This document shows, in pieces, positions 1-64,000 of a stretch of DNA of 64,000 nt. This stretch comes from Halorarius litoreus (GTDB lineage: Archaea > Halobacteriota > Halobacteria > Halobacteriales > Haloarculaceae). The translations under genes were made by a program, and so were the position numbers. The DNA is taken from NCBI RefSeq assembly GCF_024362405.1, contig NZ_CP101454.1, positions 3,472,001-3,536,000 of the forward strand. The letters are read 5' to 3'. Position 1 is the first letter of the stretch. Every line of letters starts with the position of its first letter. The notes under the pieces are model-generated. The model ran no database searches. It had not been told where the DNA came from and worked only from the letters and a program-made list of their open reading frames with translations.

Positions 1-1
1 C

Positions 2-688
2 GACCAGCCGCGGTCGGTCTCGCGGTTCTGCGAGGACGACCGCTACCACCGCGAAGCCGCCACCCTGCTCGCCACGGTCCTGCTCACCCTGCGTGGGACG
101 CCGTACATCTACCAGGGCGAGGAGCTGGGGATGACCAACACCTCCTTCGAGAGTCTATCGGAGGTTCGTGACGTCGACACCATCCAGAACGTCCGCGAGG
201 AGATGGATCGGCGAGGCATCGAGACGTACGAGGAGTTCCGGGACGTCGTCGAGTACCGATCGCGCGACAACGCCCGGACGCCGATGCAGTGGGATGCGAG
301 CGAGCACGCCGGCTTCACCGACGGCGAGCCGTGGATGCCGACCAACGACAACTACGAACAGCTCAACGTCGAGGAGGAACGGACCGACCCTGACTCGGTC
401 TGGCACTACTACCGTGAGCTCATCGACCTCCGCCACGAGCGGAACGTCCTCGTCTACGGCGACTACAAGGACCAGCTACCCGACGACGAGGCGGTGTGGG
501 CGTACACCCGCTGGTCGGGCGAGGAGAACCTCCTCGTCGTGTGTAACTTCGCGGCCGAACCGATCCAGCGACCGAATCCAGTCGACGCGACGGGCACGCT
601 CATCACGAGCAACTACGACGACGCCCCAGTCGACCTCGGGCCGCTGGAGCTCCGCCCCTACGAGGCGCGGGTGTACGACCTCCAGTAG
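2..688 (+). CDS. GH13 alpha-glucosidase, C-terminal part (runs off left edge)
   Basis: This is the last 228 residues of a GH13 enzyme of the alpha-glucosidase / oligo-1,6-glucosidase type, which releases glucose from short alpha-glucans. The first visible residues read DQPRSVSRF, which fits the region IV signature NHDQPR, so the first Asp in the window is probably the transition-state-stabilising catalytic residue. The nucleophile and acid/base lie outside the window. About 30 residues on, TPYIYQGEELGMTN is the conserved late barrel segment, followed by ARTPMQWD and a beta-rich C-terminal domain ending ARVYDLQ. The family call is firm. Substrate preference (maltose, isomaltose, trehalose or sucrose) cannot be decided from this part. 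It lies in the same orientation as gad, 64 nt upstream of it, beside other glucan enzymes. Confidence 0.9.
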   Translation, partial: DQPRSVSRFCEDDRYHREAATLLATVLLTLRGTPYIYQGEELGMTNTSFESLSEVRDVDTIQNVREEMDRRGIETYEEFRDVVEYRSRDNARTPMQWDASEHAGFTDGEPWMPTNDNYEQLNVEEERTDPDSVWHYYRELIDLRHERNVLVYGDYKDQLPDDEAVWAYTRWSGEENLLVVCNFAAEPIQRPNPVDATGTLITSNYDDAPVDLGPLELRPYEARVYDLQ

Positions 689-724
689 TCGAATCGGGTG
701 CCGCACCAAGCGTCGCAAAACATT

Positions 725-740
725 TACTACAGTTCGAGTT
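725..740 (+). promoter_or_regulatory. TrmB-type site at the gad promoter
   Basis: TACT-N7-GAGTT, one mismatch to TACT-N7-GAGTA, the consensus known for Halobacterium salinarum TrmB. It overlaps the TTTACTA stretch (723-729), the best TATA candidate for a leaderless start at 753, and reaches toward the transcription start. In the other five copies in this window the element lies just upstream of the TATA box. A protein bound here would be expected to block the promoter (inference). Confidence 0.55.
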
Positions 741-752
741 AAAATGCAGCCC

Positions 753-1991
753 ATGACGAGGGACTACGCCGGGCTGCACGACCCGAACGCCGAGTACACG
801 ATGCGAGAACTATCGTCGGAGACAATGGGCGTTACGGCGAAGCGCGGCGGCGGGCGCGACGTCGAGATCACGGACGTCCAGACGACGATGGTCGACGGGA
901 ACTTCCCGTGGACGCTCGTGCGCGTCTACACCGACGCCGGCATCGTCGGCACCGGCGAAGCGTACTGGGGCGCGGGCGTCCCGGAACTCATCGAGCGCAT
1001 GAAGCCGTTCGTCGTCGGCGAGAACCCGCTCGACATCGACCGCCTCTACGAGCACCTCGTCCAGAAGATGTCAGGCGAGGGCTCGGTGGAAGGCGTCACC
1101 GTGACGGCCATCGCGGGCATCGAGATCGCCCTGCACGACCTCGCGGGCAAGATTCTGGAGGTGCCCGCCTACCAGCTCCTCGGCGGGAAGTATCGCGACG
1201 AGGTTCGCGTCTACTGTGACTGCCACACCGAGGACGAAGCCGACCCTGAAGCCTGCGCTGACGAGGCCGAGCGCGTCGTCGAGGACCTCGGCTACGACGC
1301 CCTGAAGTTCGACCTCGACGTCCCGAGCGGCCACGAGAAGGACCGCGCGAACCGGCATCTCCGACCCGGCGAGATTCGCCACAAGGCCGAAATCGTCGAG
1401 CAGGTCACCGAACGCGTGAAGGACCGCGCGGACGTGGCGTTCGACTGCCACTGGACGTTCTCTGGGGGCTCGGCCAAGCGACTGGCCGCCGCCATCGAGG
1501 ACTACGACGTGTGGTGGCTCGAAGACCCCATCCCGCCGGAGAACCTCGAGGTGCAGGAGGAGGTCACGAAGTCCACGCTCACGCCCATCACCGTCGGCGA
1601 GAACCGCTATCGTGTCACGGAGCTCCGCCGTCTCATCGAGAACCAGGCCGTCGACATCGTCGCACCCGACATGCCCAAGGTCGGTGGGATGCGCGAGACC
1701 CGGAAGATAGCCGACGTCGCCAACCAGTACTACGTGCCGGTGGCGATGCACAACGTCTCCTCACCCGTGGCGACGATGGCGAGCGCGCACGTCGGGACTG
1801 CCATCCCGAACTCGCTCGCCGTCGAGTACCACTCCTACGAACTCGGCTGGTGGGGCGACCTCGTCGAGGAGACGGTCATCGAGGACGGCTACATCACCAT
1901 CCCCGAGGAGCCGGGGCTCGGCGTGACGCTCGACATGGATACGGTCGAGGCGCACATGGTCGACGGCGAGACCCTCTTCGACGAGGCGTAA
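753..1991 (+). CDS. gad: D-gluconate dehydratase, enolase superfamily
   Basis: A 412-residue member of the mandelate racemase/muconate lactonizing branch of the enolase superfamily, most likely the gluconate dehydratase that makes 2-keto-3-deoxygluconate in the haloarchaeal semi-phosphorylative Entner-Doudoroff pathway. Metal-ligand positions are visible: Asp231 (AFDCHW), Glu257 (WLEDPIPPE) and Glu283 (GENRYR). Lys185 (LKFD), Asp306 (PDMPKVGG) and His333 (AMHNVSSP) are the likely catalytic residues. The next enzyme, KDG kinase, lies at 12.7 kb. Galactonate or another sugar acid is possible as substrate, but the neighbours favour gluconate. Start: ATG 753 lies about 28 nt after a TATA-like TTTACTA; an in-frame ATG at 744 is the alternative. 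A T-run at 2056-2062 could end the transcript. Confidence 0.85.
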   Translation: MTRDYAGLHDPNAEYTMRELSSETMGVTAKRGGGRDVEITDVQTTMVDGNFPWTLVRVYTDAGIVGTGEAYWGAGVPELIERMKPFVVGENPLDIDRLYEHLVQKMSGEGSVEGVTVTAIAGIEIALHDLAGKILEVPAYQLLGGKYRDEVRVYCDCHTEDEADPEACADEAERVVEDLGYDALKFDLDVPSGHEKDRANRHLRPGEIRHKAEIVEQVTERVKDRADVAFDCHWTFSGGSAKRLAAAIEDYDVWWLEDPIPPENLEVQEEVTKSTLTPITVGENRYRVTELRRLIENQAVDIVAPDMPKVGGMRETRKIADVANQYYVPVAMHNVSSPVATMASAHVGTAIPNSLAVEYHSYELGWWGDLVEETVIEDGYITIPEEPGLGVTLDMDTVEAHMVDGETLFDEA

Positions 1992-2055
1992 CGCCACCGA
2001 AACACGCCGCACAACTCCTTCGACGAAGCGAACCGAGACCGCAGTCCGGCCATAG

Positions 2056-2062
2056 CTTTTTA
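2056..2062 (+). terminator. T-rich candidate terminator after gad
   Basis: The run CTTTTTA stands in an otherwise GC-rich 196-nt gap between the convergent gad and GH15 genes. Archaeal transcription commonly ends at short U-tracts. The same bases resemble a TATA element, but no open reading frame of useful length follows. Confidence 0.35.
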
Positions 2063-2187
2063 TCAGAGACCGCGGCCAGACGCCGTGTGCTCGACTGAGT
2101 CACCACGGCACCGACGAGACGGGAGTCCGGCGCAGGGCCGTGGCGCGGAGGGCCGGCTGTTCGCCAGAATCGTGTAGCGGTCGCGCG

Positions 2188-5100
2188 CTACAGCGTGAGC
2201 CGCTCGACGGTCGTCCCGGCGACTTCGAGGTCAGTGTCGCTCGCGGCGGCGACGACGACCTCGTTCTCGCCGTACTCGATGCCCACGCGGACGACGAACT
2301 CGCCGTCCGTGGGCTCGACGTACACCGTCTCCGAGGGGCTCTTGATGGCGACGGCATCGCCGTCGGTGCGGACGGTGACGACGAGGTGGTCGCCCTCGTA
2401 GCCGGTGTCGACCCAGAGGTCGGGCCCGTCTGGGCGCTCGGTGTCGAGATACCGGTTTTTGACGAACGTGGGCGTCTCGACCGGCTCGCCCGCGTCGATG
2501 CCGTGCGCGAGCCGGACGAACTGCGCCATGCTCCACGCCAGGGGCGTCGCCGAGCCAGTTCCCTCACCGAACTCCCAGTTGAACTCGGTCGAGGACTCGC
2601 TGTCCCACACCTGCTCGGCGAGCATCCGTCCGGAGTTGGCGAAGCCGGCCATCGTCCGCAGCAGGTGGGCGGGCGCGTCGGGGCCATCGGTGGTACCCCG
2701 GAGGAGTTCGTACTCCGCGCGCTCGCCGGTGAAGATGGGCCAGAGTCGACCCTTCCCCGCACCGTCGATGGACCACGGCGCGCCGCGGTCCTCGCGCTCG
2801 AGTTCGCCGTAGCCGTCGCCGGTGTAGCGGTAAAACGCCGGGCCGTGGGGCGTCTCAACGCGGATGGTCTCGTCGACCACCGACACCGAGTGCTCGACGA
2901 CCGGGTCGTCTCCCGACTTGATGCCCAGTCGCGGCAGTTCGAGGAAGCCACCGTCGATGATCTCCCGCTCGTCGAGCGTCGGCCCCTCGTTCGCCAGCGT
3001 CCGCTCCGTTCCCGCCTCGGGGTTGCCGTCGCGCGTGATGCGGACGTAGTACGGCGGTTCTAGCTGGTCCGCACCGGTGTCCGTCGCCGTCCACTCCTCG
3101 ACACGGTCGGTCCAGTCGTCGGCGAGCCCCAGCCACGCGAGTGCGTCGCCCGGTTCGTCGTAGTCGAGCGCGAGCTTCCCTGCGCAGGCGAGGCCCGCGA
3201 TTTCGGCGGCGATCGACGACGGTGAGAATCCGGACTCCTCCTCCCACCGCTCCTGTGCGGTGGCGGGGCCGTTGCGCGCGACGTAGTCTGCCGACCGCCG
3301 GACGTTCTCGTAGGTGTAGTCAGCTTCCTCGAAGCCGATGCCGACCTCGGCGAGCTGGTAGGCCATCACCTGTGGGAACGAGATGTTGTCCATCTGTTCG
3401 CCACCCCACCGCGTCCGGCCGTGGAGGTAGGTGTTCTGCGGGATGAATCCGGTGTCGTCCTGCTGGTACTCGTAGATGTACGCCAGCGCATCGTGCGCAG
3501 TGGTGTGTTCGTCGACGGCCTGCAGGACGGTGAACACCTGATACAGGTCACGCGACCAGACGAAGTTGTAGCCGTACCCCTTCTGTCGGTCGGCGGGGAC
3601 GACCTCCCCCCACGGTACGGAGGGCGAGGCGATACCCGCCCCGAGGTACGTCTTGTCCTCGACGGCCCGGAGCGCCATCAGACAGCTCTTGTACTGGGCG
3701 GCGAGTTCGGGGTCGGTCGACACCGACTGGGGCAGCGGCTTGTCGTCGAGCCACCGCTCCCACGAGGCGTGATAGCCGCGCTGGACAGCCTCATAGCCGC
3801 GAGCGAGCGACCCTTCGGCCTCACCGAGCGCCCCGGCGGTGTCCGCATCACCGGCGAAGCCGAGGCCGAGCGTCGTGTCGAGCGACGACCCCGTGCCGAT
3901 GCGCCCGACCATGACGAGGTTGGTCTCGTCGGTCTCGGCCACGGGATCGGGTTTGACGCCGTCGGCGAACAGTTCGCGGAGCGCCGACGAGCCCGCGACA
4001 CCCACCGTCGCCCAGTCGAACCGCTCTTCGGCGGCCATCGCGAACGCGATACTGTACGGGTTCCCGTCGTCGTCGACGAGCATCGTGTCGTCGTTCGCGT
4101 CGAACGTTCCCGCGTCACGGGCCGCGAGATGGTACGCGCCCTCGGTGCCGAGCCGGAGCCCACGGTCGCGGTCACCGACGCTCGTCAGCGCAGTATCGGC
4201 GACCGCGTACAGCTCGTACTCGTTGTCGTCGAAGGCTTCGAACTGGACGCTCGCGAGCACGGCGTCGTGCGACGGGTCGGCGGCGTACTCCGCGGTGAGC
4301 TGCCACTCGTGGCCCTGTCCCTTCCCGGTCTCGGTGACGGTCTGACGGAACAGCAGCGCGTCGTCGGCGAGCGGCTCCACCTCACGTTCGACGGTGTCCG
4401 CGTGGTCGTCACGTCGGCTCTCGTTGTGCGTGCGCGCCGTGTACGTCGAGGTCTCGTCGGCGTCGACGACGAGGAAGTCGAGCGTCCGCAGGTTCATCAG
4501 GTCCACGCGCGGATAGCGGACCTCGGTCAGCGCACCGTCGGTGAGCGTGAACCAGACCTTCGAAGGCTCGGATGCGTCGTGGTCGGCCACGGTCCCGACG
4601 CCGTACTTCTCGGCCGTCGTCCATCGGGGCGTCGCCTCCGGACCTTCGGGAGACGTCACCGCTGGAAGCGCGTCGAGATCGTACAGCAGCGCGGTCGCGT
4701 GGAGTCGGAGGGCGTGCGACCACCCCAGCGGTGTCGCGCTGTCGAGCGTGCCGTCGTCGAACACCTGCTCGGCGAGGTGACCCGTGTTCGAGCAGAACGG
4801 GCCGTCGGGCGATAGCAGGTCGTAGAGTTCGCCCGCCCACGCCAGCATGTCGTCGGTGGCGCGGTCGTGGGCGTCGAACAGCGCCGCCGCCCGCGCCGCG
4901 GCCTCCGCACCCCACGCGGTCGAAACCGACCACACCTTCGGGCCCGCCTGGTCGCCCTGTCGCCAGTCGTCGCCCTCGAAGCGGACGAGTCCGGCGACCT
5001 CGGGTGACTGCCGATACAGGGCGTCGAACGTCGCCACGAGGTGCGACTCCAGGCGGTCGAGGTGGCCGTCGGAGAGTCCGTCGGCGGCGGCGTACGACTC

Positions 5101-6687
5101 GAACGCACTCACGAGCGCGAACGACGCCGAATCGAGCCGGTCGTCGCGGCGGTCACCGTCGAGTCGGAGCGCGTAGTGGTCGCCCGTCCAGAGCTCGTCG
5201 AGGCCGTTGAGCACCGCTCGCGCACCGTCGAGCGCGTTCTCACAGACAGCGTCGGGGAGCGGTGCGGCGGCGACCGTCGCGTACGCCTCGAGATACGTGG
5301 CCGCGGTGTGGACGAACCGACCGTCCATGTTCTCCCAGAGGTTCTGACAGCGTGCGGGAAGCCCGTCTTCCTCGAGGGTCTCGTCGAGCGCGCCGACGCC
5401 AGCCTCGATGGCGGAGACGACTTCGCCGCGGGTTGCCCCCCCGAGCAGGGTCGGGCGCTCGGTCACCAGTTCCGCGAGGAACGAGACGACCGTCGCCGTC
5501 TGGTCGGCCTGGTACTCGACGGAGTCGCGGCCCTCGACGCGCCCGTGTGCCCACCCCGGGGCGAGCGAGCCGTCGACGGCCCACGCCCGATGCGACCACG
5601 AGCCGTCGTCGGACTGTGTGTCGACGTAGAACTCGGCGCTCGCGAGGAGTTCGTCGTCGACATCGAAGCCGAGGCGGTCGCTCGCATCGAGGAGATAGCT
5701 CGCAGTCTCCGAGTCGTCGCGGAACCAGGTGTAGCCGTAGCCGCCGGAGCCGGCGAAGAAGGGGTCGTGTTCCGGCCCGGCGATGCGCGCGCCGGAGGGC
5801 GCTCGGAGGAGCGCGAGCGCACGCAGATCCGCCGTGACACTGTCCGGACGTGGCGTGTCGGCAGGCGCGTCGACGGCCACCTGTTCGCGGGCGATGTCGC
5901 GGAGGGCGTCGGGCGTGGTGTGCGTCGTCGCAGCGTTCCGGATGTCGGCGATGGCCTGCTCACGGGTCGTCTCGCGGTGATCAGAGAGCTGCGTGACGAA
6001 CGTGACGGTCGCGCCGCGACCCCCGCGTTCGAGCGGCGCGCTCACGACGACGTCGCCGCTCAGGTGGGTGTCCTCGTAGCGCTCCTGGGGGACGCGTCGC
6101 GGGAACTTCACTGGCTCGTCGTCGAGGATCTCGTCGAACCGTTCGGGCACCTGTCCGCGGACGTCGTCGATGCCGGTCGAGGCGGCGACGTAGTCGTGTT
6201 CGTCGCGGTGGAACACTTCGACGACGGAGCCGTCGTCGACCTCATGGATGAGCCGACCGACCTGCGTCTCGCGCCCCTCCGGCGCGAAGGTGAGGAAGGC
6301 CGTCAGCTTCGCGGCGTCGGGGACCTCACCGCGGAGTTCGACGTGTGTCACGTGCGCGCGGCCGAGCGTCAGGTCGTACTGGTGGACGGTGAACCGGCCG
6401 GCGTCGTACTCTGTCTCCACGAGCGTCGTGTCGGAGTAGTAGTGCTGGCGAACGGGATCGATGTCGTCGAACCAGCGAATGCCGTCGTCCGTCTCGATAC
6501 CGAACCGCGAGCGGTCGACGCCGTAGAGCCCGGAGAGCGCGGCCGAGTGGTCCCGGAAAGAGCCGTCTGGGTTCACGTAGACGAGCCGGTCACCGTAGCC
6601 GGAGAGGGAGCCGTCGACGGTCGGCGCCGTCCCCGGGAACGGTCCCCGGTCTCGCTTGTAATCGTTCAGCGCGGTGCGCAGTCGCAT
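2188..6687 (-). CDS. Tandem GH15 glucoamylase/glucodextranase-like protein, 1499 aa
   Basis: One polypeptide holds two GH15 units that should release glucose from non-reducing ends of alpha-glucans. The N-terminal unit (about 1-690) has a beta-rich leader and an (alpha/alpha)6 barrel starting at YGYTWFRD (317-324), with EQVFDDG plus SATPLGWSHA near 640-659. The second unit (about 690-1499) starts with a glucodextranase-type beta domain and has its own barrel motif GYGYNFVWSRD (1037-1047), a matching EQVWDSE plus SATPLAWSMA, and an extra C-terminal beta domain. Ordinary GH15 enzymes hold one barrel in roughly 450-1000 residues. There is no signal peptide, so it should act in the cytoplasm. Start: ATG at 6687 lies about 26 nt from the TATA at 6709-6717; a longer GTG start at 6738 is unlikely. 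A TrmB-type site lies upstream. Whether both barrels are active is unknown. Confidence 0.85.
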   Translation of the reverse strand: MRLRTALNDYKRDRGPFPGTAPTVDGSLSGYGDRLVYVNPDGSFRDHSAALSGLYGVDRSRFGIETDDGIRWFDDIDPVRQHYYSDTTLVETEYDAGRFTVHQYDLTLGRAHVTHVELRGEVPDAAKLTAFLTFAPEGRETQVGRLIHEVDDGSVVEVFHRDEHDYVAASTGIDDVRGQVPERFDEILDDEPVKFPRRVPQERYEDTHLSGDVVVSAPLERGGRGATVTFVTQLSDHRETTREQAIADIRNAATTHTTPDALRDIAREQVAVDAPADTPRPDSVTADLRALALLRAPSGARIAGPEHDPFFAGSGGYGYTWFRDDSETASYLLDASDRLGFDVDDELLASAEFYVDTQSDDGSWSHRAWAVDGSLAPGWAHGRVEGRDSVEYQADQTATVVSFLAELVTERPTLLGGATRGEVVSAIEAGVGALDETLEEDGLPARCQNLWENMDGRFVHTAATYLEAYATVAAAPLPDAVCENALDGARAVLNGLDELWTGDHYALRLDGDRRDDRLDSASFALVSAFESYAAADGLSDGHLDRLESHLVATFDALYRQSPEVAGLVRFEGDDWRQGDQAGPKVWSVSTAWGAEAAARAAALFDAHDRATDDMLAWAGELYDLLSPDGPFCSNTGHLAEQVFDDGTLDSATPLGWSHALRLHATALLYDLDALPAVTSPEGPEATPRWTTAEKYGVGTVADHDASEPSKVWFTLTDGALTEVRYPRVDLMNLRTLDFLVVDADETSTYTARTHNESRRDDHADTVEREVEPLADDALLFRQTVTETGKGQGHEWQLTAEYAADPSHDAVLASVQFEAFDDNEYELYAVADTALTSVGDRDRGLRLGTEGAYHLAARDAGTFDANDDTMLVDDDGNPYSIAFAMAAEERFDWATVGVAGSSALRELFADGVKPDPVAETDETNLVMVGRIGTGSSLDTTLGLGFAGDADTAGALGEAEGSLARGYEAVQRGYHASWERWLDDKPLPQSVSTDPELAAQYKSCLMALRAVEDKTYLGAGIASPSVPWGEVVPADRQKGYGYNFVWSRDLYQVFTVLQAVDEHTTAHDALAYIYEYQQDDTGFIPQNTYLHGRTRWGGEQMDNISFPQVMAYQLAEVGIGFEEADYTYENVRRSADYVARNGPATAQERWEEESGFSPSSIAAEIAGLACAGKLALDYDEPGDALAWLGLADDWTDRVEEWTATDTGADQLEPPYYVRITRDGNPEAGTERTLANEGPTLDEREIIDGGFLELPRLGIKSGDDPVVEHSVSVVDETIRVETPHGPAFYRYTGDGYGELEREDRGAPWSIDGAGKGRLWPIFTGERAEYELLRGTTDGPDAPAHLLRTMAGFANSGRMLAEQVWDSESSTEFNWEFGEGTGSATPLAWSMAQFVRLAHGIDAGEPVETPTFVKNRYLDTERPDGPDLWVDTGYEGDHLVVTVRTDGDAVAIKSPSETVYVEPTDGEFVVRVGIEYGENEVVVAAASDTDLEVAGTTVERLTL

Positions 6688-6708
6688 ACTGGGCCGAATG
6701 GGGCGAGC

Positions 6709-6717
6709 TATATAAAC
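6709..6717 (-). promoter_or_regulatory. TATA box of the GH15 gene
   Basis: GTTTATATA on the minus strand, centred about 26 nt before the ATG at 6687. This is the usual distance for a leaderless haloarchaeal transcript and it fixes the GH15 start. Confidence 0.7.
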
Positions 6718-6739
6718 GATGACGATGTTGGCAAACACT

Positions 6740-6755
6740 TACTCGACAATGAGTA
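6740..6755 (+). promoter_or_regulatory. TrmB-type site between GH15 and amylase genes (perfect match)
   Basis: tactcgacaatgagta matches TACT-N7-GAGTA exactly. It lies 33-48 nt before the amylase ATG, touching the upstream edge of its TATA-like AAAAATCATT (6755-6764), and about 23 nt upstream of the GH15 TATA box. One bound protein could therefore control both divergent glucan-degradation units. Confidence 0.75.
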
Positions 6756-6787
6756 AAAATCATTAGCCCGGGGGACACAGGGTCCGT

Positions 6788-8683
6788 ATGCACCATCCCG
6801 GACCCCCACGGTTCACCGCGGTCGGGAGCGCAGTCGAGCTGGCGCCGCGCGACCCCGATCCGGATGCGACGTATCGCTGGCGAGTCGTCTCGCGTCCATC
6901 GGAGAGTCGCGTCGACGTCGGCGACGAGGCCGTCGAGGAGTTCGTCCCCGACGTCCCCGGCCGCTACCGTGTCGAACTCGACGCGCCCGACGGCACGCAC
7001 ACACTAACAGTCCGCGTGTTCCCTGCCGATAAGGCTATCGCCGGTATCGGAGGGGCGAGCGGCTCGGGCATCAGCGGCATGTCGGGAAGCAGTCCGTCGG
7101 TCTCTGACTTCGCCAGCGGCTCGGGCTCAGCCCGCGGGAGTGGTGGCGGCGACGGTGGGCGCCCCCGCGTCCGGCTGGACGGTGGCCGCGAGGGCGACAC
7201 GGTCGCACTCCACGCTCAGGCGACGCCGCACCCCGACTCCGAGGCGAGCCCGGCTGACCTCGACGTGGAGTTCTACGTCGACGACCGCGACGGGTTCAAC
7301 CGTACGGCCCTGACGCCGCGCGGCCACGATGCCACCCTCCCGGTTCCGGACGCGCCGGTTCGTATCCATGCTGTCGCCGTTGGCGAGCAGTACAGCGTGG
7401 CCGACGCCGTCCGCGTCCACCCTGACGGCTCGGTCGAACGCCTCTACCAGCCCCCAGCGTGGGCCGAGGACGCCACCATCTACGAGATTTACGTGCGAGG
7501 GTTCACCGACGACCACTCCTTCGCGGGTATCAAGGCCAAACTCGACTACCTCGCCGAGTTCGGCGTCGACACGCTGTGGCTCACGCCCGTCCTCCAGAAC
7601 GACGACGCCCCGCACGGCTACAACATCACGGACTTCTTCGGCGTCGCCGACGACCTCGGGACCCGCGAGGAGTACGAGGCACTCGTCGCGGCCGCCCACG
7701 ACCGTGGCATGAAGGTGCTGTTCGACCTCGTGCTCAACCATTCGGCACGCCAACACCCGTACTTCGAGGACGCCTACGGAAACCCCGATTCCCCCTACTA
7801 CGACTGGTACGAGTGGCAGGACTCCGGTGAGCCGGGCACGTACTTCGACTGGGAGAAGATCGCGAACTTCGACTACAAATCGCTCGAGGTCAGACGACAC
7901 CTGCTCGACGCGGTCGACGAGTGGGCGCCGCTCGTCGACGGGTTCAGATGCGACATGGCGTGGGCCGTCCCCGCCGCGTTCTGGAAGGAGATCCGCGACC
8001 GCGTGAAGGACCACGACTCGGAGTTCTTACTCCTCGACGAGACCGTCCCCTACGTCGCGGACTTCCACGAGGGGATGTTCGACGTCCACTTCGACACGAC
8101 GACGTACTTCACCCTCCGAGAGATCGGCCGCGGCCACGCCGACGCCGATGCGCTGTACGACGCGGTCGAACAGCGGGCGCGCGTAGGTTTCCCCGACGCC
8201 GCCGGCTTCATGCTCTACATCGAGAACCACGACGAACTCCGGTACGTCGACGAGTGCGGCCGCCCCGAAGTCGAGGCCGCCGCGGGCGCGCTGTTCACGC
8301 TCCCCGGCGTCCCGATGGTCTACTCCGGCCAGGAGTTCGGCGAACGCCTCCGTCGGGGCCACGTCGACTGGGACGCCGCCGACGAGGAGCTCCGCGCGCA
8401 CTACAAGGCGCTCCTGGAGACCAACGACGAGACGCCCGCGCTCGCACGTGACGCCGACTTCGCGCCCGTCGACTACGAAGCTGCGTCGCCGGGCGTCACC
8501 GCGTACGCCCGCGACACCGGCTCGGAGCGGGTCGTCGTCGTGCTCAACTTCGGGCCCGAGACCGAGACGGTCGGACTGCCCGGTGAGCGCGTCGACGCGA
8601 CCGACCTCGTCTCCGGCGAGTCGGTCGCAGCCGAGGGCGGCGTCGACGTCGAGAGCGTGGTGGTCCTGCAGGCCGAGCGATGA
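6788..8683 (+). CDS. Intracellular GH13 alpha-amylase / cyclomaltodextrinase-like
   Basis: A 631-residue GH13 enzyme predicted to hydrolyse alpha-1,4 glucans or maltodextrins. Residues 1-85 look like an Ig/PKD-like beta domain. Residues 85-125 are a Gly/Ser-rich linker, then comes a second beta region and the catalytic barrel from about 226. All GH13 signatures are present: region I DLVLNHS (313-319), region II GFRCDMAW with nucleophile Asp389, region III LLLDETV with acid/base Glu418, and region IV YIENHDE with Asp482. No signal peptide is seen, so the substrate must be imported. The stop overlaps the next gene as ATGA, implying translational coupling. The promoter carries a perfect TrmB-type element. 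Neopullulanase or trehalose-forming specificity cannot be excluded. Confidence 0.85.
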   Translation: MHHPGPPRFTAVGSAVELAPRDPDPDATYRWRVVSRPSESRVDVGDEAVEEFVPDVPGRYRVELDAPDGTHTLTVRVFPADKAIAGIGGASGSGISGMSGSSPSVSDFASGSGSARGSGGGDGGRPRVRLDGGREGDTVALHAQATPHPDSEASPADLDVEFYVDDRDGFNRTALTPRGHDATLPVPDAPVRIHAVAVGEQYSVADAVRVHPDGSVERLYQPPAWAEDATIYEIYVRGFTDDHSFAGIKAKLDYLAEFGVDTLWLTPVLQNDDAPHGYNITDFFGVADDLGTREEYEALVAAAHDRGMKVLFDLVLNHSARQHPYFEDAYGNPDSPYYDWYEWQDSGEPGTYFDWEKIANFDYKSLEVRRHLLDAVDEWAPLVDGFRCDMAWAVPAAFWKEIRDRVKDHDSEFLLLDETVPYVADFHEGMFDVHFDTTTYFTLREIGRGHADADALYDAVEQRARVGFPDAAGFMLYIENHDELRYVDECGRPEVEAAAGALFTLPGVPMVYSGQEFGERLRRGHVDWDAADEELRAHYKALLETNDETPALARDADFAPVDYEAASPGVTAYARDTGSERVVVVLNFGPETETVGLPGERVDATDLVSGESVAAEGGVDVESVVVLQAER

Positions 8684-11046
8684 GCGAGGGTCGACTCCTC
8701 GACCGCGAGACGCAGGCGCTCGTCGACTGGCAGCGCGAGGTGCTCGACGCCCACAACGACCGGTTTGAGGCCGCCAAGGAGCTCACCCAGCGGCTCGGCG
8801 GCCACTGGCGCGACGGCCACGCCGAGTTCGGCTTCTGGACACCCGAACTCGAGAACGTCCCGGCCGACGAGATCCGACTCGAACTGCTGACGCCGGCCAC
8901 CGACGTCGACCCCGGCGACCCACCGGAGTCGGCGACGTTCGAGCGTGTCACCGTCGACACCCGCCGCGAGGGCGAGTTCACGTGGGCGGCCGTCGAGGGC
9001 GTCCGTGCCGGCACACGGGACGAACTGGGGACGCTCTACCAGCTTGTGTACGAGCACGACGGCGAGCGGGGGACGGTGACCGACCCGCTCGCGGCGTCGG
9101 TGCCGTTCGGGGTCTTCGCCCCGCCGGAACTCTACGACCTCGACCGCCTCGACGAGACCCGCCCGGACCGCGACTACTTCCGGGCGCTCGGTACCGACGA
9201 CGAACCGGTACCGACGACCGACGACGACGGCCTCCCCCGCATCGACCCGGCGACGAGCATGGTCGAGATGCACCCGGGGACCGCCACCGAGGCAGGCTCG
9301 CTGGGCGGGCTGGCTCGCCGTCTCGACGGCATCGCCGAGCGAGAGCGCGGGGGAGAAGCGCTCTCGGCTGCCGACGAGAACTTCCTCGGCTACGACGCGG
9401 TCCAGCTGATGCCCGTCGAGCCCATCACCGAGAACGGCGACGAGCCGGGCCACTGGCGCCCGCAGGCGCGAACCGACGACGAGCTCGTCGTCGACCTCGC
9501 GAAGCCCGAGATGGTGAACTGGGGGTACGACATCGTCGTGGGCGGCTTCTCGGCGGTCAACCCCGCCATCCTCGAGACGGGGCGCCCCGACGAACTCGTC
9601 GACTTCATCGCTGCCTGCCACGCGATGCCGCGCCCGCTGAAGGTCGTGTTCGACGTGGCGCTCGGGCACGCCGACAACGGTGGGCTCCGTGTACTCAACG
9701 AACGCTACTTCTCGGGGCCCGGGATGTACGGGCAGGACCTCGACTACACCGAGCCCGTGGTTCGGGCGGTGCTGCTGGAACTCCAGCGGCGGAAACTCGA
9801 CTTCGGCGCGGACGGCATCCGCGTCGACGGCGCACAGGACTTCACGAACTGGGACGAGGACCGCGGCGAGTGGCACGACGACGCCTTCCTCGCGGAGATG
9901 GACGCCGTCACGCAGGAGGTCGCCGGCACGGAGTACCGCCCGTGGATGATCTACGAGGACGGCCGGCCGTGGCCACGCGAAGACTGGGAGCTCGCCTCGA
10001 CGTACCGCACCCTCATCGAGCAGCACCCCCACTCGTTCCAGTGGTCGCCCATCACCTTCGCGCACAACACGCCCGCGCTGCTGACGTTCTGGGCGACGAA
10101 GTGGTGGCGCGTCCGTGAGGTCGCCGACATGGGGAGCCAGTGGATTACGGGTGTGGCGAACCACGACACCGTCCGCCGCGGGACACAGCGCGCGGTTCCC
10201 GACTCGTGGGAGGACGGCGACCCTATCAATCCGTATCTGGGCGAGAACCCCCGCGAGACGCTCGACCGGGCGTACGACAACCCGGCGACGAACGCGCTCA
10301 TGCACTGTTTCCTCCCGGGCGTCCCGATGGACTTCCTCAACGCGAACCACCGGGGCCCGTGGGGGTTCGTCCGTGACACGGACGAGGACTGGAACGTGAA
10401 GGTCGTCGCCGACGAACACAACCTCGTCGAGTGGCAGGTCGCCGACGAGCACTTCGACGACGAGCGGTTCTTCTCGCGCATCAAGTCACTCGGGTTCGAG
10501 TCGCGCGACGACCTCGCAGAGTTCGTTCACGCGATGGCTCGGGTCGGTGAGGCCACGGACTTCGACCACGCGGCGATGGCCGAGATGCTGACGGCGCTCG
10601 ACGTCCCGCTCGGTGACGGTGAGCCCACGGCCGCGGACCTGCAGGCGTTCAGCTTCGCGTGGATGCGCGACGTCCACGAGTTCGCCACGCTCGACCACTG
10701 GCGCGACGCGCAGGACCCCGAGCGCACGGCGTTCGATCGGGCGGTTCGCGAGTTCCGCCACGAGCGCCCGTGGCTCCGCCACGACCTCACCGACGAGGAG
10801 ACGTTCGGCTACCGCCACCCGACGGACGGCACGGTCGTCTACTACGGCCACCGGGTCGGCCCGGACGAGGAACTGCTGTTCGTCGCGAACATGGAGGGGA
10901 TGGAGACGACCGTCACCCCCACGGACCTCGTGGGCGTGGCTGGCGACGGCTGGGAGGTTGCGCTCACGGCGCCTGACGCCGAAGTCGAGGTTGCCGACGG
11001 CCCCGTGACGCTCCCGAACGCCGCGATGGTCGTGTTCTCGCGGTAA
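8680..11046 (+). CDS. GH13-related hydrolase, possibly glucosylglycerol hydrolase-like
   Basis: A 788-residue GH13-type barrel protein, translationally coupled to the amylase. The family is divergent but the catalytic set can be traced: FDVALGHADNG replaces the usual DxxxNH of region I, GIRVDGAQDF gives a candidate nucleophile Asp383, WMIYEDGRPW a candidate acid/base Glu426, and GVANHDTVRRG a candidate Asp496. An N-terminal domain of about 230 residues and a long helical insertion before the C-terminal beta domain separate it from ordinary amylases. From memory it resembles proteins annotated as glucosylglycerol hydrolase (GghA), an osmolyte-degrading enzyme of cyanobacteria; I hold that only loosely. 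The operon context equally allows a role in branched or phosphorylated glucans. No signal peptide is seen. Confidence 0.7.
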   Translation: MSEGRLLDRETQALVDWQREVLDAHNDRFEAAKELTQRLGGHWRDGHAEFGFWTPELENVPADEIRLELLTPATDVDPGDPPESATFERVTVDTRREGEFTWAAVEGVRAGTRDELGTLYQLVYEHDGERGTVTDPLAASVPFGVFAPPELYDLDRLDETRPDRDYFRALGTDDEPVPTTDDDGLPRIDPATSMVEMHPGTATEAGSLGGLARRLDGIAERERGGEALSAADENFLGYDAVQLMPVEPITENGDEPGHWRPQARTDDELVVDLAKPEMVNWGYDIVVGGFSAVNPAILETGRPDELVDFIAACHAMPRPLKVVFDVALGHADNGGLRVLNERYFSGPGMYGQDLDYTEPVVRAVLLELQRRKLDFGADGIRVDGAQDFTNWDEDRGEWHDDAFLAEMDAVTQEVAGTEYRPWMIYEDGRPWPREDWELASTYRTLIEQHPHSFQWSPITFAHNTPALLTFWATKWWRVREVADMGSQWITGVANHDTVRRGTQRAVPDSWEDGDPINPYLGENPRETLDRAYDNPATNALMHCFLPGVPMDFLNANHRGPWGFVRDTDEDWNVKVVADEHNLVEWQVADEHFDDERFFSRIKSLGFESRDDLAEFVHAMARVGEATDFDHAAMAEMLTALDVPLGDGEPTAADLQAFSFAWMRDVHEFATLDHWRDAQDPERTAFDRAVREFRHERPWLRHDLTDEETFGYRHPTDGTVVYYGHRVGPDEELLFVANMEGMETTVTPTDLVGVAGDGWEVALTAPDAEVEVADGPVTLPNAAMVVFSR

Positions 11047-11135
11047 CGGTGGCATCGCTGTTCTTCTGTGCGTCGTGGGGTCCACTGACACCCAGTAGAA
11101 TGCAGCGCCAGGGTGACGAGTCCGAGATGTCGGGG

Positions 11136-12623
11136 CTACAGCCGCCCGTGGTACTCGGTCAGCTCCCGCAGCCGGTCGGCGAGGCCGTCGTCGAGTCCCT
11201 CCCACGTCACGCGCCAGTCCCAGTTGCCGCCGAGCGTCCCCGGCGTGTTGAATCGGGCGTCGCTCCCGAGCCCGAGCACGTCCTGTAGCGGCGTCACAGC
11301 AAGTTCAGCGTCCGAGCGCCACACCGCGTCGAGGACGTCCCAGTTGACTTCGGTTCCGTCAGTGTCGAGATAGAAGTTCGCACACTCGCGCTGGCGGTCG
11401 TCGCTGCTCTGGTACCAGCCGACGACCGTGTCCGTGTCGTGCGTGCCGGTGTAGCCCACGCAGTCCTCGGGGTAGGTGTGCGGGAGGTACATGTGGTTCT
11501 CCGCACACCAGTCCGCGTACAGTGGGACGCGCATCCCGGGGACGCCCACCGCCTCGCGGAGCGCGTGGAGTTCGGGCGTGAGATGGCCGAGGTCCTCCGC
11601 GATAGCCCGAAAGGAGCCGAGCTCGTCGGCGACCGTCTCGAACAGCTCTCTGCCGGGAGCCTCGCGCCACTCGCCTTCGCTCGGGTCGTCGGCATCGGTG
11701 GGAATGGCCCAGAACCGCTCGAACCCTTTGAAGTGGTCGATGCGAACCACGTCCACGAGGTCGTACAGGCGGCGGAACCGCCGGACCCACCAGTCGTAGC
11801 CGTTCGCGGCGAGCGCGTCCCAGTCGTACAGCGGGTTGCCCCAGCGCTGGCCGGCGTCCAGGTCCGGTGGGACCCCTGCCACCGACGCGGGCCGGTTCTC
11901 CTCGTCGAGGTCGAACGCGTCGGGGTTTGCCCACACGTCGACAGAGTCGGCGGCGACGTAGATGGGCACGTCACCCACGAGGTCGATGCCCCGCTCGCTG
12001 GCGGCTGCTCGCAAGTCCTGCCACTGTCGGTCGAAACAGAACTGGCGGAACGCCCGGTACTCGATCTCATCGGCGTGCTCCTCGCGGGCGGCGGCGAGCG
12101 CGTCGGGGTCGCGGAGCCGCACGTCGGCAGGCCAGTCGGTCCACGCCGCCTCGTACTCGCCTTTGAGCACGTCGTACAGCGCGTAGTCTTCGAGCCAGTC
12201 GGCCTCTCGCTCGCGGAACGCCTCGAACGCCTCGTGGGCTTCGGGGTCGGCGCGCTCGTCGAACGCCTCGAACGCCTCGCGGAGTTTCTCGTCCGTATAG
12301 GCTTTGACACGCTCGAACTCGACGTGGTGAGGGTCGAACGCGGGGCGGTCGTCGAGGTCGCTCGCGTGGAGCCAGCCCGCCTCGACGAGCGCGTCGAGGT
12401 CGACGAGCGTCGGGTTGCCCGCGAACGCCGAGGGCGACTGATACGGCGAGTCGCCGTGGATGCCAGACGTGGGGCCGAGCGGGCAGAACTGCCAGACCGA
12501 CGCCCCAGCGCGGTCGAGCCACTCGAGGAAGACGTGTGCCGGTTCGCCGAGCGTCCCGACCCCGTCCGGCCCGGGCAGGGCGGTGACGTGGAGCAGGACG
12601 CCGGCCTCGCGGTCGAACTGCAT
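11136..12623 (-). CDS. malQ: 4-alpha-glucanotransferase (amylomaltase, GH77)
   Basis: A 495-residue GH77 enzyme, near the usual length of about 500. It transfers alpha-1,4-glucan segments between maltodextrins and frees glucose. Visible motifs are CPLGPTSGIHGDSPYQSPSAFAGNP (46-70) at the donor site, RIDHFKGFERFW with nucleophile Asp296, AEDLGHLTPE with acid/base Glu343, and GTHDTDT with Asp396. The start MQFDREAGVLLHVTALPGPDG matches the family N-terminus; upstream in-frame residues are low complexity and were discarded. It converges on the GH13 gene with an 89-nt gap and is divergent from kdgK. No signal peptide is seen, which supports a cytoplasmic maltodextrin pathway with the GH13 and GH15 enzymes. 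Confidence 0.93.
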   Translation of the reverse strand: MQFDREAGVLLHVTALPGPDGVGTLGEPAHVFLEWLDRAGASVWQFCPLGPTSGIHGDSPYQSPSAFAGNPTLVDLDALVEAGWLHASDLDDRPAFDPHHVEFERVKAYTDEKLREAFEAFDERADPEAHEAFEAFREREADWLEDYALYDVLKGEYEAAWTDWPADVRLRDPDALAAAREEHADEIEYRAFRQFCFDRQWQDLRAAASERGIDLVGDVPIYVAADSVDVWANPDAFDLDEENRPASVAGVPPDLDAGQRWGNPLYDWDALAANGYDWWVRRFRRLYDLVDVVRIDHFKGFERFWAIPTDADDPSEGEWREAPGRELFETVADELGSFRAIAEDLGHLTPELHALREAVGVPGMRVPLYADWCAENHMYLPHTYPEDCVGYTGTHDTDTVVGWYQSSDDRQRECANFYLDTDGTEVNWDVLDAVWRSDAELAVTPLQDVLGLGSDARFNTPGTLGGNWDWRVTWEGLDDGLADRLRELTEYHGRL

Positions 12624-12698
12624 ACCCGCTCCACGTAGCCCCACGGTTTCAACGGTGCGGTCAGGCGACAGCCTCAAGGGTGCGAGCAGAGCGTGAGG

Positions 12699-12706
12699 CC
12701 TTTTAT
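12699..12706 (+). promoter_or_regulatory. TATA box of kdgK
   Basis: CTTTTATG, centred about 27 nt before the ATG at 12729. It supports a leaderless kdgK transcript and the choice of MPDLLTFGE as N-terminus over the longer in-frame ATG at 12693. Confidence 0.6.
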
Positions 12707-12728
12707 GCGGGCCGCCGGAGTCACGCGC

Positions 12729-13679
12729 ATGCCAGACCTTCTCACCTTCGGCGAGACCATGCTGCGGCTCACGCCGCCGGCCGACGAGCGCATCGAGGCC
12801 GCAGACACGCTCGCGGTCCACGTCGGCGGCGCCGAGAGCAACGTCGCCGTCGCCGCCCAGCGACTCGGCGTCGACGCCGCGTGGGCCTCAAAACTTCCTG
12901 ACTCACCACCGGCCGAGCGCATCGTCCGCGCGATTCGCGAGCAGGGCGTCGACCCGCTGATCGCCCGCGGCGAGGGGAGAGTCGGGACCTACTACCTCGA
13001 AACCGGTGACGCGCCGCGCGGCTCGAACGTTGTCTACGACCGCGAGGGCGCGGCCGTCCGTACCGCGACGCCCGACGACCTGCCGCTCGACCGCCTCCGC
13101 GACGCCGACATCTTCTACACGAGCGGCATCACGCCTGCACTCTCCGAGACGCTCGTCGACACCGTGGTCGAGCTGTTCGCCGTGGCGAACGACGCTGGGA
13201 CCGAGATCGCGTTCGATCTCAACTACCGGGCGAAGCTCTGGTCGCCCGAGGCGGCACGCGATACCCTCCGCGGCCTCCTGCCGGCCGTCGACACGCTCGT
13301 CGTCGCCGAGCGCGACGCCGCGACGGTGCTGGAGCGTGGGGGCGACGCCGAGTCGGTCGCCAGAGACCTCACAGCCGAGTACGACTGCGAGACCGCCGTC
13401 GTCACCCGTGGGGCCGAAGGTGCGCTCGCTGTCCACGACGGGACGACACACGAACAGCCGGTCTTCGATGCTGACTCGCCCTACCCCGTGGGAACTGGCG
13501 ACGCCTTCGTCGGGGGCTTCCTCGCGCGCCGCCTTCGGGGGGGTTCGGTCCCCGAGGCGCTGGAGTACGCCGCCGCGACAGCGGCCCTCAAGCGGACGAT
13601 TCCCGGCGACATGGCACAGCTCTCACCAGAGGAGGTCGCCGCGGTCGTCGCCGGCGAGGCCGACGAAATCTCCCGCTAG
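12729..13679 (+). CDS. kdgK: 2-keto-3-deoxygluconate kinase (PfkB family)
   Basis: A 316-residue ribokinase/PfkB-fold kinase that should phosphorylate KDG to KDPG, the step after gluconate dehydratase in the haloarchaeal pathway. The N-terminal LLTFGETMLRL and GGAESNVAVAAQRLG form the sugar site. IAFDLNYRAKLW is typical of KDG kinases. The C-terminal PYPVGTGDAFVGGFLARRL is the PfkB signature, with GTGDAF in place of the commoner GAGDAF; the catalytic Asp is kept. The last four bases (CTAG) are shared with the stop of the convergent MFS gene. A fructokinase role is less likely because the neighbour at 15.1 kb fits that better. Confidence 0.85.
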   Translation: MPDLLTFGETMLRLTPPADERIEAADTLAVHVGGAESNVAVAAQRLGVDAAWASKLPDSPPAERIVRAIREQGVDPLIARGEGRVGTYYLETGDAPRGSNVVYDREGAAVRTATPDDLPLDRLRDADIFYTSGITPALSETLVDTVVELFAVANDAGTEIAFDLNYRAKLWSPEAARDTLRGLLPAVDTLVVAERDAATVLERGGDAESVARDLTAEYDCETAVVTRGAEGALAVHDGTTHEQPVFDADSPYPVGTGDAFVGGFLARRLRGGSVPEALEYAAATAALKRTIPGDMAQLSPEEVAAVVAGEADEISR

Positions 13680-14992
13680 ATCGGTCGCGTCGGCCGCGAC
13701 TTCGTCCGCTGGTGGACGACGAAGACGACACCCGCGCCCACGAGCACGAGCACGCCCGCGAACGCGAACGCGAGGGTGAACCCGAACGTTGCGAGCCAGC
13801 CGCCGAGAAGACTGCCGATACCACCTGCGACCGCCGAGAGCGCGACGTAGACACCGAGCGCCTCCCCACGCACGCCACGCGGGGCGATCTTGGTCACGAG
13901 GGTCGATGCGGTGACGGCGATGACGGCCCACGCTGCGCCGATGACCGCGAAGACGCCGGCGACCGAGAGTAGGCCGGTCGTGCCGGCCGCGATGCCACCG
14001 ACCACCGCGACGGCCGGAATCGCGATGCCCCGAACCGTGAGCCCCGCGGCCTGCAACAGCGGCACGTCGAACTGGCCGGCGAGCTTGCCGGCGTACTCGT
14101 AGGAGACGGCCGAGCCGAGGCTCGCCACGAGATACAGCGCGAACACCTCGCCGCTGCCGAAGCCGGCCGCCGTGAGATAGATGGGGAGCGGCGCGAAGAA
14201 CGCTGCGAACCCCGCGAAGAAGAGGACGACTGCGCCGTAGTACACCGCGAGCGTCGGGGTGAACCGCTGGGCGAGCTCTCGCGGGTGGAACGAGACGGTC
14301 GTCCAGTAGAGCCGGCCGAACATGTAGGGGAACGTCGCCCCCCGGACGTTGAGCCGCTTCGCCTTGACCATCGCGCGGGCCACGCGGTCAGCCTGTGGGC
14401 GCGGGCTCGACAGTCGTCCCTCACCGCCGTCCGCCGGGAGGAAGCGAACGCCGAGCGCGATACCTGCGGCCGCACAGACGGCGCAGGCGACGAGGAACGA
14501 CTGCTGGACGGCGAGCGTCGGCAGGAACTGGCTTCCGAGGCCGGTCCAGATGACGCCGAGGACGAGCCCACCGGCCCAGCCGTAGCCCTGGAAGGCGTTG
14601 AGCGTCGCGTAGCGGTCGCTCCACGTCTGTTCGGCGGCGCCCGCGACGACGAGCAGCGAGAGCACCGGGCCGATGGCACCGGCGGCGAACCAGATGGCCG
14701 CGTTCGCCGCGATGACCGCGAGGATGGAGTCGACGAGCGCGACGGCGACGAGCCCCGCGGTCATGAGCACGAGTCCCCCGAGCACGAACGGTCGTTTCTT
14801 GCCCGTCTTGTCCGCGATGCGGCCGACGATGAGCGCGCCCGGCGCGCCGACGAAAGCAGCCGACGACGCCAGGAGTCCGAGGTCGACGGCCGTCCCCCCG
14901 AGCGCGACGACGTACAGCGGTACCAGCAGCGATGCCCCACCCAGCGCGACCGAGCCGACGGCCCACGCGTAGAGCCAACGAGTATCCGACAT
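13676..14992 (-). CDS. MFS transporter, 12 TM
   Basis: A 438-residue major facilitator with about twelve hydrophobic segments in two halves and a charged central loop (SPRPQADRVARAMVKAKRLN). The loop between TM2 and TM3 reads GRIADKTGKKRPFVLGG, the GxxxDxxGRK-type signature of MFS exporters and symporters. The start MSDTRWLYAWAV was chosen because helix 1 follows at once; the open frame continues far upstream only as low-complexity sequence. It lies between two sugar kinases, so transport of a sugar or sugar acid is plausible but not shown. Its stop interlocks with that of kdgK. It is divergent from the PfkB gene, with an 79-nt gap holding T-rich TATA candidates on both strands. Confidence 0.85.
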   Translation of the reverse strand: MSDTRWLYAWAVGSVALGGASLLVPLYVVALGGTAVDLGLLASSAAFVGAPGALIVGRIADKTGKKRPFVLGGLVLMTAGLVAVALVDSILAVIAANAAIWFAAGAIGPVLSLLVVAGAAEQTWSDRYATLNAFQGYGWAGGLVLGVIWTGLGSQFLPTLAVQQSFLVACAVCAAAGIALGVRFLPADGGEGRLSSPRPQADRVARAMVKAKRLNVRGATFPYMFGRLYWTTVSFHPRELAQRFTPTLAVYYGAVVLFFAGFAAFFAPLPIYLTAAGFGSGEVFALYLVASLGSAVSYEYAGKLAGQFDVPLLQAAGLTVRGIAIPAVAVVGGIAAGTTGLLSVAGVFAVIGAAWAVIAVTASTLVTKIAPRGVRGEALGVYVALSAVAGGIGSLLGGWLATFGFTLAFAFAGVLVLVGAGVVFVVHQRTKSRPTRPI

Positions 14993-15071
14993 ACGCTCGG
15001 AAGTGAGGGGGAGGGAAAAAGCGTTCCGACGGAGTCGGCGGACTTTTTGGCTGGACACGAGGAGTCGAGGT

Positions 15072-16016
15072 ATGGACCCGGACATCCTCGTGGCCGGCGA
15101 GACGCTCGTGGACTTCCTCCCCGACCGTGCCGGCCCACTGGCGACCGTCGAGTCGTTCACCCGGCGGCCGGGCGGGGCTCCGGCGAACGTCGCCGTCGGC
15201 CTCGCGACGCTCGACCGCACGCCGTGGTTCTGGACGCGCGTCGGCACCGACCCGTTCGGTGACCTGCTGGTCGAGACGCTGGAAGCGCACGGCCTACCCC
15301 AGCGGTTCGTCGAGCGGGACCCCGAGGCGAAGACGACGCTCGCGTTCGTCGAACACGACGAGACGGCCGACCGCGCGTTCACCTTCTACCGCGACCGCAC
15401 GGCGGACACGCGACTCCAAGCAGGCACGGTCCCAGACGAGACGCTCGCCAGCGTGGCGTGGGTGTACGTCGGCGGCGTCGAACTCGCGACCGAGCCAGCC
15501 CGAGCCGCGACGTTCGACCTCGTCGAGCGCGCTCGGGAGCAGGACGCGACGGTCGTGTTCGACCCCAACGCCCGCCCCGAACTCTGGGGCGACGACTTCG
15601 CCGAGGTCGTCGGCCGCGCCTTCGAGTACGCGGACGTGGTGAAAGCCACCCCGGAAGACCTTGCGGCTGCCGGCTTCGAAGGCGACCCCGAGGCGCTCGC
15701 GGCGGCGGTCCACGACGCCGGTCCCCACACCTTGCTCCTCACCCGCGGCTCCGAGGGCGCGTTCGCTTCGGCAACGGCTGAGGCACCGTGGGGGCCCGCG
15801 ACGGTCGAGCACGCGGGCTACGCGGTCGACCCCGTCGACACGACCGGCGCGGGCGACGCCTTCACGGCTGGCGCGCTCGCGGCGCTCGCGGACGGCGAAT
15901 CGCTGGAGGAAGTCCTGACGTTCGGGAACGCCGTCGCCGCGGTCACGACGACCGCCGAGGGGGCGATGACCGCGCTCCCCGACCAGGACGCGGTCGCCGC
16001 GTTCAGAGCCGAGTAG
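15072..16016 (+). CDS. PfkB-family sugar kinase, fructokinase-like
   Basis: A 314-residue ribokinase-fold kinase. ILVAGETLVDFLPDRAGPL and RRPGGAPANVAVGLATL form the N-terminal sugar-binding segment, and DTTGAGDAFTAGALAAL is the C-terminal signature with the catalytic Asp and anion hole. The N-terminal FLP and GGAPANVA pattern is typical of bacterial fructokinases, so fructose is the likeliest substrate. Other hexoses or ketodeoxy sugars remain possible. The ATG at 15072 follows a T-rich TATA candidate (ACTTTTTGG) at about -27. It ends one base before the stop codon of the convergent M24-fold gene and is divergent from the MFS gene, which may import its substrate. Confidence 0.75.
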   Translation: MDPDILVAGETLVDFLPDRAGPLATVESFTRRPGGAPANVAVGLATLDRTPWFWTRVGTDPFGDLLVETLEAHGLPQRFVERDPEAKTTLAFVEHDETADRAFTFYRDRTADTRLQAGTVPDETLASVAWVYVGGVELATEPARAATFDLVERAREQDATVVFDPNARPELWGDDFAEVVGRAFEYADVVKATPEDLAAAGFEGDPEALAAAVHDAGPHTLLLTRGSEGAFASATAEAPWGPATVEHAGYAVDPVDTTGAGDAFTAGALAALADGESLEEVLTFGNAVAAVTTTAEGAMTALPDQDAVAAFRAE

Positions 16017-17120
16017 TCACCGCTGGAGGACGACCGGGCGCGGGAGCGTCAGGTCGAAGCCGACCGCGCTCGCCGCTCGTTCGGGCCAGTCACCCGTCCG
16101 GGTGAGCGGCTCGACACCGTCGTCGGTGACGAGCACCGTGTCCTCGCTCTTCGCGCCCTGCACCGTCGGATTCCACGCGTACGCCATCGGGAGATGGACG
16201 CGCTCGGTACTGTCGGGCGTGGCGATCCACTCGCGGCCAGTGAACCCGGCAGCACCCCCCTGGTGATGTTCGCGCCACTCGCCGTCGAAGCCGACCGCCG
16301 TGTAGGCGTCCTGCATCGCGTGGAACACCTCGTCGGCGGTGCCTCCCCGTCGGCCGACCGACCGAGTTGCCGCCAGCGCCGTCGCTTCGACGCCCGTGGC
16401 AGCGGCGTGGCGCTCGGTGAGCCACGGGGGCGCGTCGAACGCCACGGTCCGGGTACAGCTCGCGTACAGGCCCCCGCGGCTCGCGGTGACAGAGACTAGC
16501 GCGTAGTCGCCGAGTTCAGTCTCGGTTGGCGTGTAGTGCCGGTACTGCTGGGCACGCCTCGCGCCACCGACGAGTGCGACGGGCGTGTCGATGCCGCGGT
16601 CGGCGAGTCGACCCCGGAGGTCGGCGGCGACGGCTCGCTCGGTGACGTCGGGCGCGGCGTCCCGGCAGACAGCCTCGACGGCGGTGGCGACCTCGCGCCC
16701 GAGTTCACGGTACTGCTCGACGTCCCGTTCCGTGAGCGGCTGGCGAAGGCTGCTGGCGTTGACCGGGGCGAAGCCGTCGACCGGGAAGTCCGCGGCGGCG
16801 GGCGTCGGCGACCGTTCGGCGACCGCCTCAGCGAGCGACGACTCGTGCCACGGAAACGTCTCGATATCGACGTGGCTGGGCAGTTCTTCGGCAGCGAGCC
16901 GAAGTCCTTCGATGTCGTTCGTGACGACCGTGAGCGACCCGTCGTAGCCGACTGCAGCGACGCCAACGTCGCCCGCGCGGTCCACCACGTTGTTCCCGCC
17001 GGTGAGCCACGCGAAGCTGTCGGGGCGTGCGAACCAGACCGCCTCCAGCCCACGGGCGGCTAGCAGCGCGTCGAGCCGCGATGCCCGCTGGGCCGGGAGC
17101 GTCTCTATCGCAGTCGCCAT
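16017..17120 (-). CDS. M24-fold (pita-bread) protein lacking metal ligands
   Basis: A 367-residue protein with the two-domain layout of M24 aminopeptidases: a creatinase-type N-terminal domain (about 1-130) and a pita-bread C-terminal domain. The catalytic metal site is not intact. In the conserved Asp-x10-Asp segment before TRT, both aspartates are serine here (Ser210 and Ser221 in YALVSVTASRGGLYASCTRT). The Glu of the EPG motif is Asn (WNPTVQG). The His region (HHQGGAAGF, 285-293) and the last Glu (KSEDTVLVT, Glu326) remain. Creatinase is the precedent for a metal-free relative with hydrolase activity. A catabolic C-N hydrolase or a binding-only protein are both possible. It shares a 56-nt divergent promoter region, with a TrmB-type site, with the GapN-like gene. 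Confidence 0.75.
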   Translation of the reverse strand: MATAIETLPAQRASRLDALLAARGLEAVWFARPDSFAWLTGGNNVVDRAGDVGVAAVGYDGSLTVVTNDIEGLRLAAEELPSHVDIETFPWHESSLAEAVAERSPTPAAADFPVDGFAPVNASSLRQPLTERDVEQYRELGREVATAVEAVCRDAAPDVTERAVAADLRGRLADRGIDTPVALVGGARRAQQYRHYTPTETELGDYALVSVTASRGGLYASCTRTVAFDAPPWLTERHAAATGVEATALAATRSVGRRGGTADEVFHAMQDAYTAVGFDGEWREHHQGGAAGFTGREWIATPDSTERVHLPMAYAWNPTVQGAKSEDTVLVTDDGVEPLTRTGDWPERAASAVGFDLTLPRPVVLQR

Positions 17121-17127
17121 CAATATT

Positions 17128-17143
17128 TATTCTGTAGTGAGTA
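17128..17143 (+). promoter_or_regulatory. TrmB-type site between M24 gene and gapN-like gene
   Basis: TATT-N7-GAGTA, one mismatch to the TACT-N7-GAGTA consensus. It lies 34-49 nt before the ATG at 17177, just upstream of a TATA-like CTTAATG (17148-17154). Seen from the minus-strand M24 gene (ATG at 17120) it covers the core promoter between TATA and start. The same bound protein could therefore act oppositely on the two genes (inference). Confidence 0.6.
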
Positions 17144-17176
17144 AACTTCTTAATGCTGGCGGTCCGAATTAGAGCT

Positions 17177-18607
17177 ATGACTCTGGAGTCGGTTCACCAA
17201 CGGAAAGAGAACTTCGTCGGCGGGGAGTGGGTGCCGTCGGCCGACACCATCCCAGTCGAAGACCTCGCGGACGGGGGCGTCTTCGCCGAGGTCGCAGCCG
17301 CCACGCCCGAACAGGCCGAGGCCGCCGTCACCGCCGCACACGACGCGAAGCGGGCGATGCGCGAGACGACCATCGTCCAGCGCGTCGAGTGGCTGAACGC
17401 CATCGCGGACGGCCTCGTGGCCCGAAAGGACGAACTCGCGGGGGTCATCGTCCGCGAGGCGGGCAAGCCCATCTCGAGCGGCCGGGGCGAAGTCGATTCG
17501 GCTGCAGAGCGGTTCCGCCGCGCCGCCGAGGAGGCCCGGAACAACCAGGGCGAGTTCATCGAGGGGACGACTTCGGGCCACGAGGGCTGGCAGGCCATCG
17601 TCAAGCCACAGCCCATCGGCACCGTGCTCTGTGTCACTCCCTACAACTACCCGCTGGCCACGACGGCCCTCCAGGTCGCGCCGGCGCTCGCCGCCGGCAA
17701 CAGTGTCGTCCTGAAGCCCGCGACGAAGACGCCCGTCAGCGGCGCTATCCTCGCGGAGGTCATCGCCGAGGCCGGCCTCCCCGAGGGCGGCTTCAACTTC
17801 GTCTCCGGCGAAGCGAGCGACATCGGTGACGTGCTCGCCGGCGACGACCGAATCAACGCCATCGCCCTCACCGGCTCCTCGGGCGCCGGCAAGCACGTCG
17901 CCCGCGAGTCGGGCATGGTCAACCTCCACATGGAACTTGGTGGAAATGCCCCGGCCATCGTCTTCCCCGACGCCGACCTCGAATCGGCGGCCGCCGACTC
18001 CGCGAAAGGCTCGTTCAAGTACGCCGGGCAGCGGTGTTCGGCCATCTCGCGCGTCCTCGCGCACGACGAGATCCACGACGAACTCGTCGAGCGCATCGAG
18101 GCGCAGATGGACGACTGGCAGCCCGGCGACCTGTTCGACGAGGAGACCGCCATCGGGCCGCTCATCTCCGACGACCAGGCCGACTGGGTCGAGGAGCTCA
18201 TCGACGACGCCGTCGAGAAGGGCGCGACGCTCGTCCGTGGTGGTGAGCGCGACGGCAAGACCATCCAACCCGCCCTGCTCGCCGACGTGCCGCACGATGC
18301 CCGCATCCTCCACGAAGAGCAGTTCGGCCCTGTCGCCGTGGTCGCCCGGTTCTCCGACGAGGACGAGGCGCTCGGCATCGCCAACGGTGGCGACCTCGGC
18401 CTCGACGCCGCCGTCTTCACCGCCGACCACGACCGCGCGATGCGGCTCGCCGACGCCATCGAGGCCGGTGCCGTCCGCATCAACGGTGCCCCGAGCCACG
18501 GCCTCGGCGACATCCCCTTCGGCGGCGTGAAGGACTCCGGTATCGGCCGCGAGGGCATCGGCTACAGTATCGAGGCGTTCACGACCACCAAGAGCATCGT
18601 GCTCTGA
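17177..18607 (+). CDS. Aldehyde dehydrogenase, probable non-phosphorylating GAPDH (GapN-like)
   Basis: A 476-residue NAD(P)-dependent aldehyde dehydrogenase. Catalytic residues are Glu253 (MELGGNAPA) and Cys287 (GQRCSA), with the oxyanion and cofactor motifs PYNYPL and VLKPATKTP, and FGGVKDSGIGREG near the C-terminus. Haloarchaeal proteins of this kind are annotated as GapN-like or lactaldehyde dehydrogenases. The pyruvate kinase gene 49 nt downstream on the same strand, and the gad and kdgK genes nearby, make glyceraldehyde-3-phosphate the likeliest substrate, feeding lower glycolysis. The specificity is inferred from context, not from a diagnostic residue. A TrmB-type element sits at the promoter. 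The start MTLESVHQRKENFVGGEW fits the family and lies about 27 nt after the TATA-like element. Confidence 0.8.
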   Translation: MTLESVHQRKENFVGGEWVPSADTIPVEDLADGGVFAEVAAATPEQAEAAVTAAHDAKRAMRETTIVQRVEWLNAIADGLVARKDELAGVIVREAGKPISSGRGEVDSAAERFRRAAEEARNNQGEFIEGTTSGHEGWQAIVKPQPIGTVLCVTPYNYPLATTALQVAPALAAGNSVVLKPATKTPVSGAILAEVIAEAGLPEGGFNFVSGEASDIGDVLAGDDRINAIALTGSSGAGKHVARESGMVNLHMELGGNAPAIVFPDADLESAAADSAKGSFKYAGQRCSAISRVLAHDEIHDELVERIEAQMDDWQPGDLFDEETAIGPLISDDQADWVEELIDDAVEKGATLVRGGERDGKTIQPALLADVPHDARILHEEQFGPVAVVARFSDEDEALGIANGGDLGLDAAVFTADHDRAMRLADAIEAGAVRINGAPSHGLGDIPFGGVKDSGIGREGIGYSIEAFTTTKSIVL

Positions 18608-18656
18608 GCCGGGTCCACGCCTAAGTGACCCGCCCACCCAGTTCTCTCAAAAATCT

Positions 18657-20405
18657 ATGCGAAACGCGAAAATCGTCTGTACGCTCGGCCCCGCCTCGAA
18701 CGACTCCGAGACCATCTCGGACCTCGTCGAAGCCGGCATGTCCGTCGCCCGCCTCAACGCCAGCCACGGCACCCCCGAGGACCGCGCGACGGTCATCGAC
18801 CGCATCCGCGAGGTCGACGCCACGACGGACCGCACCCTCGCCGTGATGCACGACCTCCCCGGTCCGGAGATTCGAACCGCCCCCCTGGACGACCCCATCT
18901 ACATCGAGACCGGCTCGGAACTCCGGTTCGTCGAGGGGCGAACCGCGACCCCCGAGGAGGTCGGGCTCTCCATGTCGCTCGACGGCGTCTCCGAGGGCGA
19001 CACTGTCCTGCTCGACGACGGTCGCATCGAGACGGTCGTCCTCGGCGTCGACGCCGACGGCGTCCGCGTCCGCGTCGAGGACGGCGGCAAGCTCAGCGGA
19101 CGAAAGGGTGTCAACATCCCTGGGGTCGACCTCGGGCTCGATATCATCACCGACCAGGACGAACGCGAGCTCGACCTCGCTGCGGAAAAGCGGGTCGACT
19201 TCGTCGCCGCGAGTTTCGTCCGCGACGCTGCAGACGTCTACCGCATCAGCGAAGCCCTGGAAGAACGCGGTGCGGATATCCCAGTCATCGCGAAAATCGA
19301 GCGAGCGGACGCCGTCGAAAACCTCGACGGCATCATCGACGCTGCCTTCGGTGTGATGGTCGCTCGCGGCGACCTCGGCGTCGAGTGCCCGCTGGAGGAG
19401 GTCCCGCTGATTCAGAAGCGCATCATTCGTCGCTGCAGGGAAGCGGGCGTCCCGGTCATCACCGCCACGGAGATGCTCGACTCGATGGTCCACGAACGTC
19501 GGCCCACCCGCGCCGAAGCGTCGGACGTGGCGAACGCCGTCCTCGACGGCACGGACGCCGTCATGCTCTCGGCCGAGACCGCAGTGGGTGACTATCCAGT
19601 TCGGGTCGTCGAGACGATGGACCGCATCGTCCGCGACGCCGAGGAGAGCGACGAGTACGACGAGTTGCGCGAACAGCGCGTGCCCACGACCGAGGGGTCG
19701 AAGACCGACGCGCTCGCGCGCTCGGCGCGCTTCCTCGCCCGCGACGTGGACGCCACCGCGGTCGTCGCCGCCTCCGAATCGGGATACACGGTGCTGAAGG
19801 CCGCGAAGTATCGACCGACGGTTCCCATCCTCGCGTCGACGCCACACGACCGCATCCGCCGGAAGCTGGCGCTGTCGAGCGGGGTCGTCCCCAAACACGT
19901 CCCGATGTCGACGGGCGGCGCCGACACCGTCATCAGCAGTTCGGTGCAGGCGGCGCTCGACGCGGGCGTCGCCGAGAGCGGCGACACCGTCGTCGCACTC
20001 GCCGGGATGATGACCGAGCTGGAGGGCGTCGACACCACGAACATGCTGAAGGTGCACGTCGCCGCCGAAATCCTCGCGTCCGGGCGGTCGGTGGTCGAGG
20101 GGTACGCCAGCGGCCCCGTCTATCGCGTCACCTCGGGCGACCTCACGGACGTGCCCGACGGCGCGATTCTCGTGTTGTCCGAGGCGTTCGACGACGAACT
20201 CACGGGCGACCTCGATTCGGTCGCGGGCGTCATCGACGCCGACGCCCGGATGACGAGCTACGCGGCGATGGTCGCACGCGAACTCGGGATTCCGATGGTC
20301 GGCGACGCCGTACTCCCCGAGTCTGTCGATGACGGCGACGAGGTGACGCTCGACGCACAGCGCGGCGTCGTCTACGAGGATACGGTCGGTCGCGGCCGGC
20401 GCTAA
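18657..20405 (+). CDS. pyk: Pyruvate kinase with extra C-terminal mobile domain
   Basis: A 582-residue pyruvate kinase, longer than the usual 470-500. The N-terminus MRNAKIVCTLGPAS and ARLNASHG, the Lys of VIAKIERADAVENLDGI, and the signature region VMVARGDLGVE through ITATEMLDSM are intact. Residues from about 480 (GYASGPVYRV onward) form an added domain like the PEP-utilizing mobile or ECTS domain of Bacillus-type pyruvate kinases. In that domain the TSHA motif reads TSYA, so the phosphorylatable His position is Tyr and the domain probably serves allostery or assembly. No convincing promoter lies in the 49 nt before it, so it is probably co-transcribed with the GapN-like gene. The product converts PEP to pyruvate with ATP formation. 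Confidence 0.95.
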   Translation: MRNAKIVCTLGPASNDSETISDLVEAGMSVARLNASHGTPEDRATVIDRIREVDATTDRTLAVMHDLPGPEIRTAPLDDPIYIETGSELRFVEGRTATPEEVGLSMSLDGVSEGDTVLLDDGRIETVVLGVDADGVRVRVEDGGKLSGRKGVNIPGVDLGLDIITDQDERELDLAAEKRVDFVAASFVRDAADVYRISEALEERGADIPVIAKIERADAVENLDGIIDAAFGVMVARGDLGVECPLEEVPLIQKRIIRRCREAGVPVITATEMLDSMVHERRPTRAEASDVANAVLDGTDAVMLSAETAVGDYPVRVVETMDRIVRDAEESDEYDELREQRVPTTEGSKTDALARSARFLARDVDATAVVAASESGYTVLKAAKYRPTVPILASTPHDRIRRKLALSSGVVPKHVPMSTGGADTVISSSVQAALDAGVAESGDTVVALAGMMTELEGVDTTNMLKVHVAAEILASGRSVVEGYASGPVYRVTSGDLTDVPDGAILVLSEAFDDELTGDLDSVAGVIDADARMTSYAAMVARELGIPMVGDAVLPESVDDGDEVTLDAQRGVVYEDTVGRGRR

Positions 20406-20408
20406 AAA
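20404..20408 (-). terminator. T-run ending the ABC operon
   Basis: Five Ts on the minus strand lie 13 nt beyond the stop of the small membrane protein gene and overlap the pyk stop codon. This is a plausible archaeal U-tract terminator for the leftward ABC operon. Confidence 0.35.
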
Positions 20409-20421
20409 GGAAGACGCGGAC

Positions 20422-20619
20422 TCAGAGCAGCTGTTTCTCGCGTTCGTCGCGTTCCTGCTCTTTCCGGGCCTGCTGCTTCTGCTCTTCGCGACCCCTGAGG
20501 TACTGCCGACCCATCGGGACGAACTTGCGCTTCACGTCCAGCGCGAACGACACGACGCCGTACGCCCAGAAGACGAACAGCAGCGAACCGACCGCGAAGT
20601 ACGTGAGGGGGTCGACCAT
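20422..20619 (-). CDS. Small membrane protein, last gene of sugar ABC operon
   Basis: A 65-residue protein with one predicted membrane segment (about residues 6-28, TYFAVGSLLFVFWAYGVVSF) and a highly charged Gln/Arg/Glu/Lys tail likely to form a helix or short coiled coil. The family is not recognised. It starts 2 nt after the stop of the ABC ATPase, on the same strand, so it is almost certainly translated from the same mRNA. A role as an accessory subunit or small regulator of the transporter is an inference from position only. Confidence 0.65.
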   Translation of the reverse strand: MVDPLTYFAVGSLLFVFWAYGVVSFALDVKRKFVPMGRQYLRGREEQKQQARKEQERDEREKQLL

Positions 20620-20621
20620 GG

Positions 20622-21806
20622 TCAGTCGTCGCTCTCGGCTTCCGTGGTGGTCGCGGCGTCCCCGCCGAGATCGACGATGCCGTGCTGGAGCGCCTGCTCG
20701 GTCTCGGTGTCGAAGAGGTGAATCTTCGAGCGGTCGAGGACGACCTCCATCTCCTGGTCTTCCGAGATGGGTGAGTCCGGCTCGACGCTCATCAGCAGCT
20801 GCCCTGCCGCATTGGGGTCTTCGAGGTCGACTTCGGCGTCTTTGTCCGTCAGCAGGTAGACGAAGATCTCGTCACCCATCGGTTCGAGGACGTCCGTCGT
20901 CACCGGAATCGGCTTCGTCGGGTTCGCCAGTTCGTCGGCCTGCTCCGCAGGGTAGACGTCCTCTGGACGGATGCCGACCGTGACCCGCTGGTCGGGCGTG
21001 ACGCCGAGGCTGGCGGGGTCGAAGTCGATCTCGATCTTGTCGTTGTCCGACGTGAACCCGGTCGCGGTCACGACGCCGGGCACGAAGTTCATCGACGGCG
21101 AGCCGATGAACCCCGCGACGAACAGGTTCGCCGGCTCGTTGTAACAGACGAGCGGCGGGTCGATCTGCTGGAGCTCACCCGAGTCGATGACCGCGATGCG
21201 GTCCGACATCGTCATCGCCTCCGCCTGGTCGTGTGTGACGTAGATGATGGTGGTGTCCAGCTCCTTGTGGAGCCGCTGGAGCTCCGTCCGCATGTGGACG
21301 CGCAGTTTGGCGTCCAGGTTGGCGAGCGGCTCGTCCATGAGGAACACGTCCGGCTCGCGGACGATGGCGCGGGCGATGGCGACGCGCTGGCGCTGCCCAC
21401 CCGACATCTCGTCGGGCATCCGGTCCAGCATGCCTTCGAGCTGGACGACGTCGGATGCCATCTGGACGCGTTTGTCGATCTCGTCCTTCGGCGTGTTCCG
21501 CAGCCGGAGGCCGAACGAGATGTTGTCGTAGACGTCCATGTGTGGGAACAGCGCGATGTTCTGGAACACCATCGAGATGCCCCGGTCCTTCGGCGGGAGG
21601 TTCGTCACCTCCCGGTTGCCGATGTGGACCGACCCCTCGGTGGGGATGGTCAGGCCCGCGATGGTCTCCATCGTCGTCGACTTCCCACACCCCGACGGGC
21701 CGACGAGACAGACGAACTCGCCGTCCTTGATGTCGAGGTTCATGTCGTCGACTGCCGTTACGTCGTCGTACCGCTTTACCACGTTTTTGAGTGTTACTGA
21801 TGCCAT
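20622..21806 (-). CDS. Sugar ABC transporter ATP-binding protein (MalK/UgpC type)
   Basis: A 394-residue ATPase that powers the sugar importer encoded just upstream. Walker A is GPSGCGKST (36-44), the signature MSGGQRQRVAIARA, Walker B VFLMDEPLANLDAKL, and the H-loop YVTHDQAEAM. After the nucleotide-binding domain comes a C-terminal TOBE/OB region (about 240-380) typical of carbohydrate-importer ATPases. A short acidic tail follows (TTTEAESDD). The gene lies 4 nt after the permease gene in the same operon. Such ATPases can serve several importers, so it may not be dedicated to this one. Confidence 0.93.
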   Translation of the reverse strand: MASVTLKNVVKRYDDVTAVDDMNLDIKDGEFVCLVGPSGCGKSTTMETIAGLTIPTEGSVHIGNREVTNLPPKDRGISMVFQNIALFPHMDVYDNISFGLRLRNTPKDEIDKRVQMASDVVQLEGMLDRMPDEMSGGQRQRVAIARAIVREPDVFLMDEPLANLDAKLRVHMRTELQRLHKELDTTIIYVTHDQAEAMTMSDRIAVIDSGELQQIDPPLVCYNEPANLFVAGFIGSPSMNFVPGVVTATGFTSDNDKIEIDFDPASLGVTPDQRVTVGIRPEDVYPAEQADELANPTKPIPVTTDVLEPMGDEIFVYLLTDKDAEVDLEDPNAAGQLLMSVEPDSPISEDQEMEVVLDRSKIHLFDTETEQALQHGIVDLGGDAATTTEAESDD

Positions 21807-21810
21807 GGTG

Positions 21811-22743
21811 TTACTCCTTGAGTGCGCCCGAGGTGAGGCCGCTCACGATCTTCTCCTGGGCGACCACGACGAGGATGGCGACAGGGAGCACCGCGATGAT
21901 GCTGCCCGCGGCCATCATGCCGTAGGTCACCTCGAACTGTCCTGCCTGCTGGAGCTGAAGGATGCCCCGAACGATGGGCGACCACGTGGCCGCCTCGCCG
22001 TTCGTCATCAACGAGGAGAAGAAGTACTCGTTGTAGACGGCGATGAACGTCAGGACGCCTGCCGTGGCGACGCCGGGTGCCGACAGCGGCATGATGACCC
22101 GGAACAGCGCGCCCAGCCGTGTCGTCCCCTCGACGCGGGCAGCGTCCTCCAGCCCGTCTGGAATCTGCCCGTAGAACGTCGTGAGGATGAAGATGGACAA
22201 CGGCAGGAACAGCGCACTGAACGGGAGAATCATCGCGCCCGGCGTGTTGTAGAGTTCGACGAAGCCGAGCCCGGGGATGTTCCCGGTGAACAGCCGGAAC
22301 AGCGGCAGCAGGAACGCCGCCGGCGGGAAGTAGCTCACCGCGAGCACGATGAGCATCAGCGGACGGCGGCCGGGGAACCGAAGCCGACCGAACACGTAGC
22401 CCGCGAGGCTCGCGATGAGCAGCACGAACACGGTCGTGACCGTCGCCAGCAACAGGCTGTTGAACATGAATCTGGCGAACGCCACCGCGTCGAACACGTC
22501 GACGAATGCGCTCGGGTCGAAGCCGTTCGGAACCAGCGCGTACGCCTGGTTCTCCGGCGTGACCGCCAGCACGAGCAGCCAGTAGAACGGGAACAGCGTC
22601 GTCACGAGGAAGAACACCGTGACGACGTAGAACATCGCCCGGTAGACCTTCTCCGGGTTCTGAATGGCACTGCGTGCCCAGCGCTGGAACGGCCCGAGGT
22701 TCTCGCCACCGTCCGACTCCGTGGATGGGGTTTCTGCGGTCAT
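21811..22743 (-). CDS. Sugar ABC transporter permease (MalG type)
   Basis: A 310-residue inner-membrane permease with about six hydrophobic helices. The first (VYRAMFYVVTVFFLVTTLFP) begins near residue 33 after an acidic N-terminus. The cytoplasmic EAA loop, which docks on the ATPase, reads DAARVEGTTRLGALFRVIMP. Substrate is set by the partner binding protein and cannot be read here. The start lies one base after the stop of the other permease gene, and the stop is 4 nt before the ATPase gene, so the operon is tightly packed. Confidence 0.92.
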   Translation of the reverse strand: MTAETPSTESDGGENLGPFQRWARSAIQNPEKVYRAMFYVVTVFFLVTTLFPFYWLLVLAVTPENQAYALVPNGFDPSAFVDVFDAVAFARFMFNSLLLATVTTVFVLLIASLAGYVFGRLRFPGRRPLMLIVLAVSYFPPAAFLLPLFRLFTGNIPGLGFVELYNTPGAMILPFSALFLPLSIFILTTFYGQIPDGLEDAARVEGTTRLGALFRVIMPLSAPGVATAGVLTFIAVYNEYFFSSLMTNGEAATWSPIVRGILQLQQAGQFEVTYGMMAAGSIIAVLPVAILVVVAQEKIVSGLTSGALKE

Positions 22744-22744
22744 A

Positions 22745-23758
22745 TCAGGCCATCTCCTCCCGGGCGAACCCGACGATGTAGACCGAGACCACGATACCGA
22801 TGATGGCCGCGGTGATGAACGCGACGGTCGCGGCGGTGCCGATCAGCCGCGTCCCACCGAAGAACGAGCCGACCACCATACACGACAGCGATGGCACGGT
22901 CGTACACTGTGAGACCGTGTCGATGATGCCGTACACACGCATCGCGTCGATGGTGCGGAACAGCATCGCGACGAGGATGGTCGGCAGGACGATGGGGAAC
23001 GTGATGTAGCGGAACCGCTGCCACGGGCTCGCACCCGCGACCTTCGCCACGTCGTACAGCGAGCGGTCGACCGACTGGAGCCCCGCGAGGATGAGCAGCG
23101 CCATGAACGCGGACGTCTTCCAGATGTCCGCGACGATGACGATGAACGTCGCGTCTTGTGAGTTCGCGAGCGGTGCTGTCGACAGCAGGCCGAGCTGGTT
23201 CAACAGGCCAGGGTTCGCGTCCGTCCCGACGAGCAGCCCGACGTCGGGCTGGAACAGCAGGAAGAACAGCATCCCCTGGACGACGATCGGGATGGCCCAC
23301 GGGATGATGATGGCCACGCGGACCCACCGGCGACCGCGGAAGTCCTGGTTGAGAACGAGCGCCTGCCCGAAGCCGATGAGCGTCTCGAAGAAGACGCTCA
23401 CGATGGTGAAGATGAGGGTCACCGTCAGCGCCGACTTGAACATCGCCTCGACGGTGAGTGCTGTCGGCAGGAACGGCGCTGGCATCAGCGCGTTCCGTTG
23501 GCCCGTCAGGACGGCCACGTAGTTCTCGAAGCCGACGAACGGCCCGACGGACGCGGTGCCCGTGATGGCGTCAGCGAACAACGACAGGCGGAACGTCGAC
23601 AGCAGCGGCCAGAACGCGATGACCGCGAGCAACAGCAGCGGCGGCGTCAAGAGGAAGTAGGCGAACCCCGTGTCACCGAGGTTCTCCATCCACGTGACGA
23701 ACGAGCGATAGGGCCCGCCGCCGCCACCCACCTGGGTTGTCTCTTGTTCGGTTGCCAT
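22745..23758 (-). CDS. Sugar ABC transporter permease (MalF type)
   Basis: A 337-residue permease with six or more membrane helices. The first is near residues 32-52 (FAYFLLTPPLLLLAVIAFWP). The EAA loop reads DVAKVAGASPWQRFRYITFP, the expected contact with the ATPase. A Gly-rich N-terminal tail precedes helix 1. It follows the binding-protein gene by 24 nt and partners the MalG-type permease in a heterodimeric channel. The family assignment (binding-protein-dependent transport inner membrane component) is firm; the sugar is not known. Confidence 0.92.
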   Translation of the reverse strand: MATEQETTQVGGGGGPYRSFVTWMENLGDTGFAYFLLTPPLLLLAVIAFWPLLSTFRLSLFADAITGTASVGPFVGFENYVAVLTGQRNALMPAPFLPTALTVEAMFKSALTVTLIFTIVSVFFETLIGFGQALVLNQDFRGRRWVRVAIIIPWAIPIVVQGMLFFLLFQPDVGLLVGTDANPGLLNQLGLLSTAPLANSQDATFIVIVADIWKTSAFMALLILAGLQSVDRSLYDVAKVAGASPWQRFRYITFPIVLPTILVAMLFRTIDAMRVYGIIDTVSQCTTVPSLSCMVVGSFFGGTRLIGTAATVAFITAAIIGIVVSVYIVGFAREEMA

Positions 23759-23782
23759 GGTAATTGGTAACTAGCGACGCCC

Positions 23783-25297
23783 TTAGTTGTTAGCCCCTTG
23801 CTCTTCGAGCGACTCGAGCGAGTCCGCGAGCGACGACATCGCGTCGCTCGGACTCTTCTCCTGCCGGAGTGACGCATTGATCTCGCTCGAGATCTGCGTG
23901 GACTGCTGGGGCCAGATGGCGGTGACGGGTCGCGGAACCGCATTCTCGGCGGCGAGCTGGATGGTGTCGACGTAGCGGCCGATGATGTCCAGCTCGCGAG
24001 TACTCTCGGTCGCGATGAGGTCCGGAATCGGCGGAATCCAGCCACCGATCTCGAACAGGTCGAGCCGCACCTGGTCGTCGTTGAGTGCCTGGAACACCTG
24101 GAATGCCGCCCGCTTCTTCTCCGGGGCGGAGTTGGGGTTGAGCGTGAGGTGCCAGCCACCGAGTGCCGAGGTGGTGCCACCGATCTCCGGCCCGTACTTC
24201 GACTCTTCGGCCGTGACAGCGTAGGGGACGGGCATCACACCGAGGTCCTCGCCGAACACGTCCTCCGCGCCGTTGATGTTGATGGAGTACGGCCAGTTGC
24301 GGAGCGCGACCGTCCGGCCCTGCGTGAACGGTTCGCGCGACGGCTCTTCGGTGTACTGGACGACGGCGTTCGGCGAGATGTCCGCGTATCCGTCGAGCGC
24401 GGCGGAGTCGCTTTCCCCGTGGATGAACGTCCGCATCATCCGGATGGCGTTGATGACCGGCTCCTCCTCGACCGTGATGGGGCGGTCGCCGATGGGGCCG
24501 AACAGGTTGCTGAACTCGCCGAAGTAGGAGCCACCCCACGACCCCATGAACTCGACGAAGTCACAGCAGGAGAGCCCCTCGTACGCCGAGCCCTGCCAGT
24601 TGAAGCCCTGTTCCATCCCGTCGACCTCCAGGCCGTCGGCGACGACCTGCGAGAACTCCTGCCACGTCATCGGGTTCGTCGCCCACTCCTCGAAGTCGGA
24701 GTCCGAGTAGCCCGCTTCCCGCAGGATGTCCTTGCGGTACTGGATGGTGGGGAAGTCGGCGAACAGCGGGATGCCGAACAGGTCGCCGTCCTGGTTGCTC
24801 GCCGTCGCGAGCATGTTGCTCAGGTAGTTATCCTGTACGTCGCTGATGAAGCTGTCCGGGAACGACTTCGTCAGGTTCTGCAGCTGGTTGCGGGCGATGA
24901 AGGGGATTGTCCAGCCGTTGTCCATCATCATGATGGTCGGCTCGCCCTCTCCCGCACTCAGGAGCTGCTGGAACTGGCTCTGTCGGTTCCCCGTCTCGAA
25001 GGAGCCCGCCAGCCAGTCGATGTTCACCGTGTCCGGCAGTCCGCCGTTCTCCCGGAGCGTCTGGTCGATCTGGTCGCTCGCGCCCTCGAAGTTCGCGTCC
25101 GCCAGAAGCTGGATGGTCACTTCCTCTTCCGGCGGCTCGGTACTGATGGGTGTGTCCGTCGCGTCTCCGCCACCACCGCCGCCACCGATACAGCCGGCGA
25201 CGCCGACCGCGAGGCCCGATGCGCCCGTGGCCTGCACGAACCGGCGGCGAGAGATCGAACTGCCCGAACGAGTTCCTGTCCTGTCACTGTCTGACAT
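23783..25297 (-). CDS. Extracellular sugar-binding lipoprotein of ABC transporter
   Basis: A 504-residue solute-binding protein that should capture an oligosaccharide or sugar outside the cell. The N-terminus has a twin-arginine motif (SISRRRFVQ), a hydrophobic stretch and a lipobox ending AVGVAGC, followed by Gly- and Thr-rich linker, the standard haloarchaeal Tat lipoprotein design. The body resembles the MalE/UgpB class, with TIQLLADANFEG at the start of the mature fold and a tail ending SLESLEEQGANN. The start was placed at MSDSDRTGTRS (25297), about 29 nt after the TATA-like ATTTTATG (25323-25330), rather than at 25324. A perfect palindrome lies just upstream of that TATA. Confidence 0.9.
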   Translation of the reverse strand: MSDSDRTGTRSGSSISRRRFVQATGASGLAVGVAGCIGGGGGGGDATDTPISTEPPEEEVTIQLLADANFEGASDQIDQTLRENGGLPDTVNIDWLAGSFETGNRQSQFQQLLSAGEGEPTIMMMDNGWTIPFIARNQLQNLTKSFPDSFISDVQDNYLSNMLATASNQDGDLFGIPLFADFPTIQYRKDILREAGYSDSDFEEWATNPMTWQEFSQVVADGLEVDGMEQGFNWQGSAYEGLSCCDFVEFMGSWGGSYFGEFSNLFGPIGDRPITVEEEPVINAIRMMRTFIHGESDSAALDGYADISPNAVVQYTEEPSREPFTQGRTVALRNWPYSININGAEDVFGEDLGVMPVPYAVTAEESKYGPEIGGTTSALGGWHLTLNPNSAPEKKRAAFQVFQALNDDQVRLDLFEIGGWIPPIPDLIATESTRELDIIGRYVDTIQLAAENAVPRPVTAIWPQQSTQISSEINASLRQEKSPSDAMSSLADSLESLEEQGANN

Positions 25298-25340
25298 ATT
25301 CCGGCGGGTGATAGCACCCGACACATAAAATAGGTGGCGG

Positions 25341-25362
25341 ATTTACAACAGTCGTTGTAAAT
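25341..25362. promoter_or_regulatory. Palindromic operator at the sugar ABC promoter
   Basis: ATTTACAAC-AGTC-GTTGTAAAT, a perfect inverted repeat with 9-bp arms and a 4-base spacer. It lies 44-65 nt before the binding-protein ATG and about 10 nt upstream of its TATA-like element. It is flanked by a second inverted pair, AGGTGG (25332-25337) and CCACCT (25371-25376). Its sequence differs from the TACT-N7-GAGTA element seen at the other promoters. It is probably the local operator of the transporter. Confidence 0.65.
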
Positions 25363-25371
25363 GATTATAAC

Positions 25372-25383
25372 CACCTAAAGGTG
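25372..25383. repeat. Short palindrome CACCT-AA-AGGTG
   Basis: A perfect 12-bp inverted repeat 9 nt beyond the larger palindrome, between the TrmB-family gene and the ABC operon. It could be a second operator half or the terminator hairpin of the regulator gene. Confidence 0.35.
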
Positions 25384-25434
25384 CCCTACTTAACTGCACC
25401 AGGGAGGTGGAAATATCGCAGGACCGCCCTACTA

Positions 25435-26541
25435 TCAGGGTCGTCGGAACAGGGGTTGGTCCGCGACAACATTCCGTCCGCCGATCTCGAGCACTGTGAT
25501 GCGGGTCGCCTCGACGTCTTCGAGCATCGCTCCCCAGCCGCCGACCGTCACGGTCTCGTCCTCGTCTGTCAGAACGGTCATCGTCACCTGCCCCGAGAGT
25601 CGCTCGACGGGGTCTTCCGAGCCGGTGATGCCGCTGAACGCCGCCTGCTGGACGACCCCCGTCGTCGAGATCTCGTCCCCGGTGTCGACCTCGAACCCCT
25701 CGACGTGGACCCGGGGAGTCGCCCCGTCGTCGACGAGCGGCTGTAGATCCCGAACGCACTGCCGGATGTCGACGTAGCCGACGGGGAACGAGTCGCCGTA
25801 GTCGCTGTAGACGGTCTCCCAGTGTTCCCACAGGCAGGTGAGGAAGTACCAGTGGAACACGAACGTGTGCGTGCGGTCGTTCACCAGCACGCCGTACTGG
25901 TCGTGGGAGTTGGGGTGGTGCGAGAAGCAGGTCTTCTGCCGGTCGACGAGCGCGACGAACGGGGCGGGAAGCCGCCGATGGCGAACCTCGAGACACGCGC
26001 CCTCGAATTGGTCTGTGGGCAGCTCCGTGTCGTCGCCATCGGTGTGGATCGAGATGCGCGTCGAGACGCCGCGGTCGTGGGCTGCCGCGAGCTTCGGCCG
26101 CAATCGAGAGAAGTCCTCGGGCGTCAGCGACAGCTGAATCTGGTACTCGGCGTCCTCGATGAACGTCTCGGCCCGCTCGATGACGGTCTGGAACTGCGTG
26201 ACGATGCTCGTCCGGTTGCTCTCGAGTTCGGGTTGCTCCCACCGCTCCTCGACCTCTTCGGCCGCGGTTTCGAACCGGGTGGCCCGGTCACGGAGGTCCG
26301 ACAGCACCATCGCCGGGCTGTGTGCACGAGCGTGGAGCGACCCCATCTCGTAGGTCTCGATGTAGCCGTGCGACTCCAGCCCGTCGAGCACGTCGTAGAT
26401 GCGCGGTTTCGGCACGTCGCTCGCCTCGGCAATCTCGGTCGCGGAGGCCGCACCGAGGTCGAGCAGCGCCACGTAGGCCGCGGCCTGATACGGGGAGAGC
26501 CCTGCTGTCTCGAGCGTATTCGACAGCTCCGCGGTATCCAT
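25435..26541 (-). CDS. trmB: TrmB-family sugar-sensing transcriptional regulator
   Basis: A 368-residue regulator. Residues about 10-70 form a winged helix (LSPYQAAAYVALLDLGAASATEIAEASDV, then PKPRIYDVLDGLESHGYIE). A helical linker follows (about 80-115), then a sugar-binding TrmB C-terminal domain from about 115 to the end. In archaea these proteins bind sugars and repress or activate glycolytic, gluconeogenic and transporter genes. It sits in tandem upstream of the ABC operon with its own promoter: TTTAGATA (minus strand, near 26565) about 27 nt before the ATG. It may be the factor that reads the six TACT-N7-GAGTA elements in this window, the palindrome at the ABC promoter, or both. If it is only a local regulator, the global TrmB lies elsewhere. 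Confidence 0.85.
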   Translation of the reverse strand: MDTAELSNTLETAGLSPYQAAAYVALLDLGAASATEIAEASDVPKPRIYDVLDGLESHGYIETYEMGSLHARAHSPAMVLSDLRDRATRFETAAEEVEERWEQPELESNRTSIVTQFQTVIERAETFIEDAEYQIQLSLTPEDFSRLRPKLAAAHDRGVSTRISIHTDGDDTELPTDQFEGACLEVRHRRLPAPFVALVDRQKTCFSHHPNSHDQYGVLVNDRTHTFVFHWYFLTCLWEHWETVYSDYGDSFPVGYVDIRQCVRDLQPLVDDGATPRVHVEGFEVDTGDEISTTGVVQQAAFSGITGSEDPVERLSGQVTMTVLTDEDETVTVGGWGAMLEDVEATRITVLEIGGRNVVADQPLFRRP

Positions 26542-26578
26542 AACCCGGAGACGGGCCGGACCTATCTAAAGGCTCGCC

Positions 26579-27556
26579 TCAGGTGTCCTTGTTCGGCGCC
26601 GGCCACCGGGGCGTGATAGGTGCCTCGATGCGCTCGACCTGGTCGTCGGTGAGCGAGACGTCGAGTGCCCCGAGGTTGTCCTCCAGGTGAGCCATCGTCC
26701 GTGGCCCGATGATGGGCGCGTCGACCACTGGCTTGTGGAGCAGCCACGCGAGACTCACCTGCGCGGGCGTCGCCCCCACCTCGTCGGCCACGTCGCGGAT
26801 AGCGTCGAGCACCTGCCAGTTCTCCTCGGTGAACCGCGCCTTCGTGTAATCGTCAGTCGCGGCCCGGCCGGACTCCGGCTCGCTGTCGCGGTCGTACTTC
26901 CCCGCGAGGAACCCACCAGCGAGCGGTGACCACGGGATGACACCCACGTTCTCGGCCTCGCACGCCGGGAGGACGTTCGCCTCCTCGTGGCGGTCGACGG
27001 CGTTGTACTCCGGCTGCATGGAGACGAACCGCTCGTGGTTCTCGGCGTCGGCCTGATACAGCGCCTTCGTGAACTTCCACGCGGGCATCGTGCTCGCGCC
27101 GACGTAGCGGACCAGCCCCTCGTCGACGAGATAGTCGAGGGCTGCGAGGGTCTCCGAGAGGAGCGTGTCGTCGTCGTAGCGGTGAATCTGGTAGAGGTCG
27201 ATGTAGTCGAGGCCGAGGCGGTCGAGCGAGGCGTGACACTGGTCGACGATGTGCTTTCGGGAGAGGCCCGACTGGTTCGGCCCGGCGCCCATCGGATTGT
27301 ACACCTTGGTCCCGACCACTAGCTCCGACCGGTCACGGTCGGCGATGGCGTCGCCGACGATCTCCTCGCTCTCGCCACGCGAGTAGACGTTCGCGGTGTC
27401 GAGGAAGTTGATGCCGGCGTCCATCGCGGCGTCGAGAATCTCGTGGCTCGTCGCCTCGTCACCGATCATCCACGGCAACCCGCTGCCGAAGTTCATACAG
27501 CCGAGACAGAGGCGCGAGATCTCGAGGCCGGTCGAACCGAGCCGCGTGTATTCCAT
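26579..27556 (-). CDS. Aldo/keto reductase
   Basis: A protein of about 325 residues with the aldo/keto reductase TIM barrel. MEYTRLGSTGLEISRLCLGCMNFGS is the N-terminal strand. NFLDTANVYSRGESEE carries the catalytic Asp and Tyr, VVGTKVY the Lys, and YIDLYQIHRYD the His. It should reduce aldehydes or ketones, including sugars or methylglyoxal, with NAD(P)H. Methylglyoxal synthase lies 1 kb away, which makes detoxification an attractive but unproven role. A C-terminal IIGPRTMAHLEDNLGAL segment contacts the cofactor. An alternative ATG lies three codons upstream (27565); 27556 was preferred because the CAAAAG TATA candidate (27583-27588) is then at about -29. It is read in the same direction as trmB but from the other side of that gene's promoter. 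Confidence 0.88.
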   Translation of the reverse strand: MEYTRLGSTGLEISRLCLGCMNFGSGLPWMIGDEATSHEILDAAMDAGINFLDTANVYSRGESEEIVGDAIADRDRSELVVGTKVYNPMGAGPNQSGLSRKHIVDQCHASLDRLGLDYIDLYQIHRYDDDTLLSETLAALDYLVDEGLVRYVGASTMPAWKFTKALYQADAENHERFVSMQPEYNAVDRHEEANVLPACEAENVGVIPWSPLAGGFLAGKYDRDSEPESGRAATDDYTKARFTEENWQVLDAIRDVADEVGATPAQVSLAWLLHKPVVDAPIIGPRTMAHLEDNLGALDVSLTDDQVERIEAPITPRWPAPNKDT

Positions 27557-27640
27557 ATCGGGCATGGTTGCTCTTCGACACACCACGGCAAAAGTCCTCG
27601 CGGCGGAAGCCTGATTGCTGTCGCTCCGTTACGAGGTTCC

Positions 27641-28537
27641 ATGTCGTCGCTCGACGCCGTCCGTCGCCCCGAACACACCGGGGAGATGCGCTGCTGGCCG
27701 TGTACCGTCGTGAATCTCCTCGTCGTGGGGGCGCTCGCACTCGTCGTCGGCCGCCGCCGCAAGGGGGTCGGGCTCGCCGTCGCCGCGGTCGGCCTCACGC
27801 TCGTCGCGCTCCGGGGATACGTCGTTCCCTACACCCCGCAGTTCGCGCCGAAACTCGTTGCGGCGTCGCCGCTGCCAGACGAGTGGTTCCACATGGAATC
27901 GGCAACCGCGACCCCACCTGTCGACGCGGTTGCCGACGAAGCGGAAGCCGGAGACGACACACCCGACCTCGACCCGGACGCCGAGCGCGACGCGGAGACG
28001 GGGCTCGCGGGCGACGAGCCCGACGGCGAGGAGCTGCTGGCGACGCTGGTCGAGGTGGGAGCAGTCACGCTCGACGGCGAGGACGTGCGGCTCGACCCCG
28101 AGTTCGAGACCGCCTGGTACGACGCCATGGAACCGCTCGCCGACCTCGACACCGAGGCACTCACCGAGGAAGTGCTCTCGGTGGCGCACGCGAAGGACGG
28201 CTTCGTCTTCGACGGCGACATGGACGACCACGAGTGGGTGGTGCTCACCGACGGCAGCGGGAGCTTCCAGGGACGCACGTGGCTCTCGCGCCCCGTCGCA
28301 ATCGCCGAGACTGCTGCGGTGCATGCCCTCGACGAGTACGTGACGGAAGCGGCGACCCGGCGTGCTGCGGCCGGGCCGCTCCGGATGTTCCTACAGACCT
28401 GTCCCGACTGTGGGACAGAGCTCCGCGAGGAGTCCGCCGCGTCGTGCTGTGGCGGCTACAACGGCCCGTCGGAGGTTCCCCCGATGGTGCTCGCTTGCCC
28501 CGACTGCCGCCAGCGGCTCTACACCTTCGACGACTAG
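27641..28537 (+). CDS. Unrecognised membrane protein with C-terminal zinc ribbon
   Basis: A 298-residue protein that I do not recognise. Two hydrophobic segments near residues 24-60 ([17 protein letters not shown] and [17 protein letters not shown]) flank a short basic loop and anchor it in the membrane. An acidic linker (about 90-130) leads to a soluble domain. The C-terminus has paired cysteines, [17 protein letters not shown] then [13 protein letters not shown], consistent with a zinc ribbon. Cys residues also precede the first helix (MRCWPC). The ATG at 27641 was chosen because upstream in-frame sequence overlaps the aldo/keto reductase promoter. Its stop interlocks with that of mgsA at a CTAG. 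Confidence 0.7.
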
Positions 28538-28905
28538 CTGCCCGAGCGCTCGCCCGCGAGCAGGTGTTCTGCGCTCGCGAGATTCGTCGCGAGCGGCACG
28601 TTGTGAACGTCACAGATTCTGAGCAGCGCTGAGATGTCGGGCTCGTGCGGCTGGGCGGTCAGCGGGTCGCGCAGGAAGACGATGGCGTCACACGTGCCGT
28701 CGGCGACCTCGGCGCCGATCTGGAGGTCACCGCCGTGCGGGCCCGACTGCTTGCGCTCGACGTCGAGTCCGGTCGCCTCCTGCAATCGGTGTCCAGTCGT
28801 CCCCGTCGCGAGCAGTTCGAAGCCGGCGAGTGTCTCGCGATGGCGGTCGGCGAACGCGACGAGGTCGTCTTTCTTCTCGTCGTGAGCGATGAGTGCGAGT
28901 CGCAT
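28534..28905 (-). CDS. mgsA: Methylglyoxal synthase
   Basis: A 123-residue single-domain enzyme that converts DHAP to methylglyoxal and phosphate. Family motifs are present: [15 protein letters not shown] at the N-terminus, [11 protein letters not shown], the phosphate loop [14 protein letters not shown], and [33 protein letters not shown]. The length fits the family (bacterial enzymes are about 150). Glycerol catabolism genes that make DHAP lie 2-9 kb to the right. It is divergent from the ROK kinase gene, with a TrmB-type near-match in the shared promoter, and its stop overlaps that of the zinc-ribbon protein. Confidence 0.92.
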
Positions 28906-28947
28906 GAAACCTCTGCGTCGACCGGACAGGAAAGCGTTCGGGCAGAG

Positions 28948-28963
28948 TACTCGGACGCGAGTG
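28948..28963 (+). promoter_or_regulatory. TrmB-type site between mgsA and the ROK kinase
   Basis: tactcggacgcgagtg: TACT-N7-GAGTG, one mismatch to consensus. It lies 41-56 nt before the kinase ATG at 29004, just upstream of a TATA-like GTTAAG (28974-28979), the same geometry as at the amylase, gapN-like, uspA and ppc promoters. It could also affect mgsA (ATG at 28905) on the other strand. Confidence 0.5.
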
Positions 28964-29003
28964 AATCTATGCTGTTAAGTGGTGGCCGGTCCGTGCCCCT
29001 GGT

Positions 29004-29972
29004 ATGTACGCCGGTGTGGACCTCGGGGCCACGAACATCCGGGCGGTCGTCGCCGACAACGACGGCACCATCGTCGGCAACGACCGCCGGGGAACGCCCA
29101 CCGGGCCGACCGGCATCGCAGTGACCGAGGCGGTGTTGACCGCCCTGCGAACGGCCTGCGAGGACGCGCACGCGGACCCCGCCGACATCCGCGCGGTCGG
29201 TATCGCCTCCATCGGGCCGCTCGACCTCGCGGTGGGTGCGGTCGAGAACCCCGCGAACCTCCCCGACGCCATCGACTCGATTCCGCTCACCGGCCCCATC
29301 GAGAACCTCGTCGACTCCGAGCAGGTGTACCTCCACAACGACACCAACGCGGGCGTCATCGGCGAGCGGTTCCACAGCGACCGCAACCCCGACGACATGG
29401 CGTATCTCACCATCTCCTCAGGGATCGGTGCCGGCGTCTGTGTCGACGGCAACGTCCTCTCGGGGTGGGACGGCAACGCCGGCGAAGTGGGCCACATGAC
29501 GCTCGACCCCGAGGGCATCATGCGCTGTGGCTGTGGCAAGGACGGCCACTGGGAGGCGTACTGCTCGGGGAACAACATCCCTCGGTACGCCGAGTATCTC
29601 CACGACGACGACCCGGTCGACACCGCCCTCCCGCTCGACGACTCCGACTTCTCCGCCGCCGACGTGTTCGAGTACGCCGACCACGACGAGTTCGCGGCCC
29701 ACGTCGTCGGCCAGCTCGCGCACTGGAACGCGATGGGCGTCGCGAACCTCGTGCACGCGTACGCACCGCTCGTCATCTACGTCGGCGGCGCCGTCGCGCT
29801 CCACAACACCGACCAGGTCCTCGACCCCATCCGGGCGAAGCTCCCCGACATGGTGATGGCGAACGTCCCAGACGTCCAGTTGACGACGATGGGCGACGAC
29901 GTGGTCGTCAGGGGCGCGCTCGCGAGCGCGATGACCGGTGGGACCGGCGACCGCTCGCGAATGCGACGATGA
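29004..29972 (+). CDS. ROK-family sugar kinase (glucokinase-like)
   Basis: A 322-residue ROK kinase. The N-terminal ATP loop is YAGVDLGATNIRAVV. LHNDTNAGVIGERF carries the catalytic Asp. The zinc-binding ROK signature is GEVGHMTLDPEGIMRCGCGKDGHWEAYCSG, with its His and Cys ligands. Glucose is the default guess, though haloarchaea mainly oxidise unphosphorylated glucose, so N-acetylhexosamine or another sugar is possible. The C-terminal codons (GGTGDRSRMRR) are duplicated in part just after the stop. The start MYAGVDLGATN is unambiguous and leaderless. Confidence 0.85.
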   Translation: MYAGVDLGATNIRAVVADNDGTIVGNDRRGTPTGPTGIAVTEAVLTALRTACEDAHADPADIRAVGIASIGPLDLAVGAVENPANLPDAIDSIPLTGPIENLVDSEQVYLHNDTNAGVIGERFHSDRNPDDMAYLTISSGIGAGVCVDGNVLSGWDGNAGEVGHMTLDPEGIMRCGCGKDGHWEAYCSGNNIPRYAEYLHDDDPVDTALPLDDSDFSAADVFEYADHDEFAAHVVGQLAHWNAMGVANLVHAYAPLVIYVGGAVALHNTDQVLDPIRAKLPDMVMANVPDVQLTTMGDDVVVRGALASAMTGGTGDRSRMRR

Positions 29973-30024
29973 GCGGCTCCGGCGGGCCCACCGCTGGAGG
30001 GACCGGCGACCGCTCGCGAATGCG
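29940..30024 (+). repeat. Direct repeat duplicating the 3' end of the ROK kinase gene
   Basis: The 26-base stretch at 29940-29965 recurs without change at 29999-30024, 59 bases later. The first copy encodes the kinase tail TGDRSRM; the second lies after the stop codon. This looks like a small recent tandem duplication in which the first copy carries the functional stop. Confidence 0.75.
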
Positions 30025-30046
30025 GCGGTAGCCTCCTGCGCTGAAC

Positions 30047-31198
30047 TCACGGTTCACTGTCGTACAGCCGCCGAAACACGCGCGTCGGGAATCGCGGTTC
30101 CAGGCGGCTCGGTGGACGGCCCGCCCCGCCACGCGACTCGCCGGGGACGCGCTCGACGACACCGACCTCCGCGAGTTCGTAACAGAACCGCTTGACGGTG
30201 CTCGCCGACAGGTCGACCTCGCGGGCGATGGCGTCGCTCGCGTCGGCGATGCTCTCGACGCCGTCGAGGTCGACCAGCGCACGGAGCACAGCCTGTCGGC
30301 GTCGCGGAAGTGCCATCACGCGACCGAGCGGGACCGACGGTCGCGGCACGGCCTCCATCCCCGCGTCGAGGGCGCGGTCGTGGATGCGCCCGTGGCCGGC
30401 GACGGCAGCCTGGTCGGCTGCACCGAACAGCGCCGCGAGGCCGTCGTGGGCGTCACCCTCAGCCCACCGGACGGTACGCCGGAGCTGTTCGCGGTCGAGT
30501 GCGTCGCGGGCGATGCCTGCCGACGCGCGTTCGGTCAGGACGTCGAGCAGTGCCGACCGCTCGTAGCGACCGACGGCGAATCGTTCGGGCGGGAGCACGC
30601 CGAGGGATTCGGGAGCGGTCCGGCCGATTGCGAGCCAGGCGAGCGCCTCGAAGTCGAGGGCCTCGGAGACGCGTTCAAGCGACGGCGTCCCGGATTCACC
30701 GACGTGGTCGACGGCGACGACCGCCCGGCTCGATGGACTGGAGAGCGCGTCGTCGAGGCGTTGCCGGAGGCGGTCGGTGCCGACCCCATCGTTGGGGACC
30801 GGTTCCTCCACGACGCCGTCGAGAACGGCCCGCACGAGCGCGAACTGGCTCGTGGCGTGGCGGGCGTCCACGTAGACGAAGACGGGGGCCGACCGCGGTT
30901 GCGCACGGGTGGTGGTGAGGATGGCAGGGCTCGTCGGACCGACGAGCCGGGCGAGGTGGTCGAACAGCGCCGTGACGACGGCCGATTTGCCTGCGCCGCC
31001 GGGCCCGTGTAGGTAGCCGTTCGGGGGGAGTCGACCGGCGAACGCCGGGTCGAGATGGTCGAGCAGGCGTTCGAGCAGCGGTCCGCGACCCACCGGCTCG
31101 TCGAGGTGGGTGACGGGGCTGATGGCGTCGTAGTCGATGACGACCGGCGTCTCGTCGGCCGTCCGCTGTCGGCGACGTATCCGGTCTGCGAGGTCCAT
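30047..31198 (-). CDS. Orc1/Cdc6-like AAA ATPase with winged helix, downstream of glpK
   Basis: A 383-residue protein with the layout of archaeal Orc1/Cdc6. The N-terminal region (DEPVGRGPLLERLLDHLDPAF) precedes an AAA+ ATPase with Walker A GPGGAGKS (65-72) and Walker B VVAVDH (160-165). A lid region follows, then a winged helix from about 290 (LPRRRQAVLRALVDLDG, LSASTVKRFCYELAEVGVVERV). Walker A differs from the GKTGTGKT typical of replication initiators, and Walker B has DH rather than DE. No origin-like repeats were seen nearby. It begins directly after the glpK stop with no gap, so it is in the glycerol kinase operon. A transcriptional or sensory role is more likely than replication (inference). 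Confidence 0.75.
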   Translation of the reverse strand: MDLADRIRRRQRTADETPVVIDYDAISPVTHLDEPVGRGPLLERLLDHLDPAFAGRLPPNGYLHGPGGAGKSAVVTALFDHLARLVGPTSPAILTTTRAQPRSAPVFVYVDARHATSQFALVRAVLDGVVEEPVPNDGVGTDRLRQRLDDALSSPSSRAVVAVDHVGESGTPSLERVSEALDFEALAWLAIGRTAPESLGVLPPERFAVGRYERSALLDVLTERASAGIARDALDREQLRRTVRWAEGDAHDGLAALFGAADQAAVAGHGRIHDRALDAGMEAVPRPSVPLGRVMALPRRRQAVLRALVDLDGVESIADASDAIAREVDLSASTVKRFCYELAEVGVVERVPGESRGGAGRPPSRLEPRFPTRVFRRLYDSEP

Positions 31199-32731
31199 CT
31201 ACTCCCGTGCCCAGTCGAGCGAGCGCTCGACCGCCTCGTGCCAGCGGTCGTACCGGGCGTCGGCGGCAGCAGGGTCCATCTCGGGGACGAACTCCCGGTC
31301 GACCTGCCAGTTCGCTCGGAGCTCGTCGAGCCCCGCCCAGTAGTCGACCGCGAGCCCGGCCGCGTACGCCGCGCCGAGGGCCGTCGTCTCGTCGACCTTC
31401 GGGCGGACGATGTCCGTCCCGATGACGTCGGCCTGCAGCTGACAGAGGAAGTTGTTCTTGACCGCACCGCCGTCGACGCGCAGCGAGCGCATCTCGATGC
31501 CGGAGTCCGCCTCCATCGCCTCGGCCACGTCGCGCGTCTGGTAGGCGATGGCTTCGAGGGTCGCGCGGACGATGTGTTCACGGCCGGTTCCGCGGGTCAT
31601 CCCGACGATGGTACCGCGGGCGCGGCCGTCCCAGTGGGGGGCGCCGAGGCCGGTGAACGCCGGGACGACGTAGACGCCATCGGTGGAGTCGACCGAACGG
31701 GCGAGTTCCTCGGTCTCGGCGGGGTCGTCGATAAGCGAGACGTCCTGGAGCCACTCGATCGCGGCGCCGGTGACGAAGATGGAGCCTTCGAGCGCGTACT
31801 GCACCGGCTCGCCCGACCGCTGGAAGCCGACGGTCGTGAGCAGGCCGTGCTCGCTCTCGACGGCGTCGGTGCCGGTGTTCATCAGGAAGAACGACCCCGT
31901 CCCGTAGGTGTTCTTCCCGTCGCCCTCGTCGAAGCAGGTCTGGCCGAAGAGGGCGGCCTGCTGGTCGCCGAGTGCGCCGGCGACCGGGACCTCGGCGCCG
32001 AGGAAGCCGTCGGCGTCGGTGGTGCCGTAGTGGTCGTCGTCGCTGGAGGGGCGGACCTCGGGGAGCAGCGTCTCGGGGACGCCGAACTCCTCGAGCAGGT
32101 CGTCGTCCCACTCGAGGGCGTGGATGTCGAACAGCATCGTCCGCGAGGCGTTCGTGACGTCGGTGACGTGCGCGCCGGTGAGCTTGTAGGTGAGCCACGC
32201 GTCGATGGTCCCGACCATGAGTTCGCCGGCTTCAGCGCGGTCCCGGATGTCCTCGGGGCGGGTCCGCTGGAGCTTGATGGGGTCCGTGTTCTCCAGGAGC
32301 CACTCGATCTTCGTCGCCGAGAAGTAGGCGTCGGGCTCCAGGCCAGTCGTCTCGCGGATCCAGTCGGCTTTCTCCTCGGCCTCCAGCTGCTCGATGCGGT
32401 CGGTCGTCCGGCGGTCCTGCCAGACGAGCGCGTTGTGGACGGGCTCGCCCGTCGCAGCGTCCCACAGTACGGTCGTCTCGCGCTGGTTGGTGATGCCGAG
32501 CGCCGCAAGCTGGTCGGCGTCGATGCCGGCCTCGGAGAGCGCGCGGGTCACGACGGCCTTCGTGTTCTCCCAGATCTCCATCGGGTCGTGTTCGACCCAG
32601 CCCGGTTCCGGATAGTGCTGTTCGTGGGTCTCGTAGGCGTTCGCGACGACCTGCCCGCCGTGGTCGAACACCATGAACCGCGTCCCGGTCGTCCCCTGGT
32701 CTATCGCGCCGACGTAGCTGTCCCCTGTCAT
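31199..32731 (-). CDS. glpK: Glycerol kinase
   Basis: A 510-residue FGGY-family kinase phosphorylating glycerol to glycerol-3-phosphate. The N-terminus MTGDSYVGAIDQGTTGTRFMVFDHGG holds the phosphate-1 motif, YPEPGWVEHDPMEIW is the conserved substrate segment, and AALGITNQRETT and GTGSFFLMNTG are typical of GlpK. The phosphate-2/adenosine region (RSLRVDGGAVKNNFLCQLQADV) is also present. The length matches bacterial GlpK (about 500). It is divergent from glpABC, the natural next step. The TATA candidate on the minus strand is GTAAAGAAT near 32758. Confidence 0.96.
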   Translation of the reverse strand: MTGDSYVGAIDQGTTGTRFMVFDHGGQVVANAYETHEQHYPEPGWVEHDPMEIWENTKAVVTRALSEAGIDADQLAALGITNQRETTVLWDAATGEPVHNALVWQDRRTTDRIEQLEAEEKADWIRETTGLEPDAYFSATKIEWLLENTDPIKLQRTRPEDIRDRAEAGELMVGTIDAWLTYKLTGAHVTDVTNASRTMLFDIHALEWDDDLLEEFGVPETLLPEVRPSSDDDHYGTTDADGFLGAEVPVAGALGDQQAALFGQTCFDEGDGKNTYGTGSFFLMNTGTDAVESEHGLLTTVGFQRSGEPVQYALEGSIFVTGAAIEWLQDVSLIDDPAETEELARSVDSTDGVYVVPAFTGLGAPHWDGRARGTIVGMTRGTGREHIVRATLEAIAYQTRDVAEAMEADSGIEMRSLRVDGGAVKNNFLCQLQADVIGTDIVRPKVDETTALGAAYAAGLAVDYWAGLDELRANWQVDREFVPEMDPAAADARYDRWHEAVERSLDWARE

Positions 32732-32963
32732 CGAAAGTCACCTGACCGACCACGAATTCTTTACTGGTGGTCTAGTCTCGCTCGGCACATCTACGGACAG
32801 TCAGTTAACTCTTGGGTGACGTGTGACCGAATTGTCCCACAGAGCCACCAGATTCGGCAGTTTGTATCGAGACGGGTCGAGACAGGCCACCACAAATCGT
32901 TACTGCTGGTCGTCGGGCGACGATACATCCAAGTGGGAGCGCGCCGCAGTTCGGGACGACCGA
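32732..32963. promoter_or_regulatory. glpK-glpA divergent intergenic region (232 nt)
   Basis: It separates the divergent glycerol kinase and glycerol-3-phosphate dehydrogenase genes and must hold both promoters. A TATA-like GTAAAGAAT for glpK lies near 32758. A short palindrome AGTTAACT is at 32803-32810, and a GATACAT element near 32924 is the best candidate for glpA. No convincing match to the TACT-N7-GAGTA element is present, so glycerol uptake genes seem to be under a different regulator. Confidence 0.5.
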
Positions 32964-34667
32964 ATGGCATCGACACCCAGGGCCGTGGTCGTTGGTGGCG
33001 GCTCGACCGGCACGGGCATCGCTCGCGACCTCGCGATGCGCGGCGTCGAGGTCGTGCTCGTCGAGAAGGGCAACCTCACGCACGGCACGACCGGCCGGAT
33101 GCACGGCTTGCTCCACTCCGGAGGACGGTACGCCGTCTCCGACCAGAAGTCCGCACGCGAGTGTATCGAGGAGAACTACGTTCTCAGAGACATCGCGGCC
33201 CACTGCGTCGAGGAGACGGGCGGGCTGTTCGTGAAGCGGCCCGAGGACAGCGAGGAGTACTTTCAGGAGAAGCTCCAGGGCTGTCTCGACTGCGACATCC
33301 CCGCGGCGGTCCTCACCGCCGAGGAGGCACGCGAGCTCGAGCCGCTTTTGGCCGACGACATCGAGAAGGCCATCCAGGTGCCCGACGCGGCCATCGACCC
33401 CTTCCGGCTCTGCGTGGCGAACGCCGTCGACGCGGAACGGCACGGCGCGCGCATCGAGACGCACGCCGAGGTGACGGACGTGCTCATCGAGGATGGTGAG
33501 GTCGTCGGCGTCGACGTCGAACACGACTCCGGCCCCGGGAAGCGAACCCACCGGACGCCCGGCGAGACCGAGCGCATCGAGGCCGACCACGTCGTCAACG
33601 CGACGGGGGCGTGGGCCGGACAGCTGGGCGAGATGGCGGGCGTCGACATCGAGGTCCGCCCCTCGAAGGGCGTGATGACCGTGATGAACACCCGGCAGGT
33701 CGACACGGTGGTCAACCGCTGTCGGCCCAAAGGCGACGCGGACATCATCGTTCCCCACGAGACGGCCTGTATCCTCGGTACCACCGACGAGGAGGTGTCC
33801 GACCCCGAGGACTACCCCGAGGAGCGGTGGGAGGTCGACATGATGATCGACACGCTCTCGGAGCTCGTCCCTGTCCTCGCGGACGCCCGAACCGTCCGGT
33901 CGTTCTGGGGCGTTCGCCCCCTCTACGAACCCCCCGAGGTTGGGAGCGAGGACCCGACGGACATCACCCGCGACTTCTTCCTGCTGGACCACGACGAACG
34001 CGATTCGCTCCCCGGCCTGACGAGTATCGTCGGCGGAAAGCTCACCACGTATCGGATGATGGCCGAGTCCATCAGCGACCACGTCTGTTCGCGATTGGGA
34101 ATCGACGCCGAGTGCCGGACCGCCGACGAACCCCTGCCCGGGAGCGAACACCCGGGCGATTTGCAGGCTGCGATGGAGCGGTTCGGGCTGCGCTCGCCCG
34201 TTGCCCGTCGCTCGACCCAGCGACTCGGCTCGCGCTCGGACGAGGTACTTGCACGGTGTGACCCGAACCCCGTGCTCTGCGAGTGCGAGGCCGTCACCCG
34301 CGCCGAGGTGCAGGACGCCATCGACCAGTCGGGGACGGACCTCAACGCCGTTCGCCTGCGGACCCGCGCGTCGATGGGGAACTGTCAGGGCGGCTTCTGC
34401 AGTCACCGCGTCGCCACCGAACTCCACCCCGAGTACGACGAGCCGACGACCGACGCGGCGCTCTCGGAGCTGATTCAGGAGCGGTGGAAGGGCGAGCGCC
34501 ACGCGCTGTGGGGCGAACAGCTCTCGCAGGCCGCGCTGAAGTACACCCTGCACGCGACGACGATGAACCGCGACGCAGACCCCGCTGGGAGAGACGTCGA
34601 CTGGAGTGCGTTCGACACCGGCGAGCAACCCCTCACCGACGGTGGAGGTGACTCCGGTGGCGATTGA
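32964..34667 (+). CDS. glpA: Anaerobic-type glycerol-3-phosphate dehydrogenase subunit A
   Basis: A 567-residue FAD-dependent oxidoreductase that converts glycerol-3-phosphate to DHAP. The N-terminal FAD loop is [38 protein letters not shown] is the DAO-family substrate and flavin segment. The C-terminal BFD-like iron-sulfur domain has [11 protein letters not shown] and MGNCQGGFC. The length compares with 542 in E. coli GlpA. The start [13 protein letters not shown] was preferred; longer in-frame ATGs upstream give unlikely N-termini. Its 3' end overlaps glpB by 11 nt. With GlpB and GlpC it forms a membrane-attached complex delivering electrons to the quinone pool. Confidence 0.95.
34644..34648 (+). 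promoter_or_regulatory. Shine-Dalgarno GGAGG deciding the glpB start
   Basis: GGAGG lies 8 nt before GTG 34657, inside the end of glpA. It supports GTG 34657 as the glpB start over an earlier in-frame ATG at 34606 and GTG at 34648. Internal operon genes in haloarchaea often use such a site, unlike the leaderless first genes. Confidence 0.65.
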
Positions 34668-35928
34668 AGACGACGTCCTCGTCGTCGGCGGGGGACTCGC
34701 GGGGGTGACCGCCGCGCTCGCCGCCCGCGAGTCGGGGGCGAGCGTCCGCCTCGTCTCGGCGAAGGAAACGTCACTCCGGCAGGCGTCCGGACTCATCGAC
34801 GCGCTCGGCGTCGTGGACGGTGCGTTCGTCACGGTGCCGTTCGCGGCCATCGACCGCCTCCCGGAGACGCACCCGTACCGACTCGTCGGCGCGGAGGCAC
34901 TCCGCGCGGGCCTCGACCTGTTCGACGACCACGTGGAGGGGTACGAGGGGCGCCACACCGACGCGAACGCGCTCGTCCCCACGCACACCGGGAGCGTGAA
35001 ACCGACCGCCCGGTACCCCGAGTCGGTGACGGCCGGCCTCGTGAGTTCGGCCGCCGAGACGTTGCTGGTCGGCTTCGAGGCGCTGTCGGACTTCTCCGCA
35101 CCGTTCGCCGCCGCACATCTGACGCGAGCTGACGTCCCGTTCGACGTTCGTGGCGTCACGGTCCAATTCCCCGGCGACCTCCGCGCCGACGCGAAGGTGA
35201 CGCGCTACGCGCACCTGCTCGACGCGGACGACGACGTGCACGTCGACGGTGGGATGCTCGGTGCGCGGACGGCGCTGGCCGAGCGCGTGAAACTGCACCT
35301 CGGCGATGCCGAGCGCGTCGGCTTTCCCGCCGTACTGGGCGACGAACACGCCGCCGAAGTTCGGCTCCTGCTCGAGGCCGAACTCGGCGTCGACACCTTC
35401 GAGGTGCCGATGGGACCGCCGTCGCTGCTGGGCGCGCGGCTCCAGCGCCGGCTCTACGACGCACTCGACGACGCCGGCGTGGCCGTCGAGACGGGCAACC
35501 CGGTAGTCGACGTGTCGACCGACGACGGCCGCGTCGAGAACGTGACAGTCGAACGTGTCCACAGTCGCGTCCCGTACACGGCCGACCAGTACGTGCTCGC
35601 GACGGGTGGCCTGGTCGGCAAGGGTATCGAAGCAGACCGCGAGCAGGTCCGCGAGCCGGTGTTCGACTGCCACGTCTCTCACCCTGGCGACCGCTACGAC
35701 TGGTTCGCCGACGGCGCGTACGGCGACCACCCGTTCGCGCGGTTCGGCGTCCGTATCGACTCCGACGCGCGACCCCTGGATGCGAGTGGCGACCCCGAGT
35801 ACGCGAACCTCCGGGCCGCAGGGGCGGTCGTCGGGGGCGCGGACTTCCCCGCGGAGAAATCGGGCAGCGGCGTATCGCTGGCGACTGGACACACGGCCGG
35901 CCGACTGGCCGGGGAGGACGCGACATGA
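34657..35928 (+). CDS. glpB: Glycerol-3-phosphate dehydrogenase subunit B
   Basis: A 423-residue flavoprotein subunit (E. coli GlpB is 419). The N-terminal dinucleotide loop [26 protein letters not shown] and a late [22 protein letters not shown] / [10 protein letters not shown] segment are typical of the family. It starts at GTG after an internal Shine-Dalgarno site and ends in an ATGA overlap with glpC, so the three subunits are made in step. It probably transfers electrons between GlpA and the iron-sulfur protein GlpC. Confidence 0.93.
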
Positions 35929-37229
35929 GCAAGCCGACAGACCCCGACGATTTCGCACGGCGACTCGACGACCTGGACGTAGAGCGCGCGAACGTACTGG
36001 CTGGAGGCCAGTCGGACCTGCGGCCCGGCGCCGACGACTGCTACAAGTGCTCGTCGTGTGACGTGTCGTGTCCGGTCGCCGAGGTGGACGACTCGTTCCC
36101 CGGCCCGAAGTTCCAGGGGCCGGAACAGTGGCGGCTCAAACGACAGGACGACGTCGACATCGACCCCTCCGTCTCGAAGTGCTCGAACTGCATGCGCTGT
36201 GACACGGCGTGCCCCTCGGACGTGCCGCTCTCGCAGATGCACAACACTGCCCGGGCCGAGTACGTCGACGAGCACGTCAGTAAACTGTCGCGGGACTACT
36301 GGCGCAACCGCATCCTCGCGAACTACGGGACGCTCGCCCGGTTCGGCTCGATGGTTCCGCGGGTCACGAACTTCGTGATGGGGTCGCGGGTCGCCTCGTG
36401 GGCCAACGAGAAACTGCTCGGCATCACGAGCGAGCGGCAGTTCCCCGAGTTCGCGACCGAGACGTTCCGCGAGTGGTGGTCCTCCAGAGGGGGTGCACAG
36501 GTCGAAAGCGAGGAGAAGCGCATCGCCTACTTCCACGGCGACTACGCGAACTACAACACCCCGGAGGTCGGGAAGGCCCTCGTCCGCGTGTTCGAGTCCT
36601 ACGGCTACGAGATCGTCGTCCCCGAGCAGCGGTGTTCCGGGACGCCGATGTTCGCCAACGGGATGCTCGACGACGCGAGCCGCGCAGCCGAACACAACGT
36701 CGAGACGTTCGCGGACCTCATCGACGCGGGCTACGACGTCATCGCCTCCTGTACCTCGTGTTCGATGGCGCTCCGCCAGGAGTACCCCGAACTGTTCGAC
36801 TTCGAGGGGACCGAGGACCTCGCAGCACACACCTACGAGGCACTCGAGTACCTCCGCATCCACGAGGACGTCCGCGCGGACGTTCGCGAGAGCGAGGTGG
36901 AGTTCGACGACCTCGCGTACCACGCGCCGTGTCACGCCCGCAATCAGGGGCTCGACCGGCAGGCCGTCGAGGTGTTCGGCGACCTCGACGGCGTCGACAT
37001 CGAGGACGTGGGCGACTCCTGTTCCGGAATCTCGGGAACGTACGGCTGGAAGACGGAGAAGTACGACCTCTCGATGGCCATCGGCGAGGAGATGTTCGAC
37101 CACATGGAGGCGGCGTCCGGCGATACGGGCATGACCGAGTGTCCCACCTGTGCGATGCAGATGGAACACGGCACCGGCTACGAGATTCGCCACCCGATGG
37201 AGCTGTTAGAAGCCGCGCTGGTAGAGTAG
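35925..37229 (+). CDS. glpC: Glycerol-3-phosphate dehydrogenase subunit C, iron-sulfur
   Basis: A 434-residue protein with two N-terminal [4Fe-4S] motifs, CYKCSSCDVSCPV and CSNCMRCDTACPS. Two C-terminal CCG-type cysteine domains follow (SCTSCSMALRQEYP and DSCSGISGTYGW), as in heterodisulfide-reductase-like subunits. It anchors GlpAB and passes electrons to menaquinone. The length matches bacterial GlpC (about 400). ATG overlaps the glpB stop. The 139-nt gap after it, facing the convergent uspA gene, holds a GC-rich direct repeat. Confidence 0.95.
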   Translation: MSKPTDPDDFARRLDDLDVERANVLAGGQSDLRPGADDCYKCSSCDVSCPVAEVDDSFPGPKFQGPEQWRLKRQDDVDIDPSVSKCSNCMRCDTACPSDVPLSQMHNTARAEYVDEHVSKLSRDYWRNRILANYGTLARFGSMVPRVTNFVMGSRVASWANEKLLGITSERQFPEFATETFREWWSSRGGAQVESEEKRIAYFHGDYANYNTPEVGKALVRVFESYGYEIVVPEQRCSGTPMFANGMLDDASRAAEHNVETFADLIDAGYDVIASCTSCSMALRQEYPELFDFEGTEDLAAHTYEALEYLRIHEDVRADVRESEVEFDDLAYHAPCHARNQGLDRQAVEVFGDLDGVDIEDVGDSCSGISGTYGWKTEKYDLSMAIGEEMFDHMEAASGDTGMTECPTCAMQMEHGTGYEIRHPMELLEAALVE

Positions 37230-37308
37230 CGGGATAGCCGACAGAGAATCCCTAATCGACGAACGCGCGACGCCAGCGGGTCGGCGAGTTCGGTCCATCG
37301 CGTCTCAC

Positions 37309-37362
37309 GGCTCGCTCCGCTCGCCGTTCGACTGCTTGTTGTTGGTGGGCTCGCTCCGCTCG
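37309..37362. repeat. 15-bp direct repeat GGCTCGCTCCGCTCG
   Basis: Two identical copies at 37309-37323 and 37348-37362 lie between the convergent glpC and uspA genes. Such GC-rich repeats are common in haloarchaeal intergenic regions and may affect transcript ends. I assign no specific function. Confidence 0.55.
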
Positions 37363-37368
37363 GCCACC

Positions 37369-37827
37369 CTACTCCGCCCGGACGAACGTGACCGGACACG
37401 GCGCGTTGAGCATGACCTCCTGTGCCGTCGAGCCGAAGACCGCCTTCCCGGTCGGCGAGCGCTTGCGGCCGCCGACGAGCACGAGGTCGGCCTCCAGTTC
37501 CTCCGCGAGTTCGACGATGGCCTTCCCTTTGCCGTCCTCGTCTCCGATCTTCCCGTGCCACGTGAAGTCGACGTCGGCATCCGAGAGCGCGTCACCGAGC
37601 TCGCGGATGGTGACGTGGCGTTTCGCGACTACGTCCGGCGTCACCTCGGCGTCCTTGTCGAACTCCAGTTTCCGCCGGAGGTCGTCGTACGAGTCCTTCG
37701 TGAACACGTGCGCGAGTTTCACGGTCGCCCCGGCGGGGCCGGCGATGTCGATGGCGGTTCGTGCGAGCGGCGCGATGCGGTCTTCGTCCCCCTCTCCAAC
37801 GGCGACGAGTACGGTTTCGAGACTCAT
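37369..37827 (-). CDS. Universal stress protein, UspA family
   Basis: A 152-residue single-domain Usp protein of the ATP-binding subtype. VLVAVGEGDEDRIAPLA begins strand 1, and the C-terminal VGGRKRSPTGKAVFGSTAQEVML matches the nucleotide-binding G-x2-G-x9-G-S/T pattern, ending PCPVTFV. It starts at MSLETVLVAV, about 27 nt from a clear TATA (37850-37858). A perfect TrmB-type element (read on the minus strand) lies just upstream of that TATA, so its expression probably follows sugar status. Its exact role is unknown, as for most Usp proteins. Confidence 0.9.
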   Translation of the reverse strand: MSLETVLVAVGEGDEDRIAPLARTAIDIAGPAGATVKLAHVFTKDSYDDLRRKLEFDKDAEVTPDVVAKRHVTIRELGDALSDADVDFTWHGKIGDEDGKGKAIVELAEELEADLVLVGGRKRSPTGKAVFGSTAQEVMLNAPCPVTFVRAE

Positions 37828-37849
37828 AACCGGCAATACTCGCCCACCC

Positions 37850-37858
37850 TATTTAAAT
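37850..37858 (-). promoter_or_regulatory. TATA box of uspA
   Basis: TATTTAAAT (ATTTAAATA on the minus strand), centred 27 nt before the uspA ATG. It is a textbook leaderless promoter, lying 11 nt from the adjacent TrmB-type element. Confidence 0.7.
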
Positions 37859-37868
37859 CTTCAAGATT

Positions 37869-37884
37869 TACTCATCTTGTAGTA
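37869..37884 (-). promoter_or_regulatory. TrmB-type site upstream of uspA (perfect match)
   Basis: On the minus strand the bases read tactacaagatgagta, an exact TACT-N7-GAGTA. The site lies 42-57 nt before the uspA ATG and immediately upstream of its TATA box. It is also just beyond the 3' end of ppc, so uspA is its only plausible target. Confidence 0.75.
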
Positions 37885-37889
37885 AAAAC

Positions 37890-40586
37890 TTATCCCGTAT
37901 TCTTCATCCCGGCGGCGATGCCCTTCACCGTGAGCCGGAGCGTCCGGACCTCGTCGTCGCTCAGGTTCGCCCGGTCGAGCAGTTTCATCTGCAGGTGGTT
38001 GAGCGGGTCGACGTACGGGTTCCGGCGTTCGAGGTTCTCCTCCAGCCAGTCGCGGCGCAGGAGGCGGTCGGACTCCGTGATCGAGAGCACGAGGTCGCGG
38101 GCTCGTTCGTACTCCTCGGTGAGTCGCGGGAAGATGCGCTCGCGGAGGTCGGGTTCCGCGAGGTCCGCGTAGCCGGCGGCGATGTCGAGATCGGTGCGGG
38201 CGAGCGACAGCGCCGCGTTGTCGAGCATCGTGCGGAAGAACGGCCACTCGGCGTACATCTCGCGCAGGGTGGCGAGGTCACCTCCCTCGTCGAGGTAGGC
38301 GTCGAGTCCCGAGGCCAGCGAGTACCAGCCGGGGATGATACACCGTGCCTGGGTCCACGAGAACACCCACGGAATCGCCCGGAGGTCCTCGACGGACCGC
38401 TCGCCGCTACGGGAGGCCGGTCGGGAGCCGAGGTTGAGGTCCTCGATGACCGTGATGGGCGTCGCCTGCTCGAAGTAGGCGACGAACCCGTCGGTTTCGA
38501 GGAGGTCTCGGTAAGCGGTCCGGGCGGCGGGTGCGGCCGTCTCCATCGCCGCCCGCCAGTCGTCAGGGATGGTCGTGTCCGCCGTCGTCATCGCCCGGTA
38601 GCGCGCACGAAGCTGCGCGTTGAGCATCTGTTCGAGGTTCCGCTCGGCGATGCGGGGGTTGGCGTACTTCTCCGCGATGGCCTCCCCCTGCTCGGTGAAC
38701 TTGACCTGCCCGGTCACGGTCTCCGCGGGGAGCGCGAGCAGTGCGTCGTTCATCGGTCCCCCACCCCGGGAGATAGAGCCACCACGACCGTGGAACAGTC
38801 GGAGGTCGACGCCGAAGTCGTCACAGATGGTCGCGAGTCGCTTCTGGTTGCGGTAGAGCGACCACTGCGCCGCGAGATAGCCGTTCTCCTTGTTCGAGTC
38901 CGAGTAGCCCAGCATGATCTCCTGGGTCCCGTTCCGAGCTTCGACCGCCGCCGCGTACGCCTCGTTCTCGAACAGCGTCCCCATGATGCGGCGAGCCCCC
39001 GAGAGGGCGTACTCGGTTTCGAGGAGGGGCACGACGTCGAGCCCACAGTAGCCGGGGAGGTCAGCCACGTCGGCCTGGTCGGCGAGGAACAGCACCTCCA
39101 GGACGTGCGACGGCTCCTCGCACATCGAGATGCAGTAGGTGTCGATGGCGTCGACACCGTACTCGCGTTGCCACTCGGCGGTCGAGTCGAACAGGTCGAG
39201 TACCTTCGTCGCCGTCTCGGAGAGCCCCTCGTGAGCCGCGATGTCGATGACCGGCTCGTCGTCGAGGACGGCCTCGGTCAGCAGGTCGACGCGCTCGGCT
39301 TCGTCGAGGGATTCGTAGTCGATTCCCTCACGGTCGAGCGCCTCGGTGACCGCCTGCGTGTGGTTCTGTTGGTGGTCGCGGAGATCGAGGCTGGCCAGCG
39401 AGAAGCCGAACGTCGATACCTGTCGGCGGATGGGGTCGACGTGTGCGTCCGCGACTGCCCCGGCCCGGTTCTCGCGGAGGTCCGCCGCGATAGCATCGAG
39501 GTCCGCGAGCAGCGCCGTGTGATCGCCGTAACCGCCCGGCCGGACGCTGTCGACGCGCGCGACCCGTTCGCGCATCAGCTTCAGCAGTTGCCGGTAGGGT
39601 TCGTTCGGGTAGCGCTGTTCGGCCTCGTCGGCGACTGCGGGCAGCGCCTCGCCGTGGACACGCAGGCGCTCGTCCACTTCCTCACCCACATCGACGCGAG
39701 TGGCGTCCTGGCTCAGCACACCCGAGAGGCGCTTCAGCGCCTGGCGGTACTTCGAAAGAACGACCGACCGTTGGCGGTCGAGCGTCTCCGCCGTTATCTC
39801 GGGGGTGACGTGGGGGTTGCCGTCGCGGTCGCTGCCGGCCCACGACCGGAACTCGAACAGTTTGGGGACGTCGACATCGCCGTACGCCTCGCCGAGTTCG
39901 GCCTCGAGTTCGTCGTAGACGGCACCCACGACATCGAACAGCGTGTTCTCGAGGTACCACTGGACGTTGAGCGCCTCGTCGGTCACCTCGGGGCGGCGAT
40001 CGCGGAGCTGTGGCGTCTGCCAGAGGCTCGTCACCTCGGATTCGAGCCGGCGTTCGACCTGCGCGGTCTCGTCGTCGGTGAGCCGGCGCTCGTCGAGCGT
40101 CTCGATGTGGTCCGCCACGGACCGGAGTTTCGCCTTCACGGTCTTCCGACGGGCCTCGGTCGGGTGCGCGGTGAACGTGGGCTCGATGAGCACGTCGTTG
40201 AGGACGGCTTCGACCTGGGCGGCGTCGGCGTCCGCCTCGACCAGTGACTCGACGGCTGCGGCGATGCTGTCAGCGATCGTGCCGGCCTGCTTGCCCTCCC
40301 GGACCGACCGGACGCGCTCGCGCTCTTCGGCGAGGTTGACGAGTTCGAAGTAGGTGGTGAACGCTCGGGCCACCGCCCCCTCGAGCTCGGTCGAGATGTC
40401 CGCGAGTTCGGCGTCGAGCGTCCCCCGTGCACCCCCGCGTCGGTCCTCGATGGCTGCCTGCCGAACGCTCTCGACGGTTTCGAACGCCTCGTCGGTCGAC
40501 TGCTCGGCGACCACGTCACCGAGCAGCGCGCCGAGCTCCCGGACGTCCTGTTCGACGTCCCTGTTGTGCAACGGCGTGTCACTCAT
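37890..40586 (-). CDS. ppc: Phosphoenolpyruvate carboxylase
   Basis: An 898-residue bacterial-type PEP carboxylase making oxaloacetate from PEP and bicarbonate, near the usual 880-930. Signatures are FTAHPTEARRKTVKAKLR with the catalytic His, SWAGSDRDGNPHVT, the glycine-rich LFHGRGGSISRGGGP, GYSDSNKENGYLAAQW, and the C-terminal LRLTVKGIAAGMKNTG. The N-terminal MSDTPLHNRDVEQDVRELGALLG is reasonable and leaderless (TATA-like AAATACTTAG at 40611-40620). A perfect TrmB-type element lies just upstream, so this anaplerotic step is probably sugar-regulated. It is divergent from fumC. Confidence 0.97.
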   Translation of the reverse strand: MSDTPLHNRDVEQDVRELGALLGDVVAEQSTDEAFETVESVRQAAIEDRRGGARGTLDAELADISTELEGAVARAFTTYFELVNLAEERERVRSVREGKQAGTIADSIAAAVESLVEADADAAQVEAVLNDVLIEPTFTAHPTEARRKTVKAKLRSVADHIETLDERRLTDDETAQVERRLESEVTSLWQTPQLRDRRPEVTDEALNVQWYLENTLFDVVGAVYDELEAELGEAYGDVDVPKLFEFRSWAGSDRDGNPHVTPEITAETLDRQRSVVLSKYRQALKRLSGVLSQDATRVDVGEEVDERLRVHGEALPAVADEAEQRYPNEPYRQLLKLMRERVARVDSVRPGGYGDHTALLADLDAIAADLRENRAGAVADAHVDPIRRQVSTFGFSLASLDLRDHQQNHTQAVTEALDREGIDYESLDEAERVDLLTEAVLDDEPVIDIAAHEGLSETATKVLDLFDSTAEWQREYGVDAIDTYCISMCEEPSHVLEVLFLADQADVADLPGYCGLDVVPLLETEYALSGARRIMGTLFENEAYAAAVEARNGTQEIMLGYSDSNKENGYLAAQWSLYRNQKRLATICDDFGVDLRLFHGRGGSISRGGGPMNDALLALPAETVTGQVKFTEQGEAIAEKYANPRIAERNLEQMLNAQLRARYRAMTTADTTIPDDWRAAMETAAPAARTAYRDLLETDGFVAYFEQATPITVIEDLNLGSRPASRSGERSVEDLRAIPWVFSWTQARCIIPGWYSLASGLDAYLDEGGDLATLREMYAEWPFFRTMLDNAALSLARTDLDIAAGYADLAEPDLRERIFPRLTEEYERARDLVLSITESDRLLRRDWLEENLERRNPYVDPLNHLQMKLLDRANLSDDEVRTLRLTVKGIAAGMKNTG

Positions 40587-40622
40587 ACTCGTACGAGAGT
40601 GCCAGGCATCCTAAGTATTTAC

Positions 40623-40638
40623 TACTCGTGTTCGAGTA
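40623..40638 (+). promoter_or_regulatory. TrmB-type site upstream of ppc (perfect match)
   Basis: tactcgtgttcgagta, an exact TACT-N7-GAGTA, 37-52 nt before the ppc ATG and directly upstream of its TATA-like element. The divergent fumC start is 96 nt away with its own TATA near 40704, so ppc is the likely target. Confidence 0.75.
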
Positions 40639-40733
40639 AATTTTGAGAACTCGGAAAACCGAGACGGACGAGGGCTCCGGCCGCCTCTGCACGTTTCGGT
40701 GGCTTTTACCTCGGACCCATCCAGCCTCCGAGT

Positions 40734-42146
40734 ATGAGCGACGACGGCGACTACCGCACGGAGCAGGACAGCCTCGGAGAGATGCAGGTTCCCGCCGACG
40801 CCTACTGGGGCGCACAGACCCAGCGGGCCATCCAGAACTTCCCCATCTCCGGTATCACCTTCTCGCGACGGTTCGTTCGCGCGCTTGGCGTCGTGAAGAA
40901 GGCCGCCGCCCAGGCGAACAACGACCTCGGACTCCTCGACGACGAACAGGCCGACGCCATCGTGCAGGCCGCCGACGAGGTCATCGCCGGCGAGCACGAC
41001 GACCACTTCCCCGTCGACGTGTTCCAGACCGGCTCGGGCACCTCGTCGAACATGAACGCCAACGAGGTCATCGCGAACCGCGCCGCCGAGATTCTCGGGA
41101 AGGAGATCGGCGACCGCGTCGTCCACCCGAACGACCACGTCAACTACGGCCAGTCGTCGAACGACGTCATCCCGACCGCGATGCACGTCGCCTCGCTCGA
41201 GGCCGTCGAGAAGGACGTGATTCCGGCCCTCGAGACGCTCGCCGAGGCGCTCGCCGATAAGGAGGAGGAGTTCGACGACGTCGTGAAGACGGGCCGGACG
41301 CACCTCCAGGACGCGACGCCCGTCCGACTGGGCCAGGAGTTCGGTGGCTACCGCGCGCAGGTCGAGAAGGGTATCAAGCGCGTGGCATCCACCCGCGCCC
41401 ACCTCTCGGAACTGGCACTCGGTGGGACCGCGGTCGGCACCGGGCTCAACACCCACCCCGAGTTCCCGGCGAAGGCGGCCGAGTACATCTCACAGGAGAC
41501 GGGCCTCGGCTTCCGCGAGGCCGACAACCACTTCGAGGCGCAGGCGGCCCACGACGCGATGGGCGAGGCGCACGGCGCGCTCCGCACCGTCGCCGGGAGC
41601 CTGAACAAGATCGCCAACGACCTCCGACTCCTCGCGTCCGGCCCGCGTAACGGTCTCGGCGAAATCGACCAGCCCGAGAACCAGCCCGGCTCCTCAATCA
41701 TGCCCGGGAAGATCAACCCGGTCGTCGCGGAGGCCGTCAACCAGGTCCATAAGCAGGTCGTCGGCAACGACGCGGCGGTCGCCGCCGGCGCGGCCGAAGG
41801 CCAGATCGACCTCAACCTCTACAAGCCCGTCCTCGCACACAACTTCCTCGAGTCCGCCCACCTGCTCACGAACGCCAGCGAGGTGTTCGCCGAGCGGTTC
41901 GTCGCGAAGCTGGAGGCCGACCGCGAGACCTGCGAGCGGCAGGTCGAACAGTCGATGGCGCTCGCCACGGCGCTCAACCCCACCATCGGCTACGACAAGG
42001 CCTCGAAGGTGGCGAAGCAGGCGCTCGCGGAGGACAAGACCGTCCGCGAAGTCGTCATCGACGAGGGCTACCTCACCGAGGACGAGGCCGACGAGGTGCT
42101 CGACCCCCGGAAGATGACCGAGCGCGGCATCCTCGGCGACGACTGA
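40734..42146 (+). CDS. fumC: Fumarate hydratase, class II
   Basis: A 470-residue class II fumarase of the TCA cycle, interconverting fumarate and malate. VFQTGSGTSSNMNANEVIANRA, NYGQSSNDVIPTAMHV, TGRTHLQDATPVRLGQEF and the superfamily signature GSSIMPGKINPV with its flexible active-site loop are all intact. The length is close to E. coli FumC (467). The TATA-like GCTTTTACC at 40702-40710 sits about 28 nt before the ATG. Aspartase is the main alternative in this superfamily, but the start EMQVPADAYWGAQTQRAIQNFPISG is typical of fumarase. Confidence 0.95.
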   Translation: MSDDGDYRTEQDSLGEMQVPADAYWGAQTQRAIQNFPISGITFSRRFVRALGVVKKAAAQANNDLGLLDDEQADAIVQAADEVIAGEHDDHFPVDVFQTGSGTSSNMNANEVIANRAAEILGKEIGDRVVHPNDHVNYGQSSNDVIPTAMHVASLEAVEKDVIPALETLAEALADKEEEFDDVVKTGRTHLQDATPVRLGQEFGGYRAQVEKGIKRVASTRAHLSELALGGTAVGTGLNTHPEFPAKAAEYISQETGLGFREADNHFEAQAAHDAMGEAHGALRTVAGSLNKIANDLRLLASGPRNGLGEIDQPENQPGSSIMPGKINPVVAEAVNQVHKQVVGNDAAVAAGAAEGQIDLNLYKPVLAHNFLESAHLLTNASEVFAERFVAKLEADRETCERQVEQSMALATALNPTIGYDKASKVAKQALAEDKTVREVVIDEGYLTEDEADEVLDPRKMTERGILGDD

Positions 42147-42319
42147 GGTGGTCGCCGCAGGGACACCCGGCAACCACTGACGGGTTCGCCACACACCCCG
42201 TGAGCAACTGGACGGTAGTCCCGGCGCTTGTTGCTCGTACCTACGACAATCTGTCGCAGGTGTGTGCGACACCTGCCGAAACGGGCAGGCGAAAAGGGAG
42301 GTGGTCCCTTCCACGTGGT

Positions 42320-42793
42320 ATGGCAACGGAATCGGTCGGAACGACCGACACGTCAGGGTCGACCCCCTCGATAGCGATGGTCGACCCACGGGCACCTCGG
42401 TTCGGGCAGAGCATCACGGCCCTCGGGATGGTCGCGTTCGTGGCGACGAGGAATCCGGCACCGCTGTTCGCGGTCGCCGCCATACTCGTGACGAGCGTCC
42501 TCACGAACTGGCGCGTAGACGTCTACGGCCTCCTCTGGAAGCACGTGATGATACCCCTCGTGGGCGCACCCGAAGAGAAGGAACCGGCCTCCCCACACCG
42601 CTTCGCGAAGCTGATGGGCGCGGGCTTCACCGCCATCGCGAGCCTGCTGTGGCTCGCTGGCTTCGGCCTCGGCGCGATCCTCGTCGCCGCGATGGTCGGC
42701 CTGCTGGCGTTCGTCGCTGCCGCCCTCGACATCTGTGTCGGCTGCCGGATGTACAGTCAGGTGAAGTTCTTCCGCGACCTCGGCGTCGTCTAG
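42320..42793 (+). CDS. DUF4395 family membrane protein
   Basis: A 157-residue protein matching the DUF4395 pattern. VDPRAPRFGQSITALGMVAFVA opens the domain, four hydrophobic stretches follow, and a C-terminal CVGCRMY pair is conserved in the family. Function is unknown; the CxxC suggests redox or metal binding. The start MATESVGTTDTSG (42320) avoids an upstream in-frame segment rich in Arg and Pro. The 173-nt gap after fumC and the 257-nt gap before the next gene hold nothing else I can identify. Confidence 0.75.
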   Translation: MATESVGTTDTSGSTPSIAMVDPRAPRFGQSITALGMVAFVATRNPAPLFAVAAILVTSVLTNWRVDVYGLLWKHVMIPLVGAPEEKEPASPHRFAKLMGAGFTAIASLLWLAGFGLGAILVAAMVGLLAFVAAALDICVGCRMYSQVKFFRDLGVV

Positions 42794-43050
42794 CGCCTCT
42801 CGGTTTTCGACCTCCCTCGCGTTATTCTGTGACCCGCTGTCGGATGTGACGTCTGCCACACACCACTCACCGGCCAGTACGCCGAAGGTTCAAGTACCGA
42901 AACGCGACCACCGACCCCGTGACGTAGGGAGTCACGTGAACGGAACTTGGGAGTAGTGTGGTCCACCCGTTCACGCACGCGGAGGACCACCTGTTCGCCC
43001 CACATCTCACACGCCTGTCCACTTTTGCCGATGGCGAGTGACCTGGGAGT

Positions 43051-43713
43051 ATGCACGACATCCCCCACGAGAAGGTCGCCCGGCTCGCGCGTGGGCTCAC
43101 CGAGACCGACGCGGTTATCGACGAGATGGACGCGAAGGCCGACGCCGAGGGGTTCCCGACGGTCGGCCCCGAGGTCGGCGGCTGGCTCCGACTGCTCGCG
43201 CGCATGGTCGACGCCGAGCGCGTCTTCGAGTTCGGCTCGGGGTTCGGCTACTCGGCGTACTGGTTCGCGCCCGCGGTGCCCGCAGACGGCGAACTCGTCG
43301 TGACCGAGGTCGACGCGGACGAACTCGACGAGGCACGCGAGTTCCTCGACCGTGGCGGCTACGCGGACCGCTGCCGGTTCGAACTCGGCGACGCGATCGA
43401 AACCGTCGAACGGTACGACGGCCCGTTCGACGTGGTACTCATCGACAACGAGAAGCATCGCTACCCGGAGGCGTTCGAGGCCGTCCGTGAGAAGGTCGCA
43501 CCTGGCGGCGTCGTGGTCGCGGACAACGCCATCACCGCAGGACCGCTGGACTTCGATGGAATCCTCGCTGGCGTCGAGGGGCGAGCGTACGAGATGGATG
43601 CCGACACGCGAGGTGTCGCCGACCTGCTGGTGACGATGCGTGACGACCCGGCGTTCCAGACGGCGCTGCTCCCACTCGGAGAGGGAGTCGCCGTCGCCTA
43701 CCGGACGGACTGA
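43051..43713 (+). CDS. SAM-dependent O-methyltransferase (caffeoyl-CoA type)
   Basis: A 220-residue class I methyltransferase of the O-methyltransferase family 3 kind. PEVGGWLRLLARMV leads into the SAM loop VFEFGSGFGYSAYWFA. VVTEVDADELDEA ends strand 2. FDVVLIDNEKHRYPEAFE and GGVVVADNAITAGPL carry the metal and acceptor residues expected of the family. The acceptor is unknown. It starts about 27 nt after CACTTTTGCC, a TATA candidate. Its last 16 bases overlap the 3' end of the convergent lipoprotein gene. Confidence 0.85.
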   Translation: MHDIPHEKVARLARGLTETDAVIDEMDAKADAEGFPTVGPEVGGWLRLLARMVDAERVFEFGSGFGYSAYWFAPAVPADGELVVTEVDADELDEAREFLDRGGYADRCRFELGDAIETVERYDGPFDVVLIDNEKHRYPEAFEAVREKVAPGGVVVADNAITAGPLDFDGILAGVEGRAYEMDADTRGVADLLVTMRDDPAFQTALLPLGEGVAVAYRTD

Positions 43714-44462
43714 ACCAGCCCGAGCGTCTCCGCGCGGTACATGTCCGGCGCCAGCCCGAGGTCGATGTCGATGGTCGCGTCGATGGCCGAGCTCAGTTCG
43801 ACCTCGACGGTGTCAGCGTAGTTCTCGCGGGCGAACACACTACCCGCCACGAGCGTCGACTCCGGGCCGTCGTCGTACCAGACGGCGAGCAGCCCGGTGA
43901 CGTCGAGCGGTTCGGCGGGGAGCGTGACCGTCTCGCCGCCCGCCACGTCGAAGCTGAAGTCGTCCAGCGGGAGCGTCGCACAGTACTCCACGAGATCGGC
44001 CTCCGCGCCCGAGTCGACAGTCAGTGTCGTCTCCTCGACCACTTCGATGTCGATCAGCCCACGCTCCTCCAGCCGGCTTCGGAAGTCCTCGCGAGCGTAC
44101 GACTCGGTCTCCGAGAGGACGCTGTCTCGGCCCACGCCGAGCGGCAGGTTGTCCAGCGGTGGGGAGAACTCGATGCGCGTCGCGAAGAACACGCTCAGCT
44201 CTCGGCCGACCGCTCCGAGCGTCTGCTCCGTAATCGCCTCCCGGAGTTTGGCGTCCTCGAACTGCAGCGTGTGCCCGCTCGCGGTCGTCCCGGCGAACGA
44301 CTCGGTGAACGTCTCCGCGTCGATTCGCTCCCAGCCGCCCGCCGACAGTCGCTCCTCCGAGACGGTCGGTGGATCGACCGACGCGCTGGCCTGTCCGAAA
44401 CAGCCGGCCAGCGACGCGAGCCCGACTGCAGCCGTCGTGCCGACGAACCTGCGTCTGTTCAT
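43698..44462 (-). CDS. Tat lipoprotein, DUF6517-like
   Basis: A 254-residue exported lipoprotein. The signal reads MNRRRFVGTTAAVGLASLAGC, with twin arginines and a lipobox, followed by a low-complexity linker. The rest is a single beta-rich domain with alternating hydrophobic strands; conserved features are TASGHTLQFEDAKLRE, VSVFF-like strands and a tail ending ETLGLVQSVR. From memory it fits the haloarchaeal family DUF6517, of unknown function. The start lies about 27 nt from GTGATATGTG (minus-strand TATA candidate at 44484-44493). Downstream it overlaps the methyltransferase gene on the other strand. Confidence 0.75.
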   Translation of the reverse strand: MNRRRFVGTTAAVGLASLAGCFGQASASVDPPTVSEERLSAGGWERIDAETFTESFAGTTASGHTLQFEDAKLREAITEQTLGAVGRELSVFFATRIEFSPPLDNLPLGVGRDSVLSETESYAREDFRSRLEERGLIDIEVVEETTLTVDSGAEADLVEYCATLPLDDFSFDVAGGETVTLPAEPLDVTGLLAVWYDDGPESTLVAGSVFARENYADTVEVELSSAIDATIDIDLGLAPDMYRAETLGLVQSVR

Positions 44463-44663
44463 ACCGGTCGGGAGGGGAGAGGGTGATATGTGCTTGCTGG
44501 CCGACGTGATAGACGATACCACTCGGTGTGGCGTGGGTCCAGTTCCGCCTGCAGCGAGCGTGTCACGACCTGTCGCTCAGTAAAGTATGAGCCGGTCTAT
44601 GCCGGCGTTGACAGGAAAGTCGTAGCAAGAATCAAGGGCCGGCGGTCCGGAGTTCCCGACGCT

Positions 44664-46316
44664 ATGCCCGGAGGACACAGTCAGACGCTTCGACCCTTCC
44701 TGTGGCGCGCGGAGACCCTGTATCCGGACCAGGAAATCGTCTCGCGCAACCACGACGGAATGCAGCGGTACACGTACAGCGAGTACGCCGACCGGACCGC
44801 CCAGCTCGCGAACGCCCTCGACGAGTACGGCATCGAGGAAGGTGACCGGGTCGCGACGTTCTGTTGGAACCACAGCCGGCACTTCGAGACGTACTTCGCC
44901 ATCCCGACCATCGGTGCCCAGCTCCACACCATCAACCCGCTCCTTCCCGACGAGCACATCCAGTACATCGTCGACAACGCCGACGATCAGCTCGTGTTCG
45001 TCGACCAGTCGCTCGCACCGAAGCTGGCGAGCGCTGCAGAGGGGGCAGAAGAGTTCGAAGGCGTCGACTTCGTTGTCATGGGCGCCGAGGAGTCTGACGC
45101 GCTCGACGCGACCCCGTACGAGGAGTTCATCGACGGGCACCCGACCGAGTACGACTGGCCCGAGGTGGACGAAGAGCAGCCCGCAGGGATGTGTTACACC
45201 TCCGGCACCACGGGCCGCCCGAAGGGCGTCGAGTACACGAACAAGATGCTGTGGAGCCACACGATGGCGACGCTTACCCCGCAGGGCATCCCGATGGCCG
45301 ACGACGACGTCATCATGCCCGTCGTGCCGATGTTCCACGTCAACGCCTGGGGGATGCCCTTCACAGCGACGGCCGCCGGCGCCAAACACGTCTATCCGGG
45401 CCCCCAGCCCGACCCCGAGGACATCGCGAACCTCATCCAGAACGAGGGCGTCACCGTCACCGCCGGCGTCCCGACGGTGTGGCTGGGCCTGATGGACTAC
45501 TGCAAGAACAACGACGTCGACCTCTCGACGCTCGACACGGTCATCGTCGGCGGCTCCGCCGCGCCGCAGTCGATGATTCGGTGGTTCGACGACCGCGGCG
45601 TCGAGGTGCTCCACGCCTGGGGGATGACCGAGATGTCGCCCATCGGCTCCGTCTCGCACCTGAAGGCCGACCTCGAGGACGCCGACTACGACACCCAGCT
45701 CGACAAGCGGGCGAAACAGGGCATCATGGTCCCCGGGCTGGAGTTCAAGGTCATCAACGAGGAGGGCGAGCAGATCACCCACGACGGCGAGGAGTTCGGC
45801 GAACTGTACGTCCGTGGGCCGTGGGTCACCAAGGAGTACTTCAAGCGGCCCGACGCCAACGAGGAGGACTTCGAGGACGGCTGGCTGAAGACGGGCGACG
45901 TCGTCACGGTCGACCCCGACGGCTACCTGAAGATCGTCGACCGCGCGAAGGACGTCATCAAGTCCGGCGGTGAGTGGATTTCGAGCGTCGAGCTGGAGAA
46001 CGCCATCATGGCGCACGACGGGGTGAGCGAGGCGACCGTCATTGGTGTCCCCCACGAGAAGTGGCAGGAGCGACCCGTGGCGTTCGTCGTCCCCGTCGAA
46101 GGCGCTGACCGCGAGTCGATGGTCGACGAGATATACGACATGCTCCGCGAGGATTACCCCAAGTGGTGGCTCCCGGACGACATCGAGTTCATCGAGGAGG
46201 TGCCGAAGACCGCCACGGGCAAGTTCTCGAAGAAGGACCTGCGCGAGCAGTACAGCGACCACTCGCTCGTCGAGGGGAACGTCCCCGAGGACGCCGCGCC
46301 CGACTCCGACGACTGA
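44664..46316 (+). CDS. Acyl-CoA synthetase (long-chain fatty acid-CoA ligase family)
   Basis: A 550-residue adenylate-forming enzyme that activates a carboxylic acid to its CoA thioester. Core motifs are YTSGTTGRPKGVEYTN (A3), HAWGMTEMSP (A5), GWLKTGDVVTVDPDGYLKIVDRAKD (A7-A8) and the C-terminal PKTATGKFSKKDLR with the catalytic Lys. The start MPGGHSQTLRPFLWRAETLYP is typical of haloarchaeal homologues. The acyl chain length cannot be read. Flanking genes are unrelated in function. Confidence 0.92.
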   Translation: MPGGHSQTLRPFLWRAETLYPDQEIVSRNHDGMQRYTYSEYADRTAQLANALDEYGIEEGDRVATFCWNHSRHFETYFAIPTIGAQLHTINPLLPDEHIQYIVDNADDQLVFVDQSLAPKLASAAEGAEEFEGVDFVVMGAEESDALDATPYEEFIDGHPTEYDWPEVDEEQPAGMCYTSGTTGRPKGVEYTNKMLWSHTMATLTPQGIPMADDDVIMPVVPMFHVNAWGMPFTATAAGAKHVYPGPQPDPEDIANLIQNEGVTVTAGVPTVWLGLMDYCKNNDVDLSTLDTVIVGGSAAPQSMIRWFDDRGVEVLHAWGMTEMSPIGSVSHLKADLEDADYDTQLDKRAKQGIMVPGLEFKVINEEGEQITHDGEEFGELYVRGPWVTKEYFKRPDANEEDFEDGWLKTGDVVTVDPDGYLKIVDRAKDVIKSGGEWISSVELENAIMAHDGVSEATVIGVPHEKWQERPVAFVVPVEGADRESMVDEIYDMLREDYPKWWLPDDIEFIEEVPKTATGKFSKKDLREQYSDHSLVEGNVPEDAAPDSDD

Positions 46317-46421
46317 CCACCCTGGCGCACTTCTTTCGCTGCTGACCCACAAGACCGGATAGTTGAAACACCGTCGCGCAGAACGCCGAATACAGATGCG
46401 ACGCGACGGAGGAGGATCGGA

Positions 46422-47261
46422 GTGGTAGTGGATGGCGTCGCGAACGTGTTCGCGGGACTGTTCGGTTCCAACACGGTCCTGAACGGACTCCTCGGCGGGC
46501 TGTTCATCGCAGGGCTCAACCTCCTCGGCGCGTCACTCGTGTTCGTCTGGCGCGACCCCTCGGAGCGTGCACTCAATGGGGCCCTCGGCTTCGCCGCGGG
46601 GGTGATGCTCGCCGCAGCGTTCACGAGCCTCATCATCCCCGGCATCGAGACCTACTCGAACGGCAATCCCGTTCCCGTGCTCGTGGGCGTCACGCTCGGC
46701 GTGCTGTTGCTCGACCGGTCGGACCTGCTCGTTCCCCACGCACACTACCTGCTGTCGGGAAGTCGCCGGGCAGACGCGGCGAACCCGAGCGAGGACCTCC
46801 CCATCGACGACGAGAAGCTCGCTGGCGTGGTGCTGTTCATCCTCGCCATCACGCTGCACAACATGCCGGAGGGGCTCACGGTGGGCGTCGGGTTCGGGAG
46901 CGGCGACCTCGGGACGGCCATCCCGTTGATGCTCGCCATCGGTATCCAGAACGTCCCCGAGGGGCTCGCCGTCTCGGTCGCGGCCATCAACGCCGGTCTC
47001 GACCGCCGGACCTACGCCGTCTTCGCCGGGATTCGGTCGGGCGTCGTCGAGATTCCGCTCGCGCTCATCGGCGCATACGCGGTCACGACGGTCGAGGCGC
47101 TGCTCCCGTACGCGATGGGCTTTGCGGCAGGCGCGATGCTGTTCGTCATCAGCGACGAGATCGTCCCCGAGACCCACACGGGGGGATACGAGCGGATCGC
47201 CACGCTCGGGACGATGGCGGGCGTCATCGTGATGCTGTACCTCGACATCTCGCTCGGGTAG
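46422..47261 (+). CDS. ZIP family metal transporter
   Basis: A 279-residue ZIP/GufA-type transporter with about eight membrane helices. Helix IV carries LHNMPEGLTVGVGFGSG and helix V IQNVPEGLAVSVAAIN, the paired NMPEG/NVPEG metal-binding motifs. In helix V the first His of the usual HNxPEG is Gln. Zinc, iron or manganese import is likely. The GTG at 46422 is preceded by GGAGGA at 46409-46415 with about 6 nt spacing, so it has a translated leader. The second GTG at 46428 is less well spaced. It may supply metal for ferritin or enzymes, but no neighbour confirms this. Confidence 0.88.
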   Translation: MVVDGVANVFAGLFGSNTVLNGLLGGLFIAGLNLLGASLVFVWRDPSERALNGALGFAAGVMLAAAFTSLIIPGIETYSNGNPVPVLVGVTLGVLLLDRSDLLVPHAHYLLSGSRRADAANPSEDLPIDDEKLAGVVLFILAITLHNMPEGLTVGVGFGSGDLGTAIPLMLAIGIQNVPEGLAVSVAAINAGLDRRTYAVFAGIRSGVVEIPLALIGAYAVTTVEALLPYAMGFAAGAMLFVISDEIVPETHTGGYERIATLGTMAGVIVMLYLDISLG

Positions 47262-47301
47262 CCGGGGGAAATTTCAGTGTCCCGGCCCGACATCCACCGA
47301 C

Positions 47302-48147
47302 GTGTCCCGCCGTGCCCTCCTCGTCGTGGCGCTCCTCGTCGGTCTTGCCGGCTGCAGCGGCACGCCGGTCACCGAAGATACGGCGACCCCCACCGCCGTC
47401 GCAACGCCTGCCCCGGTTCCGACCGAATCGCTCCCCGAGAACCGCATCGCACCCGGCGTCTCTCCGCAGCGAATCGTCGACGCCGAACGACTCGCAGCGG
47501 CCCACAAGTCGGCACTGACAGACCGCTCGTACACCCGGACGAGCGGGACGACTTACCGGTTCGCGAACGGGACGCTGCTGGCCCGGACGACGTTCACCCG
47601 TTCTGTCGACCGTGCGGCTGACCGACAGTTGCTCGTCCGTGGGCGTACCGGGGCGCCGTTCAGGACGTACCAGTACGCCGAGTGGGCGAACGGCACGCTC
47701 GTCCTCGAGCGGATCGTCCGCAACGAGACCGTCCGATACGAACGACGGGCACGAAGTGAACTGACCATCGCTGAGCCCGGCGGCGGTGTGGCCGCCTTCC
47801 TCGCCGAGCAGGACCCTCGTGTCGCCGGCAAGCGGACGGTGAACGGGACCGTCGAGTACGTGCTCGTCGCCCGGAACGTCACCCGTGTTCCCGTCCTCGA
47901 GCATATCGGGGCGAACCGGACCACCCCCATCCGACTCGTGGCGGCCGTGACGCCTGAGGGGCTCGTTCGGTCCATCCGCCTCAGCGCCGAGGGGACCTAC
48001 CGTGGAGAGCCCGTCCGTGCTGTGAACCGCTATCGCATCCGTAGTGTCGGGGAGACGCACGTCGGCCGGCCGCCGTGGCTCGACGCGGCGCTGAACGCGA
48101 CGCGCGAGCCACCGACGGGGAACGCGACGGCCACGACCGCCGGCTAG
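47302..48147 (+). CDS. Haloarchaeal lipoprotein (DUF7537-like)
   Basis: A 281-residue exported lipoprotein with a short N-terminal signal MSRRALLVVALLVGLAGC and a lipobox, then a Thr/Pro-rich linker. The body is beta-rich with many Asn-x-Ser/Thr sequons (for example FANGT, VRNET, VNGTV, ANRTT), consistent with N-glycosylation outside the cell. It is of a haloarchaeal family I recall as DUF7537, function unknown. It starts at GTG, with a TATA-like GAAATTTCAG (47268-47277) about 27-30 nt upstream. Confidence 0.75.
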   Translation: MSRRALLVVALLVGLAGCSGTPVTEDTATPTAVATPAPVPTESLPENRIAPGVSPQRIVDAERLAAAHKSALTDRSYTRTSGTTYRFANGTLLARTTFTRSVDRAADRQLLVRGRTGAPFRTYQYAEWANGTLVLERIVRNETVRYERRARSELTIAEPGGGVAAFLAEQDPRVAGKRTVNGTVEYVLVARNVTRVPVLEHIGANRTTPIRLVAAVTPEGLVRSIRLSAEGTYRGEPVRAVNRYRIRSVGETHVGRPPWLDAALNATREPPTGNATATTAG

Positions 48148-48182
48148 CCAAGCGTTATTCACCTCGGCTACCTATCAGCGGT

Positions 48183-48974
48183 ATGGCAGACGTGGACGTT
48201 CACCTGTTCGACCGTGGTCGCATCGAAGCCGACGTGAACTTCGTGCTCGACGGCTCGACGGTCGCCACCGCGTCGAATCCGAACCCCGACCTCCGCTACG
48301 AGGAGTTCCTCGTCTGGAACCTCGTCATCGACCACCCCGAGGGAACCGTCCTCTGGGACACGGGTTCGCATCCCGACGCCGGCGACGGCTACTGGCCCGC
48401 CCCCCTCTACGAGGCGTTCGCGCACGTCGACGCCGCTGACCACGACCTCGCCGACGACCTCGGCGCGGCGGGATACGGCATCGAGGACATCGACGCGGTG
48501 GTGATGAGCCACCTGCATCTCGACCACGCTGGCGGACTGTACCACTTCGCGGGGACCGACACCCCCATCTACGTCCACGAGCGCGAGATCGAGTTCGCCT
48601 ACCGCTCGGGGAAGACCGACACCGGGAGCGTCGCGTACTTCCCGCCCGACTTCGACCGCGAACTGAACTGGGAGGTGGTGTCGGGCGACCACCAGCTGTA
48701 CGAGGATTTCCGACTGCTGCATCTCCCCGGACACACGCCCGGGCTCCTGGGAGCGCAACTCGACCGTGGTGACGACACCCTGCTCGTCGTCGGTGACGAG
48801 GCCTACTGGCAGGAGAACTATCAGGGGCACTCGATGGCCGCGTCGCTGCTCTGGGACAACCAGGCGTGGCGGGCGTCGCTCGACCGGCTTCACCAGCTCG
48901 AACGCGAACACGACGCCGACGTGCTCCTCGGACACGACATGGCGATGCTCGACCAGTTCGGGGACGGCTGGTAG
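48183..48974 (+). CDS. Metallo-beta-lactamase fold hydrolase
   Basis: A 263-residue MBL-fold enzyme with the zinc motif VVMSHLHLDHAGGL, a downstream HLPGHTPGLLG and VVGDEAYW, and a final LLGHDMAM. The order and length resemble N-acyl-homoserine lactonases and related quorum-quenching lactonases, but this family has many other thioester and lactone hydrolases. There is no signal peptide. The start is leaderless, with a TATA-like GTTATTCACC about 27 nt upstream. It ends four bases from the stop of the convergent DUF7504 gene. Confidence 0.88.
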   Translation: MADVDVHLFDRGRIEADVNFVLDGSTVATASNPNPDLRYEEFLVWNLVIDHPEGTVLWDTGSHPDAGDGYWPAPLYEAFAHVDAADHDLADDLGAAGYGIEDIDAVVMSHLHLDHAGGLYHFAGTDTPIYVHEREIEFAYRSGKTDTGSVAYFPPDFDRELNWEVVSGDHQLYEDFRLLHLPGHTPGLLGAQLDRGDDTLLVVGDEAYWQENYQGHSMAASLLWDNQAWRASLDRLHQLEREHDADVLLGHDMAMLDQFGDGW

Positions 48975-48978
48975 GGGT

Positions 48979-49590
48979 TTACCGCGATACCCCGCCCGGC
49001 GAGATGCCGTCGATTCCGCGGATCCTGACCTGCGAGGGTTCGATGTCGACGCGGCCGTCGAACAGTTGCTGGAACGTGCTGACGGTCTGTCGGTCGTGAC
49101 AGCCGTCTTCGATGAGGAAGACGCCGACACCGTTCACCCGGCGTAACTGCGCCGTGAGAACAGCCAGAAACCGGAACACGGATGCCTCGCCGGAGTACGC
49201 CAGCAACGTCGAGACAGAGTCGAGTGTGACGAGCGGGCGCGGGGCCGCGTTCTCGAGAAACGAGGAGGCGGGGATGCCGATGCCGGTGAGGTCGGCAGGT
49301 GAGCCGACGGATTTGCCCCGTGGGGGCGTCCGGACGGAGGCTGGCGAACAGTCGATGATAGCGGCGGTTCTCGTGACGCTGTCGTCGAGGCGAGCGTAGC
49401 CACGGGTTGCGGCGATGTGGAGGGTGTCGCGGGCGGCGGCGTCTGCACGCGAGTGGAGGCGTTCGAGGAACTGGACCTTGCCGGCCATCGGTGCCCCGAC
49501 GCCGAGAAACGCCCGGCCACCCTGCTCGATGAGCGTGGTGTGGACGTCGGAGAGGGTGCGGTCACGGTCACTCGTATCGACAGACGTCAT
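48979..49590 (-). CDS. DUF7504-like RecA/RAD55-fold protein
   Basis: A 203-residue protein resembling haloarchaeal DUF7504/RAD55-like proteins, in which a RecA fold serves signalling. The P-loop is GVGAPMAGKVQF, with Val after the Lys where Ser or Thr is normal, so nucleotide binding may be weakened or lost. RPLVTLDSVSTLLAY fits a Walker B strand and VNGVGVFLIEDGCHD a later strand. Function is unknown; such proteins are often near bacterio-opsin-activator or other regulator genes. It lies 83 nt downstream of the RND transporter gene on the same strand. Confidence 0.7.
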   Translation of the reverse strand: MTSVDTSDRDRTLSDVHTTLIEQGGRAFLGVGAPMAGKVQFLERLHSRADAAARDTLHIAATRGYARLDDSVTRTAAIIDCSPASVRTPPRGKSVGSPADLTGIGIPASSFLENAAPRPLVTLDSVSTLLAYSGEASVFRFLAVLTAQLRRVNGVGVFLIEDGCHDRQTVSTFQQLFDGRVDIEPSQVRIRGIDGISPGGVSR

Positions 49591-49673
49591 CACTTAGCTT
49601 CGACCTACACGAGAGACTCCCGTATAAAAACCGTTCTGACAAACCCATCGAATCGGCGCTCGGATCGTGGTGG

Positions 49674-52196
49674 TCAGTCCGCCGTCGATGCCTCGCCGTC
49701 CGCCGGTGGTCCAGTAGCGGGGTCGGCCGCACTCGGGTCGCCACCCCGTCCCTCGGTGAACCGCGCCCAGACCGCCAGCGCCGACGGGAGGACGACCAGC
49801 GAGGCGATAAAGGAGTAGATGACCGACAGGCCCGTCAGGGTGCCGAACTGTCCGATGGCCGGGAACACCGACAGCACGAGCGTGCCGATGCCGAACACCG
49901 TCGTGAGCATCGACCCGGCGAGGGCGCCCCCCGTCCCCCGAACAGTGCGGTCGAGCGCCTCGTACAGCGGGCGCTCGTGGTACTCGTCGGCGAAGCGGTG
50001 GGTGACGTGGACCGAGTAGTCGATTCCGAGCCCGATGGTGATGGCGAGGATGGTCGCCGTGAACGCGTTGAAGGAGATGCCGAAGTAACGCATCGACCCC
50101 GCGATGAACGCGACCGTGACCACGATGGGGAAGAGGTTCGCCAGCCCCAGCAGGGGTTCACCCTCGATGACCCAGTAGATGAACACGAGGAAGACGGCGG
50201 TCCCGCCGAGCGCCGCGACGAGCGAGAGCAGCGCCGACTGGAGGATGAGGTCCGAGATGGCCTTGAACACGACGACCGAGCCCGTCGCTGTGGCTTCGAA
50301 CCGGAAGCGGTCGGCGACCGTGCGGCCGTCGGTCGTGATTTCGGCCTGTGAGGCGCTCGCCTCGACGGTGTAGACGACCTGCGCGCTCCGGCGGTCCTCG
50401 GTCATGTACCGGAGCGCCTGGCCGCGGGCGGGCGAGTCGAGCAGGTAGTCGTACACCTCGCCGAGGTTGTCGTCTGGAATGCCGTTGTCGTTCCGGTCGT
50501 TGCGGGCGACGAGCCGGCGGAACTCGGGGTCTTGCTGCTGGTAATCACGGATGACCGTGACGATGCTCGTCGACTCGGCGTGCCCGTCGCTCTCGACGAA
50601 CGACGAGGGGGGGTCCTCACCGGCGCGATAGATCGCCTCCAGTGCGTAGTCCCTAGTCAGCGGTCCCTCCACGAACACGATGACTGTATCGCCCTGCGTC
50701 GACTCGAACTTCGCTTCGAGGAAGTTCGTCACCTCCGTCACGGTGTAGTCGGAGGGGGCGAACGGCTCGGGGAGCGCGTTCAGGTACGCGGGGTTGTCCT
50801 CGGGCGGGAGGAAGTCCTCGTTCGAGAACGACGTGTCGACGCCCGTCGCGTAGAACGCCATCCCGCCCGAGGCCACGAGCATGAGCAACAAGAACGGCAC
50901 GGCGAACCGGCGGGCGAGCGGCACGCCACCGGAGAGTAGTGCACCCAGTCGCGAGCCCTCCGAGCCGAGCGGCTTCGTCGAGAACGTCGGAATCGGGTAG
51001 CGGCGGCGGAGGCGTTCGAGTTCGACCTTCGAGGCCGGCAAGAACACCCCGAACACCAGCGAGGTGAACACGATACCGATGGCCGCGACGATGCCGAAGT
51101 CCCGGATCGGCGGGAGGTCGGAGAGGAGGTTGGAGCCGAACCCGATGACGGTCGTGCCGGTGACGATGCCGAACGCGACGAGCAACTGATCGGTCGTCTT
51201 CGTCATCGCGGGCTCGATGTCGAGTCCCCGTTCGGTCTCCTCGCGATAGCGATTGACGGCGTGGATGCCGAAGTCGATGCCGACCGCCAACAACAGCGGT
51301 GGCACCGCGATGAGGATCTGGTTGAACGGGATGCCGGCGAGCCCCATGAACCCGAACGTCCAGATGATGGTCATCGCGAGCGCGATGACGCCGAGCAGGA
51401 GGTCCGCGAGGTCGCGGTAGGAGATGATCAGGAAGATGAGGATGAAGATGACCGCCGCGGGGATGACGATGATGAGCGAGTCGACGATGACGTTCCCGAA
51501 CTCGGCGGAGATGATGCCGGAGCCGAACACGCGGATGTCACCCGCGCCATCGACGCTGGCGACGACATTCTGCATCTGGATCTGAAGGGGGGTGAGGGGG
51601 CTCGAGCCACCCTGTCCCGACCCCGAGGAGATGCCCGAGGGCACCTCGTGGCTGACGACGCCGATGGTCGCTGACGCGCAGGCACACTCGCGGTTGAAGT
51701 CCTGCGAGAGCAGGCCAGCGAACCGCGGGTTCCGCTCGGCTGCCGTGCGAACGGCCTGGTCGATCTCGGCGTCCGTCGCCCCCTCGACGGCGCGAATCTG
51801 TGCTTCGGGCGTCCGGGCCGTGGGGTCGAGCGTGGTCGCGACGATGGTCGCGGCGCTCGACGTCGAGGTGACGCGCAACGACGGACGATCTTCCGCCCGC
51901 TGTTGGACTTCGAGCATCCGCAACAGCGCAGGTTTCCCGAGCACGTTGTTGCCCGACTGGATGAGCTGTGTCGAGCCGCTGTCCGTCGAGAACGACGGAG
52001 AGAACTTCTCGGTGACCTCCTGGAACGCCCGTTCGGCCGGGATATCCTGTGAGAACCCGGCGGTCCCGGCGTCGGTCGTCACGCTCCCGAGCCCGATGCC
52101 GAACACCACCGTCAGCAGCAGGAACACGAGGATTACCTGCCGTGACCGTTCGACGATGTAGTAGTCGGCCCGGTCGATGAGCCGCTGGTAGTCCAT
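49674..52196 (-). CDS. RND superfamily (MMPL-type) transporter
   Basis: An 840-residue membrane protein with two repeated halves, each with a large extracytoplasmic loop followed by a bundle of helices, about twelve in all. Each half has the RND-type motif at the end of a helix: AVGIDFGIHAVNRYREE and GLGIDYSVHVTHRFADEY. Helix 1 is VILVFLLLTVVFGIGLGSV. Archaeal members are often linked to lipid, hopanoid-like or surface-polymer export, but the cargo is unknown. It starts directly after the stop of the NEW3-repeat protein gene, so the two are translated together and probably form one export system. Confidence 0.92.
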   Translation of the reverse strand: MDYQRLIDRADYYIVERSRQVILVFLLLTVVFGIGLGSVTTDAGTAGFSQDIPAERAFQEVTEKFSPSFSTDSGSTQLIQSGNNVLGKPALLRMLEVQQRAEDRPSLRVTSTSSAATIVATTLDPTARTPEAQIRAVEGATDAEIDQAVRTAAERNPRFAGLLSQDFNRECACASATIGVVSHEVPSGISSGSGQGGSSPLTPLQIQMQNVVASVDGAGDIRVFGSGIISAEFGNVIVDSLIIVIPAAVIFILIFLIISYRDLADLLLGVIALAMTIIWTFGFMGLAGIPFNQILIAVPPLLLAVGIDFGIHAVNRYREETERGLDIEPAMTKTTDQLLVAFGIVTGTTVIGFGSNLLSDLPPIRDFGIVAAIGIVFTSLVFGVFLPASKVELERLRRRYPIPTFSTKPLGSEGSRLGALLSGGVPLARRFAVPFLLLMLVASGGMAFYATGVDTSFSNEDFLPPEDNPAYLNALPEPFAPSDYTVTEVTNFLEAKFESTQGDTVIVFVEGPLTRDYALEAIYRAGEDPPSSFVESDGHAESTSIVTVIRDYQQQDPEFRRLVARNDRNDNGIPDDNLGEVYDYLLDSPARGQALRYMTEDRRSAQVVYTVEASASQAEITTDGRTVADRFRFEATATGSVVVFKAISDLILQSALLSLVAALGGTAVFLVFIYWVIEGEPLLGLANLFPIVVTVAFIAGSMRYFGISFNAFTATILAITIGLGIDYSVHVTHRFADEYHERPLYEALDRTVRGTGGALAGSMLTTVFGIGTLVLSVFPAIGQFGTLTGLSVIYSFIASLVVLPSALAVWARFTEGRGGDPSAADPATGPPADGEASTAD

Positions 52197-54161
52197 CTAC
52201 CGGAACCTGATGACGCCGCCGATGGCTACCAGCGCGAGCGCCGCGACGCCGAGACCGAGGCCGGCGCCGGCGAGCCCGCCGCCGTTGACGAACAGCAGCC
52301 CACCGCCCTCACTCGGCTCGACCGTGACGGGCAGCCGGTAGGAGTCGGAGAGCTTCGTGTCGCCGTCGGGTTCCGCGTACTGGAAGTCGACGGACACTGG
52401 GTACGTCTTCGGGGTCGCGGAGCCGGCGACCGAGACACCGAACTGGAGCGTCGTGGACTCGCCGGGTTCGAGCGAGTCGACGAACGCCTCGTCGTCGCTC
52501 ACCGAGACGGGCGAGTCGGCGAACAGCTTCGCCGAGATGTCGGTGAGCGTCTCGTCGCCGGCGTTCGTCACCTCGAGGGTGAACTGGCCGCTGGAGCCAG
52601 CGGTGAACGCGCCATCCGTGACCTCGACGTCGAACACGTCACGCTGTGGCTGGATTTCGGCGCGGGCGTACAGCGGGTCGCTCGTCACCGTCGATCCGTC
52701 GTCACCCGCGTACTCGACGACCCAGCTGAACTGCCGGGGGCCGTCACGGGCCGCCGTCGACACGTCGAGGTCGAAGCTGAACTCGGTCGAGGCGTCGGGC
52801 GCGAGGTCGCCGAGCGCGTACTCGGTCTCGACGGCGTTGACGTTCTCGCCGGTCGGCTGGAGCACGAGGACCGCGTTCTCGACGTCGTCCGGTCCCTCGT
52901 TGACGAGCGTCCCCTCGATGCTGCCTTCCGCACCGACCCGGAGGTTCGGCTCGACGTCCGTCACGTCGAACGACTGCTCGTCGGCGGGAACGACCCCAAG
53001 CGTGATGGTTCGGGTGCTCGCGTCGCGGCCATCCGGACCGGTGTACGAGACGGTGGCGTCGACCGGGTACGAGCGCTGTTCGACGCCCGGCTGGAACGCG
53101 GCCTCGACGGAGACGGTCTTCGTCTCGCCGGGCTCCCACGTCCCGACGTACGTGCTCGCTGTGGGCGCGCCACCGAACGTGAGTGCGCCGTTGCTCGACG
53201 CCAGTTGCACGGTCGCGTCACGCAGCGTCCGGTCGCGGTTGTTGGTGAGTTCGACCGTCACCTCGCCGCTGTCACCGGGGGCGGCGGTCGCCGAGGTGCC
53301 GACGGCCGTGACGGTGCTCTCGGGGTTCGGGACGACACCCGCCTGCTGGCTGTCCGATGCGGGCTGGCCGCCGTCGGTCCACGAGACGGACGCCGAGAGC
53401 GGGAGGGCGCGGACGGTGGCGTCGCGAGCGACGCTCGCACCCACGGAGACGGTCTTCGTCTCGCCGGCCTCCCAGTCGCCGACGAACGTCTCGGCCGTGC
53501 CGGTGGGGCCGAACGAGAGGTCGCTGCTCGTTGAGGCGAGCGAGACGGTAGCGTCCTCGGCGGTCGCGTCGCCGTCGTTGCGGAGCGTGACCGCGACCTG
53601 CCCGCTCTCACCGACCGCGGCGTCGGTGTCGACCGAGACGACCTCGAAACGCGACGCCTCGGTGATCTCGATCTTCACGGAGAGTTCGAGGAAGTCCTGG
53701 TTCTCGAAGAACGCGCCGTTGTCGTTGATGGAGCTCGTGTACGAGTACTCGACGCGGACGGGAAGCCGGTAGGTGCCGGGCTTCGCGTTCTCGTCGACCG
53801 AGACCTGGAACGTCGCGGGGATCGAACCACGGGGCACCGAGCCGAGCGCGACCGTGCCGGTCTCGATGTCGACCGGGGCGTCGCCGCTCCGCATCTTCAG
53901 GGTGGTTCCCTGTGCGGTGGTGACCTCCTGGGTCAGCGCCGGGTTCTGCAGGGAGCCGAACTCCACGTCGCCGGAGTTGACGACCGAGACCTGCAGGGCG
54001 GTCGTCTCACCGGGCGTGAGTTCGTTGTTCGTGGCGTACAGCGAGAGGTCGGGTGCCCCCGAGACCCCTACACCGAGTGCCGCGGTCGGGACGACGAGAA
54101 CCAAGACGAGTGCGGCGACCGCCAGTCGGCGGGCGACGCGCACCACGCGGTGCGAATCCAT
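52197..54161 (-). CDS. Exported NEW3/CARDB-repeat protein (COG1361 type)
   Basis: A 654-residue surface protein. The N-terminal signal is about residues 1-34 (ending PTAALGVGVSGA). It is followed by repeated Ig-like domains of about 120 residues with matching cores (VAVTLRNDGDATAEDATVSL, VTVELTNNRDRTLRDATVQL, FTLEVTNAGDETLTDIS) and shared WEPGETKTVSV / SLEPGESTTL turns. The C-terminus is one membrane helix (AGAGLGLGVAALALVAIGG) and a basic tail. The pattern is that of COG1361 S-layer-type proteins. The start has an adjacent GGAGGAG (54164-54170). Its gene abuts the RND transporter gene without a gap, so it is probably its extracytoplasmic partner. Confidence 0.87.
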   Translation of the reverse strand: MDSHRVVRVARRLAVAALVLVLVVPTAALGVGVSGAPDLSLYATNNELTPGETTALQVSVVNSGDVEFGSLQNPALTQEVTTAQGTTLKMRSGDAPVDIETGTVALGSVPRGSIPATFQVSVDENAKPGTYRLPVRVEYSYTSSINDNGAFFENQDFLELSVKIEITEASRFEVVSVDTDAAVGESGQVAVTLRNDGDATAEDATVSLASTSSDLSFGPTGTAETFVGDWEAGETKTVSVGASVARDATVRALPLSASVSWTDGGQPASDSQQAGVVPNPESTVTAVGTSATAAPGDSGEVTVELTNNRDRTLRDATVQLASSNGALTFGGAPTASTYVGTWEPGETKTVSVEAAFQPGVEQRSYPVDATVSYTGPDGRDASTRTITLGVVPADEQSFDVTDVEPNLRVGAEGSIEGTLVNEGPDDVENAVLVLQPTGENVNAVETEYALGDLAPDASTEFSFDLDVSTAARDGPRQFSWVVEYAGDDGSTVTSDPLYARAEIQPQRDVFDVEVTDGAFTAGSSGQFTLEVTNAGDETLTDISAKLFADSPVSVSDDEAFVDSLEPGESTTLQFGVSVAGSATPKTYPVSVDFQYAEPDGDTKLSDSYRLPVTVEPSEGGGLLFVNGGGLAGAGLGLGVAALALVAIGGVIRFR

Positions 54162-54270
54162 ACCTCCTCCACGAAGGCCCACGTGATAAGGGCGTGTAAA
54201 TTTCTGACTGGTTCATCAGGGTTTATTCGGATGCCGTCCACCGGTCCGAACTGCAGCGACGAAGACGGGA

Positions 54271-54990
54271 CTACTGTTCGACCAGCCCGTACGCCTTCCC
54301 GAGGTAGTCGACGAGCCAGTCGACGGTGTCGGGGTCGTACGTCCAGAAGCCGTAGAACGCGCGGGATTCTCGCTCCTCGGCGAGCAGCGCGCACTTGTTG
54401 ACGTCGACACCTCCACCGTCGTAGACGACGAACCACGAGCGGCGGATCTCGTCGGAGCGCTCGACGTGGATGGTCATGTCGGTGTCGTGGCGAGGCACGT
54501 CCGCGTCGGGCGCGGCGTACGCGTGGACGTCGAGCCCCTCCTTCTCGGCGAGGCGCTCGTACACGTCCATCTGCGGCGCGAGGATGGAGAGTTTCTGGAA
54601 GCCGGCGTGGAGTTCACCCTTCCCGAGCCGCCACGCCCGGTCCTCGATTTCGCGGGAGGCGGAGATCATCTGCTGGGTGTCGTAGGAGGTGAACAACGTC
54701 TCGTCGAGGTGGTCGAGGATGGGGCGGTAGGAGTCGGCGCTGAACCCGGGGTCCGCCTCGGCGTCGTCGACCAGTACCTCGGCGACGCTCGCGGCGGTGA
54801 CGAACTCGTCGTCCTGCGAGAGGACCACGAACGCGGAGGGCTGGCCCGACGGGGTGGACTCACCGACGACGGTGAGGTTCCGATCCCCGAACTGGACCCG
54901 GAGCGTGTCGACGACCTCGGGGTCGGCGTTGAACACGCGGAGGGTCTTCTCGTGTGCTTCGACCCCCTCGATGAGTTCGGTGAGGGACAT
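54271..54990 (-). CDS. DICT-domain sensory protein
   Basis: A 239-residue protein of the haloarchaeal DICT sensory family. MSLTELIEGVEAHEKTLRVFNADPEVVDTL opens the domain; FVVLSQDDEFVTAAS and GELHAGFQKLSILAPQM are typical of it, and the C-terminal RSWFVVYDGGGVDVNKCALLAEE and YGFWTYDPDTVDWLVDYL complete the fold. No DNA-binding or kinase domain is attached. The domain is usually linked to signal sensing, perhaps light or redox; the ligand is unknown. It is on the same strand as the export pair but 109 nt away. The TATA-like ATAATG (minus, near 55017) gives a leaderless start. Confidence 0.85.
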   Translation of the reverse strand: MSLTELIEGVEAHEKTLRVFNADPEVVDTLRVQFGDRNLTVVGESTPSGQPSAFVVLSQDDEFVTAASVAEVLVDDAEADPGFSADSYRPILDHLDETLFTSYDTQQMISASREIEDRAWRLGKGELHAGFQKLSILAPQMDVYERLAEKEGLDVHAYAAPDADVPRHDTDMTIHVERSDEIRRSWFVVYDGGGVDVNKCALLAEERESRAFYGFWTYDPDTVDWLVDYLGKAYGLVEQ

Positions 54991-55052
54991 TCGGTTCAGT
55001 CTCGGAAACGCCATTATCACGTATATAACCAACGGCGACCTATCCGCCCATT

Positions 55053-55112
55053 GCCGTGTTCACGGGGGGTGAAGAACCATCAAAATCCCTCGACAACTCG
55101 CCCGTGAACGGC
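55053..55112. repeat. Inverted repeat between DICT and porA genes
   Basis: GCCGTGTTCACGGG (55053-55066) and CCCGTGAACGGC (55101-55112) are inverted copies differing by two bases, separated by 34 nt. The first copy is itself an inverted repeat (CCGTG-TT-CACGG). It may be a regulatory site of the divergent DICT or porA promoters. The rest of this 241-nt gap is AT-rich around 55118-55150 and holds nothing else I can name. Confidence 0.45.
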
Positions 55113-55231
55113 GATGTTTGTATCAATTAATATCCCTTCATCATGATTATTCCATGCGAACATCTCACAAACTCTTTTGGTCGGGGGCGAGCAATCTCTG
55201 GTAATGGCGTCCGGACGACGCCGGTGCTATC

Positions 55232-57133
55232 ATGACACAGGACGAACTCATCTGGCGAGTCGCTGGCGGTTCCGGTGACGGGATCGACTCGACGAGCCAG
55301 AACTTCACGAAAGCCCTGATGCGAGCGGGCCTCCACGTGTTCACGCATCGCCACTATCCCTCCCGCATCCGCGGCGGCCACACGTACGTCGAGGTACGCG
55401 CCTCCGACGAGCCCGTCAAGTCACGCGGCGACGGCTACAACTTCCTCCTCTCGCTCGGTGACTCCTTCGCCCGGAACCCGAAGGAAGACGCCTACTACGG
55501 CAACGAGGAGGTAAAACCGCTGGTCGAGAACCTGGACGAACTCCGCGAGGGCGGCATCATCGTCTACGACGAGGGCCTCCTCGAGGAGGACGACCTCCCC
55601 GAGGACTTCGAGGAGCGCGTCGAGGCGAACGACTGGCACGTCTACCCGCTCGACCTCCGCGGCATCGCCAAGGAACACGGTCGTGAGGTCATGCGCAACA
55701 CCGCGGGTGTCGGCGCGACCGCCGCGCTCATCGGGATGGAGCTCTCGTACTTCGAGGAGCTGATGGAGGAGCGGATGCCCCAGGACATCTTCGAGCCGAA
55801 CCTCGAGGTCCTGCGGGACGCCTACGAACAGGTCTCCGAGATGGACGACCACACGCACGACATCTCGGTGCCCACGGGCGAACACGAGGAAGAGCAGGTG
55901 CTCGTCTCGGGGTCGAACAGTATCACGTTCGGCGCACTCGACGAGGGCTGTCGGTTCATCGCCGGCTACCCCATGACGCCGTGGACCGAGGTGTTCACGC
56001 TGATGACCCAGCACCTCCAGGAGTTCGAAGGCGTCGCCGAACAGGTGGAAGACGAGATCGCCGCGGCGGCCCTCGCGCTGGGTGCCTCGCACGCCGGCGC
56101 GAAGGCGATGTCCGGCTCCTCCGGTGGCGGGTTCGCCCTCATGTCCGAGCCGCTCGGACTCGCCGAGATCACGGAGACACCCATCGTTCTCGTGGAGTCC
56201 ACGCGGGCGGGCCCCTCGACGGGGATGCCGACGAAACCCGAACAGGGCGACCTCGAACACGTCCTCTACACGAGTCAGGGTGACTCGAACCGGGTCGTGT
56301 TCGCCCCCGGCGACGCTGCCGAGGCGTACGACCAGACCCGCATGGCGTTCGAGTTGGCGTACGACTACCACATCCCGGCCATCGTCATGTACGACCAGAA
56401 GCTCTCGGGCGAGCTCCGGAACGTTCCGGCGGCGTTCTTCGACCGCGAGCCGACGGAGGGGATGAGCGCGACGCTCACCGAGGACGAACTCGCGGAGGCA
56501 GCCCACCACGCCTCCGGGACGTTCCAGCGCTACCTCCACGACCAGGCGGACGGCGTCTCGCCGCGTTCCCTCCCGGGGATGAAGGGCGGTCGGTTCCTCG
56601 CGTCGGGGAACGAACACACCCCGGAGGGCCACATCTCGGAGAGCCCGACGAACCGCATTGCCCAGATGGACCGTCGGATGCGCAAGCTCGACTCCATCCG
56701 CGCGAAACTCGACGACCGCGAGGAGAGCCACCAGACGCTCTACGCGCCTGATGGCGAGGACACGACCTACGGCATCATGACGTACGGGAGCCAGCAGGGC
56801 ACCGTCGAGGAGGCCACCGACCGGCTCGTCGAGGCCGGCCACAGCGTGAAGGCGCTCGGCGTCTCCGACCTGATGCCGTTCCCCGAGCAGGAGGTCACCG
56901 AGTTCCTCGAGAGCGTCGACCAGTGTCTGGTCGTCGAGATGAACGCGACCGGGCAGTTCAAGGGGCTCGTTCAGCGTGAACTCGGCCGCTTCGGCCCGAA
57001 GATGTCGAGTCTCCTCAAGTACAACGGCAACCCCTTCGAGCCCGCCGAGATCGTCGACGGGTTCGAATCCGCGGTGAACGGCAACGAGTACGAACGTACG
57101 ACCGCGCGGCTCCAGCCCGCGGCAGGTGATTAG
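55232..57133 (+). CDS. porA: Pyruvate:ferredoxin oxidoreductase, alpha subunit
   Basis: A 633-residue fused gamma-alpha subunit of a 2-oxoacid:ferredoxin oxidoreductase. The N-terminal IWRVAGGSGDGIDSTSQNF and SRIRGGHTYVEVR belong to the gamma domain. From about 220, SGSNSITFGALDEGCRFIAGYPMTPWTE begins the alpha domain, with MSGSSGGGFALMSEPLG further on. The pair matches Halobacterium PorAB in length and order, and porB follows 3 nt downstream. It oxidises pyruvate to acetyl-CoA and CO2 with ferredoxin reduction. 2-Oxoglutarate (KorAB) is the alternative, but PorB resembles the known haloarchaeal pyruvate enzyme closely. No Shine-Dalgarno sequence precedes the ATG. Confidence 0.92.
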   Translation: MTQDELIWRVAGGSGDGIDSTSQNFTKALMRAGLHVFTHRHYPSRIRGGHTYVEVRASDEPVKSRGDGYNFLLSLGDSFARNPKEDAYYGNEEVKPLVENLDELREGGIIVYDEGLLEEDDLPEDFEERVEANDWHVYPLDLRGIAKEHGREVMRNTAGVGATAALIGMELSYFEELMEERMPQDIFEPNLEVLRDAYEQVSEMDDHTHDISVPTGEHEEEQVLVSGSNSITFGALDEGCRFIAGYPMTPWTEVFTLMTQHLQEFEGVAEQVEDEIAAAALALGASHAGAKAMSGSSGGGFALMSEPLGLAEITETPIVLVESTRAGPSTGMPTKPEQGDLEHVLYTSQGDSNRVVFAPGDAAEAYDQTRMAFELAYDYHIPAIVMYDQKLSGELRNVPAAFFDREPTEGMSATLTEDELAEAAHHASGTFQRYLHDQADGVSPRSLPGMKGGRFLASGNEHTPEGHISESPTNRIAQMDRRMRKLDSIRAKLDDREESHQTLYAPDGEDTTYGIMTYGSQQGTVEEATDRLVEAGHSVKALGVSDLMPFPEQEVTEFLESVDQCLVVEMNATGQFKGLVQRELGRFGPKMSSLLKYNGNPFEPAEIVDGFESAVNGNEYERTTARLQPAAGD

Positions 57134-57136
57134 ACC

Positions 57137-58072
57137 ATGAGTGCATTTTCAGCCATCGGTGAAGACAGAGAGGTCGACCAGAACGAGTTCACACCCGAGA
57201 TCGAACCGCAGGCGACGTGGTGTCCGGGCTGTGGTGACTTCGGCGTCCTGAAGGCGCTGAAGGGCGCCGCTGCCGAACTCGGCCTGAACCCCGAGGAGAT
57301 CCTCCTCGTCACGGGTATCGGGTGCTCGGGGAAGCTGTCGTCGTACTTCGACGCATACGGCTTCCACTCGATTCACGGCCGGTCGCTTCCGGTCGCGCGT
57401 GCCGCCAAACTCGCCAACCCCGAGCTGACCGTCATCGCGGCGGGCGGCGACGGTGACGGCTACGGCATCGGCGGCAACCACTTCATGCACACCGCCCGGG
57501 AGAACCACGACATGACCTACATCGTGTTCAACAACGAGATCTTCGGGCTGACGAAGGGGCAGACCTCGCCCACCAGTCCGATGGGTCACAAGTCGAAGAC
57601 CCAGCCGCAGGGGTCGGCGAAGGCCCCCCTGCGCCCGCTCTCGCTGTCGCTCGCGACCGGGTCGTCGTACATCGCCCGGACCGCCGCCGTGAACCCGAAC
57701 CAGGCGAAGGAGATCCTCGTCGAGGCCATCCAGCACGACGGCTTCTCGCACGTCGACTTCCTCACGCAGTGCCCGACGTGGAACAAGGACGCGAAGCAGT
57801 ACGTCCCGTACATCGACATCCAGCAGAACGATGAGTACGACTTCGACATCACCGACCGCAACGAGGCGTCGGAGGCGATGTACGAGACCGAGTCGGCGCT
57901 GTGGGAGGGGAAGGTGCTCACCGGCCGCTACTACCACGACGAGAGCCGCCACTCGTACCACGAGGAGAAGATCGCGCAGGGGTCGATGCCCGAGAAGCCC
58001 GTCGCCGAGCAGTACTTCGACGAAGACTACGAACCCAAACGCTCGTACGACCTGCTCGACCCGCACAAGTAG
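57137..58072 (+). CDS. porB: Pyruvate:ferredoxin oxidoreductase, beta subunit
   Basis: A 311-residue thiamine pyrophosphate-binding subunit. TWCPGCGDFGVLKAL holds the CxxC of the iron-sulfur site, GIGCSGKLSSYFDAYGFHSIHGRSLPVA the third Cys and substrate contacts, and AAGGDGDGYGIGGNHFMHTAREN the TPP-binding GDG motif. The tail (ERSYDLLD-like, YEPKRSYDLLDPHK) resembles the Halobacterium enzyme. It works with PorA. The ATG follows the porA stop by 3 nt, in the same operon. It is the key link from pyruvate kinase to the TCA cycle. Confidence 0.95.
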   Translation: MSAFSAIGEDREVDQNEFTPEIEPQATWCPGCGDFGVLKALKGAAAELGLNPEEILLVTGIGCSGKLSSYFDAYGFHSIHGRSLPVARAAKLANPELTVIAAGGDGDGYGIGGNHFMHTARENHDMTYIVFNNEIFGLTKGQTSPTSPMGHKSKTQPQGSAKAPLRPLSLSLATGSSYIARTAAVNPNQAKEILVEAIQHDGFSHVDFLTQCPTWNKDAKQYVPYIDIQQNDEYDFDITDRNEASEAMYETESALWEGKVLTGRYYHDESRHSYHEEKIAQGSMPEKPVAEQYFDEDYEPKRSYDLLDPHK

Positions 58073-58090
58073 CCGACAAGGACGTTTTCT

Positions 58091-58101
58091 CCTTCGGAAG
58101 G
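58091..58101. promoter_or_regulatory. Palindrome CCTTCGGAAGG before the Lrp gene
   Basis: A perfect 11-bp palindrome at 58091-58101, just upstream of the TATA-like GTATTTTTTC (58101-58110) of the Lrp-type gene and 18 nt after the porB stop. Lrp proteins often autoregulate through such sites. It could instead be a porB terminator hairpin followed by a T-run. Confidence 0.45.
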
Positions 58102-58131
58102 TATTTTTTCCGCGACGCCAAATCAACCTCC

Positions 58132-58560
58132 ATGAGCGCGGACTCGACCGAGGACCGCATCCTCGACGTACTGGAGGAGGACGCGCAGGCGTCCTACGCC
58201 GAGATCGCCGACAGGGCGGGCGTCTCGAAGCCCACGGTCCGCAAGTACATCGACAAACTCGAATCGGAGGGCGTCATCGTCGGCTACTCCGCCGACGTCG
58301 ACCCCAAGAAACTCACCTCGCGCTCGATCGCTCTGGTCGGCATCGAGGTCGCCAGCGAACGCTACGTCGAGGCCACCCGCGCGCTGAAGGAACTGGCGGC
58401 CATCGAGTCGCTGTTCACCTCCTCCGGTGACCACATGCTCATGGCCGAAGTCCGAGCGCCCGATGGTGACGCCGTCGGGGAGGTCATCGCCGAGGAGATT
58501 CTCACCATCGAGGGCGTCGAAGCCGCACACCCGAGTTTCCTGCAGGAGCGCCTGAAATAA
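58132..58560 (+). CDS. Lrp/AsnC-family transcriptional regulator
   Basis: A 142-residue two-domain regulator: an N-terminal winged helix (RILDVLEEDAQASYAEIADRAGVSKPTVRKYIDKLESEGVIVGY) and a C-terminal RAM/AsnC sensor domain. The start MSADSTEDRILDVLEED was preferred over long upstream in-frame sequence that overlaps porB; it lies about 27 nt after a TATA-like GTATTTTTTC. The ligand is probably an amino acid. Position right after porAB suggests it may control pyruvate oxidation, as is often assumed for such neighbours, but this is only inferred. Confidence 0.88.
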   Translation: MSADSTEDRILDVLEEDAQASYAEIADRAGVSKPTVRKYIDKLESEGVIVGYSADVDPKKLTSRSIALVGIEVASERYVEATRALKELAAIESLFTSSGDHMLMAEVRAPDGDAVGEVIAEEILTIEGVEAAHPSFLQERLK

Positions 58561-58716
58561 CACACTTCTTGCGCGACGAGGCTCGCGGACGTTGTGGTAC
58601 CTGCCACTCGTGGCATCGCCGACGGTGGAGACAGGAGTGTACCGCCAAAACGAGTCAGCACACTTGCGTCCAGCCGTGACCCAACGGTTATGCGTCTGGT
58701 TGGTGATTCGTAAGCC

Positions 58717-59250
58717 ATGCTGAAAGAACCACTCGAGTCCGCGCTGAACGACCAGATCAACGCAGAGCTCCGCGCGGAGTATCTCTACCTCTCGATGGCG
58801 GCGTACTTCGAGGACGAGGGGCTCCCCGGGTTCGCGAGCTGGATGCGCGCGCAGGCCGATGAAGAGCACTCACACGCCATGCGCATCTACGACTACGTCC
58901 TCGACCGGGATGGACGGGTCCGACTCGACGGCATCGACGCGCCACAGACAGAATGGGAGACCCCGCAGGCCGCCTTCGAGGACGCGTACGACCACGAGGT
59001 GAAAGTCAGCGGCCTGATCGACGACCTCGTCGCGCTCGCTCGCGAGGAGAACGACAACGCCACCGAGAACATGCTCCAGTGGTTCGTCGCCGAGCAGGTC
59101 GAAGAGGAGGCCACCGCACAGGCCATCATCGACAAGCTCCGGCACGTCGGCGACGACGGCCCCGGGCTCCTGATGATCGACCAGGAACTCGGCGAACGCG
59201 GCGAGGCCTCCGGGAGTGGTGGTGACGAAGCGGCAATGCAGCCCGAGTAG
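58717..59250 (+). CDS. Ferritin
   Basis: A 177-residue ferritin that stores iron as oxidised mineral in a 24-subunit shell. The four-helix bundle carries the dinuclear iron ligands: NAELRAEYLYLSMAAYF (Glu), ADEEHSHAMRIYDYVLDRDG (Glu, His), and the C-terminal helix segments with NATENMLQWFVAEQVEEEATA. The length fits bacterial-type ferritin (about 165) rather than bacterioferritin; no haem-binding Met is obvious. The C-terminal tail is Gly- and Glu-rich. It has its own leaderless promoter (GTTATGCG at about -27). The 156-nt gap before it holds nothing recognised. Confidence 0.92.
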   Translation: MLKEPLESALNDQINAELRAEYLYLSMAAYFEDEGLPGFASWMRAQADEEHSHAMRIYDYVLDRDGRVRLDGIDAPQTEWETPQAAFEDAYDHEVKVSGLIDDLVALAREENDNATENMLQWFVAEQVEEEATAQAIIDKLRHVGDDGPGLLMIDQELGERGEASGSGGDEAAMQPE

Positions 59251-59493
59251 TAGACTCGCCCCGAGCACCCGACTGCCCCGCTCTCAGACTCTATTGCACG
59301 CTCGGTTGGTGGCCGTGCGAACTCGCAGCGTCCGACAGCCAGGAGTGCGCCGGACATCTTCGATTCAGAGTTCTCGCGCGAGTCGTCTGCAGAGCGTACG
59401 TGAGCAGAAGAGAGTGGACCACCGACAATCACGTCGACGCCACCGACCGCCGCAACCACGACCGTTTTCCGACCCACGCCCCTACGCGCTGAC

Positions 59494-59994
59494 ATGCCAA
59501 CCTACCACCGAGAGACGTGGGTCGACGCCCCGCTCGACGAGGTGTGGGCGTTCCACTCGCGTATCGAGGGGCTGACCGAGGTGACGCCGGCGTTCATGAA
59601 CCTCCGCATCGAATCCGTGACCGGGCCGGACGGCGAAGACGACCCGGAGATTCTCGACGTGGGCACCCGCATCGAGATGAGCATGCGCCCGTTCGACGTA
59701 GGGCCGCGGCAGTCGTGGACCTCGGTCATCGTCGAACGCGAGGAGGGTGACGGGAAAGCGTTCTTCCGCGACGAGATGGAGGACGGACCGTTCCCGACGT
59801 GGGAGCACACCCACCGGTTCTACGCGGGCGACGGCGACGAGGAGGGGGAGACGCTCGTCTCGGACCGCATCGAGTACGAACTCCCGTTCGGCGAGCTGGG
59901 CGAGTTCGTCGCGCAGTTCGGCGACCTCGGCTTCGAGCCGATGTTCCGCGGGCGCCACCGGAAGACGAAACAGCTGCTGGAATCCCGCGACTAG
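59494..59994 (+). CDS. SRPBCC-family protein (START-like fold)
   Basis: A 166-residue protein with the START/Bet v1-like layout of the polyketide cyclase/dehydrase family: TYHRETWVDAPLDEVWAFHSRIEGL and a beta-sheet core with a long C-terminal helix (EFVAQFGDLGFEPMFRGRHRKTKQLLESRD). Such proteins bind hydrophobic ligands; the ligand here is unknown. It has a leaderless promoter (CGTTTTCC near 59466). The stop shares CTAG with the convergent EamA gene. The preceding 243-nt gap shows no other gene. Confidence 0.85.
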   Translation: MPTYHRETWVDAPLDEVWAFHSRIEGLTEVTPAFMNLRIESVTGPDGEDDPEILDVGTRIEMSMRPFDVGPRQSWTSVIVEREEGDGKAFFRDEMEDGPFPTWEHTHRFYAGDGDEEGETLVSDRIEYELPFGELGEFVAQFGDLGFEPMFRGRHRKTKQLLESRD

Positions 59995-60851
59995 CGCCGC
60001 TGGACGAGCAGAACCCCGGCGAGGACGAGCACGCCACCGGCGACCGTGGCCACGGTGAGTCTTTCGTCGAGGACGGCGACGCCGAGTGCGACCGTCACGA
60101 CGGGTTCGAGCGTCGAGAGGATGCTCGTGCGCGAGGCACCGAGCCGTTCGAGCCCGGCAAAGAACGCGAAGATTGGGATGGCGGTCGCCAGCACGGCGAT
60201 ACCCGTCACGAGTCCCCACTCGTAGGCGTTCGCCGGGAGCGTCAGGGAGTCGGTCGTCGTCGTGACGACGAGGAACACCACTGCGGCGGCGGGCATCACG
60301 TGCGCCGAGAGCGTTCGCGGTCGCACGTCCCCGAGCGTCGTCCGCGAGACGGTGATGTAGCCCGCATAGAGCAGCGCGGCTGCGAGCATCACCGCGATAC
60401 CACGCGGGTCGGCAGCCGCCGGGTCCGCCCCGGTGATGAGCGCGACCCCGCCGAGCGCGAGTACTAGGGCGAGGCCCGTGAGACGTGTCACAGACTCGTC
60501 GAGGACGAGCGCGGCGATGACGACGACGAACGCGGGGTAGGTGTAGAGGACGATGCCGACCAGCCCCGCGGTCATGTACTCCAGTCCAAGGAGGTACAGA
60601 TACGAGATGGCGGCGTAGCCGAACGCCCCCAGCCCGAGGCCGACGGCGAGGTTACGGCCACGGAGCCGCGTGAGTTCGCCGCGGACACCCAGGACAGTCC
60701 ACACGAGCAGGGTCGCGAGACCGAACCGAAAGAGGAGCACCGTCGGCCGCGAGAGACCAGCCGCGTCGGCGAGCGCACCGAGCGTCGCGAACGTACCGAA
60801 CCCTGCCGCCGAGACGAACACCAGCAGAACGCCCACGTGCTCGTCGTCCAT
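59991..60851 (-). CDS. EamA-family (DMT) transporter
   Basis: A 286-residue transporter with ten predicted membrane helices in two EamA repeats. The end of the first repeat has the typical LVLDESVTRLTGLALVLALGGVALI, and the second ends VAVLDERLTVATVAGGVLVLAGVLLVQ. These proteins export amino acids, nucleotides or sugars, but the substrate is unknown. It starts at MDDEHVGVLLVFVSAAGFGTF. A second EamA gene lies 0.7 kb away on the other strand. The stop codon interlocks with that of the SRPBCC gene. Confidence 0.9.
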   Translation of the reverse strand: MDDEHVGVLLVFVSAAGFGTFATLGALADAAGLSRPTVLLFRFGLATLLVWTVLGVRGELTRLRGRNLAVGLGLGAFGYAAISYLYLLGLEYMTAGLVGIVLYTYPAFVVVIAALVLDESVTRLTGLALVLALGGVALITGADPAAADPRGIAVMLAAALLYAGYITVSRTTLGDVRPRTLSAHVMPAAAVVFLVVTTTTDSLTLPANAYEWGLVTGIAVLATAIPIFAFFAGLERLGASRTSILSTLEPVVTVALGVAVLDERLTVATVAGGVLVLAGVLLVQRR

Positions 60852-60931
60852 ACTCGTGCAACCAGGTAGGGGGGCATGATAGTTCGGAAAGCGCCCGGGT
60901 ACTAAGGCCGACGCTGGCGTACGTCGTGGAC

Positions 60932-61486
60932 ATGTACGACGTCATCGTCGTCGGTGGCGGTGCGGCTGGACTGAGCGCAGCGCTGTTCGCCTCGAAGAAC
61001 GGTCTCGACACGGCGGTGTTCGACACCGACAAGACGTGGCTCCACAGCGCCCACTTGTTCAACTATCTCGGCCTCGAGTCGATAGACGGCGACGAGTTCC
61101 TGGAGACAGGGCGAGCGCAGGTCGAGTCGTTCGGTGCCGAGCGCCACCAGGGTGAGGCAGTGACCGACGTGGCGACGATGGACGACGGGTTCCACGTCAC
61201 GACCGACGCCGACCAGTACGAATCCCGATACGTGGTGCTGGCGACCGGGTCGAAACGCGCCCTCGCGGAGGGACTCGGCTGTGCGTTCGACGGCGACGTC
61301 GTCGACGTCGACGTGACGATGGAGACCTCGGTGGCGAACGCCTACGCGACGGGCGCGATGGTCCGCGACGAGGAGTGGCAGGCAATCATCTCGGCGGGCG
61401 ACGGTGCGGCCGCCGCGCTCAACATTCTCTCGAAGGAGAAGGGCGAGCACTTCCACGACTTCGATACGCCCGAGGATGCTGACTAG
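60932..61486 (+). CDS. Half-size FAD/NAD(P)-binding oxidoreductase (thioredoxin reductase-like)
   Basis: A 184-residue flavoprotein corresponding to the FAD domain of thioredoxin reductase without the NADPH-binding domain. DVIVVGGGAAGLSAALFASKNGLDTAVFD is the FAD loop, YVVLATGSKRALAEGLG the second, and ANAYATGAMVRDEEWQAIISAGDGAAAALNILS the C-terminal FAD contacts. The CxxC redox motif is absent. It could bind FAD and pair with another protein, or act as a redox sensor. The ATG at 60932 lies about 27 nt after ACTAAGG; GTG 60926 is possible. Whether it is a stable enzyme is unknown. Confidence 0.8.
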   Translation: MYDVIVVGGGAAGLSAALFASKNGLDTAVFDTDKTWLHSAHLFNYLGLESIDGDEFLETGRAQVESFGAERHQGEAVTDVATMDDGFHVTTDADQYESRYVVLATGSKRALAEGLGCAFDGDVVDVDVTMETSVANAYATGAMVRDEEWQAIISAGDGAAAALNILSKEKGEHFHDFDTPEDAD

Positions 61487-61538
61487 CGGGGAGGACCGGA
61501 ACCGACACCGGTAAAGCCGCCGCGCGGGTGCCTCCGCT

Positions 61539-62426
61539 GTGTCGCTGCTCACCCGCCTCGAAGCGCGAACGCCCCCGATGGCCGCGCTGGTCGTCGCCGT
61601 CGTCGCGGTGTCGACGAGCGCCATCCTCATCCGGCTCTCGGACGCCCCGAAGGGGCCGATGGCGTTCTGGCGGGTGACGTTCACCCTCCTGTTGCTCGCA
61701 CCGCTCGCGTGGCGCGAACGCACCTCGCTCGCGAAACTCGGCCGAGGAGACGCGATCTCCGCAGGCTTCGCGGGGCTCGCACTCGCCGCACACTTCGTCT
61801 CGTGGTTCGAGTCGGTCGACCGCACGACGGTGGCCGCGAGCGTCACGCTCGTGACGACCCAGCCGGCGTTCGTCGCGGTCGGCGCGGCGCTCCTGCTCGA
61901 CGAATCGATCGACAGACGCACGGTGGCGGGCATCGTCGTCGCGCTCGCCGGAGCGGGCCTGATGTCGCTCGGCGCCGAGCAGGGGAGCGCGCCCGAACCC
62001 CTCCTCGGGAACCTGCTCGCGCTCGCCGGGGCGGTGCTCGCGGGGGCGTACGTCCTCGCGGGTCGTTCGGTGCGCCAGCGCGTCGCGCTCCTCCCGTACG
62101 TGACCGTCGTCTACTCTGTCTGTGCGGTCACCCTGCTCGGCTACGTGCTCCTGTTGGGCGACCCCATCGTCGACTACCCCGGCCACGAGTGGCTGCTGTT
62201 CCTCGGGATGGCCATCGGCCCGGGTGTGTTCGGCCACACGGTCATCAACTGGGCGCTCGAACACGTCGAGTCCTCCGTGGTGAGCGTCTCGCTCGTCGGC
62301 GAACCCGTCGGGAGTACGCTCCTCGCGCTGGTGATTCTCAGCGAGGTGCCGGGGACCGTAACGGTGCTCGGCGGTGCGGTCGTGCTGACGGGGATCTACG
62401 TGACGGCGTCTGCGCGGCGTGCGTGA
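61539..62426 (+). CDS. EamA-family (DMT) transporter, second copy
   Basis: A 295-residue ten-helix transporter. The first repeat ends ALLLDESIDRRTVAGIVVALAGAGLMSL and the second LVILSEVPGTVTVLGGAVVLTGIYV. The helix-2 segment SDAPKGPMAFWRVTFTLLLLAPLAW is typical of DMT exporters. It is only distantly similar to the EamA gene at 60.0-60.9 kb. It starts at GTG, with a TATA-like GGTAAAG about 27 nt upstream. The substrate is unknown. Confidence 0.9.
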   Translation: MSLLTRLEARTPPMAALVVAVVAVSTSAILIRLSDAPKGPMAFWRVTFTLLLLAPLAWRERTSLAKLGRGDAISAGFAGLALAAHFVSWFESVDRTTVAASVTLVTTQPAFVAVGAALLLDESIDRRTVAGIVVALAGAGLMSLGAEQGSAPEPLLGNLLALAGAVLAGAYVLAGRSVRQRVALLPYVTVVYSVCAVTLLGYVLLLGDPIVDYPGHEWLLFLGMAIGPGVFGHTVINWALEHVESSVVSVSLVGEPVGSTLLALVILSEVPGTVTVLGGAVVLTGIYVTASARRA

Positions 62427-62447
62427 GCCGCGTCGTGCCGGGCGGGG

Positions 62448-62861
62448 CTACCCGCGAGCAGCACGGTCGTGCGCGTCGCGGACGGCCGTCTGAAGCACGT
62501 CGTGCTCGCTCGCGTAGGCGAGGTGGCTGCGACAGTCGCAGTCCGACGCACCGAAGCCGGAGACAGGGCCATCGGGTAGCGCGGCGGCGACGAGACACTC
62601 CGCGTCGACCGCCGTCCGTGCGTCGGCGACGATGCGCGTCTCGGGCTGGCCCAGCAGGTAGTCGACGTGCCAGTGGCGAACCTCGCGGTCGCCGGCCGCG
62701 AGGTCGTGGTGGCGGTCGACGCGGGAGAAGCCGCCCGTACCGAGCGCACTCCCGGTGTAGGCGTACCAGCCCGCGGGAAACGCGTGGCTGCCGAGTGCCC
62801 CGACCTCGATGGTCGTTCCTTCGGGGAGTTCGACGAGCAGCGTGTAGGTGCCGCCGGTCAC
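62448..62861 (-). CDS. DUF123 (GIY-YIG-like) protein
   Basis: A 137-residue protein matching DUF123, a GIY-YIG-related domain often fused or linked to endonuclease III in archaea. GGTYTLLVELPEGTTIEVGALGSHAFPAGWYAYTGSALG covers the strand pair with the Tyr positions. GFSRVDRHHDLAAGDREVRHWHVDYLL holds the conserved Arg and His residues, and GFGASDCDCRSHLAYAS the Cys pair. The start is GTG at 62861, about 27 nt from ACAAAAGG (minus TATA CTTTTGTA at 62883-62890); longer in-frame sequence upstream is not coding. Function is unclear, possibly nuclease-like. Confidence 0.85.
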   Translation of the reverse strand: MTGGTYTLLVELPEGTTIEVGALGSHAFPAGWYAYTGSALGTGGFSRVDRHHDLAAGDREVRHWHVDYLLGQPETRIVADARTAVDAECLVAAALPDGPVSGFGASDCDCRSHLAYASEHDVLQTAVRDAHDRAARG

Positions 62862-62954
62862 ACTGGGTGTCGCCTCGGCAGGTACAAAAGGGTGTCCAGC
62901 AGCGCCGCCTGCCAGTCCGAGGGGATTGATAGGGTCCCGACGGCTACCCGAAGT

Positions 62955-63803
62955 ATGGACGACGGTTCGCCGCCGCTCGACGTGGCAGCGTTCTACGACG
63001 CGTACGGCGAACGCGAGTGGAAGCGGCTGGCCCGCGACTTCCACCACCGACTGGAGTGGGAGGTCACCATCGAGTATCTCGACCAGCACCTCCCCGAGGC
63101 GGGCCCAGTGGTCGACGTCGGTGGGGGCGCCGGCCGCTACAGCATCTGGCTCGCCGAGCGTGGACACGACGTGACGCTGCTCGACGTGAGTGAGGCCCAA
63201 CTGGCGCTCGCCCGCGAGAAGGCCGCCGACCACGGCGTCGCCGATCGTATCACCGCCGGACGGGGCGACGTCCGTGACGTCCCGGTCGACGACGACGCGT
63301 TCGCCGCCACGCTCTGTCTCGGCGGCCCGCTGTCGCACGTCCTCGACGAGCAGGAGCGACGGGACGGCGCCGCGGAACTCCAGCGCATCACCCGCTCTGG
63401 CGGCCCGGTAGTCGTCTCGGTGATGGGCCTGCTCGCGAGCGTCACCCGGATGCTGCGGCACGCCGGAACCCTCCCGCCCGAGGAGGACGAGACCGAACTC
63501 CTCCCCGACCTCGTTCGAACCGGCGACTACGACGCCGACCTGTTAGAGCGGTTCGACCGCGAGCCGACGGTCCAGCAGATGCACCTGTTTCGCGCCGACG
63601 AGTTCGAGTCGTTGCTGGCGTCGGGCGGCCTCACGGTCGAGACGCTCGCCGCACTCGAAGGACCGTTCTCTCAGCGACGTGACCGACAGGACGCACTCTC
63701 TGCGGTGGACCGCGAGGCGATTCGCGAGACGCTCGCCGTCCTGCGCGAGGACCGCTGTGTCGTCGACCACTCGGCGCACATGCTCGCCGTGTGTCGCGCG
63801 TAA
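62955..63803 (+). CDS. Class I SAM-dependent methyltransferase
   Basis: A 282-residue methyltransferase. PVVDVGGGAGRYSIWLAERGHDV is motif I, TLLDVSEAQLALAREKA ends strand 2, and FAATLCLGGPLSHVLD is motif IV. A helical C-terminal extension (TVQQMHLFRADEFESLLASGGL) covers the active site. The substrate is unknown; the class includes small-molecule and arsenite-like methyltransferases, but no metal-binding cysteines are seen. It starts at 62955, with TTGATAGGG at about -28. A phased repeat lies after its stop. Confidence 0.85.
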   Translation: MDDGSPPLDVAAFYDAYGEREWKRLARDFHHRLEWEVTIEYLDQHLPEAGPVVDVGGGAGRYSIWLAERGHDVTLLDVSEAQLALAREKAADHGVADRITAGRGDVRDVPVDDDAFAATLCLGGPLSHVLDEQERRDGAAELQRITRSGGPVVVSVMGLLASVTRMLRHAGTLPPEEDETELLPDLVRTGDYDADLLERFDREPTVQQMHLFRADEFESLLASGGLTVETLAALEGPFSQRRDRQDALSAVDREAIRETLAVLREDRCVVDHSAHMLAVCRA

Positions 63804-63815
63804 GGCAGGCCTCCC

Positions 63816-63922
63816 TGTGGTAAGTTCGGTGGCTAGCGCGGTAAGTACGGGCGCTAGTGTGGTAAGTTCGGCAGTCATACGGCGTAGAGAACACCTGCGG
63901 GCTGTTTCGTGTGGTAAGTGCG
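63816..63922 (+). repeat. Helically phased direct repeats upstream of the last gene
   Basis: A TGTGGTAAGTTCGG-like unit recurs at 63816, 63837 and 63858, with a fourth partial copy (TGTGGTAAGTGCG) at 63910. The second unit differs at a few bases (CGCGGTAAGTACGG). Starts are 21, 21 and 52 bases apart, close to 2, 2 and 5 turns of the helix, so all copies face the same side. The last copy ends about 28 nt before a TATA-like TTTAAC. This is the pattern of a multi-site activator or repressor operator. Confidence 0.65.
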
Positions 63923-63949
63923 CTGTTCGCTGCTAGAACGGTCTTACGC

Positions 63950-63956
63950 GTTTAAC
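63950..63956 (+). promoter_or_regulatory. TATA box of the gene at the right edge
   Basis: GTTTAAC lies about 41 nt before the ATG at 63994 and would start transcription near 63980, leaving a short leader that contains a Shine-Dalgarno site. Confidence 0.45.
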
Positions 63957-63993
63957 CCCAGGTCCGTGCATCTGGTGGAGGAGGTGACTCACG

Positions 63994-64000
63994 ATGTCGA
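63994..64000 (+). CDS. Start of a truncated gene (right edge)
   Basis: ATGTCGA is preceded by a strong Shine-Dalgarno sequence, GGAGGAGGTGA (63977-63987), 6 nt upstream. Only two codons (Met-Ser) are inside the window, so no family can be assigned. It is the only gene with its own promoter here that combines a clear TATA and a strong Shine-Dalgarno site, and it is the probable target of the phased repeats. Confidence 0.55.

Follow-up and report, generated by a model that had tools for sequence, protein, structure and literature searches.

The six TACT-N7-GAGTA elements in a 64-kb stretch of the Halorarius litoreus genome (4.17 Mb; the stretch, G000:C1:3472001-3536000, is called the window) are very probably operators of the canonical TrmB encoded in the gdh-gfcR-trmB cluster before the window, as predicted from their sequence. 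All six copies described in an earlier note were recovered where it had placed them. These short mirror-image DNA elements comprise three perfect copies (6740-6755 and 40623-40638, both strands; 37869-37884, minus strand) and three with one mismatch (at 725, 17128, and 28948). The consensus is indeed the published TrmB motif, TACT-N7-8-GAGTA (PMC4158304; PMC3794607). The window carries gad (enolase superfamily), GH15, alpha-amylase, GHL5, 4-alpha-glucanotransferase, KDG kinase, gapN-like and pyruvate kinase genes, as well as a sugar ABC transporter, an mgsA-like gene, a ROK kinase, glpK, glpABC, uspA, ppc, and fumarase. The NCBIfam scores of gad, gapN, and the ROK kinase fall under the equivalog cutoffs, so these names are given by similarity.

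Table 1. Predicted TrmB operators and one further palindrome in the window, with neighboring genes
Element	Position	Strand	Sequence	Neighboring genes	Site center to ATG	Matrix rank	Matrix score	Remark
gad	724..741	+	TTACTACAGTTCGAGTTA	gad (gluconate-dehydratase-like), 753-1991 +	-20.5	4	21.0	on TATA position
GH15/alpha-amylase	6739..6756	.	TTACTCGACAATGAGTAA	GH15 glucodextranase-like, 2188-6687 -; alpha-amylase, 6788-8683 + (divergent; Pfam)	-60.5 (GH15); -40.5 (amylase)	1	23.9	exact palindrome
gapN-like	17127..17144	+	TTATTCTGTAGTGAGTAA	gapN-like aldehyde dehydrogenase, 17177-18607 +, then pyruvate kinase, 18657-20405; M24 peptidase, 16017-17120 - (divergent)	-41.5	2	23.2	
ROK/mgsA-like	28947..28964	.	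GTACTCGGACGCGAGTGA	ROK glucokinase-like, 29004-29972 +; mgsA-like, 28534-28905 - (divergent)	-48.5 (ROK); -50.5 (mgsA)	6	16.0	weakest of six
uspA	37868..37885	-	TTACTACAAGATGAGTAA	uspA, 37369-37827 -	-49.5	3	21.6	
ppc	40622..40639	-		ppc (PEP carboxylase), 37890-40586 -	-44.5	5	20.2	exact palindromic core
Separate palindrome	25341..25362	.	ATTTACAACAGTCGTTGTAAAT	precedes sugar ABC transporter binding protein, 23783-25297 -			11.5	

The canonical trmB gene (G000:C1:3463766-3464809; L041:11763-12815) lies outside the window, about 7 kb before its start and directly after gfcR. Its product scored 619 bits with NF047392 (cutoff, 500). The adjoining GfcR is also a clear equivalog (NF045507; 378 bits, with a cutoff of 300), and the glucose dehydrogenase gene gdh stands upstream of gfcR. 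The cluster (L041:11763-14558, approximately 5 to 8 kb before the window) joins both known haloarchaeal sugar regulators, and this adjacency recurs in several genera. Its promoter carries a TrmB-like site at about -41. A weaker site (L041:16245-16262; score of 15.2) precedes, by about 53 nt, the likely start of an aldolase gene of the DHDPS family, possibly encoding a KDPG aldolase. The TrmB regulon proposed in the earlier note is well supported, but as predicted from these two sites it extends beyond the window. In addition, a site-like element (L052:1501-1518; score of 19.1) precedes a third, shorter TrmB-family gene in the genome.

Throughout the order, the motif accompanies canonical TrmB rather than GfcR. 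We compared the distributions of the motif, canonical TrmB, and GfcR in 147 genomes, with statistics calculated for 130 of them (some incomplete genomes were left out). Among GfcR-bearing genomes, the motif-to-control ratio was 1.28 with TrmB (103 genomes) and 0.38 without it (8 genomes) (P = 8e-5 [by a Mann-Whitney test]); genomes of the same branch do not count as independent observations, and the TrmB-lacking genomes span at least four genera. The direction was the same in all six families holding both TrmB-bearing and TrmB-lacking genomes. At the gapII promoter, a site with up to three mismatches occurred at -64 to -71 in 19 of 20 TrmB-bearing genomes and in none of the six TrmB-lacking ones. 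The sole exception among the 20 is H. litoreus itself, whose gapII promoter (L155) has no site at the position conserved elsewhere. A gad site with up to two mismatches was present in 10/19 TrmB-bearing genomes, plus nine named loci, and in 0/5 TrmB-lacking genomes. Sites are also conserved in other genomes at gdh (-41) and at usp promoters (those in L057 and L059 carry the motif), and the -41/-42 spacing of the gapN site is kept in five other loci. The class 1 fructose-bisphosphatase family (PF00316) had no matches in 30 haloarchaeal genomes.

This comparison bears on the possibility that the sites are bound by GfcR, a protein with an HTH domain and a phosphoribosyltransferase fold that activates glucose and fructose catabolism and would here act as an activator in the presence of sugar. 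The proximity of its gene to trmB fits such a role, as does the fact that most window sites precede the TATA position of a catabolic gene. Haloferax GfcR activates the GAPDH I and pyruvate kinase genes and reportedly also activates gad. However, most TrmB-lacking genomes still have GfcR, which indicates that GfcR alone is insufficient to keep the motif. The eight such genomes showed no motif excess, and their gapII (0/6) and gad (0/4) promoters lacked the motif. The motif is moreover the published TrmB motif and, in about a dozen loci, is present in the promoter of trmB itself, almost always at -41 to -43. No DNA motif for GfcR was found in the literature searched. On the genome comparison, we mostly rejected the idea that GfcR reads the motif and regard this explanation as improbable.

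The earlier note had cited the TrmB-family gene within the window (25435-26541, minus strand) as support, but this gene is not the canonical haloarchaeal trmB. With NF047392, its product scored only 164 bits, under the cutoff of 500, and it is 27% identical to canonical TrmB, which marks it as a paralogue by sequence. Binding of the six sites by this paralogue has some appeal, as the gene lies inside the locus and its product retains the TrmB DNA-binding and effector domains, with a recognition region resembling that of the canonical protein. Against this, the presence of the motif tracks canonical TrmB across genomes, and the adjoining transporter promoter carries a different palindrome, ATTTACAACAGTCGTTGTAAAT (Table 1), a candidate operator of the paralogue. 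We consider it quite unlikely that the paralogue is the main reader of the sites, although the similar DNA-binding region means that it could share sites with canonical TrmB. TACAAC...GTAGT elements akin to ATTTACAACAGTCGTTGTAAAT precede the ABC transporter binding-protein gene in Haladaptatus and Halorussus.

To return to the six predicted TrmB sites, the number of exact copies in the window far exceeds expectation. We counted five strand hits of the exact motif, against 0.05 expected from dinucleotide shuffles, and 0 of 100 shuffles reached five. The rate of one chance match per 260 kb given previously is correct for equal base composition; in GC-rich DNA such matches are less frequent. We then scanned the window with a weight matrix built from 56 sites of other haloarchaea (gapII, gad, gdh, gapN, and trmB promoters; own genome excluded). 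The six sites took ranks 1 to 6, with scores of 16.0 to 23.9; as the training set holds orthologues of gad and gapN, it is for amylase, ROK, uspA, and ppc that the test is most independent. The next-best match (13.1) was in coding DNA, and the best scores in 60 simulated windows averaged 12.1, with a maximum of 17.3. The ROK site falls inside this simulated range, which makes it the most doubtful of the six. As a whole, the six-site set contradicts chance in this independent test. Coding DNA holds many one-mismatch matches, and Met-Ser-Lys start codons (ATGAGTAAR) mimic half of the motif, yet chance or base composition is a scarcely credible source of the six sites: as a set they score above shuffles and simulated windows, and those at gad, gapN, and usp have equivalents in the same places in other species.

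The remaining one-mismatch matches in the window were in coding sequence, except for 40586-40601, a second copy overlapping the ppc start codon (matrix score of 9.5), which is possibly due to chance. With up to two mismatches allowed, the extended motif was absent from every other promoter of the 64-kb window, which agrees with the earlier claim that sites are absent upstream of window genes outside carbon metabolism. The whole-genome scan suggested in that note, done here by pattern search (the matrix scan covered the window), yielded 13 exact places, 3 of them inside the window, which is 1.5% of the genome. At up to one mismatch, the extended motif was found in 13 places, 5 inside the window. 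The eight beyond it were in coding DNA, at start codons, or in intergenic DNA without a recognized carbon metabolism gene. Strong matches at 419005 and 1615516 were rejected as start-codon coincidences. Judged by these pattern hits, comparable promoter sites beyond the window are few.

Next, we considered site position relative to the promoter. Across 926 genes, an AT-rich zone lies at -35 to -25 from the ATG, as expected for leaderless transcripts with the BRE and TATA box there; TATA and BRE positions are assumed from leaderless starts. Five of the six site centers lie 40.5 to 49.5 nt from an ATG, in line with the 40 to 50 nt stated previously, with gad as the exception. The earlier description of the sites as just upstream of the TATA box conceals different arrangements: the site at gad coincides with the TATA position, those at -41 extend into the BRE, and in relatives the gapII sites stand at -64 to -71. 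In many TrmB-bearing genomes the gad site is located near -20, where it covers the TATA position (exceptions are at -47 to -57), whereas those of gapN, gdh, trmB, and amylase are found near -41. Work on Haloarcula hispanica showed that gapII is activated and an MFS transporter repressed by TrmB; in repressed genes, according to the authors, the motif overlaps with the BRE (PMC10817205). The site of this transporter is at -21.5, like that of gad. Another Haloarcula gene, a usp whose site is at -54.5, likewise goes up in the TrmB deletion, and the activated Haloarcula rubrerythrin/gdhB promoter had no strong matrix match. From the Haloarcula positions and effects, we predict that gad is repressed by TrmB when glucose is absent. 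Repression is also predicted, more tentatively, at the -41 sites (gapN, amylase, and gdh).

In the proposed mechanism, canonical TrmB would bind the sites without glucose and leave them with glucose, and a single glucose signal would control the whole locus. The sites would mark the steps by which the semi-phosphorylative Entner-Doudoroff route is entered and left (gdh, gad, and gapN-pyk), together with starch and glucan hydrolases, the glucokinase-like ROK kinase, ppc, and uspA. At gad, TrmB on the TATA position would block initiation in the absence of glucose; at gapN, amylase, and gdh, TrmB at -41 would reach the BRE. Some observations sit less easily with the TrmB reading: several TrmB-bearing genomes have no gad site, the ppc site is without general conservation in orthologues from other genera, and the organism's own gapII has no site.

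We tentatively suggest, at somewhat less than even confidence, that saccharolytic haloarchaea share a position code, with repression at about -20 (gad), the BRE edge at about -41 (gapN, gdh, amylase, and trmB), and activation at about -65 (gapII). Such a code would cover most Entner-Doudoroff and glucan degradation genes in this lineage, so that TrmB would directly repress sugar catabolism, unlike in the Haloarcula model, and it may control GfcR through gdh-gfcR-trmB. Haloarchaeal TrmB, known mainly as an activator of gluconeogenesis, is likely in many species to exert direct control over sugar catabolism as well. The positions at which its sites recur suggest a rule, open to experiment, by which a single archaeal regulator could serve as both activator and repressor, and the linkage of TrmB and GfcR in one gene cluster bears on the division of work between the two sugar regulators.

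The system is of a known kind. TrmB of Halobacterium salinarum (VNG1451C) shares the motif and regulator family, and its site position relative to the promoter is linked to activation or repression, as is predicted here. Halobacterium uses no sugars for energy, whereas in H. litoreus the sites precede clustered catabolic genes (amylase, gad, gapN-pyk, and the glucokinase-like gene). Binding without glucose and release with glucose have been published for both Halobacterium and Haloarcula; we infer the same binding in H. litoreus. In H. hispanica (HAH_1548), chromatin immunoprecipitation sequencing placed TrmB at gdh, gapII, and two usp genes, and TrmB was reported to exert no direct repression of glycolytic enzymes (PMC10817205). 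There, gad is not among the 15 TrmB peaks and gapII is bound, whereas here gad, gapN-pyk, amylase, and ppc have strong sites and the gapII site looks lost. GfcR of Haloferax volcanii has overlapping sugar catabolism targets but belongs to a different protein family, and the motif excess does not follow it where TrmB is missing. In Thermococcales, TrmBL1/Tgr is likewise a single sugar-sensing regulator with palindromic operators whose position decides activation or repression, although the TGM motif differs (TATCAC-N5-GTGATA). H. litoreus thus appears to use a familiar type of regulator with a target set that differs from that of the Haloarcula model.

Follow-up and report, generated by a model that had tools for sequence, protein, structure and literature searches.

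A catalytically degenerate Orc1/Cdc6 relative as a predicted regulator of glycerol catabolism genes in haloarchaea

The gene orcG of Halorarius litoreus (positions 30047–31198, minus strand) encodes a protein of 383 residues that consists of an Orc1/Cdc6-derived, catalytically degenerate AAA+ domain and a C-terminal winged helix. All positions refer to the window, a 64,000-nucleotide stretch of contig NZ_CP101454.1, and the name OrcG is given here to the protein family encoded by orcG. OrcG is probably (at a probability of roughly 0.8) an Orc1/Cdc6-derived transcription factor specific to the glp genes, which would bind operators in the glp promoters and most likely repress them, with its non-hydrolysing AAA+ domain probably serving as a ligand switch. 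The ancestry, the separate clade, the glp linkage, the loss of catalytic residues and the operator with its co-occurrence were computed, and from them we infer DNA binding by OrcG, dimerization, repression and the ligand. The initial annotation had suggested an initiator-derived regulator of glycerol metabolism, and this idea is strengthened by linkage to glp genes in 83 of 84 genomes, by the separate clade and by an inverted repeat in the glp promoters that co-occurs with the gene.

Organization of the orcG locus

The plus-strand reading of 30047–31198 contains an in-frame stop codon, and the orcG open reading frame lies on the minus strand. Its ATG (31198–31196) directly follows the TAG stop codon of glpK (31201–31199) with zero gap, which agrees with the earlier observation that the gene begins at the base after the glpK stop. 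This TAG-ATG junction suggests that orcG and glpK share an mRNA. The glpK gene, coding for glycerol kinase (31199–32731, minus strand), scores above its NCBIfam cut-off. Divergent from glpK is glpA, coding for subunit A of glycerol-3-phosphate dehydrogenase (32964–34667, plus strand), followed by glpB (34606–35928, plus strand; start approximate) and glpC (35925–37229, plus strand).

On the other side of orcG, a gene for a ROK-family sugar kinase (29004–29972, plus strand) is a convergent neighbor conserved in several genomes of the same family (f1); the same convergent arrangement occurs in many f1 genomes (L098, L113–L116, L119, L121). In genome G109, orcG still stands beside the ROK kinase gene although glpK has moved away. 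A methylglyoxal synthase-like open reading frame (28534–28905, minus strand) is also found near the glycerol cluster, and a homolog adjoins orcG at four other loci (L133, L135, L143, L179).

Linkage of orcG to glycerol genes

Of the 147 genomes of the order, 85 carry orcG (E < 1e-20) and 115 carry glpK. A sample of 197 genomes from the phylum yielded no match to the OrcG profile below E 1e-45 outside the order. The initial annotation had proposed an inspection of glpK neighbors across haloarchaea and had held that a glpK link unique to this genome would speak against a role in glycerol metabolism. With the window genome excluded, 83 of 84 OrcG genomes, covering 30 of 31 genera and nine families, carry an orcG copy no more than 2 kb from a glp gene (glpK or glpABC), so the link is not peculiar to the window genome. 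Among the named genomes, a glp gene lies within 2.5 kb in 73 of 80 OrcG loci.

The linkage persists through at least five gene orders, which rules out a chance association: glpK-X-orcG, orcG-glpK divergent from glpABC, glpABC-orcG divergent from glpK, orcG convergent with glpCBA and orcG divergent from glpA, besides the glpK-orcG order of the window, which is also found in Halorientalis persicus and H. regularis. Gene X, placed between glpK and orcG in many genomes (L098, L105, L041, L120, L123), codes for a multi-spanning membrane protein and is a candidate for a glycerol uptake protein. It is probably of the type of HQ1732A, which has been noted adjoining glpK in Haloquadratum (PMC5496347). 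X is missing from the window cluster, and Halorarius litoreus has homologs elsewhere (49% identity; C1:2860848–2861858). At another locus (L079, genome G116), a second, divergent glycerol-kinase-like gene (49% identity) follows orcG after 3 bp, and the main glpK occupies another place on that contig.

Because about 30 sampled genomes have glpK without OrcG, OrcG is dispensable. At about 28 glpK loci from such genomes, the cluster is otherwise alike and orcG is cleanly missing; an HMM search of these OrcG-less glp clusters found no diverged OrcG remnants.

Orc1/Cdc6 ancestry of OrcG

The ancestry of OrcG within the Orc1/Cdc6 superfamily is real, because both the sequence profile and the predicted structure lead to the same solved protein. 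A profile of 36 OrcG orthologs matches Sulfolobus Orc1/Cdc6-1 (2qby_A) over residues 21–353 with an E value of 2.7e-30, and the AlphaFold model of OrcG (pLDDT 91) has 2qby_A as its best PDB match (Foldseek, E 1.1e-18). Both matches bear out the Orc-type layout seen in the initial annotation. The AAA+ core, the Cdc6-type lid and the C-terminal winged helix align lengthwise with solved Orc1, and the Cdc6_lid domain is found in 31 of the 36 members. The Pfam match of OrcG is AAA_16 (6.8e-16). On the NCBIfam orc1/cdc6 model TIGR02928, OrcG scores 56.9 bits against a cut-off of 181.3 and so stays below the initiator threshold.

OrcG forms its own clade apart from the true haloarchaeal Orcs. The Halorarius litoreus genome has about seven true Orc genes with high TIGR02928 scores, and the closest Orc relative of OrcG in this genome is found at only E 8e-8. 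In a phylogeny with true Orc1 proteins, which had been proposed as a check, 33 OrcG and 27 true Orc sequences are separated by one branch with an SH-aLRT support of 100 and long stems. Second OrcG copies unlinked to glp genes (L063, L084, L086, L088, L091, L117), some of them long-branched, retain the Walker-B histidine.

Nucleotide-binding site and winged helix

Walker A of OrcG (GPGGAGKS, residues 65–72; 30983–31006, minus strand) keeps Lys71 in 84% of the family. In Walker B (Asp164-His165; 30704–30709, minus strand), the position of the Orc1 catalytic acid is occupied by His in 91 of 91 OrcG sequences, as against Glu in 84% and Asp in 15% of true Orcs. At the sensor-2 arginine position, His251 (30446–30448, minus strand) is His in 97% of OrcG sequences and Arg in 100% of true Orcs. 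Residues 165 and 251 are the only well-filled columns that are both conserved and different with respect to true Orcs. The sensor-1 Asn is also replaced, and the box VII arginine-finger loop is absent from the OrcG sequences displayed in the alignment. OrcG therefore has neither the D-E or D-D Walker-B acid nor the sensor-2 Arg and box VII arginine finger of a functional initiator.

In 14 of 91 OrcG sequences, all from family f7 and still glp-linked, the P-loop Lys is changed to Thr. These linked copies carry GPxGxGTS (L065, L073, L075, L081, L082, L083, L085, L087, L089, L090, L094, L124 and others), so that the P-loop Lys and the Walker-B acid are both lost; genome G141 (L076), also of family f7, retains the P-loop Lys. 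Because the Walker-B Glu and the sensor-2 Arg are replaced by His, the arginine-finger loop is missing and f7 is without the P-loop Lys, ATP hydrolysis by OrcG is very unlikely and cannot be what the family conserves; ATP binding is possible in most members. These substitutions speak against the "ATP-dependent" function put forward in the initial annotation. Its statement that Walker A (GPGGAGKS) and Walker B (VVAVDH) are unlike those of initiators is correct in both quoted motifs and holds for Walker B, but Walker A is ordinary; the features that tell OrcG from Orcs are the altered Walker B and sensor 2 and the missing arginine-finger loop.

Other segments of the protein are kept or are its own. 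A VPxxG[VI]GT segment resembling the ISM is retained at the ISM position. A TxTR insert is peculiar to OrcG; it reads TTTR in the window (residues 95–98; 30905–30916, minus strand), is not found in true Orcs and lies in a region of low model confidence. In the recognition helix of the winged helix (residues 331–344; 30167–30208, minus strand), T334, R337 and E341 are invariant.

A predicted operator in the glp promoters

The motif scan covered the divergent spacers that separate glpA from glpK (or orcG) at 73 OrcG loci and at 21 loci to which no OrcG is linked. All 5-mer inverted repeats with spacers of 4–30 were scored with genus weighting, and dinucleotide shuffles served as the control. The top dyad is TTTAC-N19-GTAAA, found in 10.9 of 29 genera-equivalents in OrcG loci and in 1 of the 21 loci without a linked OrcG. 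The shuffles contained zero exact copies of this dyad, and the highest score of any dyad in them was 2.5. TTTAC-N19-GTAAA as the top motif of the glp promoters in OrcG genomes, obtained by an exhaustive inverted-repeat scan, is new here.

The motif follows the gene. The best match has no more than one mismatch in 53 of 73 OrcG loci and in 1 of 21 others, and this sole locus (L242) belongs to genome G109, whose orcG sits elsewhere, beside the ROK kinase gene. Five genera include genomes with and without orcG (g6, g7, g12, g24, g32), and in each of them the site tracks orcG. A Mann-Whitney test at the genus level gave p = 1e-6, with relatedness only partly controlled. When one family was left out in turn, the same top dyad was recovered every time, with held-out OrcG loci scoring high and OrcG-less loci low, which rules out circularity of the score matrix. 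A promoter-proximal motif tied to the protein, as in an Orc1-2-like transcription factor, is thus found in the co-occurrence of TTTAC-N19-GTAAA with orcG. In a genome-wide count by hand, 47 of the 55 exact matches listed for OrcG genomes lie in the glp cluster. In the 5.1-Mb genome G102, the only two exact sites among the matches listed are at glp, and 0 of 20 exact sites among the matches listed for OrcG-less genomes are there. In Halorubrum, both halves are symmetrically changed to TTCAC-N19-GTGAA on the glpK side.

The position of the sites is also conserved. At glpK the spacing is constant, with the site beginning 22 bp downstream of the first base of TTTATA; the glpA site covers the BRE/TATA region and keeps a fixed distance of 33–40 bp to the start codon. 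The window itself has putative sites at both positions, with PSSM scores of 0.4 and -0.4. The glpK-side site (32760–32788) has one good half-site, TTTACTGG, and a degenerate one (3 of 10 mismatched); the glpA-side site (32899–32927) has the half-site GTTACTG and a degenerate one with three mismatches. Because each of them keeps one half and alone is not above chance, the predicted operator is based on relatives of the window genome and not on the window's own sites. Haloferax marisrubri (L078), in which orcG is divergent from glpABC, has a weak site as well.

The best PSSM match of the window (6.6) lies off glp at 37854–37890, between a UspA-like gene and the gene for PEP carboxylase, and is probably due to chance. 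Exact copies off glp occur at G109:C1:622656 and 2367117, G046:C1:563029, G081:C227:15699 and G027:C2:234352; those of G046, G081 and G027 are mutually similar and might mark another target or factor. Two other identities of the motif were rejected. A general haloarchaeal promoter element does not account for it, since some OrcG-less promoters (e.g. L233, L225) have the TTTAC half and not the paired GTAAA half; nor is it the TrmB site, which is 19 bp long and serves a broad regulon. In principle, the operator might instead be the target of a different factor whose gene disappeared along with orcG.

Proposed mechanism and alternatives

The winged helices of OrcG, probably as a homodimer, would bind the 29-bp inverted repeat, whose half-sites are 24 bp apart. 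The operators would lie over the divergent core promoters of glpA and glpK (or orcG), where the glpK site would cover the transcription start and the glpA site the BRE/TATA region. When glycerol is absent, OrcG would most likely repress the genes for glycerol kinase and glycerol-3-phosphate dehydrogenase. The AAA+ pocket, in which two invariant His residues take the place of the Walker-B acid and the sensor-2 Arg, would probably act as a ligand switch that releases the DNA, and the candidate ligands are nucleotides and glycerol metabolites (for example glycerol-3-phosphate), alone or together. Binding downstream of the TATA box blocks the polymerase and binding upstream activates (PMC10817205). 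Because the glpK site lies downstream of TATA, a polymerase-blocking position under this rule, repression is predicted at glpK; the location of the glpA site over the BRE/TATA region would be compatible with it. The predicted sign is read from site geometry only. More tentatively, the whole clade may be a ligand-gated, non-hydrolysing "pseudo-Orc" repressor of glycerol catabolism, with a nucleotide site rebuilt on the two invariant His residues so that it would respond to a glycerol metabolite and no longer to ATP; we regard this more specific proposal as possible but somewhat doubtful.

The same operators could be used in the opposite sense, with ligand-loaded OrcG flanking the promoters and recruiting TBP/TFB when glycerol is present. 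With its fixed distance of 33–40 bp to the start codon, the glpA-side site reaches upstream of the TATA region, a location at which archaeal activators are able to bind, and in Haloferax the activation that glycerol metabolism requires is only incompletely understood (PMC12853182). We nevertheless think such a glp-local activator unlikely, because the glpK-side site, downstream of TATA and over the start site with fixed spacing, is at a polymerase-blocking position (PMC10817205) and because OrcG-less genomes retain the glp cluster. A post-translational action on GlpK or on a glycerol uptake protein, as an AAA+ adaptor or metabolite sensor with the motif belonging to a co-lost regulator, would suit the translational abutment of orcG with glpK in the window and the adjacency of orcG to gene X in many genomes. 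It is improbable in view of the conserved winged helix with its invariant T334, R337 and E341, and the motif tracks orcG in five genera. The orientation and the partner (glpK, glpC or glpA) also vary freely, a pattern more easily explained by regulation of the cluster than by a complex with GlpK.

An ATP-hydrolysing switch like Sulfolobus Orc1-2, which is turned on by ATP binding and off by hydrolysis (PMC9738581), would be in line with the P-loop Lys in 84% of the family, but it is hard to reconcile with the Walker-B His in 91 of 91 sequences, the sensor-2 His, the missing arginine-finger loop and the glp-linked f7 proteins that lack the P-loop Lys; we consider it very improbable. Least probable of all is a replication initiator that stands at the glycerol locus by chance and marks a dormant origin. 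Its sequence and fold are those of Orc1/Cdc6, and in Haloferax volcanii the likely counterpart appears in the catalogue as the initiator orc15, but orc15 is not among the origin-associated genes (PMC2841640). As the initial annotation had noted for the neighborhood of the gene, no origin-like or ORB repeat family was found in 29960–33000, and GC skew over the window has no clear inflection, which led us to reject a dormant origin. Moreover, the residues for ATP hydrolysis are lost family-wide, the glp linkage outlasts many rearrangements, and the motif is at the glp promoters even where orcG is elsewhere (G109). Because the ATP-burning parts are lost and the gene adjoins the glp genes and has a matching target in their promoters, OrcG is probably a missing switch for glycerol use and not a replication protein.

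Glycerol is the preferred carbon source of Haloferax volcanii, and the way in which its catabolism is turned on has been described as incompletely understood (PMC12853182). A candidate regulator, its predicted DNA site and its target promoters can now be named, and they are conserved over nine families. The predicted reuse concerns a replication-initiator family that has lost its ATPase residues and become a metabolic transcription factor. Some genes that carry an Orc1/Cdc6 annotation, probably with H. volcanii orc15 among them, ought to be left out of initiator counts.

Comparison with known systems

The haloarchaeal Orc1/Cdc6 initiators (TIGR02928) share with OrcG the fold, the domain order and the ISM-like VPxxG segment. 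They differ from OrcG in the TIGR02928 score (57 bits for OrcG versus 181), in clade, in Walker B (D-E or D-D, not D-H), in the sensor-2 residue (His in OrcG), in the arginine-finger loop, which OrcG does not have, and in the origin repeats, which are not found at orcG. About one third of haloarchaeal orc genes are without predicted origins (PMC3528665), which leaves room for reassigned members such as OrcG. H. volcanii orc15 (HVO_1537) has been catalogued as a replication initiator without an origin association (PMC2841640). It is probably the OrcG ortholog, judged by position and length: its locus tag is next to HVO_1538 and near glpK (HVO_1541), and its length is 400 residues. Among the papers searched, none reports a functional study of H. 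volcanii orc15 or connects an Orc/Cdc6 gene with the regulation of glycerol use.

Sulfolobus/Saccharolobus Orc1-2, an Orc1 relative that acts as a transcription factor and needs both ATP binding and hydrolysis, is like the predicted OrcG an Orc1/Cdc6-derived AAA+ and winged-helix protein acting at promoters (PMC9738581). However, Orc1-2 is a global regulator of the DNA-damage response with working Walker A and B, a 6-bp DDRE element and switching off by hydrolysis (PMC9738581), whereas OrcG has lost the catalytic residues, is encoded in a glycerol cluster and co-occurs with an inverted repeat of 29 bp. Hydrolysis resetting the switch, as in Orc1-2, is not expected of OrcG, from which the catalytic residues are absent. 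TrmB of haloarchaea is, like the predicted OrcG, a winged-helix regulator of carbon metabolism whose effect is set by the position of its site relative to TATA, but it has another fold outside the winged helix, a different 19-bp motif and a broad regulon (PMC10817205). Bacterial GlpR of the DeoR family and haloarchaeal GlpR resemble OrcG, in its predicted role, as regulators tied to glycerol use, and belong to a protein family unrelated to it. STAND/AAA_16 regulators such as MalT fuse a P-loop NTPase switch to a DNA-binding domain and control catabolic genes. Unlike MalT-type proteins, OrcG combines an Orc1-type lid with a winged helix and lacks a sensor repeat domain, and its best matches among solved structures are Orc1/Cdc6 proteins.
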